From Scilla litardierei (taxonomy: Eukaryota; Streptophyta; Magnoliopsida; Asparagales; Asparagaceae), in assembly GCA_030789695.1 (NCBI GenBank), contig CM061140.1:82088422-82152421 (forward strand): a stretch of 64,000 nt of DNA, written 5' to 3'. The position numbers and the translations under genes were made by a program. Under the pieces are notes generated by a model. It saw only the letters and a program-made list of their open reading frames with translations. It was not told the origin of the DNA and searched no databases. Numbering within the stretch: the first letter of the stretch is position 1; the number at the start of each line of letters is the position of its first letter. Shown here one piece after another: positions 1 through 64,000 of the stretch.

Positions 1-486
1 TCTAAGCCTAGCGTTCATTTCATGAAATCCATACTTTTCTATTCTCTCTATTCTATAGTGTGATACTCTTATACTCCTGATAGAAAGCGTTCAATTGAAA
101 AGTGTGTGATCTGTGATTTGTATACCGCTTTAAATGATTCAGACGATGTTAATTTTAAAATTATTCCGTTTTTCATGATTATATCGTTGTTCGTGGGTTT
201 TCCGTTTCTATTTGCACTATTATACTATGATATCAAAATAAAATCCTTTGACATGTATTTTTCATTCGGTGCATGATGTATGCGTAAGTGGAACCCATGT
301 CCTGAGAAAATGATCTAGTATCCTACCTCTTCGCTTCTCTCTCTTCTTTATTTTCATTTCGTTTTCCATTCTTCTCCGTTTTTCATTTTTCATTTTTTTT
401 TCACCATTTTCCTTTTCCAAATTCCACCGGGTTCGCCATTTACTTATCTTCCTCGAGGACGAGTAAGAGGCAAGCTTGGGGGATTT
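1..486 (+). other. 3' untranslated end of a Tat/Athila-like Gypsy element
   Basis: AT-rich sequence without a credible ORF that leads into a purine-rich tract and then an LTR. The phrase around 450-483 (a 'cctcgaggacgag' stretch followed by 'caagcttgggggat') is the kind of sequence found at the 3' end of the internal region of plant Tat/Athila Gypsy elements. The coding part of the element lies to the left of the window. Confidence 0.6.
470..486 (+). other. Polypurine tract (plus-strand primer)
   Basis: The tract 'gcaagcttggggga' lies immediately before the TG that opens the LTR at 487. Its position and composition fit the RNase H-resistant primer for plus-strand DNA synthesis. It also fixes the orientation of the element as plus. 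Confidence 0.6.
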
Positions 487-781
487 TGATCACTCCTTAT
501 TTTACACCCTTTTTCCGCATGTTTGCATGCCATTTAGATCGCCCAAATCATGTTTTTCACGATATATCGACGATATTGCGATGCTTTTCACGATTTGTTG
601 TTTTTGTCGCATTTCAGGTGATTTGGCGCGATTTGGAGTGATCTCGAGATGCGCTTACTCTAGACGGTCACCAACGACCTCCCCGTGGGGTATTTTGCTG
701 TTGGAGAGGAGCGGAAGAAGAACGGACGTCGCAGGAGCGACGAGGAGGCCAAAATAAGCAGATTGGGCATTTTTTGTGTTC

Positions 782-1158
782 CACTCGGCCGAGTGGAGGA
801 GCCACTCGGCCGACCAGCGAGACACCGCTCGGCTGACCAGTTCAGACACGATTTCTATGTGCACTCGGCCGAGCGACGGAGACCACATCGGCCGAGTGAC
901 GAGACCACGTCCGCCCGAGTGGCGCCCAGACGAAGCCTTTCAAAAATCTCCAAGTTTCTGTTTTTCGGCTGCCTGAGCTTCAGAAGACCCACTCGGCCGA
1001 GTGGAGAATCCTGTCCGCCCGAGTACTATGAAGCCATCGGCCGAGTGACGACAACTCACTCGGCCGGGCCGCCCCCGAAGTAGAGACCCCTGAAGGCCCC
1101 GACTTACTGGAAAATTACAGGGTTTTCACTCGGCCGAGCGACTTTTGTCACTCGGCCG
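782..1158 (+). promoter_or_regulatory. CTCGGCCGAG palindrome array upstream of the LTR TATA box
   Basis: About twelve copies of the palindrome CACTCGGCCGAGTG or one-sided variants, at about 782, 803, 826, 862, 887, 912, 990, 1015, 1034, 1055, 1127 and 1149. Neighbours in a pair start 21-24 bp apart; the clearest pair is 1127/1149, exactly 22 bp, making a 32-bp module. The array stops about 85 bp before the TATA box. It is probably an enhancer, by analogy with repeated U3 boxes of other plant LTRs; this role is inference. Confidence 0.7.
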
Positions 1159-1244
1159 AGTGCGATGCGCTGCCTGTAGCGAAAACTGCGAAAAACAAGC
1201 TGTGCAGGGGTATTTTGGTCACAGTTTTTGGACGATTTTGGGGG

Positions 1245-1254
1245 CTATTTAAAC
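1245..1254 (+). promoter_or_regulatory. Probable LTR TATA box
   Basis: CTATTTAAAC in the plus-oriented LTR, about 85 bp downstream of the palindrome array. It would start transcription near 1275, which places the stem-loops at 1641-1944 in the 5' leader. Confidence 0.5.
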
Positions 1255-1640
1255 CCTGTTTTTACCCTAGTTTTGGGGGCCTCTCTCTTAGATTTTTGCA
1301 GCTTTTTAGATTAGTTTTTTTAGCTTTATTCTTGTGATTGGAGAGGAGACAAAGATTGGAATTTTGTTGGATTAATTGAAGAACTCCATTGGTTTGCATC
1401 TCTTTTCCTTAAAAATTCTATTTTTATTGCTTATCTCAATATTGTGATGAATTCTATTGCTTATTTCAACGATTATTTTTGTGATCTTGCTATGATTTGT
1501 GAGTAGTCTCCACATCTTGGGGCGTGGGGATGAACCCTACAAGCCCATTTTCATATTTGTGATGAATTGGTAGAAATTGTGCTAGAATTGTTATTAGGGA
1601 TTAGATTGGGATCAATTTACTACGGATGGCTAGGTATTCA

Positions 1641-1944
1641 TATCAATTGGGATTTGCAAGAGATTGGATCCCAATTTGATAGGAAACCCTAGAAATCCGA
1701 ATTGGGTTGGAGTCGGATTTTCGAAGTATCGGTTTGCAAGAGATTGGACCGATACTAGGATTTCCGGTTGCAATTCCATGCCGATACTCGTTTGCAAGAG
1801 ATTGGACGGGTAGGAACTATCCCAATCTAGGTCGTGGACCGAGTTTGCAAGAGATTGGGCTCGGTGCGCGATTGGACGATGATGTTGATCCTAATGCTAG
1901 CTTCCCTAGGCTAGGGTTTGCAAGAGATTGGACCCAAACCTAGG
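1641..1944 (+). repeat. Array of five stem-loops with an identical 14-nt loop and unrelated stems
   Basis: The loop TTGCAAGAGATTGG occurs five times (1654, 1734, 1792, 1845, 1918). Each copy is flanked by arms complementary to each other but different between units. Unit 1 (1641-1681) has 13 pairs with one bulged base. Unit 2 (1725-1756) has 9 perfect pairs (AGTATCGGT/ACCGATACT). Unit 3 (1785-1812) has 7 pairs including one G-U. Unit 4 (1838-1865) has 7 pairs with one G-U next to the loop. Unit 5 (1905-1944) has 4 pairs, a 3x3 internal loop, then 6 pairs. Constant loop with changing but paired stems is the pattern expected of a selected RNA structure. Its role (packaging, translation, protein binding) is unknown. 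Confidence 0.85.
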
Positions 1945-2903
1945 ATGGCTATAGACCGGCAACAGCGCGAGAGCGTGAGCTTGGTTCTACATTCAGTTGC
2001 AACTAGTTCAACCAAATTCTCATTCAAGCAATTTTCATACCGATAAACCGCATTTATAAAATACGGTGAGTAGCGGGGATTCCACATTCCCTAGACGTTC
2101 TTTATTTGATTTGATATTTCCGCATTTTTGTCTGACGATTGTGACAGGATCGCCGAAGGAAAATTTCTCTCTTAAATAGCCAGGTTGATTTGAACAAGCA
2201 CGGTCATTCGTCCTCCCTGTGTTCGATAAACCGCTTGCCGCTATACCGTGCGCTTGCGGTAAAACTACAACCGTTCTTTGGGTCACATCCCAGAGCGATC
2301 AGGTACCTCCAGCCACACCAATATTCACTATATTCCCATACAGAGAAGTGAATACAAATCTCACAAGGAGATACCCCACAAAGAGGATTTATGCCCTACA
2401 CAAGGACCCAACCAATCCTACACAAGGATCAAGACTCCCACACAGAGAATCAGTAAATCCCACTCAAAGAATTAGGGTTAGCCCTACACTAGGACACTAG
2501 AACTCCCACAAAGAGAGTTACTCCCACAAAGAGAGTTATTACCACTAAGAGAATAAACCTAGTCCCACAAAGAGACACACTCCCACAAAGAGAGTATCCT
2601 AATCCCACAAAGAGAAATAGGGAAAAAAACAATTACACAAAGTAAAGTAAATACTCTTACCTATGCCTTGAGATGCTTACTCATGAATGAATGCAAGGCA
2701 TGGAAGAGGATCTCCAAGTGTTGAGATATGCTTGAGAGCACTTGGATGATTTCCCTTGAACTGGACTTCAATGCATGAAGAGGAATGAATGCTCAAAATA
2801 GGGAAATGAGGTAGCTTTAAAGTTGCTTATAGATCTCTTGAGATTTTAATTAGTATCAAGAGTAATCAAGAATCAATCAAGAAGTTTAAGAGATGGCAGC
2901 ACA

Positions 2904-2915
2904 CTCATATATATA
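2904..2915 (-). promoter_or_regulatory. Probable LTR TATA box (SIRE-like)
   Basis: On the minus strand the sequence reads CCTATATATATGAG, about 90 bp downstream of the nearest CAGTCGACTG module in the same orientation. Confidence 0.5.
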
Positions 2916-3002
2916 GGAACCCCATATCAAGCCCCAAAACCCAAGGAAACCGCCAAAGAAAGAATTCTGCAACGGCTAGAAACAGGGTGAAAATGACAGG
3001 AA

Positions 3003-3529
3003 CAGTCGACTGATGATCAAAAGACAGTCGACTGATCAACGGCTAGAAAATATCCAACGGCTATAATCTGAGCCAGGACAGTCGACTGACGAAGACAATA
3101 CAGTCGACTGACAAACAGGACATGCACCTGTTAATCCTTCAGCAGACGACTGCTGCATGGGATGGATCGAAATAGAGAGCTGCACTCTTTCTCCAGAAGA
3201 CCATACAGGCGACTGATGTTAATACTACAGTCGACTGTCAAATAGTCAGGCGACTGTACATTCTTCATCATTCGTCTGCTGTATAATATGGAGAGAAGAC
3301 AGAGAGATGTAGAGATTGCACTTACGCTAGACAGGCGATTGTTGGCTAATTTCCAAGCGACTGTAAGTATACAAGCGACTGTAAACTGATCGACAGACGA
3401 CTGTGCGTAAAGCTCAAGTTTGAGTCAATTGAAATGTTGACTTGAGCTGTGCAAATCAGGCGACTGTAGAATGATCTACAGGCGACTGGAAATCACCCAG
3501 TCGACTGTGTTTCCCTCAGCAGGCGACTG
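3003..3529 (-). promoter_or_regulatory. CAGTCGACTG/CAGGCGACTG module array (SIRE-like LTR)
   Basis: About nine pairs of 10-nt half-sites. Within each pair the half-sites are separated by 12 nt of unrelated sequence, giving exact 32-bp modules, for example 3003-3034, 3079-3110 and 3498-3529. Half-sites are CAGTCGACTG, CAGGCGACTG, CAGACGACTG or close variants. Spacing between modules is irregular. The array lies upstream of the minus-strand TATA box. Confidence 0.8.
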
Positions 3530-3973
3530 ATGGAAAGCCAGAGACTCCAAATGAGTCTTTGGACAAAGTGAACCTATTAGGTTGGATTCTATGATAATCC
3601 TAAGGCTCACTAAGATGGTAAAATGTATGTGCTTGATAAGTAAACCATCTAACAAGGCATTACAATAACCTAGACTCAAAAGAGAGAGAAAGCAATAAAG
3701 TAAATAATACATGGATTACATTGCTTTTCAAAGAGTCTAAGTCTTCAATCTTGATGCCTTGATTTCTCTCCATCATCTACAAGCTTTGGCACTCCTTGAG
3801 TCCAAACTTTGGCCCTTCTCCACTTGATGTCCATCCTTACACCAAGTGATTAGTCTCCAAGAAATATATTCTAGGAAATAAACTATGAGACTAAAATATG
3901 AGATTCATTAGCAACAACATAATGTTGTGATCATCATCAAAATAAGATTGGTATGAAACACCAATACTCAACA

Positions 3974-4810
3974 TTCCTTCCTTTTCTTTTAAGTTTATTA
4001 GAAATCGAAAAGTGATCTCATCCATCATTGTGAGTATGTTTCTTCATCGTCAATACCCGATCTTTGTGAAAATTCCTGACTATAAGTCGTGCCTTATAGC
4101 ATGTGATCTCAATATTTTCATTTATTTTTCTGACAAATACACATTTATATCACACAGGTTTGACACATTTTGATGTCTGGACTATTGGTCCAAATACTTT
4201 GCGTTTCTTAAGCGAGTCCAGCTTTGCTTCTATTACCTCATTCCACCTTTGACAATCATCTCTCTGTTTGATGTCAGCAACGGAGTGTGGATCAATATCA
4301 TCATTGCTTTTAGCGGCATGAATGGAAATATAAAACATGAAGTTATCATCGACGTTTATGCTTTTTCTGTCTAACACCTCCCAGGTACGTAGAAAGTTTA
4401 ATGATATTTCAGTTTCTCCTGAATTCTCCTCTTCATGGTGTTCCGGGAGGGATGAATGTATGGACATGAGCTCATTTTCCTGTGGTGTTTTGTCTCAAGA
4501 TCTTCAAGAGTTTTTCTCTTTCTAGGATTTTTATCCTTGGAGCTTGGTGGTCTACCTCTTTTCAGTCGAGGAAAAGTCACTTCTGCTGCTGGTGGATTGT
4601 ATCCATTCTCGGGATATCAATCCTAACTGGAGTATTGTAGCAGGTATATGTGATCTGATAATTTTCCTATTGTCAGTAAATGGATCTGATAACTGATGAA
4701 CTGTGTTCTGAAAGTGGAGAATCTTCATAATCTCATCTTCTCATTGCTTAGTTCTCGGATCATAGTGGGCTAATGTTTTTATGTCCCACGAGATAATTCG
4801 TAATGCATCA
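3974..4810 (-). pseudogene. Copia pol remnant: end of integrase region to start of RT
   Basis: Minus-strand frames spell fragments of a Ty1/Copia polyprotein in the expected order. First comes a stretch preceding RT (about 4790-4600). Next is a basic segment with KRGRPPSSKDKNPRKRK (4398-4580). After a frameshift, the conserved lead-in to RT follows (4150-4467, with WNEVIEAKLDSLKKR). RT begins at about 4150 but stops near 4000, where the SIRE-like LTR joins, so the remainder of RT and RNase H is absent. Stops and frameshifts show an old inactive copy. The purine-rich minus-strand sequence at 3974-3990 may instead be the polypurine tract of the LTR to its left. Confidence 0.7.
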
Positions 4811-4816
4811 GACTTC

Positions 4817-5345
4817 CACTTTTAGAAAATTAACCATCAGCCACGGAACATTCGCCACAGACTGAATCCATGGCAACGGTTGCCTTATTAGCCACGGACA
4901 ACTTCATGGCTAATGTTCCTTGGCTGTAGAAATATTAGCCATGGATTATCCGTGACAGATGAAGGTTTCCCACAGACGTATCAGCATCTCAACATTCTGT
5001 AACCAAATATTATTTGCCACGGATAATTCCATGACAGATATTAACCAACCGCCACAGGTTATCCATGTCAACTATGTATTTGTCACTAACTTGTCACCAT
5101 GTGATTTTTCCGTAATAGAAAAGTATTTATCACGAACATATCCACGACAGACATTTATAAACTACCACAGAATGTCCGTAGCAGATGGGTTATTCCCACA
5201 GAATGATAAGGGTCATTTGCCACTCATCCGTTACGGAATAGCCTGTGGCAGACATTTATTATCCATGGAGCTTTCCGTGGTGGGTAGGTATCCGCCAAGG
5301 ACTTTTCCAGGGCAAATAAGTGAAATATCACTCCCCAAATAAGGG
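4817..5345. mobile_element. CACTA (En/Spm)-like terminus with subterminal repeats
   Basis: At 4817 the sequence 'cacttttagaaaattaacc' resembles a decayed CACTA terminal inverted repeat. It interrupts the Copia pol frame, with 'ttc' just before it as the candidate 3-bp duplication. The following 500 bp are packed with short direct and inverted variants of GCCACGGA / CCATGGC / CCGTGGC every 15-40 bp, the subterminal repeat structure typical of plant CACTA elements. No transposase is visible and the other end was not located. The 127-aa ORF inside (4959-5342) is an accidental frame. Confidence 0.55.
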
Positions 5346-5508
5346 CAGACGATCGAAAATTTTGTACTAAATTTAATGGATCCCGCTTGCTCTCTCTCTC
5401 TCTCGGACTATTCGATCCTCTCTTTTAGCCGAGCGAAGAACCTGCATCAGGTTATTGATGATCGGTGATCCTCCATCCGGTGATCGAAGATCCTCCATCC
5501 GACAACAA

Positions 5509-5574
<66 letters not shown>

Positions 5575-6084
5575 AGGTAGGGTTTTACTCAATGAGTTGT
5601 GTAGAAGAATCGGTGGAGTAGTTCCGGTGACTTTGGGGTTCAACTTCGGCCCAGGGGTGAGGAGGTTGGATGACGGATTAAGATTAGGGCTTAGGGTTAG
5701 GGGCTCTCTCTCTCTCTTATCTCGTTAGTTAGGGTTTTACTCAAGGAGTAGTGTGGAAAAATCTTTTCTATGACTTGTGGGGGCTCTCTTTCGGCCCAGG
5801 GGTAAGGAGGTTGGAGGGCAGGTTAGGATTAGGGCTTAGGGTTAAGGTTTTGAGCGACTCAGATGGATTTTGCGTGACTCAGACCAGACTACCGGAGTCA
5901 GAGATGCTTGTTTTTATGGTCAGTATGGTGTTTCTGGTCAAAGTTGTACGAACTCTATTTAAGTATATCTTTTGCTCTGTAGTTCTTTTATATTTAGATA
6001 GGTGATAAGTACATTCCTTTTTTTGAACTTTTTGTTGGCTCATCGTTGGGGAGAAAATTAGAAAGGTTAATCTGAGTCTAAAGC
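5346..6084 (+). other. Noncoding spacer with duplicated segment
   Basis: No supported gene. It holds a (CT)n microsatellite and a duplicated block: 5578-5706 and 5729-5848 share 'tagggttttactcaa', 'ttcggcccaggggt' and 'aggattagggcttagggtta' in the same order. It may be the 5' leader of the degraded ORF that follows. Confidence 0.45.
5511..5571. repeat. (CT)n microsatellite
   Basis: About 30 uninterrupted CT dinucleotides. Short serine/leucine and arginine/glutamate ORFs across it are artefacts of the repeat. Confidence 0.95.
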
Positions 6085-7602
6085 TGCTGACCTTTTGCTG
6101 GTTATGTCGGCTGAAGAGAGGTCAATCGGAGTCTTGCTGGACAGCCAACTACTGAAGAGCGTTCTGTGGACTTTGGGTAAGGCCAGTCTTTTGATCTCGT
6201 TCCCACCTTTGCTCATCCGGATCTCCTCTCTTCTTGCAGAGATGGTCGGGCAGGAGTTCATCCAGCCTATGGATATGACTAAGCTTATCTTCCTCGGCTT
6301 CAAGAAAATCAGATGTAACACATCCAGTCAGCCGCTCAACAACCCTGTGAGCAAGGGGAGTAGGGGTCAATCCAGCCAATCAAGACGCTGAGCCCGGTCG
6401 GTGATAGTTCGGCCCTAGTCTCGATCGAAGAGAGCTCCCTTACGACCATGGAGGAGTTGGTCCTGGTGATCGGGGATTCGACGCCCGTCGGTGAGGGTTC
6501 GACTAGACCTGAGGGAAGCTCGACTGAAGCAGTCGATGCCCCGCAGAAGAGAAAGGAGCACTCGTTGGTATGCCCTAATGTTCATGAGAAGAGAAAGAAG
6601 GAGGGCAAGGCCAAAACTCTGATCTTGGCTCATGCAGAAAATGTAGAGGCCGTGGCTGACATCCTAGGGTCGGCTGATTCCTAGCCATGGGGAGGTCTCG
6701 TCTCTCTCAGGCCAACCAAGCTGACTCCTTTCAAGCTGGAGCAAGCTCGGATATTGCATGTGTATTTGTCCCCCCCTGTTGACCTGGAACCTTTTGGAGG
6801 CAGACTCATAGGACACATCCATGTCCAGCAAGTGGGTTTTTGTTGATTGCGGGGTGGTGGCTCATTTAGCGAAGAACTCCCTTCTCTTGAAGGATCGTTC
6901 CTTCATGAGGAAGATTGACTCCGAAAGTTTGGCAAAAAGGATAGACTAGCAAAGCCAACAAGTTGATTTACCCTCTTTCATCTTCCTCAGCCAAGTACCC
7001 CTGACTTTTTTACCACACAGATGTCTTCTATAGCAACCGAGTTACAGCGACGCTTGCTAATGATGGCCAACGTCGAAGCAAACCTCAACTGGGAGTGTCG
7101 AAGGGCCGCGGCCACCGAGAAGGCTGCCAAGGATGTGAAGCTTGAGTTAAGGGCGGCACTGCTCAAAGTCGCTAAACTTTCCTCTAAAGTCTCCAACCTC
7201 TCGTCAAAGGTGGGGAACCTGGAGAATGCATTAGCCGAGGTGAATGGAGCGTTGTCAGCTGCGGATGTGACAACTGAGGAGGAACTGGCCACCAGGATGG
7301 AGAGATGGAAGAAGGAGAGGGCCGAGCTCTGGGCTCAGATCATAAATCTTAAGGAGGTTGACCCCAAGAGGATCGTCGTCGAATTTATGAAGAACTATGA
7401 TGAAGCTATCACCCCACAGATGGCAAATTTGTTTCGTGATGGCTTCCTCAGGTGCCAAGATTAGATCATGCAACAATTTCCCAACTCCAGGGTTGACTTT
7501 GACGAGCTTAACATGATGATGGGGGTGCGGACGAAGTCGCACAGGTTGAAGAGGCCCCTATGAAGTTTCGGCTCCATTAGCTCCATCTTTATAGGCTATA
7601 TC
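6085..7602 (+). pseudogene. Degraded coiled-coil ORF of a plant transposon-type protein
   Basis: Broken plus-strand frames run from about 6103 to 7550. The best segment is 7021-7464 (147 aa, start ATG at 7021). It is Ala/Leu/Lys/Glu-rich with strong heptad character (residues ~30-85) and ends with a segment containing MANLFRDGFLRC. This layout, an upstream domain then a coiled coil, resembles proteins labelled 'putative gypsy-type transposon' (PF04195-like) and the antisense extra ORFs of some Tat elements. That family placement is from memory of overall style, not a match I could test. Stops at 6389, 6682 and 7462 break it. The Copia-1 insertion at 7603 cuts it from its 3' flank, which resumes at 26095. 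Confidence 0.4.
7598..7602. repeat. Target-site duplication of Copia-1 (left)
   Basis: The 5-bp sequence atatc borders the left end of Copia-1 and is repeated at 26095-26099 beyond its right end. Confidence 0.85.
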
Positions 7603-8166
7603 TAAAGGGTTTTCAGCGATCCTAAGGGCTCAAAATCGACGTCTAGCCTAAGTCGGACAGACGACGAATACAACAAAGCAGCGGAAAAATAACTTAAAAC
7701 CATTTTAAGTAAAGCCCTAAAGAAATTAAAACCTATCCTGAATATCTACTACCCGGGGTGGGTCTGACCAACCCCTAAATATAAATACGTAATAATTAAC
7801 TGCAATTAAAAATGCATAAACATAAACTACTAACTTTTGCCTTGCACGTTAGCAAAGCACAGAATCCCACAAACCAGTGCCCCGCGTTAGGGCTGAGCCG
7901 CTTCTCCCGAGCCGAACCGTGTCCTGAGGCGAGCAATCCCCCGAGCCAACCTCACGCTCCGAAAAGCTTCACTATGATAGATCCTTCGTCAAGACTTCGG
8001 ATCCGAATCAGAACTCCTTCGTGGCATTGCCAGAGCCCAAACAAGAGTAAGGAAGCAAAAGGGAAAAGGGAGGAATTAAGTTCAAGCTTTGATCCGGGCT
8101 TGCACATGTTTAATGGAGCTACGTTGATCTGAAGCTTGGTGCGAGTTTCAAGGAGGAGTGCTGGCC

Positions 8167-8180
8167 CTTATTTATATAGG
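8167..8180 (-). promoter_or_regulatory. Copia-1 3' LTR TATA box
   Basis: The minus strand reads CCTATATAAATAAGG; the partner LTR has the same element at 24430-24441. It lies about 310 bp downstream of the GC-rich palindrome cluster in minus orientation. Confidence 0.55.
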
Positions 8181-8489
8181 AAGCCGACCCCTCCTTTTTC
8201 TGAATATCCGATGTAGGACTAAAAGTTGGAGTGTAAAAATCAATTAAAGTTTGCCTTCCACAAAGGCCAAACTTTAACAAATTTTTCCTTTCTCATCGTT
8301 GAGCTTCACAATCGATATTTCATATCAACCCGAAGAGCACTGACTGGTGAATGCATAGAAACAAACAGTGCCCCATTCTGAGTTCGTTTGACCCCTCCAA
8401 CGTATGTACGAAGTTGACCAAAAACCATGCATCACGAAAATAAAAATAGCTGTCAATTCGGGTTCAGAACCCTAGGTTGACAGTGCCCC

Positions 8490-8572
8490 ACAACGAGGCA
8501 CGTGTGGGGCGCATGCGGCACACGTGCCCGCAACACGTGCCCAGCGGGTGCATGCAATGCACGTGCACCAAC
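8490..8572 (-). promoter_or_regulatory. CACGTG/GCATGC palindrome cluster in Copia-1 LTR
   Basis: Four CACGTG cores and two GCATGC cores lie within about 80 bp. Successive CACGTG cores are 22, 13 and 26 bp apart. CACGTG is the G-box core bound by plant bZIP and bHLH factors. The partner LTR has a diverged version at about 24755-24870. Confidence 0.5.
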
Positions 8573-9130
8573 AAACCCTTCTTTGGGCTTATGCCTTAGT
8601 TTATGCTGGTTTGTTTTGGCTCTTTTCGAGCCATTCGAGCTCACGAACGAGCTCTGTCCAGTTTGAGACATTCTCAAACCCTCAAATACATGAAAAGGGC
8701 CTTCCCATGCACATTTTCCACATCATTAATTATTCAAAGGTTTATGTCACAAACGATTTGTGACACATTTAATTCCCACATATCGTACGCATTATCTACC
8801 TTTAAACTTCTTCTTACTTGACGAAGGTCACACTCTGTGCGAGACCCTATAGACTGACCCTACTACATGTGGGGCTCAAAACCCCAGACGGCAGTGGCCA
8901 CGAGCAGCAGTTGATGTCCCTGATTTGGTATCATCATTATGTGGTTAAATCATTAACATGAGTATTGTCGAGACTACCCGGACGGTGTCCGTGATGAATG
9001 ACACAGTTTTAGTCCCTTCGTCATAACTATATCGCTTAGCTAAGCCTAGGGTATGGTCAATTATCAACCCTAACAGCTTGAAATTAGTTAGTATCCATCA
9101 GTCTTTAGTCTATCAATGTTAGACTTCTTC

Positions 9131-9135
9131 CAACA
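9131..9135. repeat. Target-site duplication of Tekay-1 (left)
   Basis: caaca at 9131-9135 is repeated at 18876-18880. The related uninterrupted LTR reads 'cttcttccaacatactc' near 25420, confirming the empty site. Confidence 0.95.
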
Positions 9136-10849
9136 TGTCACGCCCCGCTTCCCTAAAATGGAGGCGAGGCGTGAGAAGGTCCGCACGAGAGTGGAGCTGT
9201 GAAGCCCCAAACCCGATTAGCGTCAATTAAACATAAGCAGGTCCCTGTAACCACAAACGGAACAATAATAATAACACAAGGAGAGACAGAAATAAAATCT
9301 CATATCTCATCATTTGTCCATGATGAAAGTTAAGTTCAACATCCAGAAAAGCCACCAGGCTAAAAGAAAGAGTCTAAAGGCCCAGAACAAGGCCAACAAA
9401 AGGAACAACGTAACAAAGTATAGGTGCTACGCACCGACAACAAAATAGAAGTCTAAAACAAAAGGGAAAGGCTCAGCAAAGACACTAGGACTGGTCCCCA
9501 GTGTCCACGTACTCCTTGCCAAACACAAGCTCGGGCTCGGCGTCAGCAAACACCTCGTCCTCAACAATGTACTCAGGCTCAGGGTCTAACATGTGTCACC
9601 CAAAAGAGTAAAGGGGCACATGTCAGCAAGTCTAAAAGACTTGGGTAAGGAAACTGAAAAGGAAGGCAACTAGCAACCTAGCAGTTATAGTATGTATGAC
9701 ATGGCAGTTATAACATGAGTGCACAAGTAAGACATGGTGAAACAATAAGTACAAGAGAACAATTATCAGGACAAGTCAAGAGTAGCCAAGCTACTAACAA
9801 TCTCAATCTTTTCACTAGTCACGTTTCAAGTTGTTTGTAGATGTTTACGCCTTACAGTTGAACGGTTTGGCATTCACGCTGATTGGCCGCTTAACACTAC
9901 CCTAGAACCCAGAGTTTACGCCTTACCACTGCAGTTGCTGATCGGGCAGACTCCCAGTTGATTGGCTGCTTAACTCTTACCCCCAATACCCATATGTGAA
10001 CGAGCCAGGGTCCCTGCACACGAGCTCAGTAAATGAGCCAGGGTTGCCCCGCACAAGAGCTCGTTTCCTGGATCACAACCAGGAGCGTATTCCATTTGGC
10101 ATAGGGGTACACCTAGCCTCAATCATTTCACAAGATGTAGCGGAGCTACGCAATCACGGGAACACTTAAAGAATGCAATGACATGACAATTAGTTTGCGT
10201 ACCGTTAATGGAAATTAAACATGACATGGTAGTTGTGCAACATGATAAATGTCGGATCTAGCTTAGTTGTCAAGCTAGTTCCTAAATTGCGCCTAGGCGA
10301 GTATCGTTTCGTCGCCTAGTCTCTTTTACGCCTACAACAAGCAAATGGCCTAAGACATGGCCCAAAACCCTAAGTGGCAAGTTTCACTTGCCTAGCACCG
10401 AGGATGACGATCAATGGGGGTTCGTCCCACGGACGCTAATCTACGGGGAAATCGCTGTTATGGAGAAACAATCATCAAAACAACATTCATTTCATTAGGG
10501 TTTCACAAAAACACAACGGGTTATGAAAACATTAAGAGATCGATTATTACCGTATCGGAAGCGGAAGAATGATGCCGAGCAAGCACGACAACGGAAGAAA
10601 CGCTCCGGAGAACCTAGGGTTCAGATCTGAAATGGATGGGGAAAATCTGTAGAAATGGGGTTTTGGGGGATTTTGGGGGTTTTGATGAAGGTTTGAGGAA
10701 GGTGGAAGGTGGAAAGTGTTAAGTGAGGGTTTGGATGATGGAGGATGAGCTTGGAATGAAGGTTTGAGGGTTTTGGGAAGATGAGAGCTCAATCGGGGAG
10801 AAATTAGGTTTAGAGTTGAAGAAGAATAAGAAGAAAACGTTTGGAGGGG

Positions 10850-10858
10850 TATTTATAG
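10850..10858 (-). promoter_or_regulatory. Tekay-1 3' LTR TATA box
   Basis: Minus strand CTCTATAAATACC, about 45 bp downstream of the first 32-bp module; identical in the other LTR at about 18135-18143. Confidence 0.65.
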
Positions 10859-10902
10859 AGTTTGGTGGCGGCTAGGGCAAAACTAGGGTTTACTGCGCTG
10901 AT

Positions 10903-11317
10903 TAGTCGGTCAAAGAACAACTGTTGACCGACTAGTTCGAGAACTAGTCGGTCGGTTGACCAACGCAGACCGACTAAGTGTAAACAGTAGCTCCAGACGA
11001 AAACCTGAACTAAGAGTTAGTCGGTCAAAGAACAACTACTGACCGACTAGTTTGACATCTAGTCGGTCGATGAACGTTCTTAGACCGACTAAAATTGAAC
11101 AGTAACTGGTACCAAAAATAGTTAATGAGTTAGTCGGTTAAAGGAGCATTGCTGACCGACTAGTTTGCAACCTAGTCGGTCAACCAACGTTCTTAGACCG
11201 ACTAACGATAAACAGTAACTCCTGAACATTTATCAAAGCCCACTAGTCGGTTCAAGAAGGTTTTCCGACCGACTGGATCGTCATCTAGTCGGTCGGTGTC
11301 CCTTCTTACACCGGCTA
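10903..11317 (-). promoter_or_regulatory. Eight 32-bp inverted-repeat modules TAGTCGGTC-N14-GACCGACTA
   Basis: Eight modules start at 10903, 10945 and then in pairs up to 11286. Each has a 9-nt arm TAGTCGGTC (or TAGTCGGTT), exactly 14 nt of variable sequence, then GACCGACTA (variants in the last two modules). Each could form a 9-bp stem or bind a protein dimer. The modules come in close pairs separated by 40-70 bp. Upstream of the minus-strand TATA box. Confidence 0.9.
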
Positions 11318-11589
11318 ATGTGCACTAAAAGTTCTGAAATGGAGCGCGAAGCTCCGGGATCGATTTCTAAGACTCCTAGGCTTGATCTAACAATAAGATA
11401 TGACCGATATGAAGCCCGTCACGAATGACTTAATCCAAAATCGACGATTCTAAAGAAGAAGCTAGAAAATCACGACGAAACGATCGAAAACGAAAGCTAC
11501 GGAGACGAAAACCACACATGAGGAGAAAATCCACCAAAACATATATATATAATATAATAAATCCAGATACAAGAAAACCAGTCGTTACA

Positions 11590-11605
11590 TCCTCCCCAAC
11601 TTAAG
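11590..11605 (-). other. Tekay-1 polypurine tract
   Basis: The minus strand reads CTTAAGTTGGGGAGGA directly before the TG of the 3' LTR. Homologous sequence lies beside the Tekay-2 LTR at 59187. Confidence 0.75.
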
Positions 11606-11635
11606 AAAAATTCCGTCCTCGGAATTTCCCAACAC

Positions 11636-12538
11636 TCACGTGTCCGGAAACAAAAGTGGGAAACGCTCTCGCATCTCATCCTCATTCTCCCAAGTAGACT
11701 CTCCAGGCGAGCCGTGTCACCACATCACCCTCACAAGATTGACAACCTTGTTCCGAAGTGACTTCTGACGCCTGTCCAGAATCTACACTGGCTGCTGGTC
11801 ATACGTCATATCGGGTCGAACGGTAATCTCCGAGAAATCCACAGCATGAGATGGGTCGCTAATGTATCGACGAAGCTGCGACACATGGAAAACATTGTGA
11901 ACTCCTTCCAAGGATGGCGGCAAGGCTAAGCGGTAAGCTACCTCGCCAACCCTCTCTAGAATGTCAAACGGTCCAATGTATCACGGGCTCAACTTCCCTC
12001 GCTTCCCAAAGCGAATCACACCACGATTCGGGGAAATCTTCAAGAACACATGGTCGCCCGGCTGAAACTCCAAAGGACGACGTTTAGCATCCGTCCAATG
12101 CTTAAAACGGTCCTGATCAATCCTCAACCTCTCCCAAATGTTCCTGACAACGTCCACAGCCTCTACAATCATCTCAGGTCCCAACAGCTCACGATCACCA
12201 ACGTCATCCCAACTCAATGGCGATCGACATTTCCTCCCATAAAGAGCGGCGAAAGGTGCCATGCCAATACTAGCCTGGAAGCTGTTGTTGTAGGAAAACT
12301 CTACCAGATGTAGATGGTCCTCCCACGAACCCTTAAAATCCAACATGCACGCCCTCAGCATGTCCTCCAAGATCTGAATCGTCCTCTCGGACTGGCCATC
12401 CGTCTACGAATGGTACGCCGTGCTGAAACTCAGACGCGTACCCAAACTCTTCTGCAAACTCTACCAGAACTGAGATGTGAACCTCGTGTCTCTGTCCGAC
12501 ACGATACTCACGGGGACTCCGTGAAGTCGCACGACCTC
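11636..12538 (-). pseudogene. Tekay-1 integrase second exon: catalytic core end and chromodomain-like tail
   Basis: Continues integrase after the 71-bp intron. It encodes the second catalytic Asp region (IVSDRD), the third catalytic residue in QSER, the C-terminal DNA-binding region, the GPF segment and HVSQLR, and a tail typical of Tekay/Del chromoviruses with a degenerate chromodomain. The reading frame ends at TGA 11636-11638. In-frame stops at a Trp-flanking codon, in the HPQTDG region, after KLSP (a CGA-to-TGA type change near 11980), and twice in the tail make it inactive. The longest open piece is 11981-12370. Confidence 0.85.
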
Positions 12539-12609
12539 CTGCACGATTCACGTTACATCACCATCTAAACTAGAAAAAGGAAATAGAAACGGAGAGTAAA
12601 AGAATTTAC
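12539..12609 (-). other. Predicted 71-bp spliceosomal intron in Tekay-1 integrase
   Basis: Minus strand: donor GGAG|GTAAATTC at 12609 and acceptor CGTGCAG|GAG at 12539, with a T-rich interior. Removing it joins the two halves of integrase in phase 0 at a position where other Gypsy integrases are continuous. Without removal the protein ends 14 residues into the intron and lacks the second and third catalytic residues. Tekay-2 has a 73-bp intron at the same codon (60260-60332), though the interior differs. Confidence 0.8.
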
Positions 12610-14676
12610 CTCCAAGTATCTCCTCGCTAGCGCCTCAGTGGATTGTCCCACTCGGAATAGAATAAAGTGCGCGGATTTGGTCAATCGATCTACGATCACC
12701 CAAATCGCGTCATTCTGCTTCGGACTCCGAGGTAGTCCAGTCACGAAATCCATAGTGATGTGTTGCCACTTCCACTCCGGAATCGGAAGCGGTTGTAGCA
12801 ACCCGGCCGTACGCTGATGCTCCGCCTTCACTTGCTGGCAAACCAAACACTTGGCTACACTCCGAGCCACACTCCTCTTCATACCATGCCACCAATAATT
12901 CAGACGAAGATCCTTGTACATCTTGGTCCCACCAGGATGCACAGAATACGGCGAACTGTGTGCCTCCACCATCAACTCCTCTCTAATATCCCCAGCTGGC
13001 ACACACAACCTGGCTCCAAACCTCAGCGAGCCATCCTCATGAATCAAAAAGTCAGTCCGCAGACCGGCTTCCACCTGCTCCCGAATCTTAACCAACTTCG
13101 GATCTCTAACCTGGCCAGCCTTAATCCGATCCACGATCGTTGACTGTATATGCATACACATCAACGAAGAAACCTCCCCAGGAAGAACAACCTCAATCCC
13201 AGACTCGCAAAAATCCCGCTGCAGTCTCCACTGCGAGGTCAACAACATCACCGCTGGAAGCCTACTCAGCGCATCAGGAACCACATTCACCTTGCCAGGG
13301 TGATACTGCAAATCAATCTCATAATCTGCCATGAGCTCCAACCATCGACGCTGTCGCATGTTGAGCTCCTTCTGAGTAAAAATGTACTTCAAGCTTTTGT
13401 GATCGGTGAAAATCTTCACTTTCTCACACAGCAGGAAGTGCCTCCAAATCTTAAGAGCAAACACAACAGCAGCCAACTCCAAATCATGCGTCGGGTAATT
13501 CTTCTCATGAACCTTGAGCTGACGCGAAGCATAAGCCACTACATGCCCGTGCTGATGCAAAACACAACCGAGACCTTTGCCAGAAGCATCGCAAAAGATC
13601 TCAAATCCACCGCTGCGATCAGGCACAACAAGAATAGGGGCAGTCGTCAATCTCTCCCTCAGAACACCAAAAGCATTCTCACAATCACACGACCAAACAA
13701 AAGGTACATCCTTCCGCGTCAATCTGGTCATCGGCTCAGTAATACGGGAAAAGTCCTTAATGAAACACCGATAGTAACCGGCAAGCCCAAGGAAACTCCG
13801 AATCTCAGATGCTGACTGCGGAACAGGCCACTCTCTGATGGCCCTGACCTTCTCGGGATCCACTGAAATACCATCTCCAGTCACCACATGCCCGAGAAAA
13901 GCAACCCTGTCCAGCCAAAACTCGCACTTTGAAAACTTAGCATACAACCGATGCTTCCTCAAAATCTCCAATACCGTCCTCAAGTGCGAGGCATGCTCCT
14001 CCTCTGACTTTGAATAGATCAGAATGTCGTCAATAAAGATAACGACAAACGTATCCAAAAGGTCATAGAAAATCAGGTTCATCAGATTCATGAAAACTGC
14101 GGGTGCGTTAGTTACGCCGAAAGGTATAACCACAAACTCATAGTGTCCATACTTCGTCCTGAAAGCTGTCTTCGAAACATCATCCTTCTTCACCTTCAGC
14201 TGATGATAACCGCTTCTCAGATCCAACTTCGAAAACACCCTCGAACCTCCAAGCTGATCAAAAATATCATCGATGCAAGGCAACGGGTATTTATTCTTGA
14301 TGGTCACCGCATTCAACTCCCGATAGTCCACGCACATGTGACACGAACCATCCTTCTTCTTCACCAGCAGCACCGGTGCTCCCCACGGAGACACACTCGG
14401 GTTGATATAACCCTTCTGCAAAAGCTCATCCAGCTGCTTCCGCAATTCCTCCAACTCAGCGGGTGCCATACGATACGGCGCCTTCGAATTCGGTTGCGCT
14501 CCCGGAAGAAGATCAATAGAAAATTCTAAAGCTCGTTCAGGTGGCAACCCAGACATCTCCTCGGGGAAGACATCATCAAAATCCCGCACAACCGCTGGCC
14601 TCTCCAGCTCCATCTGCATAGCCACAACCTCCACTGGCCTGGCCCGAAACCTAACCGGACCAAGCGAACTGCTATC
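12610..14676 (-). pseudogene. Tekay-1 RT, RNase H and integrase first exon
   Basis: Open for 689 codons from an ATG at 14634, and preceded in frame by protease with one TGA at 14677-14679. Domains: RT about residues 45-255 with YRELN (104) and the catalytic FIDD (200-203); RNase H about 340-455 with catalytic Asp350, Glu386, Asp411 and Asp454; integrase H2C2 zinc finger with His559, His566, Cys596 and Cys599; the first catalytic Asp at 629. The element-encoded frame leaves the exon after residue 675, where the intron begins. Copies the genomic RNA and starts integration in virus-like particles. The piece itself is intact, unusually so for this window. Confidence 0.92.
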
Positions 14677-15029
14677 TCAGCAGAACTCAAACACTGGATG
14701 TCCGGGAATCTCGAACACCACCTTCTTCCTCCGACAGTCGATCGTAGCATAGAAGCTCGCAAGCCAATCCATCCCAAGGACCGCATCATAGTTGATGATA
14801 TCGTGGACAATGAAATCAGCGTAAAGCTCATGTCCACAGACCACCAACGGGCAAGAATTGCAACCAAGATGCACCGAGACCACGCCATTTCCCGTGATGA
14901 TATTCCAACTCTTCGGAAGAGGGGACGTCGACAAGGAATGCTTCCCCACGAAGCTCCGAGAAATAATACACATCGATGCACCAGAGTCAAAGAGGACTCG
15001 CGCAGGAAAAGTGCACACCAAAATCACAC
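14677..15029 (-). pseudogene. Tekay-1 aspartic protease exon
   Basis: Contains the retroviral-type protease motif DSGAS followed by hydrophobic strands and the second conserved GMDWL element. It would cleave the Gag-Pol polyprotein. The upstream end at 15029 is set by the predicted acceptor, since the bases beyond it show no protein similarity. It ends at an in-frame TGA at 14677-14679, after which the frame continues directly into RT. The stop could be a mutation or a site of readthrough; one copy cannot tell. Confidence 0.85.
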
Positions 15030-15140
15030 CTACAAACAGTCTAACAATCATGCCCTAGTCTAGCAAACAATCATGTTCAAGCAAGCAACATAATCTAACA
15101 AACAAGCCAAATAAGAAAGGAACAGCTAGGTGAGGATTAC
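15030..15140 (-). other. Predicted 111-bp spliceosomal intron between gag and protease (Tekay-1)
   Basis: Minus strand donor CGCAG|GTAATCC at 15140, acceptor TTTGTAG|GTGTG at 15030, T-rich interior, phase 1. The gag stop codon (15055-15057) lies inside it. Splicing puts gag and protease in a single frame; unspliced RNA ends translation just after Gag. That would give a splicing-controlled Gag to Gag-Pol ratio. Confidence 0.7.
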
Positions 15141-16277
15141 CTGCGATAACCTCTTCCACAGCCCCGTTCTCCACAGCGGTCATCAGAAAAGCCTGCCTCC
15201 TCGGTGGAATAGCATGCTGAAAAGCCTGCCTCTGTGGAACAAGAGCTGCTCCACGTCCAGCAGGAACAGTCGCTCTCTGCTGCAACGGCTGTGCTGCAAC
15301 AGGTGCCCTCCGCAGCTGATTCGCATGCCGACAATCCTTCGCGACATGAGAAGCATCACCACAAACCAAACACTGGCCCAGAAACTTCCTACACTGATCC
15401 TTGATGTGGCCAGGCTTGCCGCAGAAATGGCAAGTCTTCAGATTAGGCCCTCCTGGCCTCTTGAACTGCACCGGATGATTAGGCTTGAAACCAGGCCTAA
15501 CCACCGCTTCGGCCTGCTCCATAGGCCTCTTCCCAGCACCAGAAACATGTCCTCTCCTCTGACTCAGGTTCAGCTCCTGCCTCCTCGTAGCGACCAGAAC
15601 CTTCTGATAAGAGTCCAGATCAGAGGAAGACACAAAACTCTGGAGCTCCAAAGTAAGTCCCTGTAGGAACCTCTGAGCCCTCTCATCAGCATCCTGCACC
15701 ATCTTCGGTGCGAACCGACTAAGCCTAGTGAACTCTTGGTGGTACAGGTCCACCGTCAAGCTCCCTTGCTTCAGGTCAATAAAGCGCTGCAAAATCTCCT
15801 TCCTGCAGCCTTCGGAAAGAACTCCTCATCAAACCTGGACTTAAAGGTAGTCCAAGCTATCGGCTCCACCAACATCTTCTCTTCCGCATCCCACCAGTTC
15901 CGAGCATTATCCTTGAGTTGCCTCTTCGCCAAATCAACCCATCCAGCCGGGGTGATCTTGGCCATCTTCAAATTTTCCTCAATGTTCCGAATCCACTCAT
16001 CGACGGCCAGAGGACCCTCAGACCCATCAAAATATGCGGGACCCAGCTCCCGAAATTGCTTCGCTCCCGGCTCGGAGCGAGGGGCCTCCGGAGTTGCCCA
16101 AACAGCTCGACCAGCAGGAGCATTCTGGACTTGCAGGAGCACGCCTTGCTGCACCTGCATCATCTGAAGCATCATCCGCATCATCTCTCCATTGGTGGGT
16201 TCCCGCTCAGGCTCCTCATCATGAGGGGGCGCACCACTACCACTACCACCACCACGGGTGATTCACCTTCCTGCCAT
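15141..16277 (-). pseudogene. Tekay-1 Gag (capsid and nucleocapsid)
   Basis: Starts at ATG 16277, followed at the fifth codon by TGA in a CGA-like context, then a Gly/Ser-rich stretch and the capsid domain (WIRNIEENLKMAK, LAKRQLKDNARNWW). A 1-nt deletion near 15795 shifts the frame within FFPKAA / ILQRFIDLKQG. The second half (15141-15792) has two CCHC zinc knuckles, CHFCGKPGHIKDQC and CLVCGDASHVAKDC, that bind genomic RNA. The last codon is completed across the predicted intron. Gag assembles the particle. The leader from the LTR to the ATG is only about 145 bp. Confidence 0.9.
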
Positions 16278-16422
16278 CTAGTGACACAGAAAACGAAACA
16301 ATTAGACTCATAGCTTATGACTCGTACGTCGAACTTAGTTTATTGGACATTCTAATATTATTATCGCTATTCCAGCAATTCGCAGTTACAGAAGAGGACC
16401 TGCATGGGCCACCAACAAAACC
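16278..16422 (-). other. Tekay-1 leader and primer-binding region
   Basis: 145 bp between the 5' LTR and gag. The expected TGGTATCAGAG primer site is not obvious; a TGGTGGCCC sequence lies about 10 nt from the LTR on the minus strand. The primer tRNA is unresolved. Confidence 0.5.
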
Positions 16423-18134
16423 TGTCACGCCCCACTTCCCTAAAATGGAGGCGAGGCGTGAGAAGGTCCGCACGAGAGTGGAGTTGTGAAGCCCCAAACC
16501 CGATAAGCGTCAATAAAACATAAGCAGGTCCCTGTAACCACAAATGGAACAATAATAATAACACAAGGAGAGACAGAAATAAAATCTCATATCTCATCAT
16601 TTGTCCAACATGAAAGTTAAGTTCAACATCCAGAAAAGCCACCAGGCTAAAAGAAAGAGTCTAAAGGCCCAGAACAAGGCCAACAAAAGGAACAACGTAA
16701 CAAAGTATAGGTGCTACGCACCGACAACAAAATAGCAGTCTAAAACAAAAGGGAAAGGCTCAGCGAAGACACTAGGACTGGTCCCCAGTGTCCACGTACT
16801 CCTCGCCAAACACAAGCTCGGGCTCGGCGTCAGCAAACACCTCGTCCTCAACAATGTACTCAGGCTTAGGGTCTAACATGTGTCACCCAAAAGAGTAAAG
16901 GGGAACATGTCAGCAAGTCTAAAAGACTTGGGCAAGGAAACTGAAAAGGAAGGCAACTAGCAACCTAGCAGTTATAGTATGCATGACATGGCAGTTATAA
17001 CATGAGTGCATAAGTAAGACATGGTGAAACAATAAGTACAAGAGAACAATTATCCGGACAAGTCAAGAGTAGCCAAGCTACTAACAATCTCAATCTTTTC
17101 ACTAGTTAAGTTTCAAGTTGTTTGTAGATGTTTACGCCTTATAGTTGAATGGTTTGGCATTCACGCTGATTGGCCGCTTAACACTACCCCAGAACCCAGA
17201 GTTTACGCCTTACCACTGCAGTTGCTGATCAGGCAGACTCCCAGTTGATTGGCCGCTTAACTCTTACCCCCAATACCCACATGTGAACGAGCCAGGGTCC
17301 CTGCACACGAGCTCAGTAAATGAGCCAGGGTTGCCCCGCACAAGAGCTCGTTTCCTGGATCACAACCAGGAGCGTATTCCATTTGGTATAGGGGTGCACC
17401 TAGCCTCAATCATTTCATAAGATGTAGCGGAGCTACGCAATCACGGGAACACTTAAAGAATGCAATGACATGACAATTAGTTTGCGTACCATTAATGGAA
17501 ATTAAACATGACATGGTAGTTGTGCAACATGATAAATGTCGGATCTAGCTTCGTTGTCAAGCTAGTTCCTAAATTGCGCCTAGGCGAGTATCGTTTCGTC
17601 GCCTAGTCTCTTTTACGCCTACAACAAGTAAATGGCCTAAGACATGGCCCAAAACCCTAAGTGGCAAGTTTCACTTGCCTAGCACCGAGGATGAAGATCA
17701 ACGAGGGTTCGTCCCACGGACGCTAATCTACGGGGAAATCGCTGTTATGGAGAAACAATCATCAAAACAACATTCATTTCATTAGGGTTTCACAAAAACA
17801 CAACGGGTTATGAAAACATTAAGAGATCGATTATTACCGTATAGGAAGCGAAAGAATGATGCCGAGCAAGCACGACAACGGAAGAAACGCTCCGGAGAAC
17901 CTAGGGTTCAGATCTGAAATGGATGGGGAAAATCTGTAGAAATGGGGTTTGGGGGATTTTGGGGGTTTTGATGAAGGTTTGAGGAAGGTGGAAGGTGGAA
18001 AGTGTTAAGTGAGGGTTTGGATGATGGAGGATGAGCTTGGAATGAAGGTTTGAGGTTTTTGGGAAGATGAGAGCTCAATGGGGGAGAAATTAGGTTTAGA
18101 GTTGAAGAAGAATAAGAAGAAAACGTTTGGAGGG

Positions 18135-18143
18135 GTATTTATA
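18135..18143 (-). promoter_or_regulatory. Tekay-1 5' LTR TATA box
   Basis: Minus strand CTCTATAAATACC, about 46 bp downstream of the first module of the array. This copy would start the genomic RNA. Confidence 0.65.
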
Positions 18144-18188
18144 GAGTTTGGTGGCGGCTAGGGCAAAACTAGGGTTTACTACGCTGAT

Positions 18189-18603
18189 TAGTCGGTCAAA
18201 GAACAACTGTTGACCGACTAGTTCGAGAACTAGTCGGTCGGTTGACCAATGCAGACCGACTAAGTGTAAACAGTAGCTCCAGACGAAAACCTAAACTAAG
18301 AGTTAGTCGGTCAAAGAACAACTACTGACCGACTAGTTTGACATCTAGTCGGTCGATGAACGTTCTTAGACCGACTAAAATTGAACAGTAACTGGTACCA
18401 AAAATAGTTAATGAGTTAGTCGGTTAAAGGAGCATTGCTGACCGACTAGTTTGCAACCTAGTCGGTCAACCAACGTTCTTAGACCGACTAACGATAAACA
18501 GTAACTCCTGAACATTTATCAAAGCCCACTAGTCGGTTCAAGAAGGTTTTCCGACCGACTGGATCGTCATCTAGTCGGTCGGTGTCCCTTCTTACACCGG
18601 CTA
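18189..18603 (-). promoter_or_regulatory. Eight 32-bp modules TAGTCGGTC-N14-GACCGACTA (5' LTR copy)
   Basis: Same eight modules as at 10903-11317, with half-sites and spacers almost identical between the two LTRs, as expected for a recent insertion. Confidence 0.9.
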
Positions 18604-18875
18604 ATGTGCACTGAAAGTTCCGAAATGGAGCGCGACGCTCCGGGATCGATTTCTAAGACTCCTAGGCTTGATCTAACAATAAGATATGACCGATATGAAG
18701 CCCGTCATGAATGACTTACTCCAAAATCGACGATTCTAAAGAAGAAGCTAGAAAATCACGACGAAACGATCGAAAACGAAAGCTACGGAGACGAAAACCA
18801 CACATGAGGAGAAAATCCACCAAAACATATATATATAATATAATAAATCTAGATACAAGAAAACCAGTCGTTACA

Positions 18876-18880
18876 CAACA
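18876..18880. repeat. Target-site duplication of Tekay-1 (right)
   Basis: caaca, copy of 9131-9135. Confidence 0.95.
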
Positions 18881-19557
18881 TACTCTAGATGGAGTTTTTG
18901 GTAAAGACCGAACTAACACATGCGACACTAACTCCCCATAAATGGGAGAGATGAATTCTTTCTTAGTCATTACTCTCCTCGTACGCTTCAAGTGTCACAC
19001 AACCAAAGACCTTTCAATTGGCCTTGCCTCGAAGCTAGGTCAAAGATCTAAGTGACACCGTTCACATACAAGTTTGTACAATGACCTCAAGGCTAAGGAC
19101 TAACTTGCCCATCATCACTGAGGGATATCACTACAGATCAATTTATGTTAACCATGTGATAACTCCTGTTGGGTTGTTTAGTGAACTCATTCTCCAATGA
19201 GCACCTGTGTCTCGTCTCCGACTTCACCAAGTTAAACGACTATGAGATCTCGTCTCCGCTACTGAGTGAAGACAATGACAGAATAGTCTATCTAAGTGTC
19301 GATATCCTATTCTCGTCACATCTACGACTACAAACTATTTTAGACTTAAGCACTATCAGTCAGACATTTTTTATAATCGATATCTTCATCTAGATATATA
19401 CATGACCTTGCTCTAAGTCTAAGGAAAACACCTAAGTATTTTAATGATGAGTTCATAATTGCAATACTTAGACAATTGATACCAGAAAGCACACTTTCAT
19501 TTATGAACAACATGTTTTACTTAGATAAATTGCCTTGAGGGCATACATCTCTCAATA
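18881..19557 (-). repeat. Copia-1 3' LTR, inner part
   Basis: Resumes Copia-1 LTR sequence after Tekay-1, matching 25427-26094 of the other LTR. It ends at the polypurine tract; the terminal CA reads TA here. Confidence 0.85.
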
Positions 19558-19573
19558 TCTCCCACTTGCACTC
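19558..19573 (-). other. Copia-1 polypurine tract
   Basis: Minus strand GAGTGCAAGTGGGAGA directly before the 3' LTR. Copia-2 and Copia-3 have the same tract at about 36744-36759 and 41116-41131. Confidence 0.8.
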
Positions 19574-19616
19574 AGGCCCATTTATCTCAGTATCTCATAT
19601 CGCTTTTACTCACTAG

Positions 19617-20667
19617 TCACTCTAGACGCTCGCGTGACAGAGCCTTCAAGAATGGATCTGCTAAGTTGTCTTCTGTACAGACTCTTAGGAGTTCTATGTC
19701 TTTACTCTTTATAATATCCTGTATAAGGTGATATTTCCGAAGAATGTGTCTGGACCCCTTGTGGAATCTTGGTTCCTTAACTAGATTAATGGTTTCATTA
19801 TTATCACAATACAACGGTATTAGATCTTTAACTATAGGCACCATTCCTAGCTGGTCTACGAACTTCCTTATCCAGACAGCTTCCTTTGCCGCAATGTTGG
19901 CCATATGTACTCGGCCTCCATCGTGGAGTTTGCAATAGTATCTTTCTTGGAACTTCTCTAACTGACTACTCCTCCATTCAGAGTAAAATTATATCCTGAG
20001 ATAGACTTGATATCATCTATATCTCTCTGAAAGCGGGAATCTGTGAAGCCCTCAACTTTTAGTTCTTCACTTCCATAAATCAAGACCAAATCTCTAGTCT
20101 TTCGCAAGTACTTAAGAATTGTCTTCACGGCTTTCCAATGTTCTTCTCCAGGGTCAGACTGATATCGAATTACTGTACTCAGTGCAAAAGTAACATCAGG
20201 TCTGGTATAAATCATATAATACATAATAGATCCTACCGCCGAGGCATATGGGATCCTTTTCATGCCTTCCCTTTCCAAGTCAGTCTTTGGGGACATCTTC
20301 TTAGAAAGGTTCATTTCATGATTGGCTGGTATAAAACCACCTTTACTATTTTCCATGCTAAACTGCTTTAGCACGGTGTCAATGTACTTGGTTTGAAGAG
20401 GCCTAACATCCTTTTAGATCTATCTCTATATATCTTCACGCCTTGTATGTAATCTGCTTCTCCCAAGTCTTTCATAGAGAAGTTAGTTGATAGCCCTTCT
20501 ATAACTAACTTCAACATCTCTATGTTGTTGCCTGTTAAAAGAATATCATCCACGTATAATACAATGATGACTAAAAAAATTTCACTGGTTTTCTTATAGA
20601 TGCATGGATCATCTTTATTTCTGACAAAACCAAACTCTTTGACTGTCTTGTCAAATGGATGTTCCAA
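19617..20667 (-). pseudogene. Copia-1 RT C-terminal half and RNase H
   Basis: Three broken frames. 20368-20667 has the RT catalytic YVDD (in VLYVDDILLTGNN) and the following palm/thumb segment. 19958-20374 has the RT end (YASAVGSIMY) and the start of RNase H. 19617-19904 has the RNase H end (AAKEAVWIRKF, YCDNNETI, ADPFLKAL). Frameshifts at about 20370 and 19930 and lost key residues (ADP-FTK region altered) make it inactive. Confidence 0.85.
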
Positions 20668-20825
20668 CTCATGGATGGTTGCTTGAGTCCATAAACGGAC
20701 TTTTGCAGTCTACACGCTTTTCCTTTACTCCCACTAACTTCGAAACCTTATGGCTGAGTCATATAAATCTGCTCTTCTAAATCACAATTTAGAAACACCG
20801 TTTTTACATACATTTGCCAGATCTC

Positions 20826-22459
20826 TTATTCATAAAAGGCAGCAATAGCGAGTACGATCCGGATAGACTTGTGCATGGCAACTGGTGAGAATGTCTCGTC
20901 ATAATCTATTCCTAGAATCTGACGACAACATTTTGCTACCAGCCTGGCCTTGTATGTTTCTATTTTTCCATCTTCACCTAGCATCTTCTTGAAGATCCAT
21001 TTAGAGCCAATGGGAACACTTCCCTTGGGCGCGTCTTCTAAGGTCCATATCTTATTTATGTGCATGGATTCCATCTTGGATCTCATTACATCCATCCATT
21101 TATCAATGTCTTTACTACGCATGGATTTTTCAAAGCTAACAGGATCATCATCTAGTATGGTGCCATCCTCGATCCCTCCGTCTACGAGAAAACTGTAGTA
21201 CCTTACAGGGGCTCGAGGAATCCTGTCAGACCTCCTAATGATTGGTTGGAGAATATCAGGTTCTACATCTCTCACTGGTTTCGCTACATATTCTTGTGTT
21301 AATTCTCCTTTTGAACATTCGTCCAGACCTACCACATTGCCAACGGCTTCCTTCATAAGGAACTCCTTTTCCAAAAAGATGGCATGTTTGGAGACAACAA
21401 TCTTTTGTTGTTCCGGATGGTAGAAGGTGTACCCTAAAGAGTGTTTTTGGTAACCAGTGAATTTACACAAAACAGATCCATCTTCCAGTTTTCCTGGATT
21501 ATGCTTCTTGATATATACAGGAGAACCACATACCCTCAAATGTTTAAGGTTGTGTTTCTTGCCACTCCATATCTGATATGGAGTCATCGGCACAAATTTT
21601 GAGGGAACCTTGTTGAGAATATATGCAGCAATTTCTAGGGCATAACCCCAGAGGGAGGTTGGCAACTCAGCATCACTTATCATATATCGCACCATGTCTA
21701 ACAAAGTGCGATTTCTCCTTTCCGACACACTGTTTTGTTGTGGTGAATAAGGAGGTGTAACCTGAGAAATAATCTCATTCTCCTTTAAGTACGTAAGGAA
21801 CTCATGGCTCAAGTATTCTCCTCCTCGATCAGATCGAAGAATTTTAATACTTTTTCTAGTTTGTTTTTCAACTTCTTTGTGGTACTCTTTAAATCGCTCA
21901 AAATTTTCGGACTTGTGTTTCTTAAGAACACGTGTCCAAACCTAGAGTGATCATTAGTAAACGTAAAAAATATGAATATCCTCCTTTCACTAATGTAGAC
22001 ATGGGTACACATACATCTAAATGTACGAGACCCAATAGTTCACCAACTCTTCCTTTTGTCCTACAAAAGGAGTTTTGACCATCTTACCTTTGAGGCAAGA
22101 CTCGCAAGTGTCATATGACTCATAATCCAAGAGGCCCAAATACCCCGCTTTATGTAACGTGCTAAGTCTCTTCTCTCTGATATGGTCAAGTCTACAGTGT
22201 CAAAGATAGGTTTCATTATAACTTGATTCTTATGTTTTCACGTATTAACATTTAGTACAATGTCATTACATAAAGTTTACACACCATTATTTAGAGTGCC
22301 ATATCTTAGCAATTTACTATCAAAGAAAATTTGCATAACCCTTTCTTTGATAGTAAAATTGTAACCCTCTCTAGCCAAGGCCGAAACGGAGATAACATTG
22401 CTTAGGAAATTAGAGATATAGTAACACTGCTTTAGAAGCAAGTTAGCACCACTCGCCAA
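20826..22459 (-). pseudogene. Copia-1 integrase and RT N-terminal half
   Basis: 22277-22459 and the bases to about 22010 carry the pre-integrase region with the zinc-binding LWHCRL and CESCLKGK parts, broken by stops. 21809-22012 has a piece of the integrase core (TFTNDHSRFG). 20826-21812 is one 328-aa frame with the end of integrase (PPYSPQQNSVSERRNR), the linker with SDRIPRAPVRYY and RT start (WIFKKMLGEDGK, ETFSPVA). The core is incomplete and in two frames, so inactive. Confidence 0.85.
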
Positions 22460-22474
22460 TGTGTATTTGACATC

Positions 22475-22699
22475 TCACACGGCTACAGCAGCGACACTTA
22501 CTGCGTTGCTGACCTGGAGAACGACCTCATTCTTTTTTATCCTTCTATTAATTCTCATTCCTTGTAACTTATTACAGATGTGAGAGACCACACCGGTATC
22601 TAATACATATGCATTAGAAGTCACGGAAAGAACTATACTTTGTATAACCATTATAGAAGTTGAGGCGTCAGCATACCCCTTCTTCTTTTGCTCCCGCAC
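22475..22699 (-). pseudogene. Copia-1 aspartic protease remnant
   Basis: Has YVLDTG, the Copia protease active site, followed by SHICN where Copia elements usually have a GCGSHICN-like sequence. It begins in a Lys-rich linker (REQKKKGYADAS). Continues in a different frame after 22475. Confidence 0.75.
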
Positions 22700-23841
22700 T
22701 GTTTTTATATCCCTTACCTAGACATATTCTTGTTTAGGATATATTTAATTCCACTCGTCATGCTGCAAAGAATAGAACTCCTAAAATTAGCATGCGTTCA
22801 AAAAATTTTAAATAATGTTAGATTGGTTTTTATTGAACCATATCCTCCCACTATTTTAGTGATCATCTTAAGCCATATAGATGAACAAATTTTGACATTT
22901 AGTGTGAAAAGGACCCAACCACCCTGAGCTTCACAACCTTGAAGTGCTCAACAAGTTGCTTAACTCTGTGATCAGTAGATAACTCTTCATCAATCTTATC
23001 ATATGTGATTCCCTTATCAGTTTTTACCCCTAGTCAATTATGACCTTGAGTGTGCTCAACAAATCATACTGACTAGTCTAGTCTGACCCTTGCTTTCTGT
23101 CCAGTATTAACTTACACCGACGCTTGGGTAAGTTCACGATGTGACAGCTTGCGTTGATATGAACTACATCAATTGTTTAATGGAATAGGTTCCCAAAATA
23201 TAGCCACATTAAAGCTTGAGTGTGCTCAACAACCATAACAGGAATCCCTGGTTTCCAATCTCCAAAAGCAAGGATGGCTACGGCAAATCCTGAAAAAGAT
23301 TTTTAACGTAATTAACTAGATATAATCGATGGTATCACATAATAATAATTTGCATCCTTGTGGTCCAGCGAAACACGACCAGGCGGGTTTGGCTAGGCTG
23401 GGATCATTATCTCCAATCAATCAAGCTGAGGTGATTCACAACACTAGTTAAAAACTTTCTAGACACCGGTTCATAATCCTTTAAGGATGCTAATTATTTA
23501 AATGTGTAACATCGATTTAATATGGGTTACCTTTTCCTAGTTAATCCTAATTTACTTGGCGCATCCTAAAACTAACATTTTAGGATTAATGTTATAGGAA
23601 TCTAAATCAACTATTAGGAAATTATAATTATTATCACATAACAATTTATATTCCATAATAATTTTGTATTTATTAATGGCTATCTTAATCAGGTATTAGG
23701 CATCTAAATAGTTATCGCATAAAAATTAGATCATATCATTCATCTAGCATAAAAGAATTTTTAAAAGTTAATTTCAAACCTCCATCTCATGGAGAACATG
23801 CATTTTAACAATTGCAGAAAATTATAGATCATGGTAGACCT
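22700..23841 (-). other. Copia-1 gag/leader remnant with repeated hairpins
   Basis: No Gag frame survives. It contains short stem-loops of the type CAACCTTGAG...CTCAACAAGTTG at about 22936-22958, 23043-23062 and 23214-23232, which recur at equivalent places in Copia-2 and Copia-3. Confidence 0.5.
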
Positions 23842-23855
23842 GGGTCGGATACCAC
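23842..23855 (-). other. Copia-1 primer-binding site
   Basis: The minus strand has TGGTATCCGACC right after the LTR end, close to the initiator-Met-tRNA site TGGTATCAGAGC seen intact in Copia-2 and Copia-3. Confidence 0.65.
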
Positions 23856-26094
23856 TGAAGAGTTTTTAGCGATCCTAGGGGCTCAAAATCGGCGTCTAGC
23901 CTGAGTCGGATAGACGACGAATACAACAAAACAGCGGAAAAATAACTTAAAATCATTTTAAGTAAAGCCCTAAAGAAATTAAACCATATCCTGAATATCT
24001 ACTACCCCGGGGTGGGTCTGACCAACCCCTAAATATAGATATGTAATTAACTGCAATTTAAAAATGCATAAACATAAACTACTAACATTTGCATTGCACA
24101 TTAGCAAAGTGCAGAATCCCACGAACCAATGCCCCCGTGTTAGGGCTGAACCATTTCTCCTAATCTGAACCGCGTCCCGAGGTAAGCCATCCCCTTGTAA
24201 CCAAGACAACCACATGCTCCAGAAAGTTTCACCACGAATGGATCCTTCGTTAAGACTTATGATCTGAATCCGAACTCCTTCGTGCCTTTGTCAGACCCCG
24301 AACAGGAGCAAGGAATCAAAAAGGGAAATGGGGGGAATTAAGTTCGAACTTTGATCCGTGCTTGCTTACGTTTAATGGAGCTACATAGATTTGAAGATTG
24401 GTGCGAGTTTCAAGGAGAAGTGCGTGCCCCTATTTATATAGGGAGCAGACCCCTCCTTTTTCTGATAATCCAATGTGGGACTAAAAGTTGGAGGGTAAAA
24501 ATCAATTAAAGTTTGCCTTCCACGAAGGTCAAACTTTAACGATTTTTTTCTCCCTCGCCATTGAGCTTCGCAAGCGATATCTCATATCAAATCGAAGATC
24601 ACTGAACGGTGAACATATAGAAACAAACGGTGCCCCATTCTGAGTTCATTTGACCTATCCAACGTACGTGCGAAGTTGACCAAAAACCATGTATCACGGA
24701 TATAAAACCAGCAGTCAATTTTGGTTCAGAACCCTATGTTGAGTGGGCCATACCGCGGGGCGCGTGCAACGCACGTGCCCGCCTGGAGGGCACGATTTTA
24801 GTCGCAAGCCATGCGCGATTTTGGTCGCAAGCCGGGCGCGCCCAACCAGTTAGGGCGCGCTCGACCCAGCAAGCCCTTCTTTGGGCCTATGCCTTAGTTT
24901 ATGCTGGTTTTTTGGATCTTTTCGAGCCGTTCGAGCTCACGAACGAGCTCTGTCCAGCTCAAGACATTCTCAAACCCTCGTATACATAAATAGGTCCTTC
25001 CCATGCACATTTTTCACATCATTAATTATTCAAAGGTTTATGTCACAAACTATTTGTGACACATTTAATTCCCACACATTATCTCCCATTAAACTTCTTC
25101 TTACTTGACGAATGTCACACTCTGTGTAAGACCATACAGCCTGACCCTACTACAGGTGGGCTCGAAACCCCAGATGTCAGTGACCATGAGCAGCAATTGT
25201 CGTCCCTGATTTGGTATCATCATTATGTGGTTAACTCATTGACATGAGTATTGTTGGGACTACCCTGACTGTGTCCGTGATGAATGTCGTAGTTTTAGTC
25301 CCTTCGTCATAACTTTGTCGCTTAGCCAAGCCTAGTGTATGGTCAACTGCCAACCTAACAGCTTGAAATTGGTAAGTCTATATCGGTCTTTAGTCTATCA
25401 ATGTTGGACTTCTTCCAACATACTCCGGCAAGAGTTTTTGCTAAAGACAGAACTAACACATGTGACACTAACTCCCCATAAATAGGAGAGACGAATTCTT
25501 TCATGGTCATTACTCTCCTCACACGCTTCAAGTGTCACCCAACCAAAGACCTTTAGACAGGCCTTGCCTCGAATCTAGGTCAGAGATCTAAGTGACGTCG
25601 TTCACATACAACTTGCCTATCATCAAATTTAAGGACCAACTGTACAATGACCTCAAATCTAAGGACCAACTTGTCTATCATCACTGAGAGATATCATTGA
25701 CAGATCAATTTATGTTAACCATGTGATAACTCTTGTTGGGTCGTTCAGTGAACTCATTCTCCAATGAGCACATGTGTCTCGTCTCTGACTTCGCCAAGTC
25801 ATACGACTATGAGATTATAGTCTATCCGATGTGTCGATATCCTATTCTTGTCACATCTACGACTACGAACGATTTTATACTTAAGCTACTATGAGTCAGA
25901 CATTTCTCATAATCAAGATCTTCATCAAGATACATGCATGACCTTGCTCTAAGTCTAAGGAAATCACCTAAGTATTTTAATGAAGACTTCAATAATTGAA
26001 ATACTTAGACAATTGATACCAGAAAGCACACTTTCATTTATGAACAAGATGTTTTACATAGATAAATTGCCTTGAGGGCATACATCTCTCAACA
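23856..26094 (-). repeat. Copia-1 5' LTR
   Basis: 2239 bp, TGAAGAG...CTCAACA on the plus strand. Contains a TATA box on the minus strand at 24430-24441 and a GC-rich palindrome cluster at about 24755-24870. Uninterrupted, so it serves as the reference for the broken 3' LTR. Confidence 0.9.
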
Positions 26095-26411
26095 ATATCT
26101 GTTTCAACTTTACTTGTATACATTTTGCTTTTAATAAAGTTTCTTTGTGAGAAAATGTTGTTGCTTTAAGCTTCAATGTAGAATTGTAGGAGGCCCCAAG
26201 CCTTAGCGTTTTGGTTGGGCCATCTTAGGGGGATCAGAGAAGATTCCGACTCTTAGGTCGAACTTGTGTAGGCATTCGATGTGGGTCTTGTCATGGCACT
26301 GGCTCAAGAATGGGCATTGGTGCCATTATGGGCCCCCTCCATAGCTCGGGCTTGTCCCAGCAGGTAGGAAGCACGAGGTGCGAGAAGTTATGTTTGACTA
26401 GATCTGAAAGG
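26095..26411. other. Right flank of Copia-1
   Basis: Starts with the duplication atatc and continues the sequence broken at 7602. It has a polyadenylation-like AATAAA near 26137 and otherwise no clear gene. It may be the 3' end of the transposon-type ORF at 6085-7602. Confidence 0.5.
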
Positions 26412-26640
26412 TGATACTCGCAAGTGAACGAGGTCGGCAAGTATTATACCCGGTGAGTACGGGGTCGTATCCACAGAGACGGAACTAATCTGCAAATTCA
26501 CACAAATAGTCAGAGCATGTAAAGAATGGCTGAAGGTTCTAACCACCCTTTGAGGGTGACTGATTGTTTGTATAGATGATTTATCTAAGTACCCTAGAGT
26601 TAGGGTAATGTACTAAGATTTGGATGCAACGGGGGAGGGG

Positions 26641-26663
26641 AGAGAGAGAGAGAGAGAGAGAGA

Positions 26664-26694
<31 letters not shown>

Positions 26695-26712
26695 CGCGCG
26701 CGCGCGCGTGCG
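26641..26712. repeat. Compound (GA)n(TG)n(CG)n microsatellite
   Basis: About 12 GA, 12 TG, then alternating CG/TG units. Confidence 0.95.
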
Positions 26713-27560
26713 AGTGCGAGTGTTGAGGATATCGGTAGGATTACTCAATTGCTCTACTAAATGTTAATTACATGATAACTCGATCACTCATCCATGTCAA
26801 TGTATGATAATCTGGAAATAAATCAATTAAGCACATACGGGGTGCACCAAATGTAATTGTTAATTGGGTTATTCTCCTAATTAAAGCTCGTAAATCACTC
26901 TCAGACCCCTTTCAAGGTATGTGAGAGTAGTGCATGTAGGTTGTGTTGCACACCACACAACCACCATTCTACGGCCCCTTTCGGGTAATGCACGATTCAA
27001 TAAACGGGTAACAACCCAATTAACAATTTGGATTATTGGATGAATTAAACTTCTAAATTATGAAATATGGATTGAATGGGCTTGCATTCATTTCAAGATA
27101 TGCAACACCTGTTGGATACATAGCTGCGACAATTACGAAGCACCACCGTTCTTCGGTTCCTCCATGGATAGTATCAAACCCAACTAATCATAAGCTTATT
27201 TCACCCAACAACATGGATTAACAAATGGTGCTGGAAATTAACACTAGCAAGACAATCAAAACATCCTACTTCAATCCACAACACCCACGCAATGAATTTA
27301 GCCTAACATTTCAAGAATAGAATAGGCATTCAAAGAAATAGACATAGTTCAATATAAGAAATGAAAGCAAATGTATAGTAGTAAGAGAGTTGGAGATTTT
27401 TCACCAAATACTAGCTTCCTCAATCATCAATCAATCTCAGCAACAGCAAAAACGAGATCAAGTAACGCAAAACTCTCCAAAACCCTAATCTCCTTGAGGA
27501 AGAAGATGACCTAAAAATAGTAAAAGATTAAGCTATCCCTTATTACATCTAAATAGTAGT

Positions 27561-27570
27561 GTTTTATACC
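27561..27570 (-). promoter_or_regulatory. Probable LTR TATA box
   Basis: Minus strand GGTATAAAAC, about 120 bp downstream of the first module of the array at 27691-28113. Confidence 0.5.
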
Positions 27571-27690
27571 CCCTAGGGGTGGCATCTCATCCGTCCAAAA
27601 TGTCATCCAAAGGCCCATAGCAAATAGGGAGAAATCAGGTTAAGAAAAACCCGTTTCTCGCAACCCAGAATCAGGACAAAAAACCCCGAT

Positions 27691-28113
27691 CAGTCGACTA
27701 CTGAACAAGCGTCAGTCGCCTGACGACAGGCGACTGTTGTTGGACAGACAGACGCCTGGTTGGGTAGGCCGCGTAGCTTCCAAATGAAGGCAGTCGACTG
27801 TCTTGAATATTACAGTCGCCTGTGTGATCCACATGCGCCTGTATTTTGTGTTACATGCGCCTGCTGCAGAAGTGCTAAATTTAACAGTAAGTTGGCTCTT
27901 TTGGCCCCCTCAGGCATATGAGAAATCAGGCGACTGCTACGAAAATGGAAGGCGACTGCACAATATCCAGTCAACTGTCAATCCTCTTGCAGGCACCTGT
28001 CATTGCGCTTCACTTTCTCCAGCTCCAGCTCTTCTAAGGCAGGCAACTGCTGTTGTCCAGGCAGTCGCCTGTTTGGTTGCCCAAGCGCCTGTCATTCCTT
28101 CTACGTGCAACTG
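27691..28113 (-). promoter_or_regulatory. CAGTCGACTG/CAGTCGCCTG module array
   Basis: Eight modules, each of two 10-nt half-sites with a 12-nt spacer (32 bp), for example 27691-27722 and 28082-28113. Half-site variants include CAGTCGCCTG, CAGGCGACTG and CATGCGCCTG. The same half-site family is used by the SIRE-type LTRs. Confidence 0.8.
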
Positions 28114-28384
28114 ATATGCACTCCTCTTCTTGAGTTGATTTAGTCCCCTTCGGGACCCCTAAAAAATCCAGAAAAATCCCTAAAAATATAGTACACATTT
28201 ATAATGCTTTGGGAAGTGAAATTATGCCAAAATAAAATCGTATGCTCACAAATGATGAATTAACGTTAACATAGTTAAGAGAGCATGATTCCATAGATTA
28301 TATGCACAAGAGGAGATGATTATGATGTTAGGATATGTAATATTCAGTCATAATCAATGTTCACCATGTTGGCGCACATGTTAA

Positions 28385-29090
28385 GTCTTTGACCGGCTGC
28401 TGGGGCGGCCCCAGTCATACGATGAACCGATGGGTCGGCTCACTGTGGGAGTAGCCCACAGCCTCGTGGCAGACTCAAGTTTTTGGTCAGCATGTTGTGG
28501 AAGTGGCCCCAGCCTAACGGCTAACCGATGGGTTGGCCTGCTTGGAGAGTAACTCCCAGCCTTACAGCAGACCTGAGTTTTTGGTTAGCCTGCTGAGGGA
28601 GTGACCCCATCCTTACGGCTAACTGATGGGTCAACCTGCTGGGGGAATAGCCCCAGCCTTACGGTGGACCTGAGTTTTTGGTCGACCTACTGGGGGAGTT
28701 GCCCCAGCCTTACGGTGAACTGATGGGTCAGCCCGCTAGTGGAGTAGCCCCCGGCCTTACAGCCTTATGATGACCCAAGTTTCTATTTGACCTGCTGGGG
28801 GAGTGGCCCCAGCCTTACGATCAACCAATTGGTCGGCCTGCTGGGGGGTTAGTCCCCAGCCGTATGTCAAACCCGAGTTTTCGATCGACCTGCTAGGGAA
28901 GTGGGCCCCAGCCTTACGTCATATCGATGGGTCGGCTCGCTAGGGAGTAACCCCCAGCCTTATGGTAGACCAGCCTTATGTCGGTCACAAGTTTTTGGTT
29001 GACTGTGAGGGTATCGGCCCCTCGACTAACCACCAACAGGAAGTAGGTTGGACCACTGGGGGAGTGGGCCCTAGCCTTACGGCGGGCTAC
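28385..29090. repeat. Composite tandem repeat, ~97-bp period
   Basis: About seven copies of two alternating half-units of roughly 48 bp. Both share 'ctgctgggggagtggcccc' and 'cagccttacgg'; one then has 'aaccgatgggtcggc' and the other 'acctgagtttttggtc'. Copies are diverged. Similar tandem repeats occur in the 3' untranslated region of Tat elements. Confidence 0.8.
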
Positions 29091-29289
29091 CAAAGGCCCT
29101 ATTTGATCAGAGCCACAGTCTCTGCATATTTCAAGAACTAAAAAAATTTGCGAAACAGTCCAATCAAATGTGAGCACACTTATCGGCATTTTATTAGTTC
29201 AAATGGAGTACAATTTCTTCTAACAAGGAAAGTATGAAGTGAAATAATAGGAATATGTAAGCATTACTTGCACGATGAAAAAGTGTGGC

Positions 29290-30270
29290 CCCAAGCTAGG
29301 TCGGATGTCCTCCATTTCAGGTCAGACTTGCGCTTTATTCAATGATCCTAGTAATATGTTGGATGATGGCCACTCCTTTTCCTCGTTCTGCAGCCATTGA
29401 AGTGCCCTCTCCCGGATTTGCCTTCGGGTCTTCAACAAAGTTCTTCATATATATCCAATGGATTAGCTACTCGATGTCCTTTCTTAGATACTAGCAGTCC
29501 TCAGTACTGTCATGCCTATGGTCCTGGTGGTGCCTACAGAACTTGTTCTCGTCTCGACGACTAGCTTTCATTTTTTAGGGTGGCTTGTTGATGTAGCCCT
29601 TGTTTTGAGAGTAGGCCATTATGACCTCTTTGAGAGCGTTCAGCTTCGTGAAGATCATGTCATTCTTGTCTGGCCAGTCCAGGGGGTTCCTCTCTCGTTT
29701 CTTGTAATCTCCTACTCCTGACGGGCGCTTTCTTCAAGCATAGCTTCCCTTTTAGGTTCAGTAGGGTTTTTGAAGGACTCTTCCTCTCGGGCAGACAGTA
29801 CTTCCTCTACCATCATAAACTATTATGTCCTGATGTGGAGCTGATCTAGGTCTATGGGCTGCTTATGGTACAATGACTTCATTAGGTCCTCACATAGGAG
29901 CCCCTTCTTTAGAGCGGTAATGGTGACCTCATCACTATAGCATTCGATGTGCAACCTCTCAGAGTTGAAACGCTTAAAGAAGCCCCTCAACGTTTCACCC
30001 TGCCTCTGCACTAGGTTGAACAGGTTATCCGAGCTTCTTTTCCTCCTCCTTCTTGCCATGAATTGCTAGTAAAAATATTGGGAGAGGATTCTAGCTCCCT
30101 ATAGATTAGTTGGAAGCCCGTTATACCACTCCTTAGCAGATTCCCAAAGAGTGGTTTGGACAGCTCGACAGAGCAACATGTCATCTTCTCCTTGGATCTG
30201 CATGACCCCTTGTAGTCTTGGATATGTTCCTGGGGGTCGTTCGAGCCATCTTAGTTATCCACATCGGGCA
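29290..30270 (-). pseudogene. Tat-type Gypsy Gag remnant
   Basis: From about 30270 the minus strand encodes the capsid domain: DPQEHIQDYKG, CRAVQTTLWESAKEWYNGLP, then 29823-30059 (78 aa) with NLFNLVQRQGETLRGFFKRFN and ALKKGL. After a stop the C-terminal part follows, with FCRHHQDHRHDSTEDC, the variant zinc knuckle of Tat Gags. Stops and frameshifts separate the pieces. No pol follows: the tandem repeat comes next, so the element may be a gag-only non-autonomous type. Confidence 0.8.
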
Positions 30271-30749
30271 TCTTGAATCTGGACCGAGGCCGAGTGGATG
30301 TGATCCTCTTCTTCAGCGAGTTGTGTTTCTCCTCTGAGTATGTTGAGGGGGAGCAATGTCGTCAAGCATCCTCTCGATGCTTGGGTCACTTGGGTCGGTT
30401 GTTCGAAGTGCTTGAGGAATCACTTCGATAGCCCTCTAGGTCACCGAACTGGTTCGGGCATCTGGTGACGTCCCTCTAAGGCTTCTTCTTGTGGTATGCC
30501 CTAAGCCTTCAGTGCGGACTCTTACTCCATTCCTGTCGACTCCCTAGGTATCGGTCGTTGTCTAGAATGATAATGTGGTTGTCTGCTTGCTTGGGAGGAG
30601 GTCCAGATGCTTCTAGGTGGCTGCAGACGAGTTAATTCTGATCATCTCACCTCTTTGATGCCCCTTGTTTCGGGGATAGATAGGGGTCGGTGGTCGTTGC
30701 AAAGATGATAGGGGCATTCGAATCGTTGCTCCAGGTTTGGTGACGCCTC
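30271..30749 (-). other. N-terminal Gag region, degraded
   Basis: No open frame. Minus-strand fragments look like the Ser/Pro/Arg-rich start of a Tat Gag leading to KMPDVDN. Ends at the Copia-2 insertion. Confidence 0.45.
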
Positions 30750-31959
30750 CATTGGGAGATGGATATGCCCTCGAGGCAATTTATCTGTGTGTATGTGTAC
30801 AAACAACTTGTTCGAAATAACAGCAAGTTGTTTGGTAAAAATTTACCTAAGTTAATAATAATGAAATCATCATTAGAACTTAAGTAAAGTCCTGAGACTT
30901 AATGCAAGGTCAAACATGTATCAAGATGGAGATCTTGATCATGAAGAACTGCTTGACCGTTAGTAGTATAAGTCTAAAAACGTTCATGGCCATAGATATT
31001 TCGAGAAAAGGATATCGACACATCGGATAGACCATTGTGTCTTAGTCTTCACCATGAAGTGGTGACGATGATCTCGTGGTCATTTGACCTAGCGAAGTCG
31101 AAGATGAGACATAGGTGCTCATTGGAGAATGAGTTCACTAAACGACCCAACGAGAGATATCATATGATTAACATTGACTAAGCTGTCAATAATAACTCCC
31201 AGTGATGATAGGCAAGTAGGTCCTTACACTTGAGGCCATTGTACGAACCTGTACGTGAACGGTGTCACTTAGATCTCTGATCTAGCCTCGGAGCAAGCTC
31301 TGTTGAAAGTTCTTTGGTTGGGTGACACTTGAAGCATGCGAGGAGAGTAATAACCAAGAGAGGATTTGTCTCTTCCGTTTATAGGGAGTTAGTATCGCAC
31401 GTGTTAGTTCGATCTTTAGTAAAAACTCTGGACAGAATATGTTGGAAGAAGACCAACATTGTTTGACTAAAGATCGATGGAGACTTACCAGCTTCAAGCT
31501 ATTAGGGTTGACAGTTGACCATACCCTAGTCTTGACTAAGCGGCATAGTTTTGACGAATGACTAAAACTGTGGCATTCATCACGGACACGGTCAGGGTAG
31601 TCCCGACAATACGCATGTTGATGAGTTAACCACATAATTATGATACCAAAACAAGGACGGCATCTGCTGCTCATGGTCACTGCCGTCTGGGGTTTCGAGC
31701 CCCAACTGTAGTAGGATCAGGCTGTAGGGTCTCATACGGAGTGAGACCTTCGTCAAGTAATAGGTAGGATTAGGGAGATGAAGCATTGGATGCAAGGGTA
31801 TTAATACGTCACAAAATATTTGTGACAAAATCTTAAAGAGCTAATTTTATATGTGGGATGAATACATAAGATGTGTACCTGTATAACGAAAATGTCTCGG
31901 TCAAAACTCAGGTTCAAACGGCGTCAAAATCGGACTCAAAAAGAACCTCAAAAGCAAAA

Positions 31960-32165
31960 AAGGTTCGACCCAGGCTGGCTGGGCTCAAGCCCAGGCACCC
32001 TGGGCACGATCCAGAATCGGGCAAATGGCCCGCCTGCTTCGTGCGGGCGGGGCTTGCCCACCCGCGCTGCGGGCGCATGCACAGCATGCGCCCACAGGGC
32101 ACGTGCTGAGCACGTGCCAAGCTTGGCGTGCATTGGAAGGTGGGGCCCACATCATGGGCCCACAT
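31960..32165 (+). promoter_or_regulatory. GC-rich palindrome cluster in Copia-2 LTR
   Basis: Contains near-perfect palindromes: GGGCGCATGC/GCATGCGCCC (about 32069-32091) and GGCACGTGC/GCACGTGCC (about 32098-32118), plus a TGGGCCCA inverted repeat. It lies about 310-510 bp upstream of the TATA box. Confidence 0.6.
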
Positions 32166-32472
32166 TTAGGGTTCTGAAGCCAATGTGCATTTTTGCTGGC
32201 GTCTGGGTCGGTGCGCAAAGAAACTATTTGACTAACTTTAGATCTTCGTTTGAGGGGTCAAACGGACTCAGAATGAAGCGTCATTTTTTCCTACGTGTTC
32301 ACCATTCAACACTCTTCGCAACGATGTATAACATCACTCTTGAAAATCAATGATTGGAGAGATTTAATTGACCAAACATTACCTTTGTGAAATGCATGTT
32401 GTGTGTTAAGAAAATTCCCCAAACGCATTTAGTCCCACATCGAAAATGGAGAGAAGGGGAGGGGTCAGCCAC

Positions 32473-32482
32473 CTATATAATT
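32473..32482 (+). promoter_or_regulatory. Copia-2 5' LTR TATA box
   Basis: CTATATAATT followed by 'gggggccaaccccc'; the partner LTR has CTATATAAATAG at 38625. Confidence 0.65.
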
Positions 32483-33120
32483 GGGGGCCAACCCCCTGCT
32501 TGAAACATGCACCAAGTCTTCAAATTCGAGAAGCTCCAAAAGTTTTGAGCATGCTCGAATTAAAACTTAAATTTATATTCCCTCATTCTCCATAATTCTT
32601 CCTTGCTCCTGATCGGGCTCTAGCAAAGCCACAAAGGAGTTTGAATCGGATCAGAAGTCTTGACGGAGGATCCACTCAAGGGTAAACTTTCTTCAGCGCA
32701 TGGTTGGCTCGACGACAATGGTGTTGCTCACCTCAGGACACGGTTCGGCTCGGGATGCGGTTCGGCTCGGGACGTGGTTCGGCTCAGGACGTGGTTCGGC
32801 TTATGAGAAGTGGCTCGGGGCATCGCTTCGGAGTCAAAGAATGGTTGCTGAAAATGACGCTTCGTAATCTGCGGAAACGAAGTTCCGAGTATGTAGTTTA
32901 ATTTACATGTGTTTATAATTACATTAGTTTGATAGATCTATCTTTAGGGTTTGGTCGGACCCAATCCCGGGATAGTAAAGATTCTTGCTAGGGTTCATTT
33001 CTTTAGGGTTGTTCTTAAAATAGTTTTAAGATGTTTTCTGCTGATTTTATTGCTTTCATCATCCGCCCGACTTAGGCCGGCTGTCGATTTGATAGCCCTA
33101 AGGACCCAGAAAATCCTTCA

Positions 33121-33134
33121 GTGGTATCAGAGCC
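33121..33134 (+). other. Copia-2 primer-binding site (initiator Met tRNA)
   Basis: GTGGTATCAGAGCC immediately after the 5' LTR, complementary to the 3' end of plant initiator methionine tRNA. Confidence 0.9.
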
Positions 33135-35280
33135 GATATACTTGATCTATGTGTTTGCAATTATAACGTGTATATGACGCAGCATGTTTTCTACATAAGA
33201 TGGACGTTTTTTATTAAGCTATAGTTGTTACCCAGTGATGGTTTTATTTTCCAAAAAACTGGTTTTTGCAAATTTGATCTATTTTAAAATCATGTGATAT
33301 TTTAAAATTAGATCTCAAATTATTATATGATGATAATTGGAATTTTATGTAACTTAAATTTATGGGATAATTTGAACGTTGCATGTTTAGCTAAAAGTTT
33401 ATGAGATAAAATGTTTATTTGATAGTTTTTAATGTTTATATTATTTCTTGTTCATTATGCGGTTGGATATTAAAAGCTTTCTGTAAATTATAAGATAATT
33501 TTAGTGGATATGCTATGATCTAAAAATTGTTGCAACAAATTAAACTCCTAATACTTGATTATGGTAGCCCTCTCTAATAATTATTATTTTAATTGTTCTA
33601 ATAATAATTTTGAAAATGTCTATGATTTAAATTATTGCAACTTGAATTTTAAATCCCTAATATGTGATTAGGATAGCACCCTAAAAATCCTTATAGTTGA
33701 TAAGGACATTAATAAAAGTTATTTACCAATCCTCATAATTTTGAATTTTAGGATTCAACTAGTTGATAGGATTAACTAGTGTTATGAAGCCATTTCAAGT
33801 CGATGTCACACATGAATAATTAGTATCCTTAAAGGATCATGATCCGGTCTAGCGCTTTTTGACTAGTGTTGTGGATCACCCTAGCTCGACTGAGGATAAT
33901 GATCCTGGCCTAGCCAAATCCCAAGCCGTATTCCGATGGACCACAGGGATGTGAATTATGATTATGTGAAACCATCGATTACATCTAGTCAAATACGTTA
34001 AAAATCTTCTTCAAGATTAGTAGTAGCCCTCCGTATTTTTGGATTAAGGGACTAAAAGATGCATGTCATGGTTTTTGAGTCTCCTCAAGCTATGACATGG
34101 TCTCTTTTAGAAACCAACTCCATCATACATGAGATGTAGTCTGGTATTAACCCAAACCGATGCGTCGGGTCTCCTCGAGTATCAGTGTACGTTAATATTA
34201 GACATGAAAACAATGGTTCCACTAGACTATTCATTATGGTTTGTTAAGTCTCATCAAGATCATAAGTGACTCGGGGTAAAAACAATAGGGAGTCACATGT
34301 GATGTGATTGATAATGAGTTTATCTACCAACTACAGAGTCGATCAACTTATTGAGTCTCCTCAAGGTTGTGAAGCTCAGGGTGGTTGGGTCCCTTTCTCA
34401 TTAAATAACTAAATTCGTTCTTTTATATGGCTGAAGATGATCGCAAAAATAGTGGGAGGATATAGTTGAATAAAAACCAATTTAACTATATTTAAAAATC
34501 ATGAGCATATGTTAAACTAGGGTAAGTCTATGTTTTACCGGGTGGAATCCAAATCATAATATCCTTATAAGTTAACTGGTCAAAATGATTGATTAAGGAA
34601 TATGTGATAAACCAAACTATTCTCACTGACCCTTCCCTTGAAGAGTTCTTCTTAGCACTGAGTTAAGGACAATGATTTCCTTAAGCTCTAAGGTCTATCA
34701 CAATAAAGGCACGCTACTTAACACTCGCCTCTATGAGCAGTGGCAGCTTGAACATACTGATGTGCAAAGCATGTTTCTCCGTACAACTTGTTGAGTCTCC
34801 ACAAGGTTGTATGGAAAACAATTTCAATCCGCAAGATTCAAAACTTTGATCAAACTGTTTGACTCGAAGATGATTGTAAGAGCGATGCAAGACCATGTAT
34901 ACAAATTAGATCTTGAGACGAACAACTTATTAAGTCTTCTCAAGGTTCTAAAGCTCAAGTGTTTGGATGCATGTGATGCTTGCACAGCTAATAGTTGTGT
35001 TAAGACATGAAATGTCTAAATGTGTTAGAAAGGAGAAGGCACTAAGGAAAATTCATTGATAAAGAATGTTTGGTCTAGCATGAGAAAAGGCATAGTAGGA
35101 TGAACTTAAAATGGGACATGTTTGATGTCTAAAATTTCAGAATAATTATTATACAAAGGAAAAGATAGTCTCACATATTGGCTAATGAACAAAAGTTGTC
35201 TTTAGGCCATAAGGGACTTAAATCACACTTGACGAATGTCGTCACATTGCTTGAGAAGAAATGTTTTGGTATGATTATTT
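33135..35280 (+). other. Copia-2 gag/leader remnant with repeated hairpins
   Basis: Over 2 kb without a surviving Gag frame, AT-rich. Stem-loops of the form CAACTTGTTGAG-tctc-CTCAAGGTTG or shorter variants at about 34160, 34242, 34345-34370, 34784-34810 and 34923-34947 correspond to those in Copia-1 and Copia-3. Confidence 0.5.
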
Positions 35281-36640
35281 TGTATAACAATATTGTATTA
35301 AGGGTTAATAAGTAAATGCGCAAGTTACAGAAACCTATCTATGGTAAAATAGACTAGGCCGTACAAAAGAGACTATGCTTGATAAGTCACATAAAGAGGG
35401 GTCTGTTGACCTCTCGTATTATGAGTCGAAAGACACTTGTGAGTCTTGTCTCAAAGGTATGATGGCCAAAACTCCTTCTGTAAGACAGTAGGAGAATGAG
35501 TTGGAGAACTCATGGTTTAGTGCATACGGATGTATACGGACCCAAGTCTAAATTAACCAAGATATAGTATTCTTATTTTATTACGACACGTGTTCTTGAT
35601 GAAACATAGGTCTGATAAAATAGAGAACACAATGACAAAAGTATTTAAACTGCTTCGATCGGATCGAAGAGCCAAATACTTAGCTATGTAATTCTTGTGT
35701 AATTAAAAGAGAATGAGATTTTCTCACAGGTCAAGTCTCTCAACACATTGGTATATTGGAGAGCATGAATCGCACTCTGTTAGATATGGTGTAATACATG
35801 GCAAGTGACCCTGAGTTACAATCACCCTCTGGGTTAAGCCACAAATTATAATGCATATGTTTTTGATAAGGTTCTGTGAGGACCTTATCAATGAGATATT
35901 CCTTAAATCAATCGTTAGGAAGTCACATGATTACTCGAGCCTCGTGAGACGAAGAATTCGAGTACAACATCATAGTTAATGATGGCCTAGTCAACTTCCA
36001 GGATGCCATTCAGAGTAGGGACTCTGAAAATAGATTGATGCGATCCGGAAAAGGTCATTGCATGTTAATAAGGTAGGGACCTTAGAAGACATGCCCAAAG
36101 AAAATGTTCCCTTTGGCTACAAGCGAATCTTCAAGACTGAAGATTGGTGCAGATAGAAAATAGTGAAGTACAAGGTATGCTGGTTGAGAACGGTTATCAT
36201 CAGAACTACTATAGACGGATTGTGATGAAACTTTCTTACCAACAGCTGTGTACAGATCTATTCGGATCAGACTCGATGTCAATGCTCATGATAACCATGA
36301 AAAATGAAATATGTATGTAAAGTCTGTTTTCTAAATATGATTTAGAAGAATAAACTTAATAGAGTTTTCAAGGTCAATGGGAGCGAATGAAAGGCATGTG
36401 AGGCATCAAGGAGCCGGAACATATGTTTTGACAAAGTGGTCAAAAAAATTTGACACTCTGTCAGAAACAATTATGAACCGGGCAGATGACCAACGACTAT
36501 TTTGGATTATTCTCGTAAAGGACGATAAGCTGGATGAGATCCAGGCAAGACAAATTTTATGGATTCCAAGAGATCAAGGAAATGATTTGGATGAGATTCA
36601 AAGCTGTGATCTAAAAGAAACATAGAACCCCTTAAGTCTA
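35281..36640 (+). pseudogene. Copia-2 pol remnant
   Basis: Heavily decayed. Around 35330-35500 the plus strand recalls the pre-integrase zinc-finger region (HIKRGLL and a following SLVSKV segment). About 35650-35830 matches the integrase core up to the 'NRTLLDMV' region (here 'cgcactctgttagatatggt'). The ORF at 36377-36625 follows the RT/RNase H region in position, with no clear motif. No domain is intact. Confidence 0.6.
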
Positions 36641-36743
36641 TACAGCAGAAGGTTTAGTACATCCACTCACGAAGACTCTACCACATGAAGTCTAGAGAGA
36701 CTTATGTGTAAATGCGGTATGAGATACCGGGATAAATGGGCAT

Positions 36744-36759
36744 GAGTGCAAGTGGGAGA
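36744..36759 (+). other. Copia-2 polypurine tract
   Basis: GAGTGCAAGTGGGAGA directly before the 3' LTR; identical to that of Copia-1. Confidence 0.8.
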
Positions 36760-38648
36760 TGTCGGGAGATGGGTATACCCTCGAGACAATTTATCTTTGT
36801 GTATGTGTACAAACATCCGGTTCGAAATAACAGTAAACTGTTTGGTAAAAATTTACCTAAGTTAATAATAATGAAGTCATCATTAGAACTTAAGTAAAGT
36901 CTTGAGACTTAATGCAAGGTCAAACATGTATCAAGATGGAGACCTCGATCATAGAGAAGTGCTTGACCGTTAGTAGTATAAGTCTAAAAACATTCGTGAC
37001 CGTAGATGTTTCGAGAAAAAGATATCGATACATTGGATAGACCATTGTATCTTAATCTTCACCATGGAGTGGTAACGATGATCTCATGATCATTTGACTT
37101 GGCGAAGTCGAAGACGAGACATAGGTGCTCATTGGAGAATGAGTTCACTGAACAACCCAACGAGAGTTATCATATGGTAAACATTGACTAATCTGTCAGT
37201 AATAACTCTCAGTGATGATAGGCAAGTTGGTCCTTAGACTTGAGGCCATTGTACGAACCTGTACATGAACGATGTCACTTAGATCTCTGATCTATCCTCA
37301 GAGCAAGCCCCGTTGAAAGGTCTTTGGTTAGGTGACACTTGAAGCGTGCGAGGAGAGTAATAACCAAGAGAGGATTCGTCATGTCCATTTATGGGGAGTT
37401 AGTGTCGCACGTGTTAGTTTGATCTTTAGTAAAAAATCTTTGTCCAGAGTATGTTGGAAGAAGTCCAACATTGTTTGACTTAAGATCGATGGAGACTAAC
37501 CAGCTTCAAGCTATTGGGGTTGACAGTTGACCATACCATATGCTTGACTAAGCGGTATAGTTTTCACAAAGGGACTAAAACTATGATATACATCACAGAC
37601 ACAGTCAGGGTGGTCCCGACAATACTCATGTCGATGAGTTAACCACATAATTATGATACCAAAACATGGACGGCACCTGCTGTTCGTGGTCACTGTCGTC
37701 TGAGGTTTTGAGCCCCAACTGTAGTAGGGTCAGGCTGTAGGGTCTCACACAGAGTGAGACATTCGTCAAGTAATAGGTATGATTAGGGAGATGAAGCATT
37801 GGATGTAATGGTATTAATACATCACAAAATGTTTGTGACAAATGCTTAAAGAACTAATTTTATATGTGTGATGTACATATAAGATGTGTACTGGATGACG
37901 AAAACATCTCGGTCAAAACCCAGGTTCAAACGGCATCAAAATCGGACTCAAAATGAGCCTGAAACAGCAATAAAGGCTCGACCCAGGCTATCTGGGCTCG
38001 AGCACAGGCCGCTGCAAGCGGGTGGGTCGAGCACAGGCTCCCTAGGAGCAACCCAGGCTAGCTGGCTCAAGCCCATGCAGTTGCAAGTAGCCTGGGTCAA
38101 GCCCAGGCACCCTAGGCACGTCCCAGGGGTGGGCAAATGGCATGCCTGCGTATATGTAGGCAGGGCCCGCTGGCAGCGGGCGGGGCTCTCCTGCCCGCAC
38201 TGCAGGTGCATGCACAGCACGCCCCCGCGGGGCATACGATGGAAGGTGGGGCCTACGTCGTGGGCCCCAAATTTAGGGTTCAGAACCCTATGTGCATTTT
38301 TGATGGCGGCTGAGTCGGTGCACAAAGCAATTATTTGGCTAAGTTTTTTGCTGGCGGCTGAGTCGGTGCACAAAGCAATTATTTGGCTAACTTTGGAGCT
38401 TTGTTCGAGTGGTCAAACAGACTCGGAATGGAGTGCCATTTTTCCTACGCGTTCACCATTCAACCCTCTTTGTAACGATGTATGACATCGCTCTTGGAGA
38501 TCAATGGTTGGAGAGATTTAATTGACCAAACATTGCCTTAGTGAAATTCATGTTGTGTGAAGAAAATTCTCCAAACACGTTTAGTCCCACATCAGAAATG
38601 GAGAGAATGGGAGGGGTCAGCCGCCTATATAAATAGGGGCCAACCCCC
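36760..38648 (+). repeat. Copia-2 3' LTR, truncated
   Basis: Matches 30750 onward. It is cut by Copia-3 about 12 bp past the TATA box (38625-38636), so the remaining U5 is not seen in this window. Its GC-rich region (37960-38250) is a diverged version of the 5' LTR's, with a 46-bp tandem duplication near 38296-38390. Confidence 0.85.
38625..38636 (+). promoter_or_regulatory. Copia-2 3' LTR TATA box
   Basis: CTATATAAATAG, 12 bp before the Copia-3 insertion point. Confidence 0.65.
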
Positions 38649-39253
38649 TGAAGGGATTTTTTACCTTATGGCACAAAAAATCTATTCCCATCCTAAGTCG
38701 GACTGAACATAAACATAAAATGTGCAGCGAAAGAATAAACAAGTTAATCTAATTAACATGCAGTTAAACATTTTAACTTAGCCCTAAGGTACAAGACCCT
38801 TAGCCAAGATCTATGCCGACTCGGGATGGATCTGACCATCCCAAGAAGGATCTAACCTACTGCGATTAAATTAAACTAATGCCAATAAAACACATACCCG
38901 GAATCTCAACCCTGGGGCGGGCAAAATGTACCGCACCGTCTTCTGAGCCGCTCCCTGTCCCATGCCGAGCCGCTCCTTCAACTGCTCCCCAAACCGCTCC
39001 GCATCCCGAGGTGATCAACCCGCGTGTCGTCGAGCCAACCACGCGCCGAAGAAAGTTTCACGCGATTGAAAGCCTTCGCCAAGATTTCGGATCCGAATCC
39101 GAACTCCTTCGTGGCTTTGCTAGAGCCCTCAGGAGTAAGGCAGAAATATAGGGAGAAGAAAAATTGATTTAAGCTTCGATCTGAGCGTGCTCCAATATTT
39201 ACGGGAGCCGCTCAGATCTTGAGCTTGGGACGAGTTTGGAGGAAGGGGGAGGC

Positions 39254-39267
39254 CCCTATTTATATAG
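39254..39267 (-). promoter_or_regulatory. Copia-3 3' LTR TATA box
   Basis: Minus strand CCTATATAAATAGGGG; same element at 45823-45836 in the other LTR. Confidence 0.6.
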
Positions 39268-39594
39268 GCAGCTGACTCTCCCCTTTTCCGCACAACCGAT
39301 GTGGGACTATTAAATGGAGTTAATAAATTCAATTTAGTTTGTCTTTCAAAAAGGCCAAAATTTCGTGAATTTTAACTCCCTCATCGTTGAGCTTCATGAT
39401 TGATACAACCTATCAATTCGAAGGGTGTTCAACGATGAACGCATAGGAAAAACGGTGAGTCAATCGGAGTCCAGTTGACCCTCCAATTGATCACCCAAAG
39501 TTCAGCTCAAGGCTTGTTTTTCGCAAAAACTGAGCCGTCAAAACTGCCAATCAACCCTTGTGTTCTGCACCCAATGGTGGGACCCACATGGCCA

Positions 39595-39790
39595 GCTCAC
39601 TGGACCTGGGCGCAGCCCAGACCTGGACCTGGGCGCAGCCCAGGGCGCCTGGGCCTGGCGCCCAGGCCTGGGCCTGGCGCCCAGGCCTGGGCCTGGGCCG
39701 GGCACCCAGGCCCAGGCGGGCTGGGCGCCCAGGGCTGCTGGGCCTGGCCAGGCGTCCAAGCCAGATCCAGTCTGGCCTGGGTCTGCCTGG
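39595..39790 (-). promoter_or_regulatory. CCTGGGCGCCCAGG palindrome array (Copia-3 3' LTR)
   Basis: Dense overlapping copies of CCTGGGC and GCCCAGG. An early pair of CCTGGGCGCAGCCCAG starts 23 bp apart; later copies have a 19-bp period (CCTGGGCCTGGCGCCCAGG twice). The GC content is extreme. Several overlapping Pro/Gly/Trp/Ala-rich ORFs on both strands are artefacts. About 340 bp upstream of the TATA box in minus orientation. Confidence 0.65.
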
Positions 39791-41115
39791 TCTGACCTGG
39801 TCTGACTTGGTCTTACCTGGTCTTACCCATAGAGCTGTTTTGGGCATAAGTGGGGCATTTGACATCCGATTCGGACGCCGTTCGAAGCTGGGCGTAGACC
39901 AGGACATTTTCGTCTTACCCGTGAACTTTTTCTTGTGTTTATATTATTAAATATGGTCTTAAACTATTTAAGACATGTTTAATCTCTTTTGCATCATATG
40001 CAAAATAGTCCCTATCTAAGCTTAATTTATTATATTGCATCAAATGCAATTATTCCATCCCTTGCATCAAAATGCAAAATATTATCCCTAACTAATTTAT
40101 ACATGTTACTAGACGAAGGTCGCACTCTGTGTGTGACCCTACGGCCTTCCCTACTACAGGGTGGGCTCGAAGCCCTATATGGTAGTGACCACGAGCAGTG
40201 GCTACCGTCCCTGTTTCAGAATCATAATAATGTGGTTAGCTTATCAACATGAGAATTGTCGGGACCACTCTGACCGTGTCTGTGATGAGTTCAGCAGTTA
40301 TAGTCTCTTCGTCTAAACTATGTCGTATAGATCAAGTCTAGGGTACGGTCAAACTGTCAACACCAATAACTTGACTCCGGTTAGTTTCTATCGATCTTTA
40401 GTCAACTAATGTTGGACTTCTTCCAACATACTCTACGCAGAGATTTTACTAAAGACCGAACTAACTCTACGACATTAACTCCCATTGACCGGGAGAGACG
40501 AATCCTCTCTTGGTCATTACTCTCCTCGTACGCTTCAAGTGACACCCAATCAAAAACCTTTCGACAGGCCTGGCCTCGAAGCTAGGTTAATGATCTAAGT
40601 GGCACCGTTCACGTACAGGTTCGTAAAATGACCTCAAGTCAAAAGACCAACTTGTCTATCATCATTAAGAGTTATCATTGACAGATTGGTCAATATAACC
40701 ATATGATAACTCTTGTAGATCGTTCAGTGAACTCATTCTCTAATGAGCACCTGTGTCTCCTCTTCGACTTCGCCAAGTCGAACGATCATGAGATCATCGC
40801 CACCGCTAAACGGTGAAGACTTAAGACACAATGGTCTATCTGATGTTTCGATATCCTTGTCTCGAAACATCTACGACCACGAACTATTTTAGACTTATGC
40901 TATAGACGGTCGAACATTTCTCCATGATTGAGATACTCATCTCGATACATGTTTGACCTTGCATAAAGTCTCAGGACTTTACCTAAGTTAATATCTAATG
41001 TTTACTACATTATAACTTAGATAAATTATTACCAAACAGCTTACTATTATTTCGAACAAGATGTTTTTGCTATTCACACAGAGATAAATAGCCTCGAGGG
41101 CATCATCTCTCTACA

Positions 41116-41131
41116 TCTCCCACTTGCACTC
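41116..41131 (-). other. Copia-3 polypurine tract
   Basis: Minus strand GAGTGCAAGTGGGAGA before the 3' LTR. Confidence 0.8.
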
Positions 41132-42377
41132 ATGCCCATTTATCTCGGTATCTTATACCGTTTTTACACATAAGTTTTCTCGACTTCATGTGGTAGAGTC
41201 TTTGTGAGTGGATCTGCTAAAACCGTCTACAGTATAGACTTAAGGGGTTTCTATGTTCATGTTAGACCAACCATTTGAATCGCATTCAAATAATTCTCTT
41301 GGTCTGTCGGAATTCATAATATTTTATTTCCCTTTGATCTTATCCAGTTCATCATACCTTACGATAATCATTTTAAATTAGTTACTGGTCATTTCAAATG
41401 GCTCATATCTATTTCTGATAAAGTGTCAAACCTTTTGTTTACATTGTCAAAATAAATGTTCCATCCCTTTGATGCCTCGCATGTAATTTATACGCTCCCA
41501 CTGACCTTGAAAACTTTCTGGCTAATTTATATAAGTTGGTTTGTCTAAATTATATTTAGAAAAACGAACGTATAATCGAATGTTCCAGTTTTCATGGTCA
41601 TCATGAGCATTTATATTGAGTTCGGTCCGAGTAAATCCGTACACATCTGCTGGCGAGACGGTTTCAACATAATCCGTTTATAGAAATTGGGATGAAAACC
41701 ATTCTCGACCAACATAACTGTACTTCACTATATTCTTTCTGCACCAATCTTTTAACTTAAAGTTTTACTTGCAGAAAATAAGGAAACATTTTACTTGGGC
41801 ACGTAAACTAAATTCCAAAATTTATTTACGCACACGGACCTATTCTGATTCATCAAGTTATAAATCGGAGTACTACTCCGAATTTCATCCTAGAAGTTGA
41901 CTAAGTCATCATAAATTATGATGTCTAACTCGACTCTTCGTCTCACGAGATTCGAGTAATTATACAACTTCCTAATGATCGATTTAGTGAATATCTTATT
42001 GATATTGTCCTCATAGAACATTATCAAAACCTAGGCATTACTATTTGGGACTTAACCCAGAAGGAGGACTTAACTCAGAGTCACTGGCTATGGATCGCAC
42101 CAAGTCTAACTAAGTACGATTCATATCTTTTAACACACCGATGTGTTAACAGACTTGACCTGAGAGAAAATCATATTTACTTTTAATTACGCAAGATTTT
42201 ATATAGCTAAGTATTTGACCATTCGATCCAATCGAATCAGTTTACATACTTTTGCCATTTTGTTCTTTATTTTATCAGACTGTGTTTCATCAAGAACCCA
42301 TTTTGTTCTTTATTTTATCAGACTGTGTTTCATCAAGAACACGTGTCTTAATAAAATATACGAATAACTTATTTTGG
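41132..42377 (-). pseudogene. Copia-3 pol remnant (RNase H to integrase)
   Basis: No open frame over 60 codons. By position between the polypurine tract and the pre-integrase segment it must be the RT/RNase H/integrase region. Around 42090-42260 it resembles the reverse complement of the decayed integrase core of Copia-2 (35650-35830). A 45-bp segment is directly duplicated near 42256-42340. Confidence 0.5.
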
Positions 42378-42710
42378 TTAATCTAGACTCGGGTACATCA
42401 GCATGTACGAGCCTGAGTTCGATAACTCATTCTCCCACTGTCTTACAGATGGGTTTCGGCCATTATATCTAAGAGGATAAGATTCACAAGTGTCCGCAGA
42501 CTTCATAATACGAGAGGTCAGACCCCTCTTTATGTGACTTGTGGAGCTTAGTCTCTCGATACGGCCTAGTCTATTTTGCCATATAAGTTTGCTACTATCT
42601 TGTGTATTTATATAACATTTAATATATATATTATCGTTATACATATTACTCATTGCTTCAGAAGCAATGTGACGACATTCGTCAAAATGTGTTAACCTTT
42701 TGTATAACAA
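42378..42710 (-). pseudogene. Copia-3 pre-integrase fragment
   Basis: A 110-aa frame in which the His of the zinc-binding pre-integrase region is partly kept (KLIWQNRLGRIERL, HIKRGLTSRIMKSADTCESYP). The second Cys is lost. It matches the Copia-2 region near 35330-35460. Confidence 0.6.
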
Positions 42711-45199
42711 TAATTATGAAATCATGACATTAAAATATGTCACATTTTCATTCCCTCCTACTTATACCTTCACTAATGATAAATTAAACTATTTAACTCG
42801 ATTGACTTTCCGGAGCGCCTTCTTCTTTTTCTAAATCACATTTAGATATTAAATAGCCCAACATAAATGAATAGCTATGCAAGCATCTCATGTATCCAAA
42901 CGCCTGAGCTTTGCAATCTTGAGTGTAGCTCAACAAGTTGCTTGTCTTAAGATCCGGTTGGGATACATAGCCTTGCACCGCTCATGCACTCGTATTCGAC
43001 TCAAACAGTTTGATCGAATTCTCAAACTTTACGGATCAAATTTGTTTTTTCCATACAACCTTGAGTGTAGCTCAACAAGTTGTAGGGAGAAACATACTTC
43101 GAATATCCTATATGTTCAAGTTGCCCCATATAGAGGCGAGAGACATGTGGCGTGAATTTATTTGTTGGAACCAGAACTTAATAAAATCATATTTCTTAAG
43201 TCTGTTCTTTAGAAGGTCATTTGCATGTCAACGAGAATATAGTTTAATTCTATCAATTAGAATTTAACTTGATATTCAATTAATCAACCTATTTGACCAG
43301 TTAACTTATTTCATTAAAATAATATATTTTGATTCCATTTGTAAACGTAGAACTTACCCTAGTTTAACATATGTTCAATATTAAATATAGGTAGATTGGC
43401 TTTTATCTATCTTTACCCTCCCACTATTTTCACGATCATTCTTAAGCCTTAATAATGAACGATTTAATCAAATTTAAATTAATGGGTAAAAGGTCCAATC
43501 ACCCTGAGCCTAACAACCTTGAGTGTAGCTCAACAAGTTGCTTAACTCTGTAATCGGAAGATGACTCTTCATCGATCATTTTAGATATGACCCTCTTATC
43601 GAGTTTTACCCCTAGCCATTTGTGATCATGAGTGTGCTCATCCAAATCACAATGTCTAGTCTAGTCGAACCCTTGTTTTCGCGTCTAGCCTGACTTGCCC
43701 CGGCGCTCGGTGTATTCACGACCCGTCGGTTTGGGTCAGGTCTTAGACTACATCTAGCCAGACTCCATCATTGAGTTATCTTACGCCGGTGCTCGGTGTA
43801 TTCACGACACGACGGTTTGGGTCAAGTCAATATTTCATCTTATGTATTTAAAGAGTCGGTTTCTACAAGGTTGCCATGTCACAGCTTGAGTGTCGCTCAA
43901 CAACTGGAACACTGGTTATATAGTTACCACCCCTAAAACAAGGAGGGCTACGGCTAATCTTGAAGAAGATTATTAACGTATTTGACTTAGATATAGTCCA
44001 GGGTGTCATATAGTCATGATTCGCGTCATTGCGGTCCAGCAGAACACAGCCAGGAAATTGACTAAGCCAGGATCACTTACCCCCTAGACTAGTTAGGGTG
44101 ATCCAGCAAACTTAGCCAAGCACATTGACTGGATCATGTTCCATTGAATGAAGCTTGTCATTTTTATATGCGTGCCATAGACTAAAAGGCTTTTATTAAC
44201 AACTAATTAATCTTATCAACTAGTTGAATCCTTAAATTCAAAATTTTAGGATTTGTTTAATAACTTTTATTAAATCCTTATCAACTATAAGGTTCACGTG
44301 CTATCCTAATCATTATTAGGATTTTAATAAATTTATTAACAACGCTAAAAGCGAAGCCCTTTAATGAGAATTAATTTCATAACAATTAGAATTAAAATTT
44401 CATTAAAAGGACTGCCCTAAACAGGAATTAGGTCTTAAAGTGTTGTTAATGTTTTATTAAAACATAACATGTCATTAGAATTTATCTCATAAATTTTAAC
44501 GAGTTCTTAATGGCTAACCTAAGAGGATTGTCTTGTGTTATCAAATAAGGGACAAGATGACATAGCCATTAACATAAAGTAACACTAATTTTATCGCATA
44601 AAAGAAAAGTGTACAACTATTTAACAATTAAATAGAATAATGTTTATCAAATAAACAAGTTTAGTATGCATACTTTAATTTAACATTTAAATTTAAAATT
44701 ATGATTTTTAAAACATTTTATTTTATCTCATAAAAATAAACAACTTGTTTTTAAAAGATCACAAAATTTGCATGCTACTTAAAATATTTATCGCATAAAA
44801 ATTTTAAACTTTTAAAATCAGTTTTAAAAATATCATATAAATTTAAAACATCATTTTAAAAAAAGTTTCATGCTTAAAATTTTATCATATAAAATATTTA
44901 AACATCTAAAATCATTTTAAACTTATCACATAAATTTAAATGCTTTAAAATTAGTTTTAAAATAATCACATAAATTTAAAACATCATTTTAAAAATTTCA
45001 TGTTTAAAATTTTATCATATAAAATATTTAAACATCTAAAATCCTTTTAAACTTATCGCATAAATTTAAAGAGACATTTTAAAAAGGCATCTAAAACATT
45101 TTTAAAAATTATCTCATAACTTTAAAACATTTTAGAAGTATTTTAAAAGCATTTCTAAGTTTAATAAAATCGCAGTGCTAGATCGTTACGCAAACCTAA
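42711..45199 (-). other. Copia-3 gag/leader remnant with repeated hairpins
   Basis: AT-rich, no surviving Gag frame. Stem-loops CAACCTTGAG-tgtag-CTCAACAAGTTG at 42914-42940, 43057-43082, 43514-43540 and a shorter one at 43882-43902. 44580-45180 is a run of A/T-rich words such as 'tttaaaa' and 'catataaa' with loose internal repetition. Confidence 0.5.
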
Positions 45200-45212
45200 G
45201 CTCTGATACCAC
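45200..45212 (-). other. Copia-3 primer-binding site (initiator Met tRNA)
   Basis: Minus strand GTGGTATCAGAGC directly after the 5' LTR. Confidence 0.9.
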
Positions 45213-47248
45213 TGAAAGGATTTTTAGGACCCTTAGGGCACAAAAACACTATTCACGTCCTAAGTCGGACGGAACATAGACATAAAATGCGCAGCGAAAG
45301 AATAAACAAGTTAATCTAATTAACATGCAGTTAAACATTTTAACTTAGCTCTAAGATACAAGACCCTTATCCAAGATCTATGCCGACTCGAGATGGATCT
45401 GACCATCCCAAGAAGGATCTAACCTACTGCGATTAAATTAAACTAATGCCAATAAAACACATACCCGGAATCTCAACCCTGGGGCGGGCAAGATGTACCA
45501 CACCGTCTTCCGAGCCGCTCCATGTGCCACGCTGAGCCACTCCCCGAACTGCTCCTCGAACCGCTCTGCATCCCGAGGTGATCAACCTTCGTGTCGCCGA
45601 GCCAACCACGCGCCGAAGAAAGTTTCATGCGAGTGAAAGCCTTCGCCAAGATTTCGGATCCGAATCCGAACTCCTTCGTGGCTTTGCTAGCGCCCTCAGG
45701 AGTAAGGCAGAAATATAGGGAGAAGAAGAATTGATTTAAGCTTTGATCCGAGCTTGCTCCAACATTTACGGGAGCCGCTCAGGTCTTGAGCTTGAGACGA
45801 GTTTGTAAGAAGGGGGAGGGCCCTATTTATATAGGCGGCTGACTCTCCCCTTTTCTGCACAACCGATGTGGGACTATTAAATGGAGTTAATAAATTCAAT
45901 TTAGTTTGTCTTTCAAAAAGGCCAAACTTCCGTGAATTTTAACTCCCTCACCGTTGAGCTCCATGATTGATACAACCTATCACTTCGAAGGGTGTTCAAC
46001 GGTGAACGCATAGGAAAAAACGGCGAGTCAATCGGAGTCCGTTTGTCCCTCCAATTGATCGCCCAAAGTTCAGCCCAAGGCTTGTTTTTCGCAAAAACTG
46101 AGCTGTCAAAACTGCCAATTAACCCTAGGGTTCTGCACCCAATGGTGGGACCCACATGGCAAGCTCACTGGACCTAGGCACAGTCCAAACCTGGACCTGG
46201 GCACCCAGGGTGCCTGGGCCTAGCGCCGAGGGCGCCTGGGCCTGGCGCCCAGGGCGCATGGGCCCGCCTGGGCCCAGGCCCAGGCGCCCAGCGCCCGGGC
46301 ATTCGCCCAGGGCGCCCGGGCGCCCAGGGCCGCTGGGCCTGGCCAGGCGTCCAGGCCAGATCCAGTCTGGCCTGGGTCTGCCTCGTCTGACCTGGTCTTA
46401 CCCATAGAGCTGTTTTGGGCATAAGTGGGGCATTTGACGTCCGATTCAGACGTCGTTCGAAGCTGGGCGTAGATCGGGACATTCCCGTCTTACCCGTGAA
46501 CTTTTTCTTGCGTTTATATTATTAAATATGGTCTTAAACTATTTAAGACATATTTAATCTCTTTTGCATCATATGAAAAATAGTCCCTATCTAAGCTTAA
46601 TTTATTATATTGCATCAAATGCAATTATTCCATCCCTTGCATCAAAATGCAAAATATTCTCCCTAACTAATTTCTACATATTACTAGACGAAGGTCGCAC
46701 TCTTTGTGTGACCCTACGGCCTGACCCTACTACAGGTTGGGCTCATAGCCCTATACGGTAGTGACCATGAGCAGTGGCTGTCGTCCCTGTTTCAGAATCA
46801 TAATATGTGGTTAGCTCATCAATATGAGAATTTTCGGGACCACCGTGACTGTGTCTGTGATGAGTTCTGCAGTTATAGTCTCTGCGTCTAAACTATGTCG
46901 TGTAGATCAAGTCTAGGGTACGGTCAAACTGTCAACCCCAATAACTTGACTCCGGTTAGTTTCTATCGATCTTTAGTCAACTAATGTTGGACTTCTTCCA
47001 ACATACTCTGCGCAGAGATTTTACTAAAGACCGAACTAACTCTACGACATTAACCCCCATTGACCGGGAGAGACGAATCCTCTCTTGGTCATTACTCTCC
47101 TTGTACGCTTCAAGTGACACCCAATCAAAAACCTTTTGACAGGCCTGGCCTCGAAGCTAGGTTAGTGATCTAAGTGGCACCGTTCACGCACAGGTTCGTA
47201 AAATGACCTCAAGTCAAAAGACCAACTTGCCTATCATCACTAAGAGTT
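45213..47248 (-). repeat. Copia-3 5' LTR, inner part
   Basis: Matches 38649-40666. TATA box (minus) 45823-45836; palindromic GC array 46190-46370. Interrupted by Tekay-2 after 'aagagtt'; the intact LTR continues 'atcattgacag' at 40666. Confidence 0.9.
46190..46370 (-). promoter_or_regulatory. CCTGGGCGCCCAGG palindrome array (Copia-3 5' LTR)
   Basis: Counterpart of 39595-39790, but the copies have been rearranged: half-sites are the same while order, number and spacing differ, showing rapid turnover compared with the surrounding LTR. Confidence 0.6.
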
Positions 47249-48371
47249 TGTCACGCCCCATTCTCACATATACCTTATACGACGTCCCAAAGCGGGGAAA
47301 AGGAAGGATGGAGCCTGGCAAGCCGCGGTATTACACCAAGCGTGAATAAGTAAACACATAATAAGCAGGCCACTGCGAATGCTGTGATCATACATCACAG
47401 ATATATAAAGAAGGAAGCCACATACTGCCATCACAGAGAGTACATGTCCACAGGACCACATAACAAAAGAGTGTACCACACACACCAACATCAAGTACAA
47501 AGTGAACCGACTCAAGTACATACATGCGAAGTGCTACAAGCCACCAACATATAACGCAGCTACAAAAGACAACTCACTCACCACTCAACCCCACTTACAC
47601 TACAAGACATAGCCCAAAAGAGTGGTGTCCCCAAACCAAAACCCACGTCAAGGAATCTCCTGAGGGAGACTCAGCTCTGGTGACCTCTGCTCAATACCTG
47701 AAAAGTAAAATGAGCACGTCAAACGTGCCCAGTAGGAAACTAACTAGGGCAGAGAAAATCATTTAGGGGTTATGAGTGTAAAGGCAATGGGAGCATAAGC
47801 AACCAAAGTGGAAAGTACAACACACAAGTATGCAAACACAACACTTATGGAGTTCATCAGTTAACAGATGTTGGTGACTCTTTGGAAGCCTGGGTATCAC
47901 TTAAAGATAAGGGCCTGGACATCACCCCAAATTTGGGGTGAATATAGCACACGACGCAGTGGACACGGGCAATGTACGTCGGGCCTCTCAGCTCCCCGTC
48001 CCTGGCAGGAGTGAGGCTTTCCACATAATAACACAACCTCCGTATGTCCCCTCCACTCCCGGTAAAGGCGAGTGGGTGTAAATATCACATATCACATATC
48101 ATTTCCCCCAACTTCTCGGTCCAGCCCCTTATAATTAAGTTATACCCAACCTTTCCCACATCCCAATACTAGGATGTTCACCCGCCTTAGAGCAGATCGA
48201 GACATCCCAGTTAACATGCCATGTGTTATCATATTCAAAGGCCATATCCAAGTTTATAAATGTGACACATTACACAACATTTTTAATGGCCCTTTTTCCA
48301 TGTCCTTCAATTTCGCATTCATTTGGACATTTTTACGAACATGTGGCGTTCGCCGTGTAAATGGAAAGTGT
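47249..48371 (-). repeat. Tekay-2 3' LTR, outer part
   Basis: Begins TGTCACGCCCC and ends with agtgt, the duplication of the SIRE element. No gene. Together with 57626-59186 it gives an LTR of about 2.68 kb. Confidence 0.8.
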
Positions 48372-49033
48372 TGTAAGGACCCTGTCTATGGGGAAAACAC
48401 TAGAAGGGGGGTTGAATAGTGTTTATGCAAATTTAAAAGGAATTTATGCCAAATAAAATGCAATCCAACAAATAGTGCGGAATAGAAAAACAACCCAAAA
48501 TGAAACACACGTAAACGCAGAGATGTTTTAAGGGTTCGGATTACCCAAGTCAACTCCCGACTTGTTCCCGGTAATCCTACGTCCCTACCAACCGGATACT
48601 CAAGTTAGAACCCTAACTTGAGGTTTCCTTAAAGCCCACTTGTAGCAACCCTACAAGTGAAATCGAATACAATCGATGTCCTTAACTCCCACAACAAGGG
48701 AGCAAGCAAAACCACTCTCACAACCGAGAGCACAACTCAAATAACGAATGTTATGAAATAATGAAAACAACACTTACAATCACCTATGCCTTGAAGTAGA
48801 ACTTGAAGGAGGAGTGTGATGTGTGTTGAAGAACTCTCTTGGAAGAGAGGAAAAGCCCTTTCTCTTGAATGCACCAATTGCCTAGAAGATCACTCTTTGG
48901 TTCTAGGTTGGAGAGCAAGAGAACAAGATATGGAAATACTTAGGGCTTTGGATTTGAGAGCTTTGATCTTTGGAAATGAAAGCTTGAGAGATTTTGCAAT
49001 GAATGAGTCACCTTCCAATGGAACAGTAAAAGC

Positions 49034-49046
49034 TCTATTTATAGTT
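49034..49046 (-). promoter_or_regulatory. SIRE LTR TATA box
   Basis: Minus strand AAACTATAAATAGAGCT, about 85 bp downstream of the first module. Confidence 0.65.
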
Positions 49047-49130
49047 TTCTCAAATCCACAAAACAGTTTAGGCAAAAACCCAATTGAAATCCGTGAGAAA
49101 AATCTCAACGGATATAATCTGAACTCGCGA

Positions 49131-49780
49131 CAGTCGACTGTTGAACAATCCTCAGTCGACTGTTGCACAGTCAGCAAGGGTAGGTGAGAATTCATAACGG
49201 TAACTTACCACGTGGACAGTCGACTGATGAAGCAAAGACAGTCGTCTGTTAAACCAACAGGCGACTGTAATTTCTTCGACAGGCGACTGGCCGAGAGATG
49301 TGTAAGTTAGACAAATACTGGAAATCTCACAAGTAACAGGACAGACGACTGATTCAAGACATGCAGTCAACTGTTAATCAGAACATGCGACTGTAAATCC
49401 TTAAACCGACGACTGTCAAAAGCAAGAGAAATTTCCAGAGAGCTGAGTCAAAGAAATGACTTACAGATAGGCGACTGTTGCAGCATAGACAGTCGACTGA
49501 TCCAATAGACAGTCGACTATATATACAGCATTAGTCGACTGGCCGTAAAAGTCAGATCAAACAAAGTTTGGGCAAGGATAGACAGGCGACTGATTTACAA
49601 AGCACAGTCGACTGTCATTTGGACAGGCGCATGTGAATCGTTCATCAATAGCCTGTGTGAAATAATCGGAGAAGGCCCAAAACTATATTGTAATAGTCTG
49701 TGCATAACAGGCGACTGTAGAACAAAACACATTCGACTGTTTTTGAGACAGGCGACTGTAAACTGTTCAGCAGTCAACTG
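49131..49780 (-). promoter_or_regulatory. CAGTCGACTG module array in SIRE LTR
   Basis: About eleven modules, each of two 10-nt half-sites separated by exactly 12 nt (32 bp), e.g. 49131-49162 and 49749-49780. Half-sites vary (CAGTCGACTG, CAGGCGACTG, CAGACGACTG, CATTCGACTG) but the spacing does not. Confidence 0.85.
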
Positions 49781-50177
49781 TTATAAGCAATCCTAGCACA
49801 AACAATAAAGAATTGAATTGGGATCAAAGGACAATTGATCTAATGAAGTCTTTATGACTGAATATAGATGTGTGTGAGTGCTCCATCAAGGTTCTACTTC
49901 TAAGCTACATACTAGAAGAGATAAAAGAAAAATTGCATTGACGAAAAATCTCTTTTTTCTATCGTATGAGCTTGAAGTCTTTACGGAGCTTCAATCATCA
50001 ATCTACGATCATCCAATTCATGTCATTTGCCTTCAATAACGTTTGTGAGTCATCCATTGCTAGTAGATCTTCATAATTAGCTTAGGCAATGGATTAACTG
50101 CAAAATAGGGGATTAGTCACAAGTATTTATGTTTGCTCATCATTAACACCAAGTAAGGAGAAGTCCAATACTCAACA

Positions 50178-50957
50178 TTCTCCCCCTTTTTGATGATGAC
50201 AAACCAACATAAACAAAAAGATAAATAATTGTGCGCAATGAAAACTTACTCCCCCTACATAGATGCCAATCAAGTTAGTCAACAAATATTAGAGCACCTA
50301 CATAACAATTGAACCAAATGAGTGAGATATGGATGAATTCAATTCAAGAAATCTAGGAAATAAAATCACTACTCATTGTAATCTTACTCCCCCGGAATCT
50401 AAGGCAACGTAAATCTTAGATTCAAGAGTTAGAACATACTTAGCACATCCATTATGAATCTTGCATGTTTATTTCTTTCCCGCTATGGCATTATCCAAAA
50501 AGGTGGGAGCAGATTACAACAACAATAATAGTGCTAAATATGAACTAACAACAATCAAGGAGTATAAAGATATATCGAATCAAAACTCATAAAATCACAT
50601 CATATACACATGTTAGTAATGGAATTGAAGTCCAATATCAACATTTTAGATATACGAAATGAAAATAATTTCAAAAATTTCATCACATCAGAGATAGCAT
50701 GAAATAACCAATATCAAATCCATATATTGTCTCAAAAGCACATCAAAGAGAGTATAGCATACATGGAGACAACATATCATACATCACACAGATAAGATAA
50801 ACAGTATAGCATAGTGTGACACAAGATAAACAGCAACAACATATATAGATATATAGAAAATGAGTACATCAACGGATGGTCATCTACATGGCCATCACAA
50901 AAAGATACATCATAATCAAGACAAAAAATACATCATCATGACGACTGCAAGGTACAT

Positions 50958-50996
<39 letters not shown>

Positions 50997-51131
50997 AAAA
51001 TTTTCAAATGAGAACATTTCGCACCGTGCGAAAATGTTTTTACATATATATATAGAGTCACTGACAACATCATCCACAACACATCAAAAAAAATACAATC
51101 ATCACCAAACTAACACCACTCAAACACATAT
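50178..51131 (-). other. SIRE 3' untranslated region
   Basis: AT-rich, with the polypurine tract at 50178-50192 and an (AT)n tract at 50962-50993. A hairpin lies at 51013-51038 (AACATTTCGCAC and its complement with one extra A). No gene. Confidence 0.6.
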
Positions 51132-52573
51132 CTAAGAGTGAGCGTCTCCAGCGGCTGCAGAAGAAGAAGCAGGCTCTGAGACAGCAGGTGTATCCTCTGG
51201 AGGAGGGTCAGAAGGAGCAACAGTAGCATCATCATCATCATCATCCTGAGTAGAGCTACACCAGGAGGCTCAACGACATCAGTGGGCTGAGGAGGAACAT
51301 GAAGCTGGGGAACAAACTGTCTCAGATCCTCAGGGAAGGGTATTCCCTGATGGAGGAAAGAGAGGGACAGCAATCTGTAAATACCAGAGACCATCTCCAA
51401 AAGAATATCACGAGATGGTGGAGCAGAGGTGGAAGGCAGATCAGCTGGAGGAACAGTGGATGAGGACAGAGCTGAAGTAGATTTCCTCATCTTCGAGGCA
51501 GTCTGTAGAGCCGAAGAAGATTTCGACTTTGCAGATGCATCGAGGAGAGGACCAAATGGCATAGGCTCGTAATGAGTCAAGTCAACACCAAAATGACGGA
51601 AGACATGAGTCATAAGACCACCGTAAGGAATGTGAGACGAGGAGGACGTGAACTCAACCTTGTCCATCCTATCAAGGAGGACACCGGCCCAGTTCACGGG
51701 CATGCCAGAGAAAATAGCATACATACACTTCAGGATATCCTGAGACGGCTGGTCAGATGATCCATACCTCGACAGGATGTTGGACTTCACCACTAGGTGA
51801 ACAGCCCAACCTCTCGCAGAGAACATAGATGATCTGACACCCGAATCAAGAGCTAAAGGTACCTCTCGAAACATATCCCGAAGGACAGACTGGTCAAGGT
51901 CGTCAATCTCGGAGATGCAGATATCAGTGGGAAGGGAACCAACAGAGGGAATCCTAAGAATAGTCCCTAAGAGAGAGGGAGAGATCTGAATGTGGGTTCC
52001 CTGAACGACAGTATCGAGGATGCCGGTAGACGAATACTCACCGCGAACGCGGTTCGCATAGAAGAGCTTCACCAGAAATGGATAGGCTCTGGGGGATTCG
52101 CTCTGATAGAAGCGAAAAAGGTCGGCTAGGTGAGTAGCAGAAAGAATGTCAGAAAGCCTCTCAGCAGTGAAGGCGAGGAAAGCAATGTACCGCTACCAAA
52201 GAAGGTTGATCCCTAGAAGAGAGTGAAATTTTGCCAGACAAAGATCGTCTCGGCAAACGGGAACTAGGGGATCAGAGGGGGGTACGGCAGGAGTCTCTTC
52301 AGAAGAACTCAAAACTGAAGGGGACAGATGGGGAGCGTCAGTAATAGGCTCATTGATGGCAAGATCAATGCGCTTCCGCTGACGCTTGATCAGGGGCTGA
52401 GCGTCGGAAGAAGAAGCTGAAGGTGAGTAACCCTGCGAAGAAGAAAGCACGGGTGACTCGGCTTGTTTGGATCGGGCTTTGTGGGGTTCTTTCTTCTTGG
52501 CAATAGGTTTCTTGGGTGTTCTAGGACATTTAGGAGCAACAATCTTCTCTTTTCCCTTAGGTTTGGGAGCCAT
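51132..52573 (-). pseudogene. SIRE ORF3: extra protein with helical domain and acidic tail
   Basis: About 480 codons on the pol strand, ATG at 52573. N-terminal ~90 residues are Lys/Pro/Ser-rich and basic (KPKGKEKIV, KRQRKRIDLA). A central domain (~130-300) has ANRVRGEYSSTGILD, SPSLLGTILRIPSVG and NILSRYGSSDQPSQDILKCMYAIFSGMPVNWAGVL, like 'putative plant transposon protein' domains. Next comes a Ser/Thr/Pro linker, then an acidic tail in the alternative frame ending at 51132. One TAG at 52193 and one frameshift near 51245 interrupt it. SIRE elements are known for an extra ORF here; function is unknown. It has its own upstream array and TATA box. Confidence 0.75.
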
Positions 52574-52822
52574 GGAAACGAGAGAATGAGAAACAAAGCA
52601 AAGGAATCGGAAGACAAAAATCCGAACGAAAAAGGCTAGAGAGAGAAGCAAACCAAGTAGAGAAGCAACGATGATCGGGGAGGAGGAGATCGACGGCAAC
52701 GATAGCACGAGATCGACTCAAGAAGGGAAGACGATCGACGGTTTTGGAGAAGAAATCGAGCGGGAAGACGAACGGTCGAATCGGATGAGAGAGAGCCGAC
52801 GTGGGGAAGTGATCGCGCATTC

Positions 52823-52835
52823 TCGAATATAAAAT
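52823..52835 (-). promoter_or_regulatory. Putative TATA box of SIRE ORF3
   Basis: Minus strand TTTTATATTC, 250 bp upstream of the ORF3 ATG and 79 bp downstream of the module array, mirroring the arrangement in the LTRs. Confidence 0.45.
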
Positions 52836-52912
52836 TTGGGGAAAGAATCTGAGCCGTTGGATCAAGGAATCGACGGCTCGGATCAAATCACTTGAACCGT
52901 CTCAACAGAAGA

Positions 52913-53259
52913 CAGTCGACTGATGAACAAATGTCAGTCGACTGGATGAAGTGATAAAAATAAAGCTCAGAGATAGGCAGTCGACTGGCAAGTAACATGC
53001 AGTCGCATGTCCATTGGACAGTCGACTGACATATACTCAACAGTCGGCTGGCCGAGAATTAATACAGTTCATCAAAATAACAGAGAACACTGTAAAAATT
53101 CGACAGAGAGAACAGTCGCCTGATGACTAAAATGCAGTCGCCTGTTAAACTAACAGTCGGCTGTAAATCAGTCATTAGTCGACTGTGCGAAACATACCAA
53201 AACTCAGACTTAGGAGATAGATTAGGGCAGACGACTGTCGAATGAAAGACAGTCGTCTG
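52913..53259 (-). promoter_or_regulatory. CAGTCGACTG module array upstream of ORF3
   Basis: Six modules with the 10-12-10 layout (32 bp), e.g. 52913-52944 and 53228-53259. Half-sites include CAGTCGACTG, CAGTCGCCTG and CAGTCGGCTG. Separate from the LTR: 2.7 kb inside the element, between RNase H and ORF3. Confidence 0.85.
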
Positions 53260-53527
53260 TCCTGGTCCAAAAGTGCACAGTGAGATAGAATTCCAGAGAA
53301 TAAGAACACTCACCCTAGGACCTATACTCTAATCACAAATACATCGTAAAAATAGTATAAAAACAATAATCCATTGAAATACGAATCACTCCAATCAATC
53401 TCAAAACTCATGAAATCAATTAAGTCACAATTGCCTTTCTTAATCTCATAATATAATAAAGCACATGAAGATAGGCAACAAAATGATATGAGCTCAAAAA
53501 GGAGTTATAACAAGAAAGTTTGAGCTT

Positions 53528-54361
53528 CTAGATTTCAGATTCACCCATAATTCCCAATTCTCCACGCAACCTCACAAATGAATCTTCTTTAAGAGGTTTA
53601 GTGAAGATATCAGCAATTTGTTTTTGGGTTTCAATGTACTCGAAGATGATGTCCTTCTTAGCTACATGATCATTTATAAAATGGTGTCTCACGTCTATGT
53701 GTTTGGTACGGGAGTGGTGTACCGGATTCTTGGAATGACAAATAGCACTTTGATTATCAACCATGATAGGGCAAGTATCACAATTGACACCATAGTCACT
53801 AAGAGTGTGTCTCATCCAAAGAACTTGTGCACATGCAAGACCCGCGGCAATATATTCCGCTTCAGTCGTGGACAATGACACCGAATTTTGTTTCTTAGAA
53901 AACCAAGAAACTAAGAAATTTCCTAAGAAATGGCAAGTGCCACTAGTACTTTTCCTGTCGAACTTGCATCCGGCAAAGTCGGCATCACTATATGAGATTA
54001 ACTCATATGTGCTAGACTTAGGGTAAAGTAACCCATAATCTAGAGATTGATTTAGATAACGAAATATTCGTTTAACCGCAATCAAGTGTGACTCCTTAGG
54101 TCTTGCTTGATATCTAGCACAAAGGCATACAGAAAACATGATATCGGGCCTACTAGCAGTTAAGTAAAGTAAGCTACCGATCATACCTCGATATAGACGA
54201 ACGTCTACATATTTTCCGCTTTCATCCTTGAGTAGATGAGTAGTAGTACTCATGGGAGTCCTTTTGCTCGAAGACGATTCCATCCCGAATCGCTTAATAA
54301 GCTCACATGTGTACTTTGTCTGATGTATGAATGCGCCATTCTCTATTTGTCGAATTTTCAA
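53528..54361 (-). pseudogene. SIRE RNase H and RT end
   Basis: Open frame of 277 aa: RT connection (YRGMIGSLLYLTASRPDIMFS), then RNase H with SDADFAG, STTEAEYIA, MVDNQSAI and the C-terminal HHFINDHVAKKD and ADIFTKPL. These residues form the RNase H active site (Asp, Glu, Asp). Looks intact in this piece; separated from RT by a frameshift near 54400. Confidence 0.9.
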
Positions 54362-54430
54362 TCCAAGGAAGTAGGTGAGCTCTCATATGTGGCTCATCTC
54401 AAACTCATCCTTCCTAGACTTGAAAAATTC

Positions 54431-55015
54431 TTAACAAAGATTAAAGTTAGTAGAACCGAAAATAATATCGTCTACATAAACTTGAATCAAAAGAATGTCA
54501 TTTTCATAATCTTTAATGAAGAGTGTAGAATCAACTTCTCCCATTTTAAAACCTAAATTCAAAAGAATGGTCTTAAGTCGATCATACCAAGCTCTAGGAG
54601 CTTGTCTCAACCCATACAACGCTTTCTTAAGTTTGAAAACATGGTTTGGAAATTTTTCATAAATAAAACCGGGAGGTTGAGAAACATAAACTTCTTCATT
54701 GACAAACCCATTTAAAAATGCACTTTTAACATCCATTTGAAATAGTTTAAAATTCTTATGAGATGTAAAAGATAAAAGCAACCTAATAGTTTCTAATCTA
54801 GCTACGGGGGCAAAAGATTCTTCGAAATCAATACCTTCCTCTTGGCGGTAGCCTTGAGCTACTAACCTTGCTTTGTTCCATGTGATTACCGCGTTTTCAT
54901 CCGTCTTGTTCTTGAAGATCCATTTGGTCCCAATGACTTGGTGACCACATAGAAGAGGTACGAGTTCCCAAACTTCGTTTCTCTCGAATTGCATTAGTTC
55001 TTCTTCCATTGCCAC
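54431..55015 (-). pseudogene. SIRE reverse transcriptase
   Basis: 194 aa containing [56 protein letters not shown] and the catalytic YVDD in [11 protein letters not shown]. The frame ends at a stop shortly after and continues in another frame into the RNase H piece. Confidence 0.92.
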
Positions 55016-55111
55016 TATCCAAGAGCTATCCTCACAAGCTTCTTGGATGTTCTTTGGCTCAATGGTAGAGACAAATGCGCAATGAGAGAATTCTTCAATT
55101 CTCGATCTCGT

Positions 55112-55603
55112 TCAAACACCCACACCAATATCTCCAATTATTTGGTTATAGGGATGGTTACGAACGGTCGGATAAGCTTTGGGTATACCTGTATCACTAG
55201 GAACAACTTCAACAACTTCGTTAGAAGTGTTAGTCTCAACAATAGAATCATTAATCTTAACATTATTAAGAGAATCACAAAGAATGTCTACATTATCATC
55301 ATCAACATGAGGAAAATCAAAATCTTCATAAAAAGATACGTGAAGTGATTCCTCAATCGTTGAAGAAGTTTTGTTGTATATCTGGTAGGCTTTGCTACGT
55401 GTGGAATATCCAACAAAAATTCCTTCATCGGATCTTGGCTCAAATTTGTCTAAATTACCAAAGGTGTTCTTTATAAAACATTTTGAACCAAAAACACGAA
55501 AATATTTTACTTGAGACTTTTTATCATAAAACAACTCAAAACAAGTTTTGTTCGTTCGAGGTCTCACTATGATCCTATTGAGCACATAACATGTCGTGTG
55601 CAC
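55112..55603 (-). pseudogene. SIRE integrase C-terminal part
   Basis: 163 aa with TCYVLNRI, SKCFIKNT, DEGIFVGYSTRSKAYQIYN, the C-terminal integrase segment, then an Asp/Asn-rich linker to RT. Preceded by a gap to 55781 where the second catalytic residue region is broken by stops. Confidence 0.85.
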
Positions 55604-55780
55604 CGCTTCTGCCCAAAATTATAGTCCTAAATGACTATCATGGAGCATAGTGCGAGCACACTCAATAAGAGTCCTATTCTTTCTTTCTACAACACCATTT
55701 TGTGGTGGTGCACGAGGAAAGGAAAAGTTATGAGTTATCCCGGAGTTATCACAAAACGTAGTAAAAGACTCATTCTCAAA

Positions 55781-56536
55781 TTATCCTCCATGATCACTAC
55801 GAATAGTGATAATGGTGGATCCTAAAAGATTCTGAATCTTCTTTGCAAATTTGGTAAACTCTTCATAAGCTTCATTCTTATTAGTTAATAATGAAACCAA
55901 AGTAAATCTAGAAAAGTCGTCAACGACAACTAATCCATAATGAGCATTACCTAAAGAAGCGGTTCTAGTTGGCCCAAATAAATCTAGATGAAGAAGTTCT
56001 AGGGGCCTCTTAGAAGTAATCCCTTCTTTAAGCTTAAATGAATATTTACTTAGTTTACCTCTTTGACATGAATCACAAAAGTTTTTCTTATTAAAAACAA
56101 TCTTAGGAAAACTTTTGACTAGATCATGCTTAGCTAACTTATATAAGTACTTGAAGTGAACATGGCCAAAACAGCGATGCCATAATAGTTGTTCACTTGT
56201 GTTAGCAACTAAGCAATGTTCTACGGTTTTAGGCAAGCTCAAATAATAAATAATTTTACGCCTAATACTGGAAAATAAAACATTTGAATCACAATCAACA
56301 ATAGTACACAATCCTTCTCCAAAGTTAACCTTGTAACCTTTGTCACAAAGTTGACTAATGGAAATAAGACTGTGACACAAACCACTAACAAGATAAACAT
56401 TAGTAATTAAGGGTTTTGAAGGATTACCAACGATACCTACTCCAATGATGGTTCCATTTTGATTACTTCCAAAAGTGACCATTGCACCATCCTTGATGCT
56501 AATCACTTCGGAGAGCAATGAGGGATCTCCCGTCAT
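55781..56536 (-). pseudogene. SIRE protease end, pre-integrase and integrase core
   Basis: 251 aa beginning within protease (HMTGDPSLL; DSGCS-like Asn-Ser-Gly-Cys just upstream in another frame). The pre-integrase zinc finger is LWHRCFGHVHF...CDSCQRGK. Integrase first Asp is in HLDLFGP, with VVVDDFSRFT and RSDHGG giving the second catalytic Asp. It ends at a stop right after RSDHGG. Confidence 0.88.
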
Positions 56537-56633
56537 ATGTTTGGAGCAACCGCTATTAAGAATCCATCATTTTCCTTTAGAGCTAATAAGACATTTATTA
56601 CTCTTCTTCTTTCTCTTGGGTACCTATATAATA

Positions 56634-56651
56634 TACCATAAGCTTATGGTA
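56634..56651. repeat. 18-bp perfect palindrome
   Basis: TACCATAAGCTTATGGTA, located where the gag-protease linker frame is broken. Possibly chance or a remnant of a local duplication. Confidence 0.6.
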
Positions 56652-56692
56652 CCCAATGTTTGTTGGATCCAAGGGGATTAGCCCTTTGGAAG

Positions 56693-57322
56693 TCAAGTCC
56701 AAGTGGACTTCTGCTTCCCAACATAATTATTATTTCTAATCACATCATGAAAATAGTAATCAACATAAGCATTCCTATCATTAAGACTAGTGTTCTTAGG
56801 ACCCCAAATAGTGTGCATCTTGGGAGTCCTATTCCTAGTTGCATGCATATGTGTTGGATTTCTATGTGGTGCATGCTTCTTAGGAACATGATTTCTAGCA
56901 TAGAGATGTGGTGGAGGATATGCATTATACATTCTAGGATGATATCTATGCTTGGGAACATGCATATTATATGAAGCATATAGATCATGCATGACATGAT
57001 GAGGATGAGCATACATGAAAGAATGATGTGTATGAGCATACGGGTGTATAGGATCACGTATATGAGTATTTCTCATGTGTGGTTGTGTACGTGTCCGTGG
57101 GTGCGGAGCATAAAATGTGTCATGATTATCCACTTGTGAAGTAGGATGTTTCCTACGTGGATGAGTGTTAGTGTACATATAAGCATGGCCTTGCTTTTGG
57201 TTTCCACCATTAGTGGGTTTCTTGCCAAAAGGAAGAGAAGGTGATGTGGTGACATTCTTGGTAGGAATGCTACCTATAGTGTCTTTGACACCACTTGTGG
57301 ATGCACCGGAGGAAGGCCTCAC
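56693..57322 (-). pseudogene. SIRE Gag C-terminal segment, histidine-rich
   Basis: 209 codons open. Residues ~40-170 are rich in His, Tyr, Pro, Arg and Asn, with many HP/HH/HM pairs (e.g. HPYAHTHHSFMYAHPHHV). The N-terminal capsid and any zinc knuckle lie beyond the deletion at 57530. It sits between the expected capsid and protease, and a frameshift separates it from protease. Function of the His-rich tract is unknown (metal or RNA binding possible). Confidence 0.65.
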
Positions 57323-57530
57323 AAAATCTATAGTGACACCACTATAGGAGGTGCGAGCATTGGATGCATTCGCTTTTACAAATCCAAGGCCAACACGATG
57401 TGTGGCCGGAAATTAGTTTGCAAGTAAATCATCCAATTGTTCTTTTTCCTTATTGAATCTCACAATACGTGAGGACATGAGCTCATATTTTTCCTTTAAA
57501 GAAGAAATGTTGGTATCCAAGTAGGGAGGA
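57323..57530 (-). pseudogene. SIRE gag remnant next to deletion
   Basis: Minus-strand sequence reads as helical Gag linker (SSLKEKYELMSSRIVRFNKEKEQLDD-like, with stops), ending abruptly at the LTR remnant at 57531. Confidence 0.55.
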
Positions 57531-57620
57531 CATGGATTAACTGTAAAATAGGGGATTAGTCACAAGTATTTATGTTTGCTCATCATTAACACCAAGTAGG
57601 GAGAAGTCCAATACTCAACA
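57531..57620 (-). repeat. Remnant of SIRE 5' LTR (90 bp)
   Basis: Matches the last 90 bp of the other LTR (50088-50177) with three differences or so. Everything from there to gag has been deleted. Confidence 0.9.
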
Positions 57621-57625
57621 AGTGT
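57621..57625. repeat. Target-site duplication of SIRE (right)
   Basis: agtgt, copy of 48367-48371. Confidence 0.9.
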
Positions 57626-59186
57626 CACACCATCAAATTTAGTACCAAATAGCATAACCAAACTTAAATACATGCATCAACATCATTTATGCATATGGAG
57701 TGGAAAATTAACATTATCGCACAAATCCAACTTCACTCAACACAAGCCAACATGCTGAAATTGCAAGAACAGCTGAAAAGTCAGTATTTTTAACCAATTT
57801 TTATTATGAATTTGACAAAACTTAAAGAATGAAAGTCGAAGATATATCAGTCCCGGGTTCACCCACAAACTTTCATTCATAAATATGAAGTATATGATTT
57901 ATAGTGAATTATTTAGTAAAATATGTCCAATCTGTTTGTCAGACAGATTTCTGGACCTGTGTTAAAAGCCAAATTTGAGCATGTTGGGGCCAGCATTATG
58001 ACATATGAGCACTCTGATTAACTTTTAGGAAAACTTCTTAAGTTTCCAACAAGACCAAAATTATCAAAATCCATAGAGTGTGCAGGTAATAGTACTCATT
58101 TTGCTGAACTGTGTACAGCTTGGCAGAATTTCAGACATCTTGCAAATAATGAATTTTTACTCATACTTATTGAACTCAACATGTGACAAATTTTATATTA
58201 ATTTGGGGTAGGACTTCAGGATCTACAGCTACGTATTTTTTTCAGAAAGTGATTCCAACTACAGAAATCAAAATTGATGTGAAAACACACCTACAGAATT
58301 CTGTTATTCAGGAGAGGATGATTTGCTAGGGAATACAAGGGAAAGATTGAATCTTTTGAGCAAATACAAACATGATACATGAAATTCAGATCATAAACAA
58401 CATAAATAACATCCTAACATTCTCATATCCCTAAATAAAAATTCCCAAGCCATAGTTAGAATCCTACCTCAAGAATTCATCTTTCTTTCTCTCTTTTCTT
58501 TCTCCTCTTTCCACCCTTCTTTCTCCTTAAAGTGAGCTAGGGTTTTCTTCAATTTTTTGGAATGAAATTAGGATTTTGGAGCTTGAAGAAATGGCAAGGG
58601 GAAGGGGGAAATTTCGGCCATGGGTAAGTAGGATAAGGTTGAATGAAGAAAAGAGAAGAAAGGAGAAGAAAGTTAAGGAAGAATGTAGAAATGAAATAAA
58701 AAATTCCTAATTCTAGATTTCTCTTCAAGATAAGCATGCATATGGCAAAATTACCCTAATACCCTTCCAAAAATTATCCTTCAACTTCCAAGTATTTACA
58801 GGTTTGCCATTACTTTATGCACACACAACATGAGTGTGTACGTACAGCAGTTTTTGTCAAAAAGACCGTTTTGCCCCTAGCCTTTCTAAAAATTTACAGG
58901 TGTGCCATTAAACCCATCCCTTTTCACACTAGCCCCTCTCTCACTAACCCACTCCTTCTAAATTTACAAGTTTGACATTTCTTTACACACCCACTTTTAC
59001 TCTACACACACACTTCCACCCGTGTAGTCAAATGACCAAAATGCCCCTACACTCTTCACGAATTTACATGACTGCCACAAGCCAAATTCACGCCATATCA
59101 CTCCTTATCAACTCATTATACTTTCTCTACTCGCGTGTAGAGGGCTACCGTATCAGCCGCCGTATAGAGCTAAACATGCCATGACA
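57626..59186 (-). repeat. Tekay-2 3' LTR, inner part
   Basis: Ends CATGACA next to the polypurine tract. 58790-59080 contains four copies of an 'aatttacaggtttgccatt'-like word and two copies of 'aaatgaccaaaatgccccta'-like sequence, a local direct repeat. Confidence 0.8.
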
Positions 59187-59203
59187 TCCTACCCTCCTTA
59201 AAC
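59187..59203 (-). other. Tekay-2 polypurine tract
   Basis: Minus strand GTTTAAGGAGGGTAGGA directly before the LTR; homologous to the Tekay-1 tract. Confidence 0.65.
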
Positions 59204-59362
59204 TAAAGTTCGTCCTCGAACTTTCCAAGTCCAAGGGTTCTAGTCTAGGAAGAAAATACTTCTAATTCCCAGGGCCTGTCTATATATTACCCTACATCAT
59301 TGTCTCCACAAAATTCCGCACTCAAGATTAACAAAAGAGCCATTGATACAGGGATAAGGTAC

Positions 59363-60259
59363 TTACATAAACATGTGAGGATATCTATCTCTCATCTCGT
59401 CCTCATGCTCCCAGGTGGACTCACCAGGCGACTCTTGCTGCCACATGACTCTTACTAAATTAATGGCCTTCTTCTTCAGTATCTTCTGTCTCTGATCCAG
59501 GATGGTTACTGGTTGTTGTTCATAAGTCAGGTCAGTGCGCACTTCAATCTCTGAGAAGTCCACGAGACGACCAGGGTCTCCCACATATTTCCAAAGCTGG
59601 GATACATGGAACACATCATGGATGCCTTCAAGGGATGGAGGTAAGGTAAGCCGATAGGCAACTTCACCAACACGAGCCAAGATCTCGAATGGACCAATGA
59701 ATCTCGGGCTCAACTTCCCTCGTCTACCAAATCGAATTGTGCCAAGTGTCGGGGAGATCTTCAAGAATACATAATCACCTGGCTGAAACTCCAATAGACG
59801 CCTCTTTGTATCTTCCCAATGCTTATAGCGATCCTGGGCGATACGAAGATTCTCCTTGACTGTCCGAACTACATCGATCGCTTCCACAACCAAATCGGGT
59901 CCTAAGATTTCACGGTCCCGAACATCGTCCCAGCTTAGAGGCGATCTGCACTTCCTTCCATACAAGGCAGCAAACAGTGTCATTCCGATGCTTACTTGAT
60001 AACTATTGTTGTAAGCAAATTCCACCATGTGCAAATGATCTTCCCAGGATCCATTAAAGTCTAGCATACAAGCCCTCAACATGTCCTCAAGGATCTGAAT
60101 AACTCGCTCGGACTGTCCATCTGTCTGAGGATGATATGCGGTACTAAACTTGAGATAAGTCCACAAACTAGACTGCAAACTCCTCCAAAAATTTGAGGTG
60201 AACCGGGTGTCCCGATCAGAGACTATACAAACAGGAACTCTGTGAAGCCTCACGATCTA
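59363..60259 (-). pseudogene. Tekay-2 integrase second exon and tail
   Basis: One 296-aa open frame (from 60253). It has [11 protein letters not shown] (second catalytic Asp), [10 protein letters not shown] (third catalytic residue), [24 protein letters not shown] and the chromodomain-like tail ending [11 protein letters not shown]. More intact than the Tekay-1 copy. The first codon after the predicted intron is TAG where Tekay-1 has GAG; use of the next AG would skip it. Confidence 0.9.
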
Positions 60260-60332
60260 CTGCATGGAATATTATGTTAAACACCTCACGCTACCAAGTA
60301 TAAAAAGGGTAAGGGTGACGAAGGGGCTTTAC
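60260..60332 (-). other. Predicted 73-bp spliceosomal intron in Tekay-2 integrase
   Basis: Minus strand donor GGAG|GTAAAGCC at 60332, acceptor CATGCAG|TAG at 60260. Same codon position as the 71-bp intron of Tekay-1, with a different interior sequence. It separates the first catalytic Asp from the other two residues. Confidence 0.78.
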
Positions 60333-60728
60333 CTCCATATATCTTCGAGCCAAATGCTCGGTAGACTGTCCAACCCGAAAGAGAATGAAGTGTGCAGATT
60401 TGGTCAAGCGGTCAACGACTGCCCATATTGCATCATTTCCCTTGGGTGTGCGAGGTAGCCCAGTCACAAAATCCATCGTCACATGTTGCCATTTCCATTC
60501 AGGAATGGGGAGAGGCTGCAACAGACCTGTAACTCTTTGGTGTTCGGCCTTCACCTGTTGACATACCAAACATGAAGCTACACTCCTGGCTATACTGCGC
60601 TTCATCCCATACCAGTAATGTTGTCGCAGGTCGCGGTACATCTTTGTCCCGCCTGGATGAATGGAATAGGGGGAACTATGGGCCTCCTTAAGCAATTCCT
60701 CTCGAATGGCACCGACCGGCACACACAG
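60333..60728 (-). pseudogene. Tekay-2 integrase first exon, truncated
   Basis: From the insertion point to the intron. H2C2 finger ([23 protein letters not shown]), first catalytic Asp in [10 protein letters not shown] and [13 protein letters not shown]. It is cut at 60728 in the segment just before the zinc finger by the Tekay-3 LTR. RT and RNase H would lie on the far side of that insertion. Confidence 0.9.
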
Positions 60729-63700
60729 TGTAACGCCCCGCTCCCCGGATACCCGATATGTACGAGTCTGTATCAGGTACTCCCGAAGAGGCGGGTGTTA
60801 CGATGGAAATGCAAGATTTCAAACACAGGCAGGCCCACTGCGCACTGCTGAGACAGTACCTGTAGCACTCCAGATATCAGACACAAAACACAAAAGGGAC
60901 TACAGCTCAACCTGAAAATGTAATTAACCACTGATACATATAAACACACGACTACCTAAAGTTAACACCAATAATACAAATCTCAAGTATACAACATAAA
61001 CCCACAAATTGCTAAGTACCATAACACTGCCCAAAACTCTCTCGCTCTCTAAAAAATCCTCAACTCCAACCAACTGGACTAGTGTGCCTCCAACTCCACG
61101 AGCCAACACCTGAAAAATAACAACGGGGCACGTCACAGCGTGACCCAGTAGGATGTCCAAACCCAACTCACACGGTGTACAAAAAAATGCAATGCGCCAA
61201 GCAGTAAACGGGAAACTAACTCATGATATATCATGGCGAATCATATGAAAATGTGAATGGTATCAGTAATAAAACACATACCTGCGACAAGAGGACATCC
61301 TGCAAAACAATGTGAGTACTACAGATAATAAGTGAACTGCAATATCGGGAGACTGAAACTTAGCATTGCAACATCATCCCAAGTACATGGCTAGTAGTGA
61401 CAAGCAAACTACAATTCCTCTTTAAATTGGAATGTTCACCACAACTCCTTTGCTAAGGGAACCCACACCCTTCTATTGAAATGGAACCAAACGGATTTGG
61501 AAATCAAGGTTTGTTTAAAGTAGCAATTAGGAATTTGTCGGTGATGATAGTTGTGTCGGTGATTGTAACTGAGGTTCTTACACTCTCTAATCTTCCATCT
61601 TGGAAGTTGTCAAAGACCCTCTTGCTCACTTTTCTTTCATACTAATTTTCCAAATGGGTATTCATTAAAGCGTGGAGAATTTAAGGTAGCACGTGGCATT
61701 TGGTGTGGTATACCTAGCTTGAGTTTCTAGTGCTTAGGATGTTATGGAAATGCTTGGAAAAATTTCGGCAGAGTTTCTCTTGTATTTACCAAAATTTCCC
61801 AAGTACAACAAAGTAGGAAAATGAAAGAAACATGCTATAACCAAAGAAATTATAACCTTGCTCAATAATTATAGGAGAAGTGATATAAATGGCTTAGCAC
61901 CAACAAGCCAACATGTATATAAGTGCAACACTTTCAAGTCTCCATTCAAGAGGTAGACACAAGATTAAACATCGGTACATGAATAATGCGTGAGTAAAAG
62001 CTACTAACATTAACTTGACTTCAACCCTAAAGCCACCAACATTAGGATGCAATAATGAGACCATAGCTTTCATCACAAATTACTCCCAACATGAAGTCTT
62101 ACATTAAGAATTCATTATTGATGCAAACTTATTTCCGCATAAAAGTTACTAACTTTAACCAAATTCCACAAACTGCAACCAAGAAGCAACTTGACCATTC
62201 CTAAATTGGCACACCACATAGGTGAAACGCTCGCTACTTATTAATACCACAAGTTCCATATCATGCAATCCCGGTTCAAGTGCTAACTTTGTTAAAGGAT
62301 CATGGAAGGCACCACCTTCCACACATATAAGACATTAGAACTAAAAGGTGTTAGCTTCCATTTGGACTTCAAGTATGATTACAACATTTATTTCTCACGT
62401 TGGGGTTCCTACTACATAAATTGCCATAGCCCCTAAACTAATACTTTCCAATTAGTAGAGATTACTACATCAAGTTATTATAAGCAACTTGAATAAAATG
62501 GCTAATATTAAGGGAGTTACTAATGGGGCTTGGTTAAATATGGAGTCACTTATAAGAGTCACATTATAAGCAATGTTTAAGATTCTCATACGCATTAGAA
62601 TGAAAGATTCATTCCCAAAATTAGATATGGAAAAGATATGGAAAAGAAATGAGATTTCAATGGCCCATCATTTTTTCCTTCCATTTCAAGGATTCAATCC
62701 TTAACGAATATTAACATCTTCACTTTAAAGTTGCCACCAAGCCCCCAATTGAAAATTAAGGTATAAGATGGAATCCCCCCAAACAACTTCACCAACAAAC
62801 CACCAACAATATCAACACAACGACAAGGATAAGAATATTTGCTACACTAACAACCACATTTACCAACCAACATACAACCCTCTCAAGCATACATGCATTC
62901 ATGGCAACGTTCATCCTCATAAAGTAACAATCACACATGTATATCACCACATCACACAAATGCTCAATGATGCCATGATGCACATGAGTCACAAACAATA
63001 CGATGCCATGCAATGCAATGGGGATCCCATGAGTGAGCCGGCGTGCGCGTGCAAATAATTCTACTCCGTTATCACGTGGAGCCACCTAATGGTATCAAGA
63101 GGTTGCCCACGGCGACTTCACCCGCCTCCTACCGTGGCAACTTTGTCCATGCCCGTGCACTCCACCTCGTGTCCTAACGTGACCATGTCACACATTCCAT
63201 ATTCCACGTGCATCCAACACCACACCGCCAAATTTTCCCATCTCATTTACATTTCATTTAAACTTCATTTCATGCATTAAATGAACCTCATTTCATGCAA
63301 ATTAAATTGTGTAAATCATTTCCAACAAGCCAAAATGAGAGCAATTTCATTCATTCAATGTAATGAGATGAGAGCAATTTCATTTTAGTCAATATAACCG
63401 GGAGAGAGCAATTTTATTTAATCAACCAATTGCATCATGAATCTAAATCATAGCATCATATTGCACAACTCATTTCATTATAACTTAATTCACATTTCCA
63501 TACTAAGAATTTTAACTAAATATCTTCCAACATTCAAAAAGAGAGCAACTACACAAAATTAGTAAATCAAAACATTCATGAGCAACATTAAACTCTTTCA
63601 TAGCATCAAATAACATCAAATGGCATAACATATCTTAGTTACTAAAATTGGGGATGAAGCTTCCAACAATTTCCAACAAATGAGTGCAATTCCACCCACG

Positions 63701-64000
63701 TTGCAATACACACACAAATTCCACCACTTGAGTCGAAATGCAATTAAGACATATATTGAAATGCAAGTGGATTCCATATGCAACTTGAAACAATTGGCAT
63801 ACTTAACAATTTATAATAAGTAATTTGAATGGTAATTTTCCAATATCCCAACCTTTCAACATGTAGGAACAATTTCAAGTAAGAGCAATTACTCCTAATT
63901 ATTGAAACAATTCATATAAGGGCAACATGAAAAGTAATTATTGCACCCAATAATTTAACATAGCATCCTAATTCAAATTAGAATGCATCAAACCAAAATA
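60729..64000 (-). mobile_element. Tekay-3: third Tekay-type LTR, extends beyond window
   Basis: Begins TGTAACGCCCCGC inside the Tekay-2 integrase frame, with cacag at 60724-60728 as the likely duplication. Contains the 'acctgaaaa...aacggggcacgtcacagcgtgacccagtagg' phrase (61110-61160), also present in the Tekay-2 LTR (47694-47740). More than 3.2 kb of AT-rich noncoding sequence. Short ORFs here are not supported, and no gag or pol is reached. Part of it could be a further nested repeat. Confidence 0.65.

Follow-up and report, generated by a model that had tools for sequence, protein, structure and literature searches.

Quartets of CG-centred boxes at fixed spacing as putative operators of Sirevirus-type retrotransposons, one type shared with Gypsy elements

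Introduction

Why should LTR retrotransposons of different superfamilies carry arrays of short CG-containing boxes at one fixed spacing? The question is raised by a 64,000-nucleotide stretch of the Scilla litardierei genome (the window), in which an initial annotation described such arrays upstream of TATA boxes. Palindromic RM boxes were reported in the Sirevirus LTR and before the env-like gene by Bousios (2010; PMC2829016). In the portions of that paper available to us, they are called Sirevirus-specific and absent from classic Copia, and 12 of 13 boxes have a CGG-CCG core, Tnd-1 being the exception. Analysis of the window and of the whole genome confirmed that the observation is real and stronger than first stated.

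Results

Boxes in the window form pairs and quartets

CG-centred boxes were present in all seven of the stretches in which they had been described (Table 1). The basic unit is two boxes 22 bp apart, and two units form a quartet, an arrangement that the initial annotation did not contain. Quartet distances are 22-20-22 in the TAGTCGGTC (TAG) type and 22-19-22 in the CAGTCGACTG (CAG) type, with inner distances of 18 or 20 as variants. Using the box CAGNCGNCTG with at most one mismatch and a distance of exactly 22 bp, we counted 8, 7, 10 and 6 pairs in S1, S2, S3 and S4, respectively. Random placement of the same boxes (20,000 trials) gave means of 0.51, 0.48, 0.64 and 0.37 pairs and maxima of 5, 5, 6 and 3. 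The proposed 22-bp geometry of about two helical turns is upheld. The Tekay-like Gypsy array contains 8 '><' pairs in each LTR (up to 2 mismatches). With 31 pairs in S1-S4 and 16 in the Tekay-like LTRs, the original figure of 'about 45 modules' is therefore correct. Among the 11 successive distances of the Tat-type sites, eight were 21-23 bp and the others 36, 82 and 70 bp. In a list of quartets covering S1 and S3 (n=25), two overlap, in L027.

S1, S3 and S4 are arrays of Sirevirus-type Copia elements, S3 and S4 lying in one element. Occurrence of the boxes in both Copia and Gypsy is upheld, but the description of the host elements as unrelated fails for these three arrays. The LTR containing S1 is matched over its whole length by L012/L013 (one place) and L014. 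S1 and S3, the LTR arrays, have 17 and 21 boxes and the internal array S4 has 12, where symmetric RM boxes number at least 8 copies per element, most of them in the LTR. The Gypsy element gave clear matches to RVT_1, RNase H and the integrase zinc domain; chromodomain matches were sub-threshold and came from relatives only (E 0.0018 and 0.0027), the integrase end of the window element lying outside the scan, and Tekay is kept here as the earlier label.

Table 1. Arrays and retrotransposon features of the window
Feature	Position	Strand	Details
Tat-type array	782..1160	+	12 CTCGGCCGAG-like sites with at most 3 mismatches; 'Tat' is the initial annotation's label; distances 21,23,36,23,23,82,22,22,23,70,22; TATTTAAA at 1246-1253
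Sirevirus-like LTR	2302..3985	-	Start TGTTGAGTATTGG; match to L012/L013 and L014, 89% over 1692 bp
S1, CAG-type array, in LTR 2302..3985	3003..3529	-	Quartets 22-20-22, 22-19-22, 22-18-22, 22-19-22; TATATAT 2909-2915
Gypsy 3' LTR, ends approximate	9132..11589	-	98.6% over 1590 bp to 17287-18875
TAG-type array, Gypsy 3' LTR	10903..11317	-	4 quartets > 22 < 20 > 22 <; inter-quartet gaps 51,49,49; TATAAAT 10851-10857
Gypsy gag-pol	11648..16277	-	Encodes RT, RNase H and integrase; ORF3 match absent
Gypsy 5' LTR, ends approximate	16419..18875	-	Same element as 9132..11589
TAG-type array, Gypsy LTR twin	18189..18603	-	TATAAAT 18137-18143
S2, CAG-type array	27691..28113	-	Unclassified element, kin to L015 and L017; TATAAAA 27562-27568
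Sirevirus-type element 3' LTR, lower end approximate	48390..50177	-	Ends by inspection
S3, CAG-type array	49131..49780	-	One pair and five quartets 22-19/20-22; TATAAAT 49037-49043
Polypurine octamer AGGGGGAG	50180-50187	-	Precedes 3' LTR start 50177 of the Sirevirus-type element
ORF3, env-like position	51113..52573	-	PF20167 (Transposase_32); ATG 52573; interrupted by stop at 52193-52195
S4, CAG-type array, internal, pol stop to ORF3	52913..53259	-	Composed of two quartets plus two pairs; promoter side lacks a consensus TATA
Copia gag-pol remains, same element as S3/S4	53531..57412	-	RVT_2 in two of the scanned pieces
5' LTR remnant, same Copia element as S3/S4	57532..57620	-	89 bp

The spacing prevails across the genome

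Spacing was counted over the whole 3.68-Gb genome for exact CAG and TAG pairs with 0-30 bp between boxes. The predicted spacing was found in 481,387 of 483,096 exact TAG-type '><' pairs (99.65%) and in 25,691 of 32,684 exact CAG-type pairs (78.6%), and 89,271 of 90,144 Tat-type pairs (99.0%) had a distance of 21-23, although these counts are inflated because copies inherit their spacing. Reversed control patterns occurred at only 0-26 places. The initial annotation would have been contradicted by a 22-bp spacing no commoner genome-wide than others; its claim survived this test for all three box types. In 20 unselected 10-kb pieces, all 109 TAG neighbour distances of up to 30 bp were 22 ('><') or 20 ('<>'). 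In a wider set excluding LTR twins (window >15,000; L025 >9,000; L017 >6,000), the rule fitted 123 of 123 TAG and 126 of 130 CAG distances. At distances of 31-95 bp, the CAG type followed a 10.5-bp phase (R 0.55 for unique values, some arising from lost boxes), and the TAG type showed no clear 10.5-bp phasing (R 0.34, p ~0.18).

Gypsy and Sirevirus TAG arrays are homologous

The spacers had been described as unrelated, with only the geometry kept. This did not hold for the TAG type: Gypsy and Sirevirus quartet spacers had a mean identity of 0.542, compared with 0.288 for shuffled spacers (357 comparisons among quartets chosen by exact spacing, LTR twins excluded). The adjoining 170 bp of U3 also aligned between Gypsy and Sirevirus, with z of 3.2-20.7 in 12 of 12 pairs, one score merely tying the shuffle maximum. 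By these alignments, the Gypsy and Sirevirus TAG arrays are homologous together with ~150 bp of adjoining U3, and their likeness across superfamilies is one of common descent, inherited or exchanged. Independent convergence of the TAG type is ruled out because both the spacers and the neighbouring U3 are homologous. An array has apparently passed between unrelated families, which suggests that they have a control signal in common. The published breadth of Sirevirus boxes, rather than a tree, indicates that the transfer probably ran from Sirevirus to Gypsy.

LTR arrays lie upstream of TATA boxes

The arrays had been placed upstream of TATA boxes on the matching strand. For six of the seven window arrays (both Tekay-like LTRs counted), the expected strand carries a TATA-like match at 49-127 bp from the edge of the array. 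S4 is the exception: its sole TATAAAA lies on the opposite side and strand. The boxes of S1 and S3 lie upstream of the LTR TATA, at 92 bp, as RM boxes do. Among 14 unselected CAG/TAG arrays, eight were flanked on one side by a TATA-like match no more than 100 bp away, one had a match only at 171 bp and five had none within 220 bp; three of these five were internal pre-ORF3 arrays. Since a consensus TATA was missing from the promoter side of all four internal arrays examined (S4, L023, L025 and L031), a promoter for ORF3 stays putative.

A second array precedes ORF3 and matches the LTR array in type

S4, listed initially as a promoter region, is instead an internal array before ORF3. Extra boxes before the env-like gene were found in the window (S4) and in L023, L025, L031, L036, L037 and L038, and the LTR and internal arrays were of the same type in all seven Sirevirus-type elements read at both sites. 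In the six elements with a PF20167-like ORF3, the ORF3 clade agreed with the box type without exception; ORF3 identity was 61-87% within a box type and 36-45% between types, compared with 68-87% between types for pol pieces. ORF3 matches were absent from the window Gypsy element and from the examined stretches of L018 and L021. These results would be expected if ORF3 itself read the arrays as a box-specific autoregulator or anti-silencer of the VANC kind, with Gypsy exploiting the sites without having the gene. However, the pol clades split as the ORF3 and box types do, so co-inheritance accounts for the match, and ORF3 diverges fast within types as well. Coevolution of box and ORF3 was indistinguishable from co-inheritance and was rejected as a separate signal. 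Two of the six ORF3 pieces scored below the Pfam PF20167 cut-off of 45 bits (42.6 and 31.1), and the pieces had PF20167 as sole domain match or none. A protein database search with an ORF3 piece returned no homologue at E 0.001, and a PDB profile search returned no solved-structure match for ORF3. In addition, L037 combines CAG arrays with an ORF lacking PF20167, and L041, a PF20167 Copia element, has no paired boxes in the 7.4 kb examined. We therefore regard ORF3 as a doubtful reader, although a better candidate than the explanations considered below. Three lone one-mismatch boxes were seen in L041/L042, in an element whose LTR ends are undelimited.

Boxes and lengths are constrained while spacers drift

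In leave-one-out tests, the CG core was kept in 149 of 158 TAG boxes, as the initial annotation had proposed for the core, and 129 of 158 boxes were perfect (LTR twins included). The spacers of one locus differed at ~42-46% of positions, in quartets chosen by exact spacing and with LTR twins excluded (window >15,000, L025 >9,000). Lengths within TAG quartets were invariant; gaps between complete TAG quartets ranged from 44 to 61, and down to 38 in L038. CAG boxes have a core of CG alone, and 36 of 130 were perfect palindromes, so that these are not palindromic CGG-CCG boxes. TAG pairs contain CGG...CCG, while a single TAG box is not palindromic. GAA at CG+8 was the commonest offset in both types (CAG 9/39, TAG 11/31; non-redundant pairs) and is possibly a contact common to both. 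In a register test on de-duplicated pairs, the right register scored highest (4.41), with two rotated registers near it (4.32 and 4.26).

TAG boxes are inverted pairs, the U3 of the 3' LTR is transcribed, and published work reportedly ties the palindromes of maize Sireviruses to small RNAs. Acting as RNA, the boxes could form hairpins that feed small-RNA silencing or packaging. However, changes were compensated at only 1 of 48 variant positions in TAG boxes and 12 of 121 in CAG boxes, the latter against 10.8 (s.d. 2.3) expected from shuffling, and a hairpin has no need of a constant loop length. A hairpin role is rejected on this absence of compensation and appears improbable. Least probable of all is that the spacing is a functionless, frozen trace of tandem duplication and massive copying, as the 71-73% likeness of Tekay-like LTR units and the hundreds of thousands of exact genomic pairs might suggest, because TAG boxes stay perfect beside spacers that differ by up to ~45%, length changes between quartets and not inside them, and three box types keep 21-23 bp. 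Together, a length fixed within quartets and free between them and the lack of hairpin compensation fit a DNA operator with a tandem-dimer reader.

Discussion

We propose, with a probability of roughly 0.72, that the CAG and TAG arrays are operators of Sirevirus-type elements, the TAG type being shared with Gypsy, and that they are read by a protein binding as a row of dimers. The arrays, as cis-regulatory operators of these Copia elements, consist of quartets that recur roughly every 100-140 bp, their CG-centred sites being separated by about two helical turns. They precede the TATA box of the LTR and, a second time, ORF3. Together with the U3 segment beside it, one type would have been exchanged with Gypsy, where it lies upstream of another core promoter. 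A dimer row on one DNA face may fill each quartet, and the bound protein may drive or de-silence transcription of both genomic RNA and ORF3. The oligomer geometry would stay constant as base preference varied by lineage (CAG, TAG and perhaps CTCGGCCGAG boxes).

The protein could be a host factor or the element's own ORF3. For the former, possible candidates would be DREB-like factors, given the ACCGAC within the TAG box, and AGT-core zinc fingers. For the latter, Sirevirus ORF3 would be a sequence-specific DNA-binding regulator that recognises, and co-diverges with, its own quartet operator in the LTR and before its own gene; Gypsy, having acquired one such operator, would depend on the Sirevirus regulator. 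This fuller scenario is, if anything, slightly less likely than ORF3 reading the arrays; were it true, it would amount to a selfish transcription network spanning two retrotransposon superfamilies.

The spacing rule gives an LTR motif that had been described only in loose terms an exact and testable grammar as a proposed operator, and the homology shows that a promoter-proximal control segment can pass between Copia and Gypsy. It also offers a handle on a long-standing question, the role and expression of the Sirevirus env-like gene. In this one genome, exact pairs of a single type number roughly half a million, a huge pool of sites for any binder.

Comparison with known systems

Literature containing CAGTCGACTG included no title on plant LTRs, and for the other two box sequences no LTR title was among the matches listed. 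Quartet geometry was absent from the titles and abstract openings among the matches listed, and no work joining Sirevirus, envelope-like and DNA-binding was found. A scan of viral contigs gave 11 single stretches, which we estimate to be about chance level. Tnt1 and ONSEN also have repeated factor sites in the U3 of plant LTR promoters, but these boxes are few in copy and bind stress factors, and we know of no quartet rule for them. Paired viral operators with a centre spacing of ~21-22 bp are found in the EBNA1 sites of oriP and in the LANA sites. These offer an analogy only, in that dimers occupy one DNA face at an interval of about two turns; hosts and proteins differ, and we claim no kinship.

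VANDAL elements and their VANC proteins share with the present arrays a short motif repeated in non-coding plant transposon DNA, target motifs that shift among related elements and, possibly, an element-encoded reader. In contrast, VANDALs are DNA transposons, their tandem repeats have no fixed pair geometry in the accessible parts of the two accounts, and VANC has DUF1985 and DUF287, neither of which was found in the ORF3 pieces (PMC5735166, PMC10398659).

Among the closest systems is that of the Sirevirus RM boxes. The initial annotation knew of no cross-family phasing; arrays of boxes in the Sirevirus LTR and before env were in fact published in 2010, but the available portions of that account describe neither a 22-bp pair or quartet rule nor sharing with Gypsy (PMC2829016). 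CAGTCGACTG also lacks the CGG-CCG core, unlike 12 of 13 published RM boxes. In common with the arrays described here, the available account has CG boxes of dyad symmetry that precede TATA in the LTR in high copy number, additional copies before ENV, box sequences that vary by element and a AGGGGGAG octamer that begins 10 bp ahead of the 3' LTR, seen here in the window element only (PMC2829016).

Results

CG-centred boxes lay where the initial annotation had placed them, and the CAG-type arrays of the window contained 8 (S1), 7 (S2), 10 (S3) and 6 (S4) exact 22-bp pairs. This is well above random box placement, for which the mean was 0.37-0.64 pairs across S1-S4 and no trial out of 20,000 exceeded 3-6 pairs, depending on the array. 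The 22-bp pairs belong to a larger unit that the annotation had not seen, the quartet. CAG-type quartets (n=25) were spaced 22-19-22 (18/25), 22-20-22 (5/25) or 22-18-22 (2/25), and all complete TAG quartets shown had the form > 22 < 20 > 22 < (CG-to-CG distances; arrowheads give box orientation). Among the matches listed, GTTNNNNAAC or GATNNNNATC often filled the 10 bp between the inner TAG boxes, which adds another dyad. The reported CAG and TAG arrays all lie outside the copies of a divergent repeat family of the window (table).

Coordinates of arrays, elements and neighbouring features
Feature	Position	Description
S1	window 3003-3529	CAG-type array
S2	window 27691-28113	CAG-type array
S3	window 49131-49780	CAG-type array
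S4	window 52913-53259	CAG-type array, internal, pre-ORF3
Gypsy element	window ~9.1-18.9 kb	TAG array in LTRs
Tandem repeat	window 28374-28908	~98-bp unit, adjoins S2 array
Divergent repeat family	window 7602-9172, 23855-25815, 30754-32405, 36764-38559, 38664-40989, 45231-47248	several copies, both orientations
L012/L014	G000:C1:74255 and 79197	S1-type LTR copies
20-bp-period array	G000:C1:2942190-2942259	CAGTCGACTG boxes, near-identical spacers
L023	9305-9545	internal pre-ORF3 array
L025	5582-5965	internal pre-ORF3 array
L031	1385-1570	internal pre-ORF3 array
L036	19-160	partial TAG array upstream of pol
L037	3937-4656 (-)	open-frame ORF downstream of CAG internal array
L041	G000:C8:139001200-139005600	Copia-like pol end overlapping open 923-aa frame, PF20167 near frame end

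Of 20 unselected 10-kb pieces of the genome, 8 contained one or more CAG or TAG arrays. In these pieces, TAG neighbour distances of up to 30 bp were 22 or 20 in 109/109 cases, and CAG neighbour distances were 22 in 30/43 and 18-20 or 22 in 40/43; in a wider set, 123/123 TAG and 126/130 CAG distances fitted the rule. Spacers within one locus agreed at only 54-58% of positions. In leave-one-out tests, 129 of 158 TAG boxes were perfect and 149 kept the CG. The distance between complete TAG quartets varied from 44 to 61, with 38 in L038, another stretch of the genome; length is therefore constrained within a quartet but not from one quartet to the next. A 10.5-bp period was favoured by CAG distances of 31-95 bp (R 0.55 for unique values) but was not clear for TAG distances of the same range (R 0.34), and such phasing is only suggestive because some distances reflect lost boxes.

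The 3.68-Gb assembly containing the window was searched for pairs with 0-30 bp between boxes, large-repeat counts being lower bounds. Pairs of CAGTCGACTG occurred at 32,684 places, 29,442 of them with 10-14 and 25,691 with exactly 12 bp between (reversed controls: 18, 1 and 0). TAGTCGGTC...GACCGACTA pairs were found at 483,096 places, 481,387 with exactly 14 bp between (controls 1 and 0), and GACCGACTA...TAGTCGGTC pairs at 253,859 (control 0), with 10 bp between in all of the approximately 100 matches listed. For CTCGGCCGAG, 89,271 of 90,144 pairs had 11-13 bp between (controls 26 and 0). Since copies inherit their spacing, these numbers reflect abundance more than constraint. The 20-bp-period array (table) departs locally from the 22-bp rule.

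S3 and S4 are located in one minus-strand Copia element with the order 89-bp 5' LTR remnant, gag-pol, S4, ORF3 and 3' LTR with S3. Its ORF3, in env-like position, carries PF20167 and is broken by a stop. We call this element Sirevirus-type because it has the polypurine octamer, an ORF3 and the boxes; the label does not come from a tree. Within the stretches covered, the order pol, array, ORF3, LTR array recurred in L023, L036, L037, L025, L031 and L016/L038. LTR and internal arrays were of the same type in 7/7 elements, leaving out the TAG array part in the CAG-type element L036, which probably belongs to another element inserted there. TAG boxes, previously annotated only from a Gypsy element, are indeed carried by Gypsy elements (that of the window, L018 and L021), but also by the Copia elements L025, L031 and L016/L038. 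No ORF3 match was found in the Gypsy element of the window or in the stretches covered of L018 and L021. The S1-type LTR copies L012 and L014 are separated by ~4.9 kb, which points to a short element, probably non-autonomous, that carries this array.

Gypsy and Sirevirus TAG quartets, chosen by exact spacing (n=38), had on average 54% and up to 82% of spacer positions in common, compared to 29% in shuffles, and nine of the best ten cross-family matches joined quartets located at corresponding ends of their arrays. Directly upstream of the TAG array, the U3 aligned with L016 and L031 over 86-154 bp at 64-74% (E down to 1.7e-16). Alignments of 170 bp on this side gave z of 11.6-20.7 for L016 and L031 and of 3.2-8.5 for L025, which is more distant; on the TATA side, z was at most 3.0 and the shuffle maximum was never exceeded. 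The likeness of spacers and upstream U3 therefore shows that a segment was exchanged between the superfamilies. Transfer from Sirevirus to Gypsy is favoured, since Sirevirus boxes are known from monocots and eudicots that are only distantly related (PMC2829016, section 9). CAG and TAG spacers were weakly alike (4.41 of 12 versus 3.93, s.d. 0.09), most so at the right register, with two other registers coming close. Both also favour GAA at CG+8, and a relationship between CAG and TAG arrays is thus possible as well.

Discussion

We propose that the arrays would form an operator for a protein binding as tandem dimers, at sites two turns apart on one DNA face, grouped in quartets and each with a methylatable CG. 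A single element would carry this operator both ahead of its LTR promoter and ahead of its own ORF3. A consensus TATA was found on the promoter side of none of four internal pre-ORF3 arrays (S4 and those of L023, L025 and L031), so that a separate ORF3 promoter stays putative. Most LTR arrays differ in having a TATA on that side.

The binding protein may be the host's or may be ORF3 itself, which is a putative but unlikely reader of the arrays. ORF3 identity was 61-87% within a box type versus 36-45% between types, where pol pieces retained 68-87%. However, pol splits along the same lines, ORF3 diverges fast within box types too, the CAG-type element L037 is without PF20167, and the PF20167 element L041 has no paired boxes within 7.4 kb. 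The L037 ORF resembles ORF3 by eye in its C-terminal half and is possibly an internal deletion with the frame kept. Open frames of 914-926 aa, near that of L041, occurred in many of 150 matches scored.

For Sireviruses, arrays of boxes have already been published both from the LTRs and from the region ahead of ENV, and were proposed to support an internal ENV promoter (passages of PMC2829016). Neither the spacing rule nor the sharing with Gypsy was found in the abstract, sections 9 and 19 and passages of that paper. Part of PMC3601003 reports trees in which the LTRs of chromoviruses group with those of Copia elements; this could reflect such exchanges. As far as literature searches can show, what is new here is the box geometry, its quartet unit and the segment shared across superfamilies.
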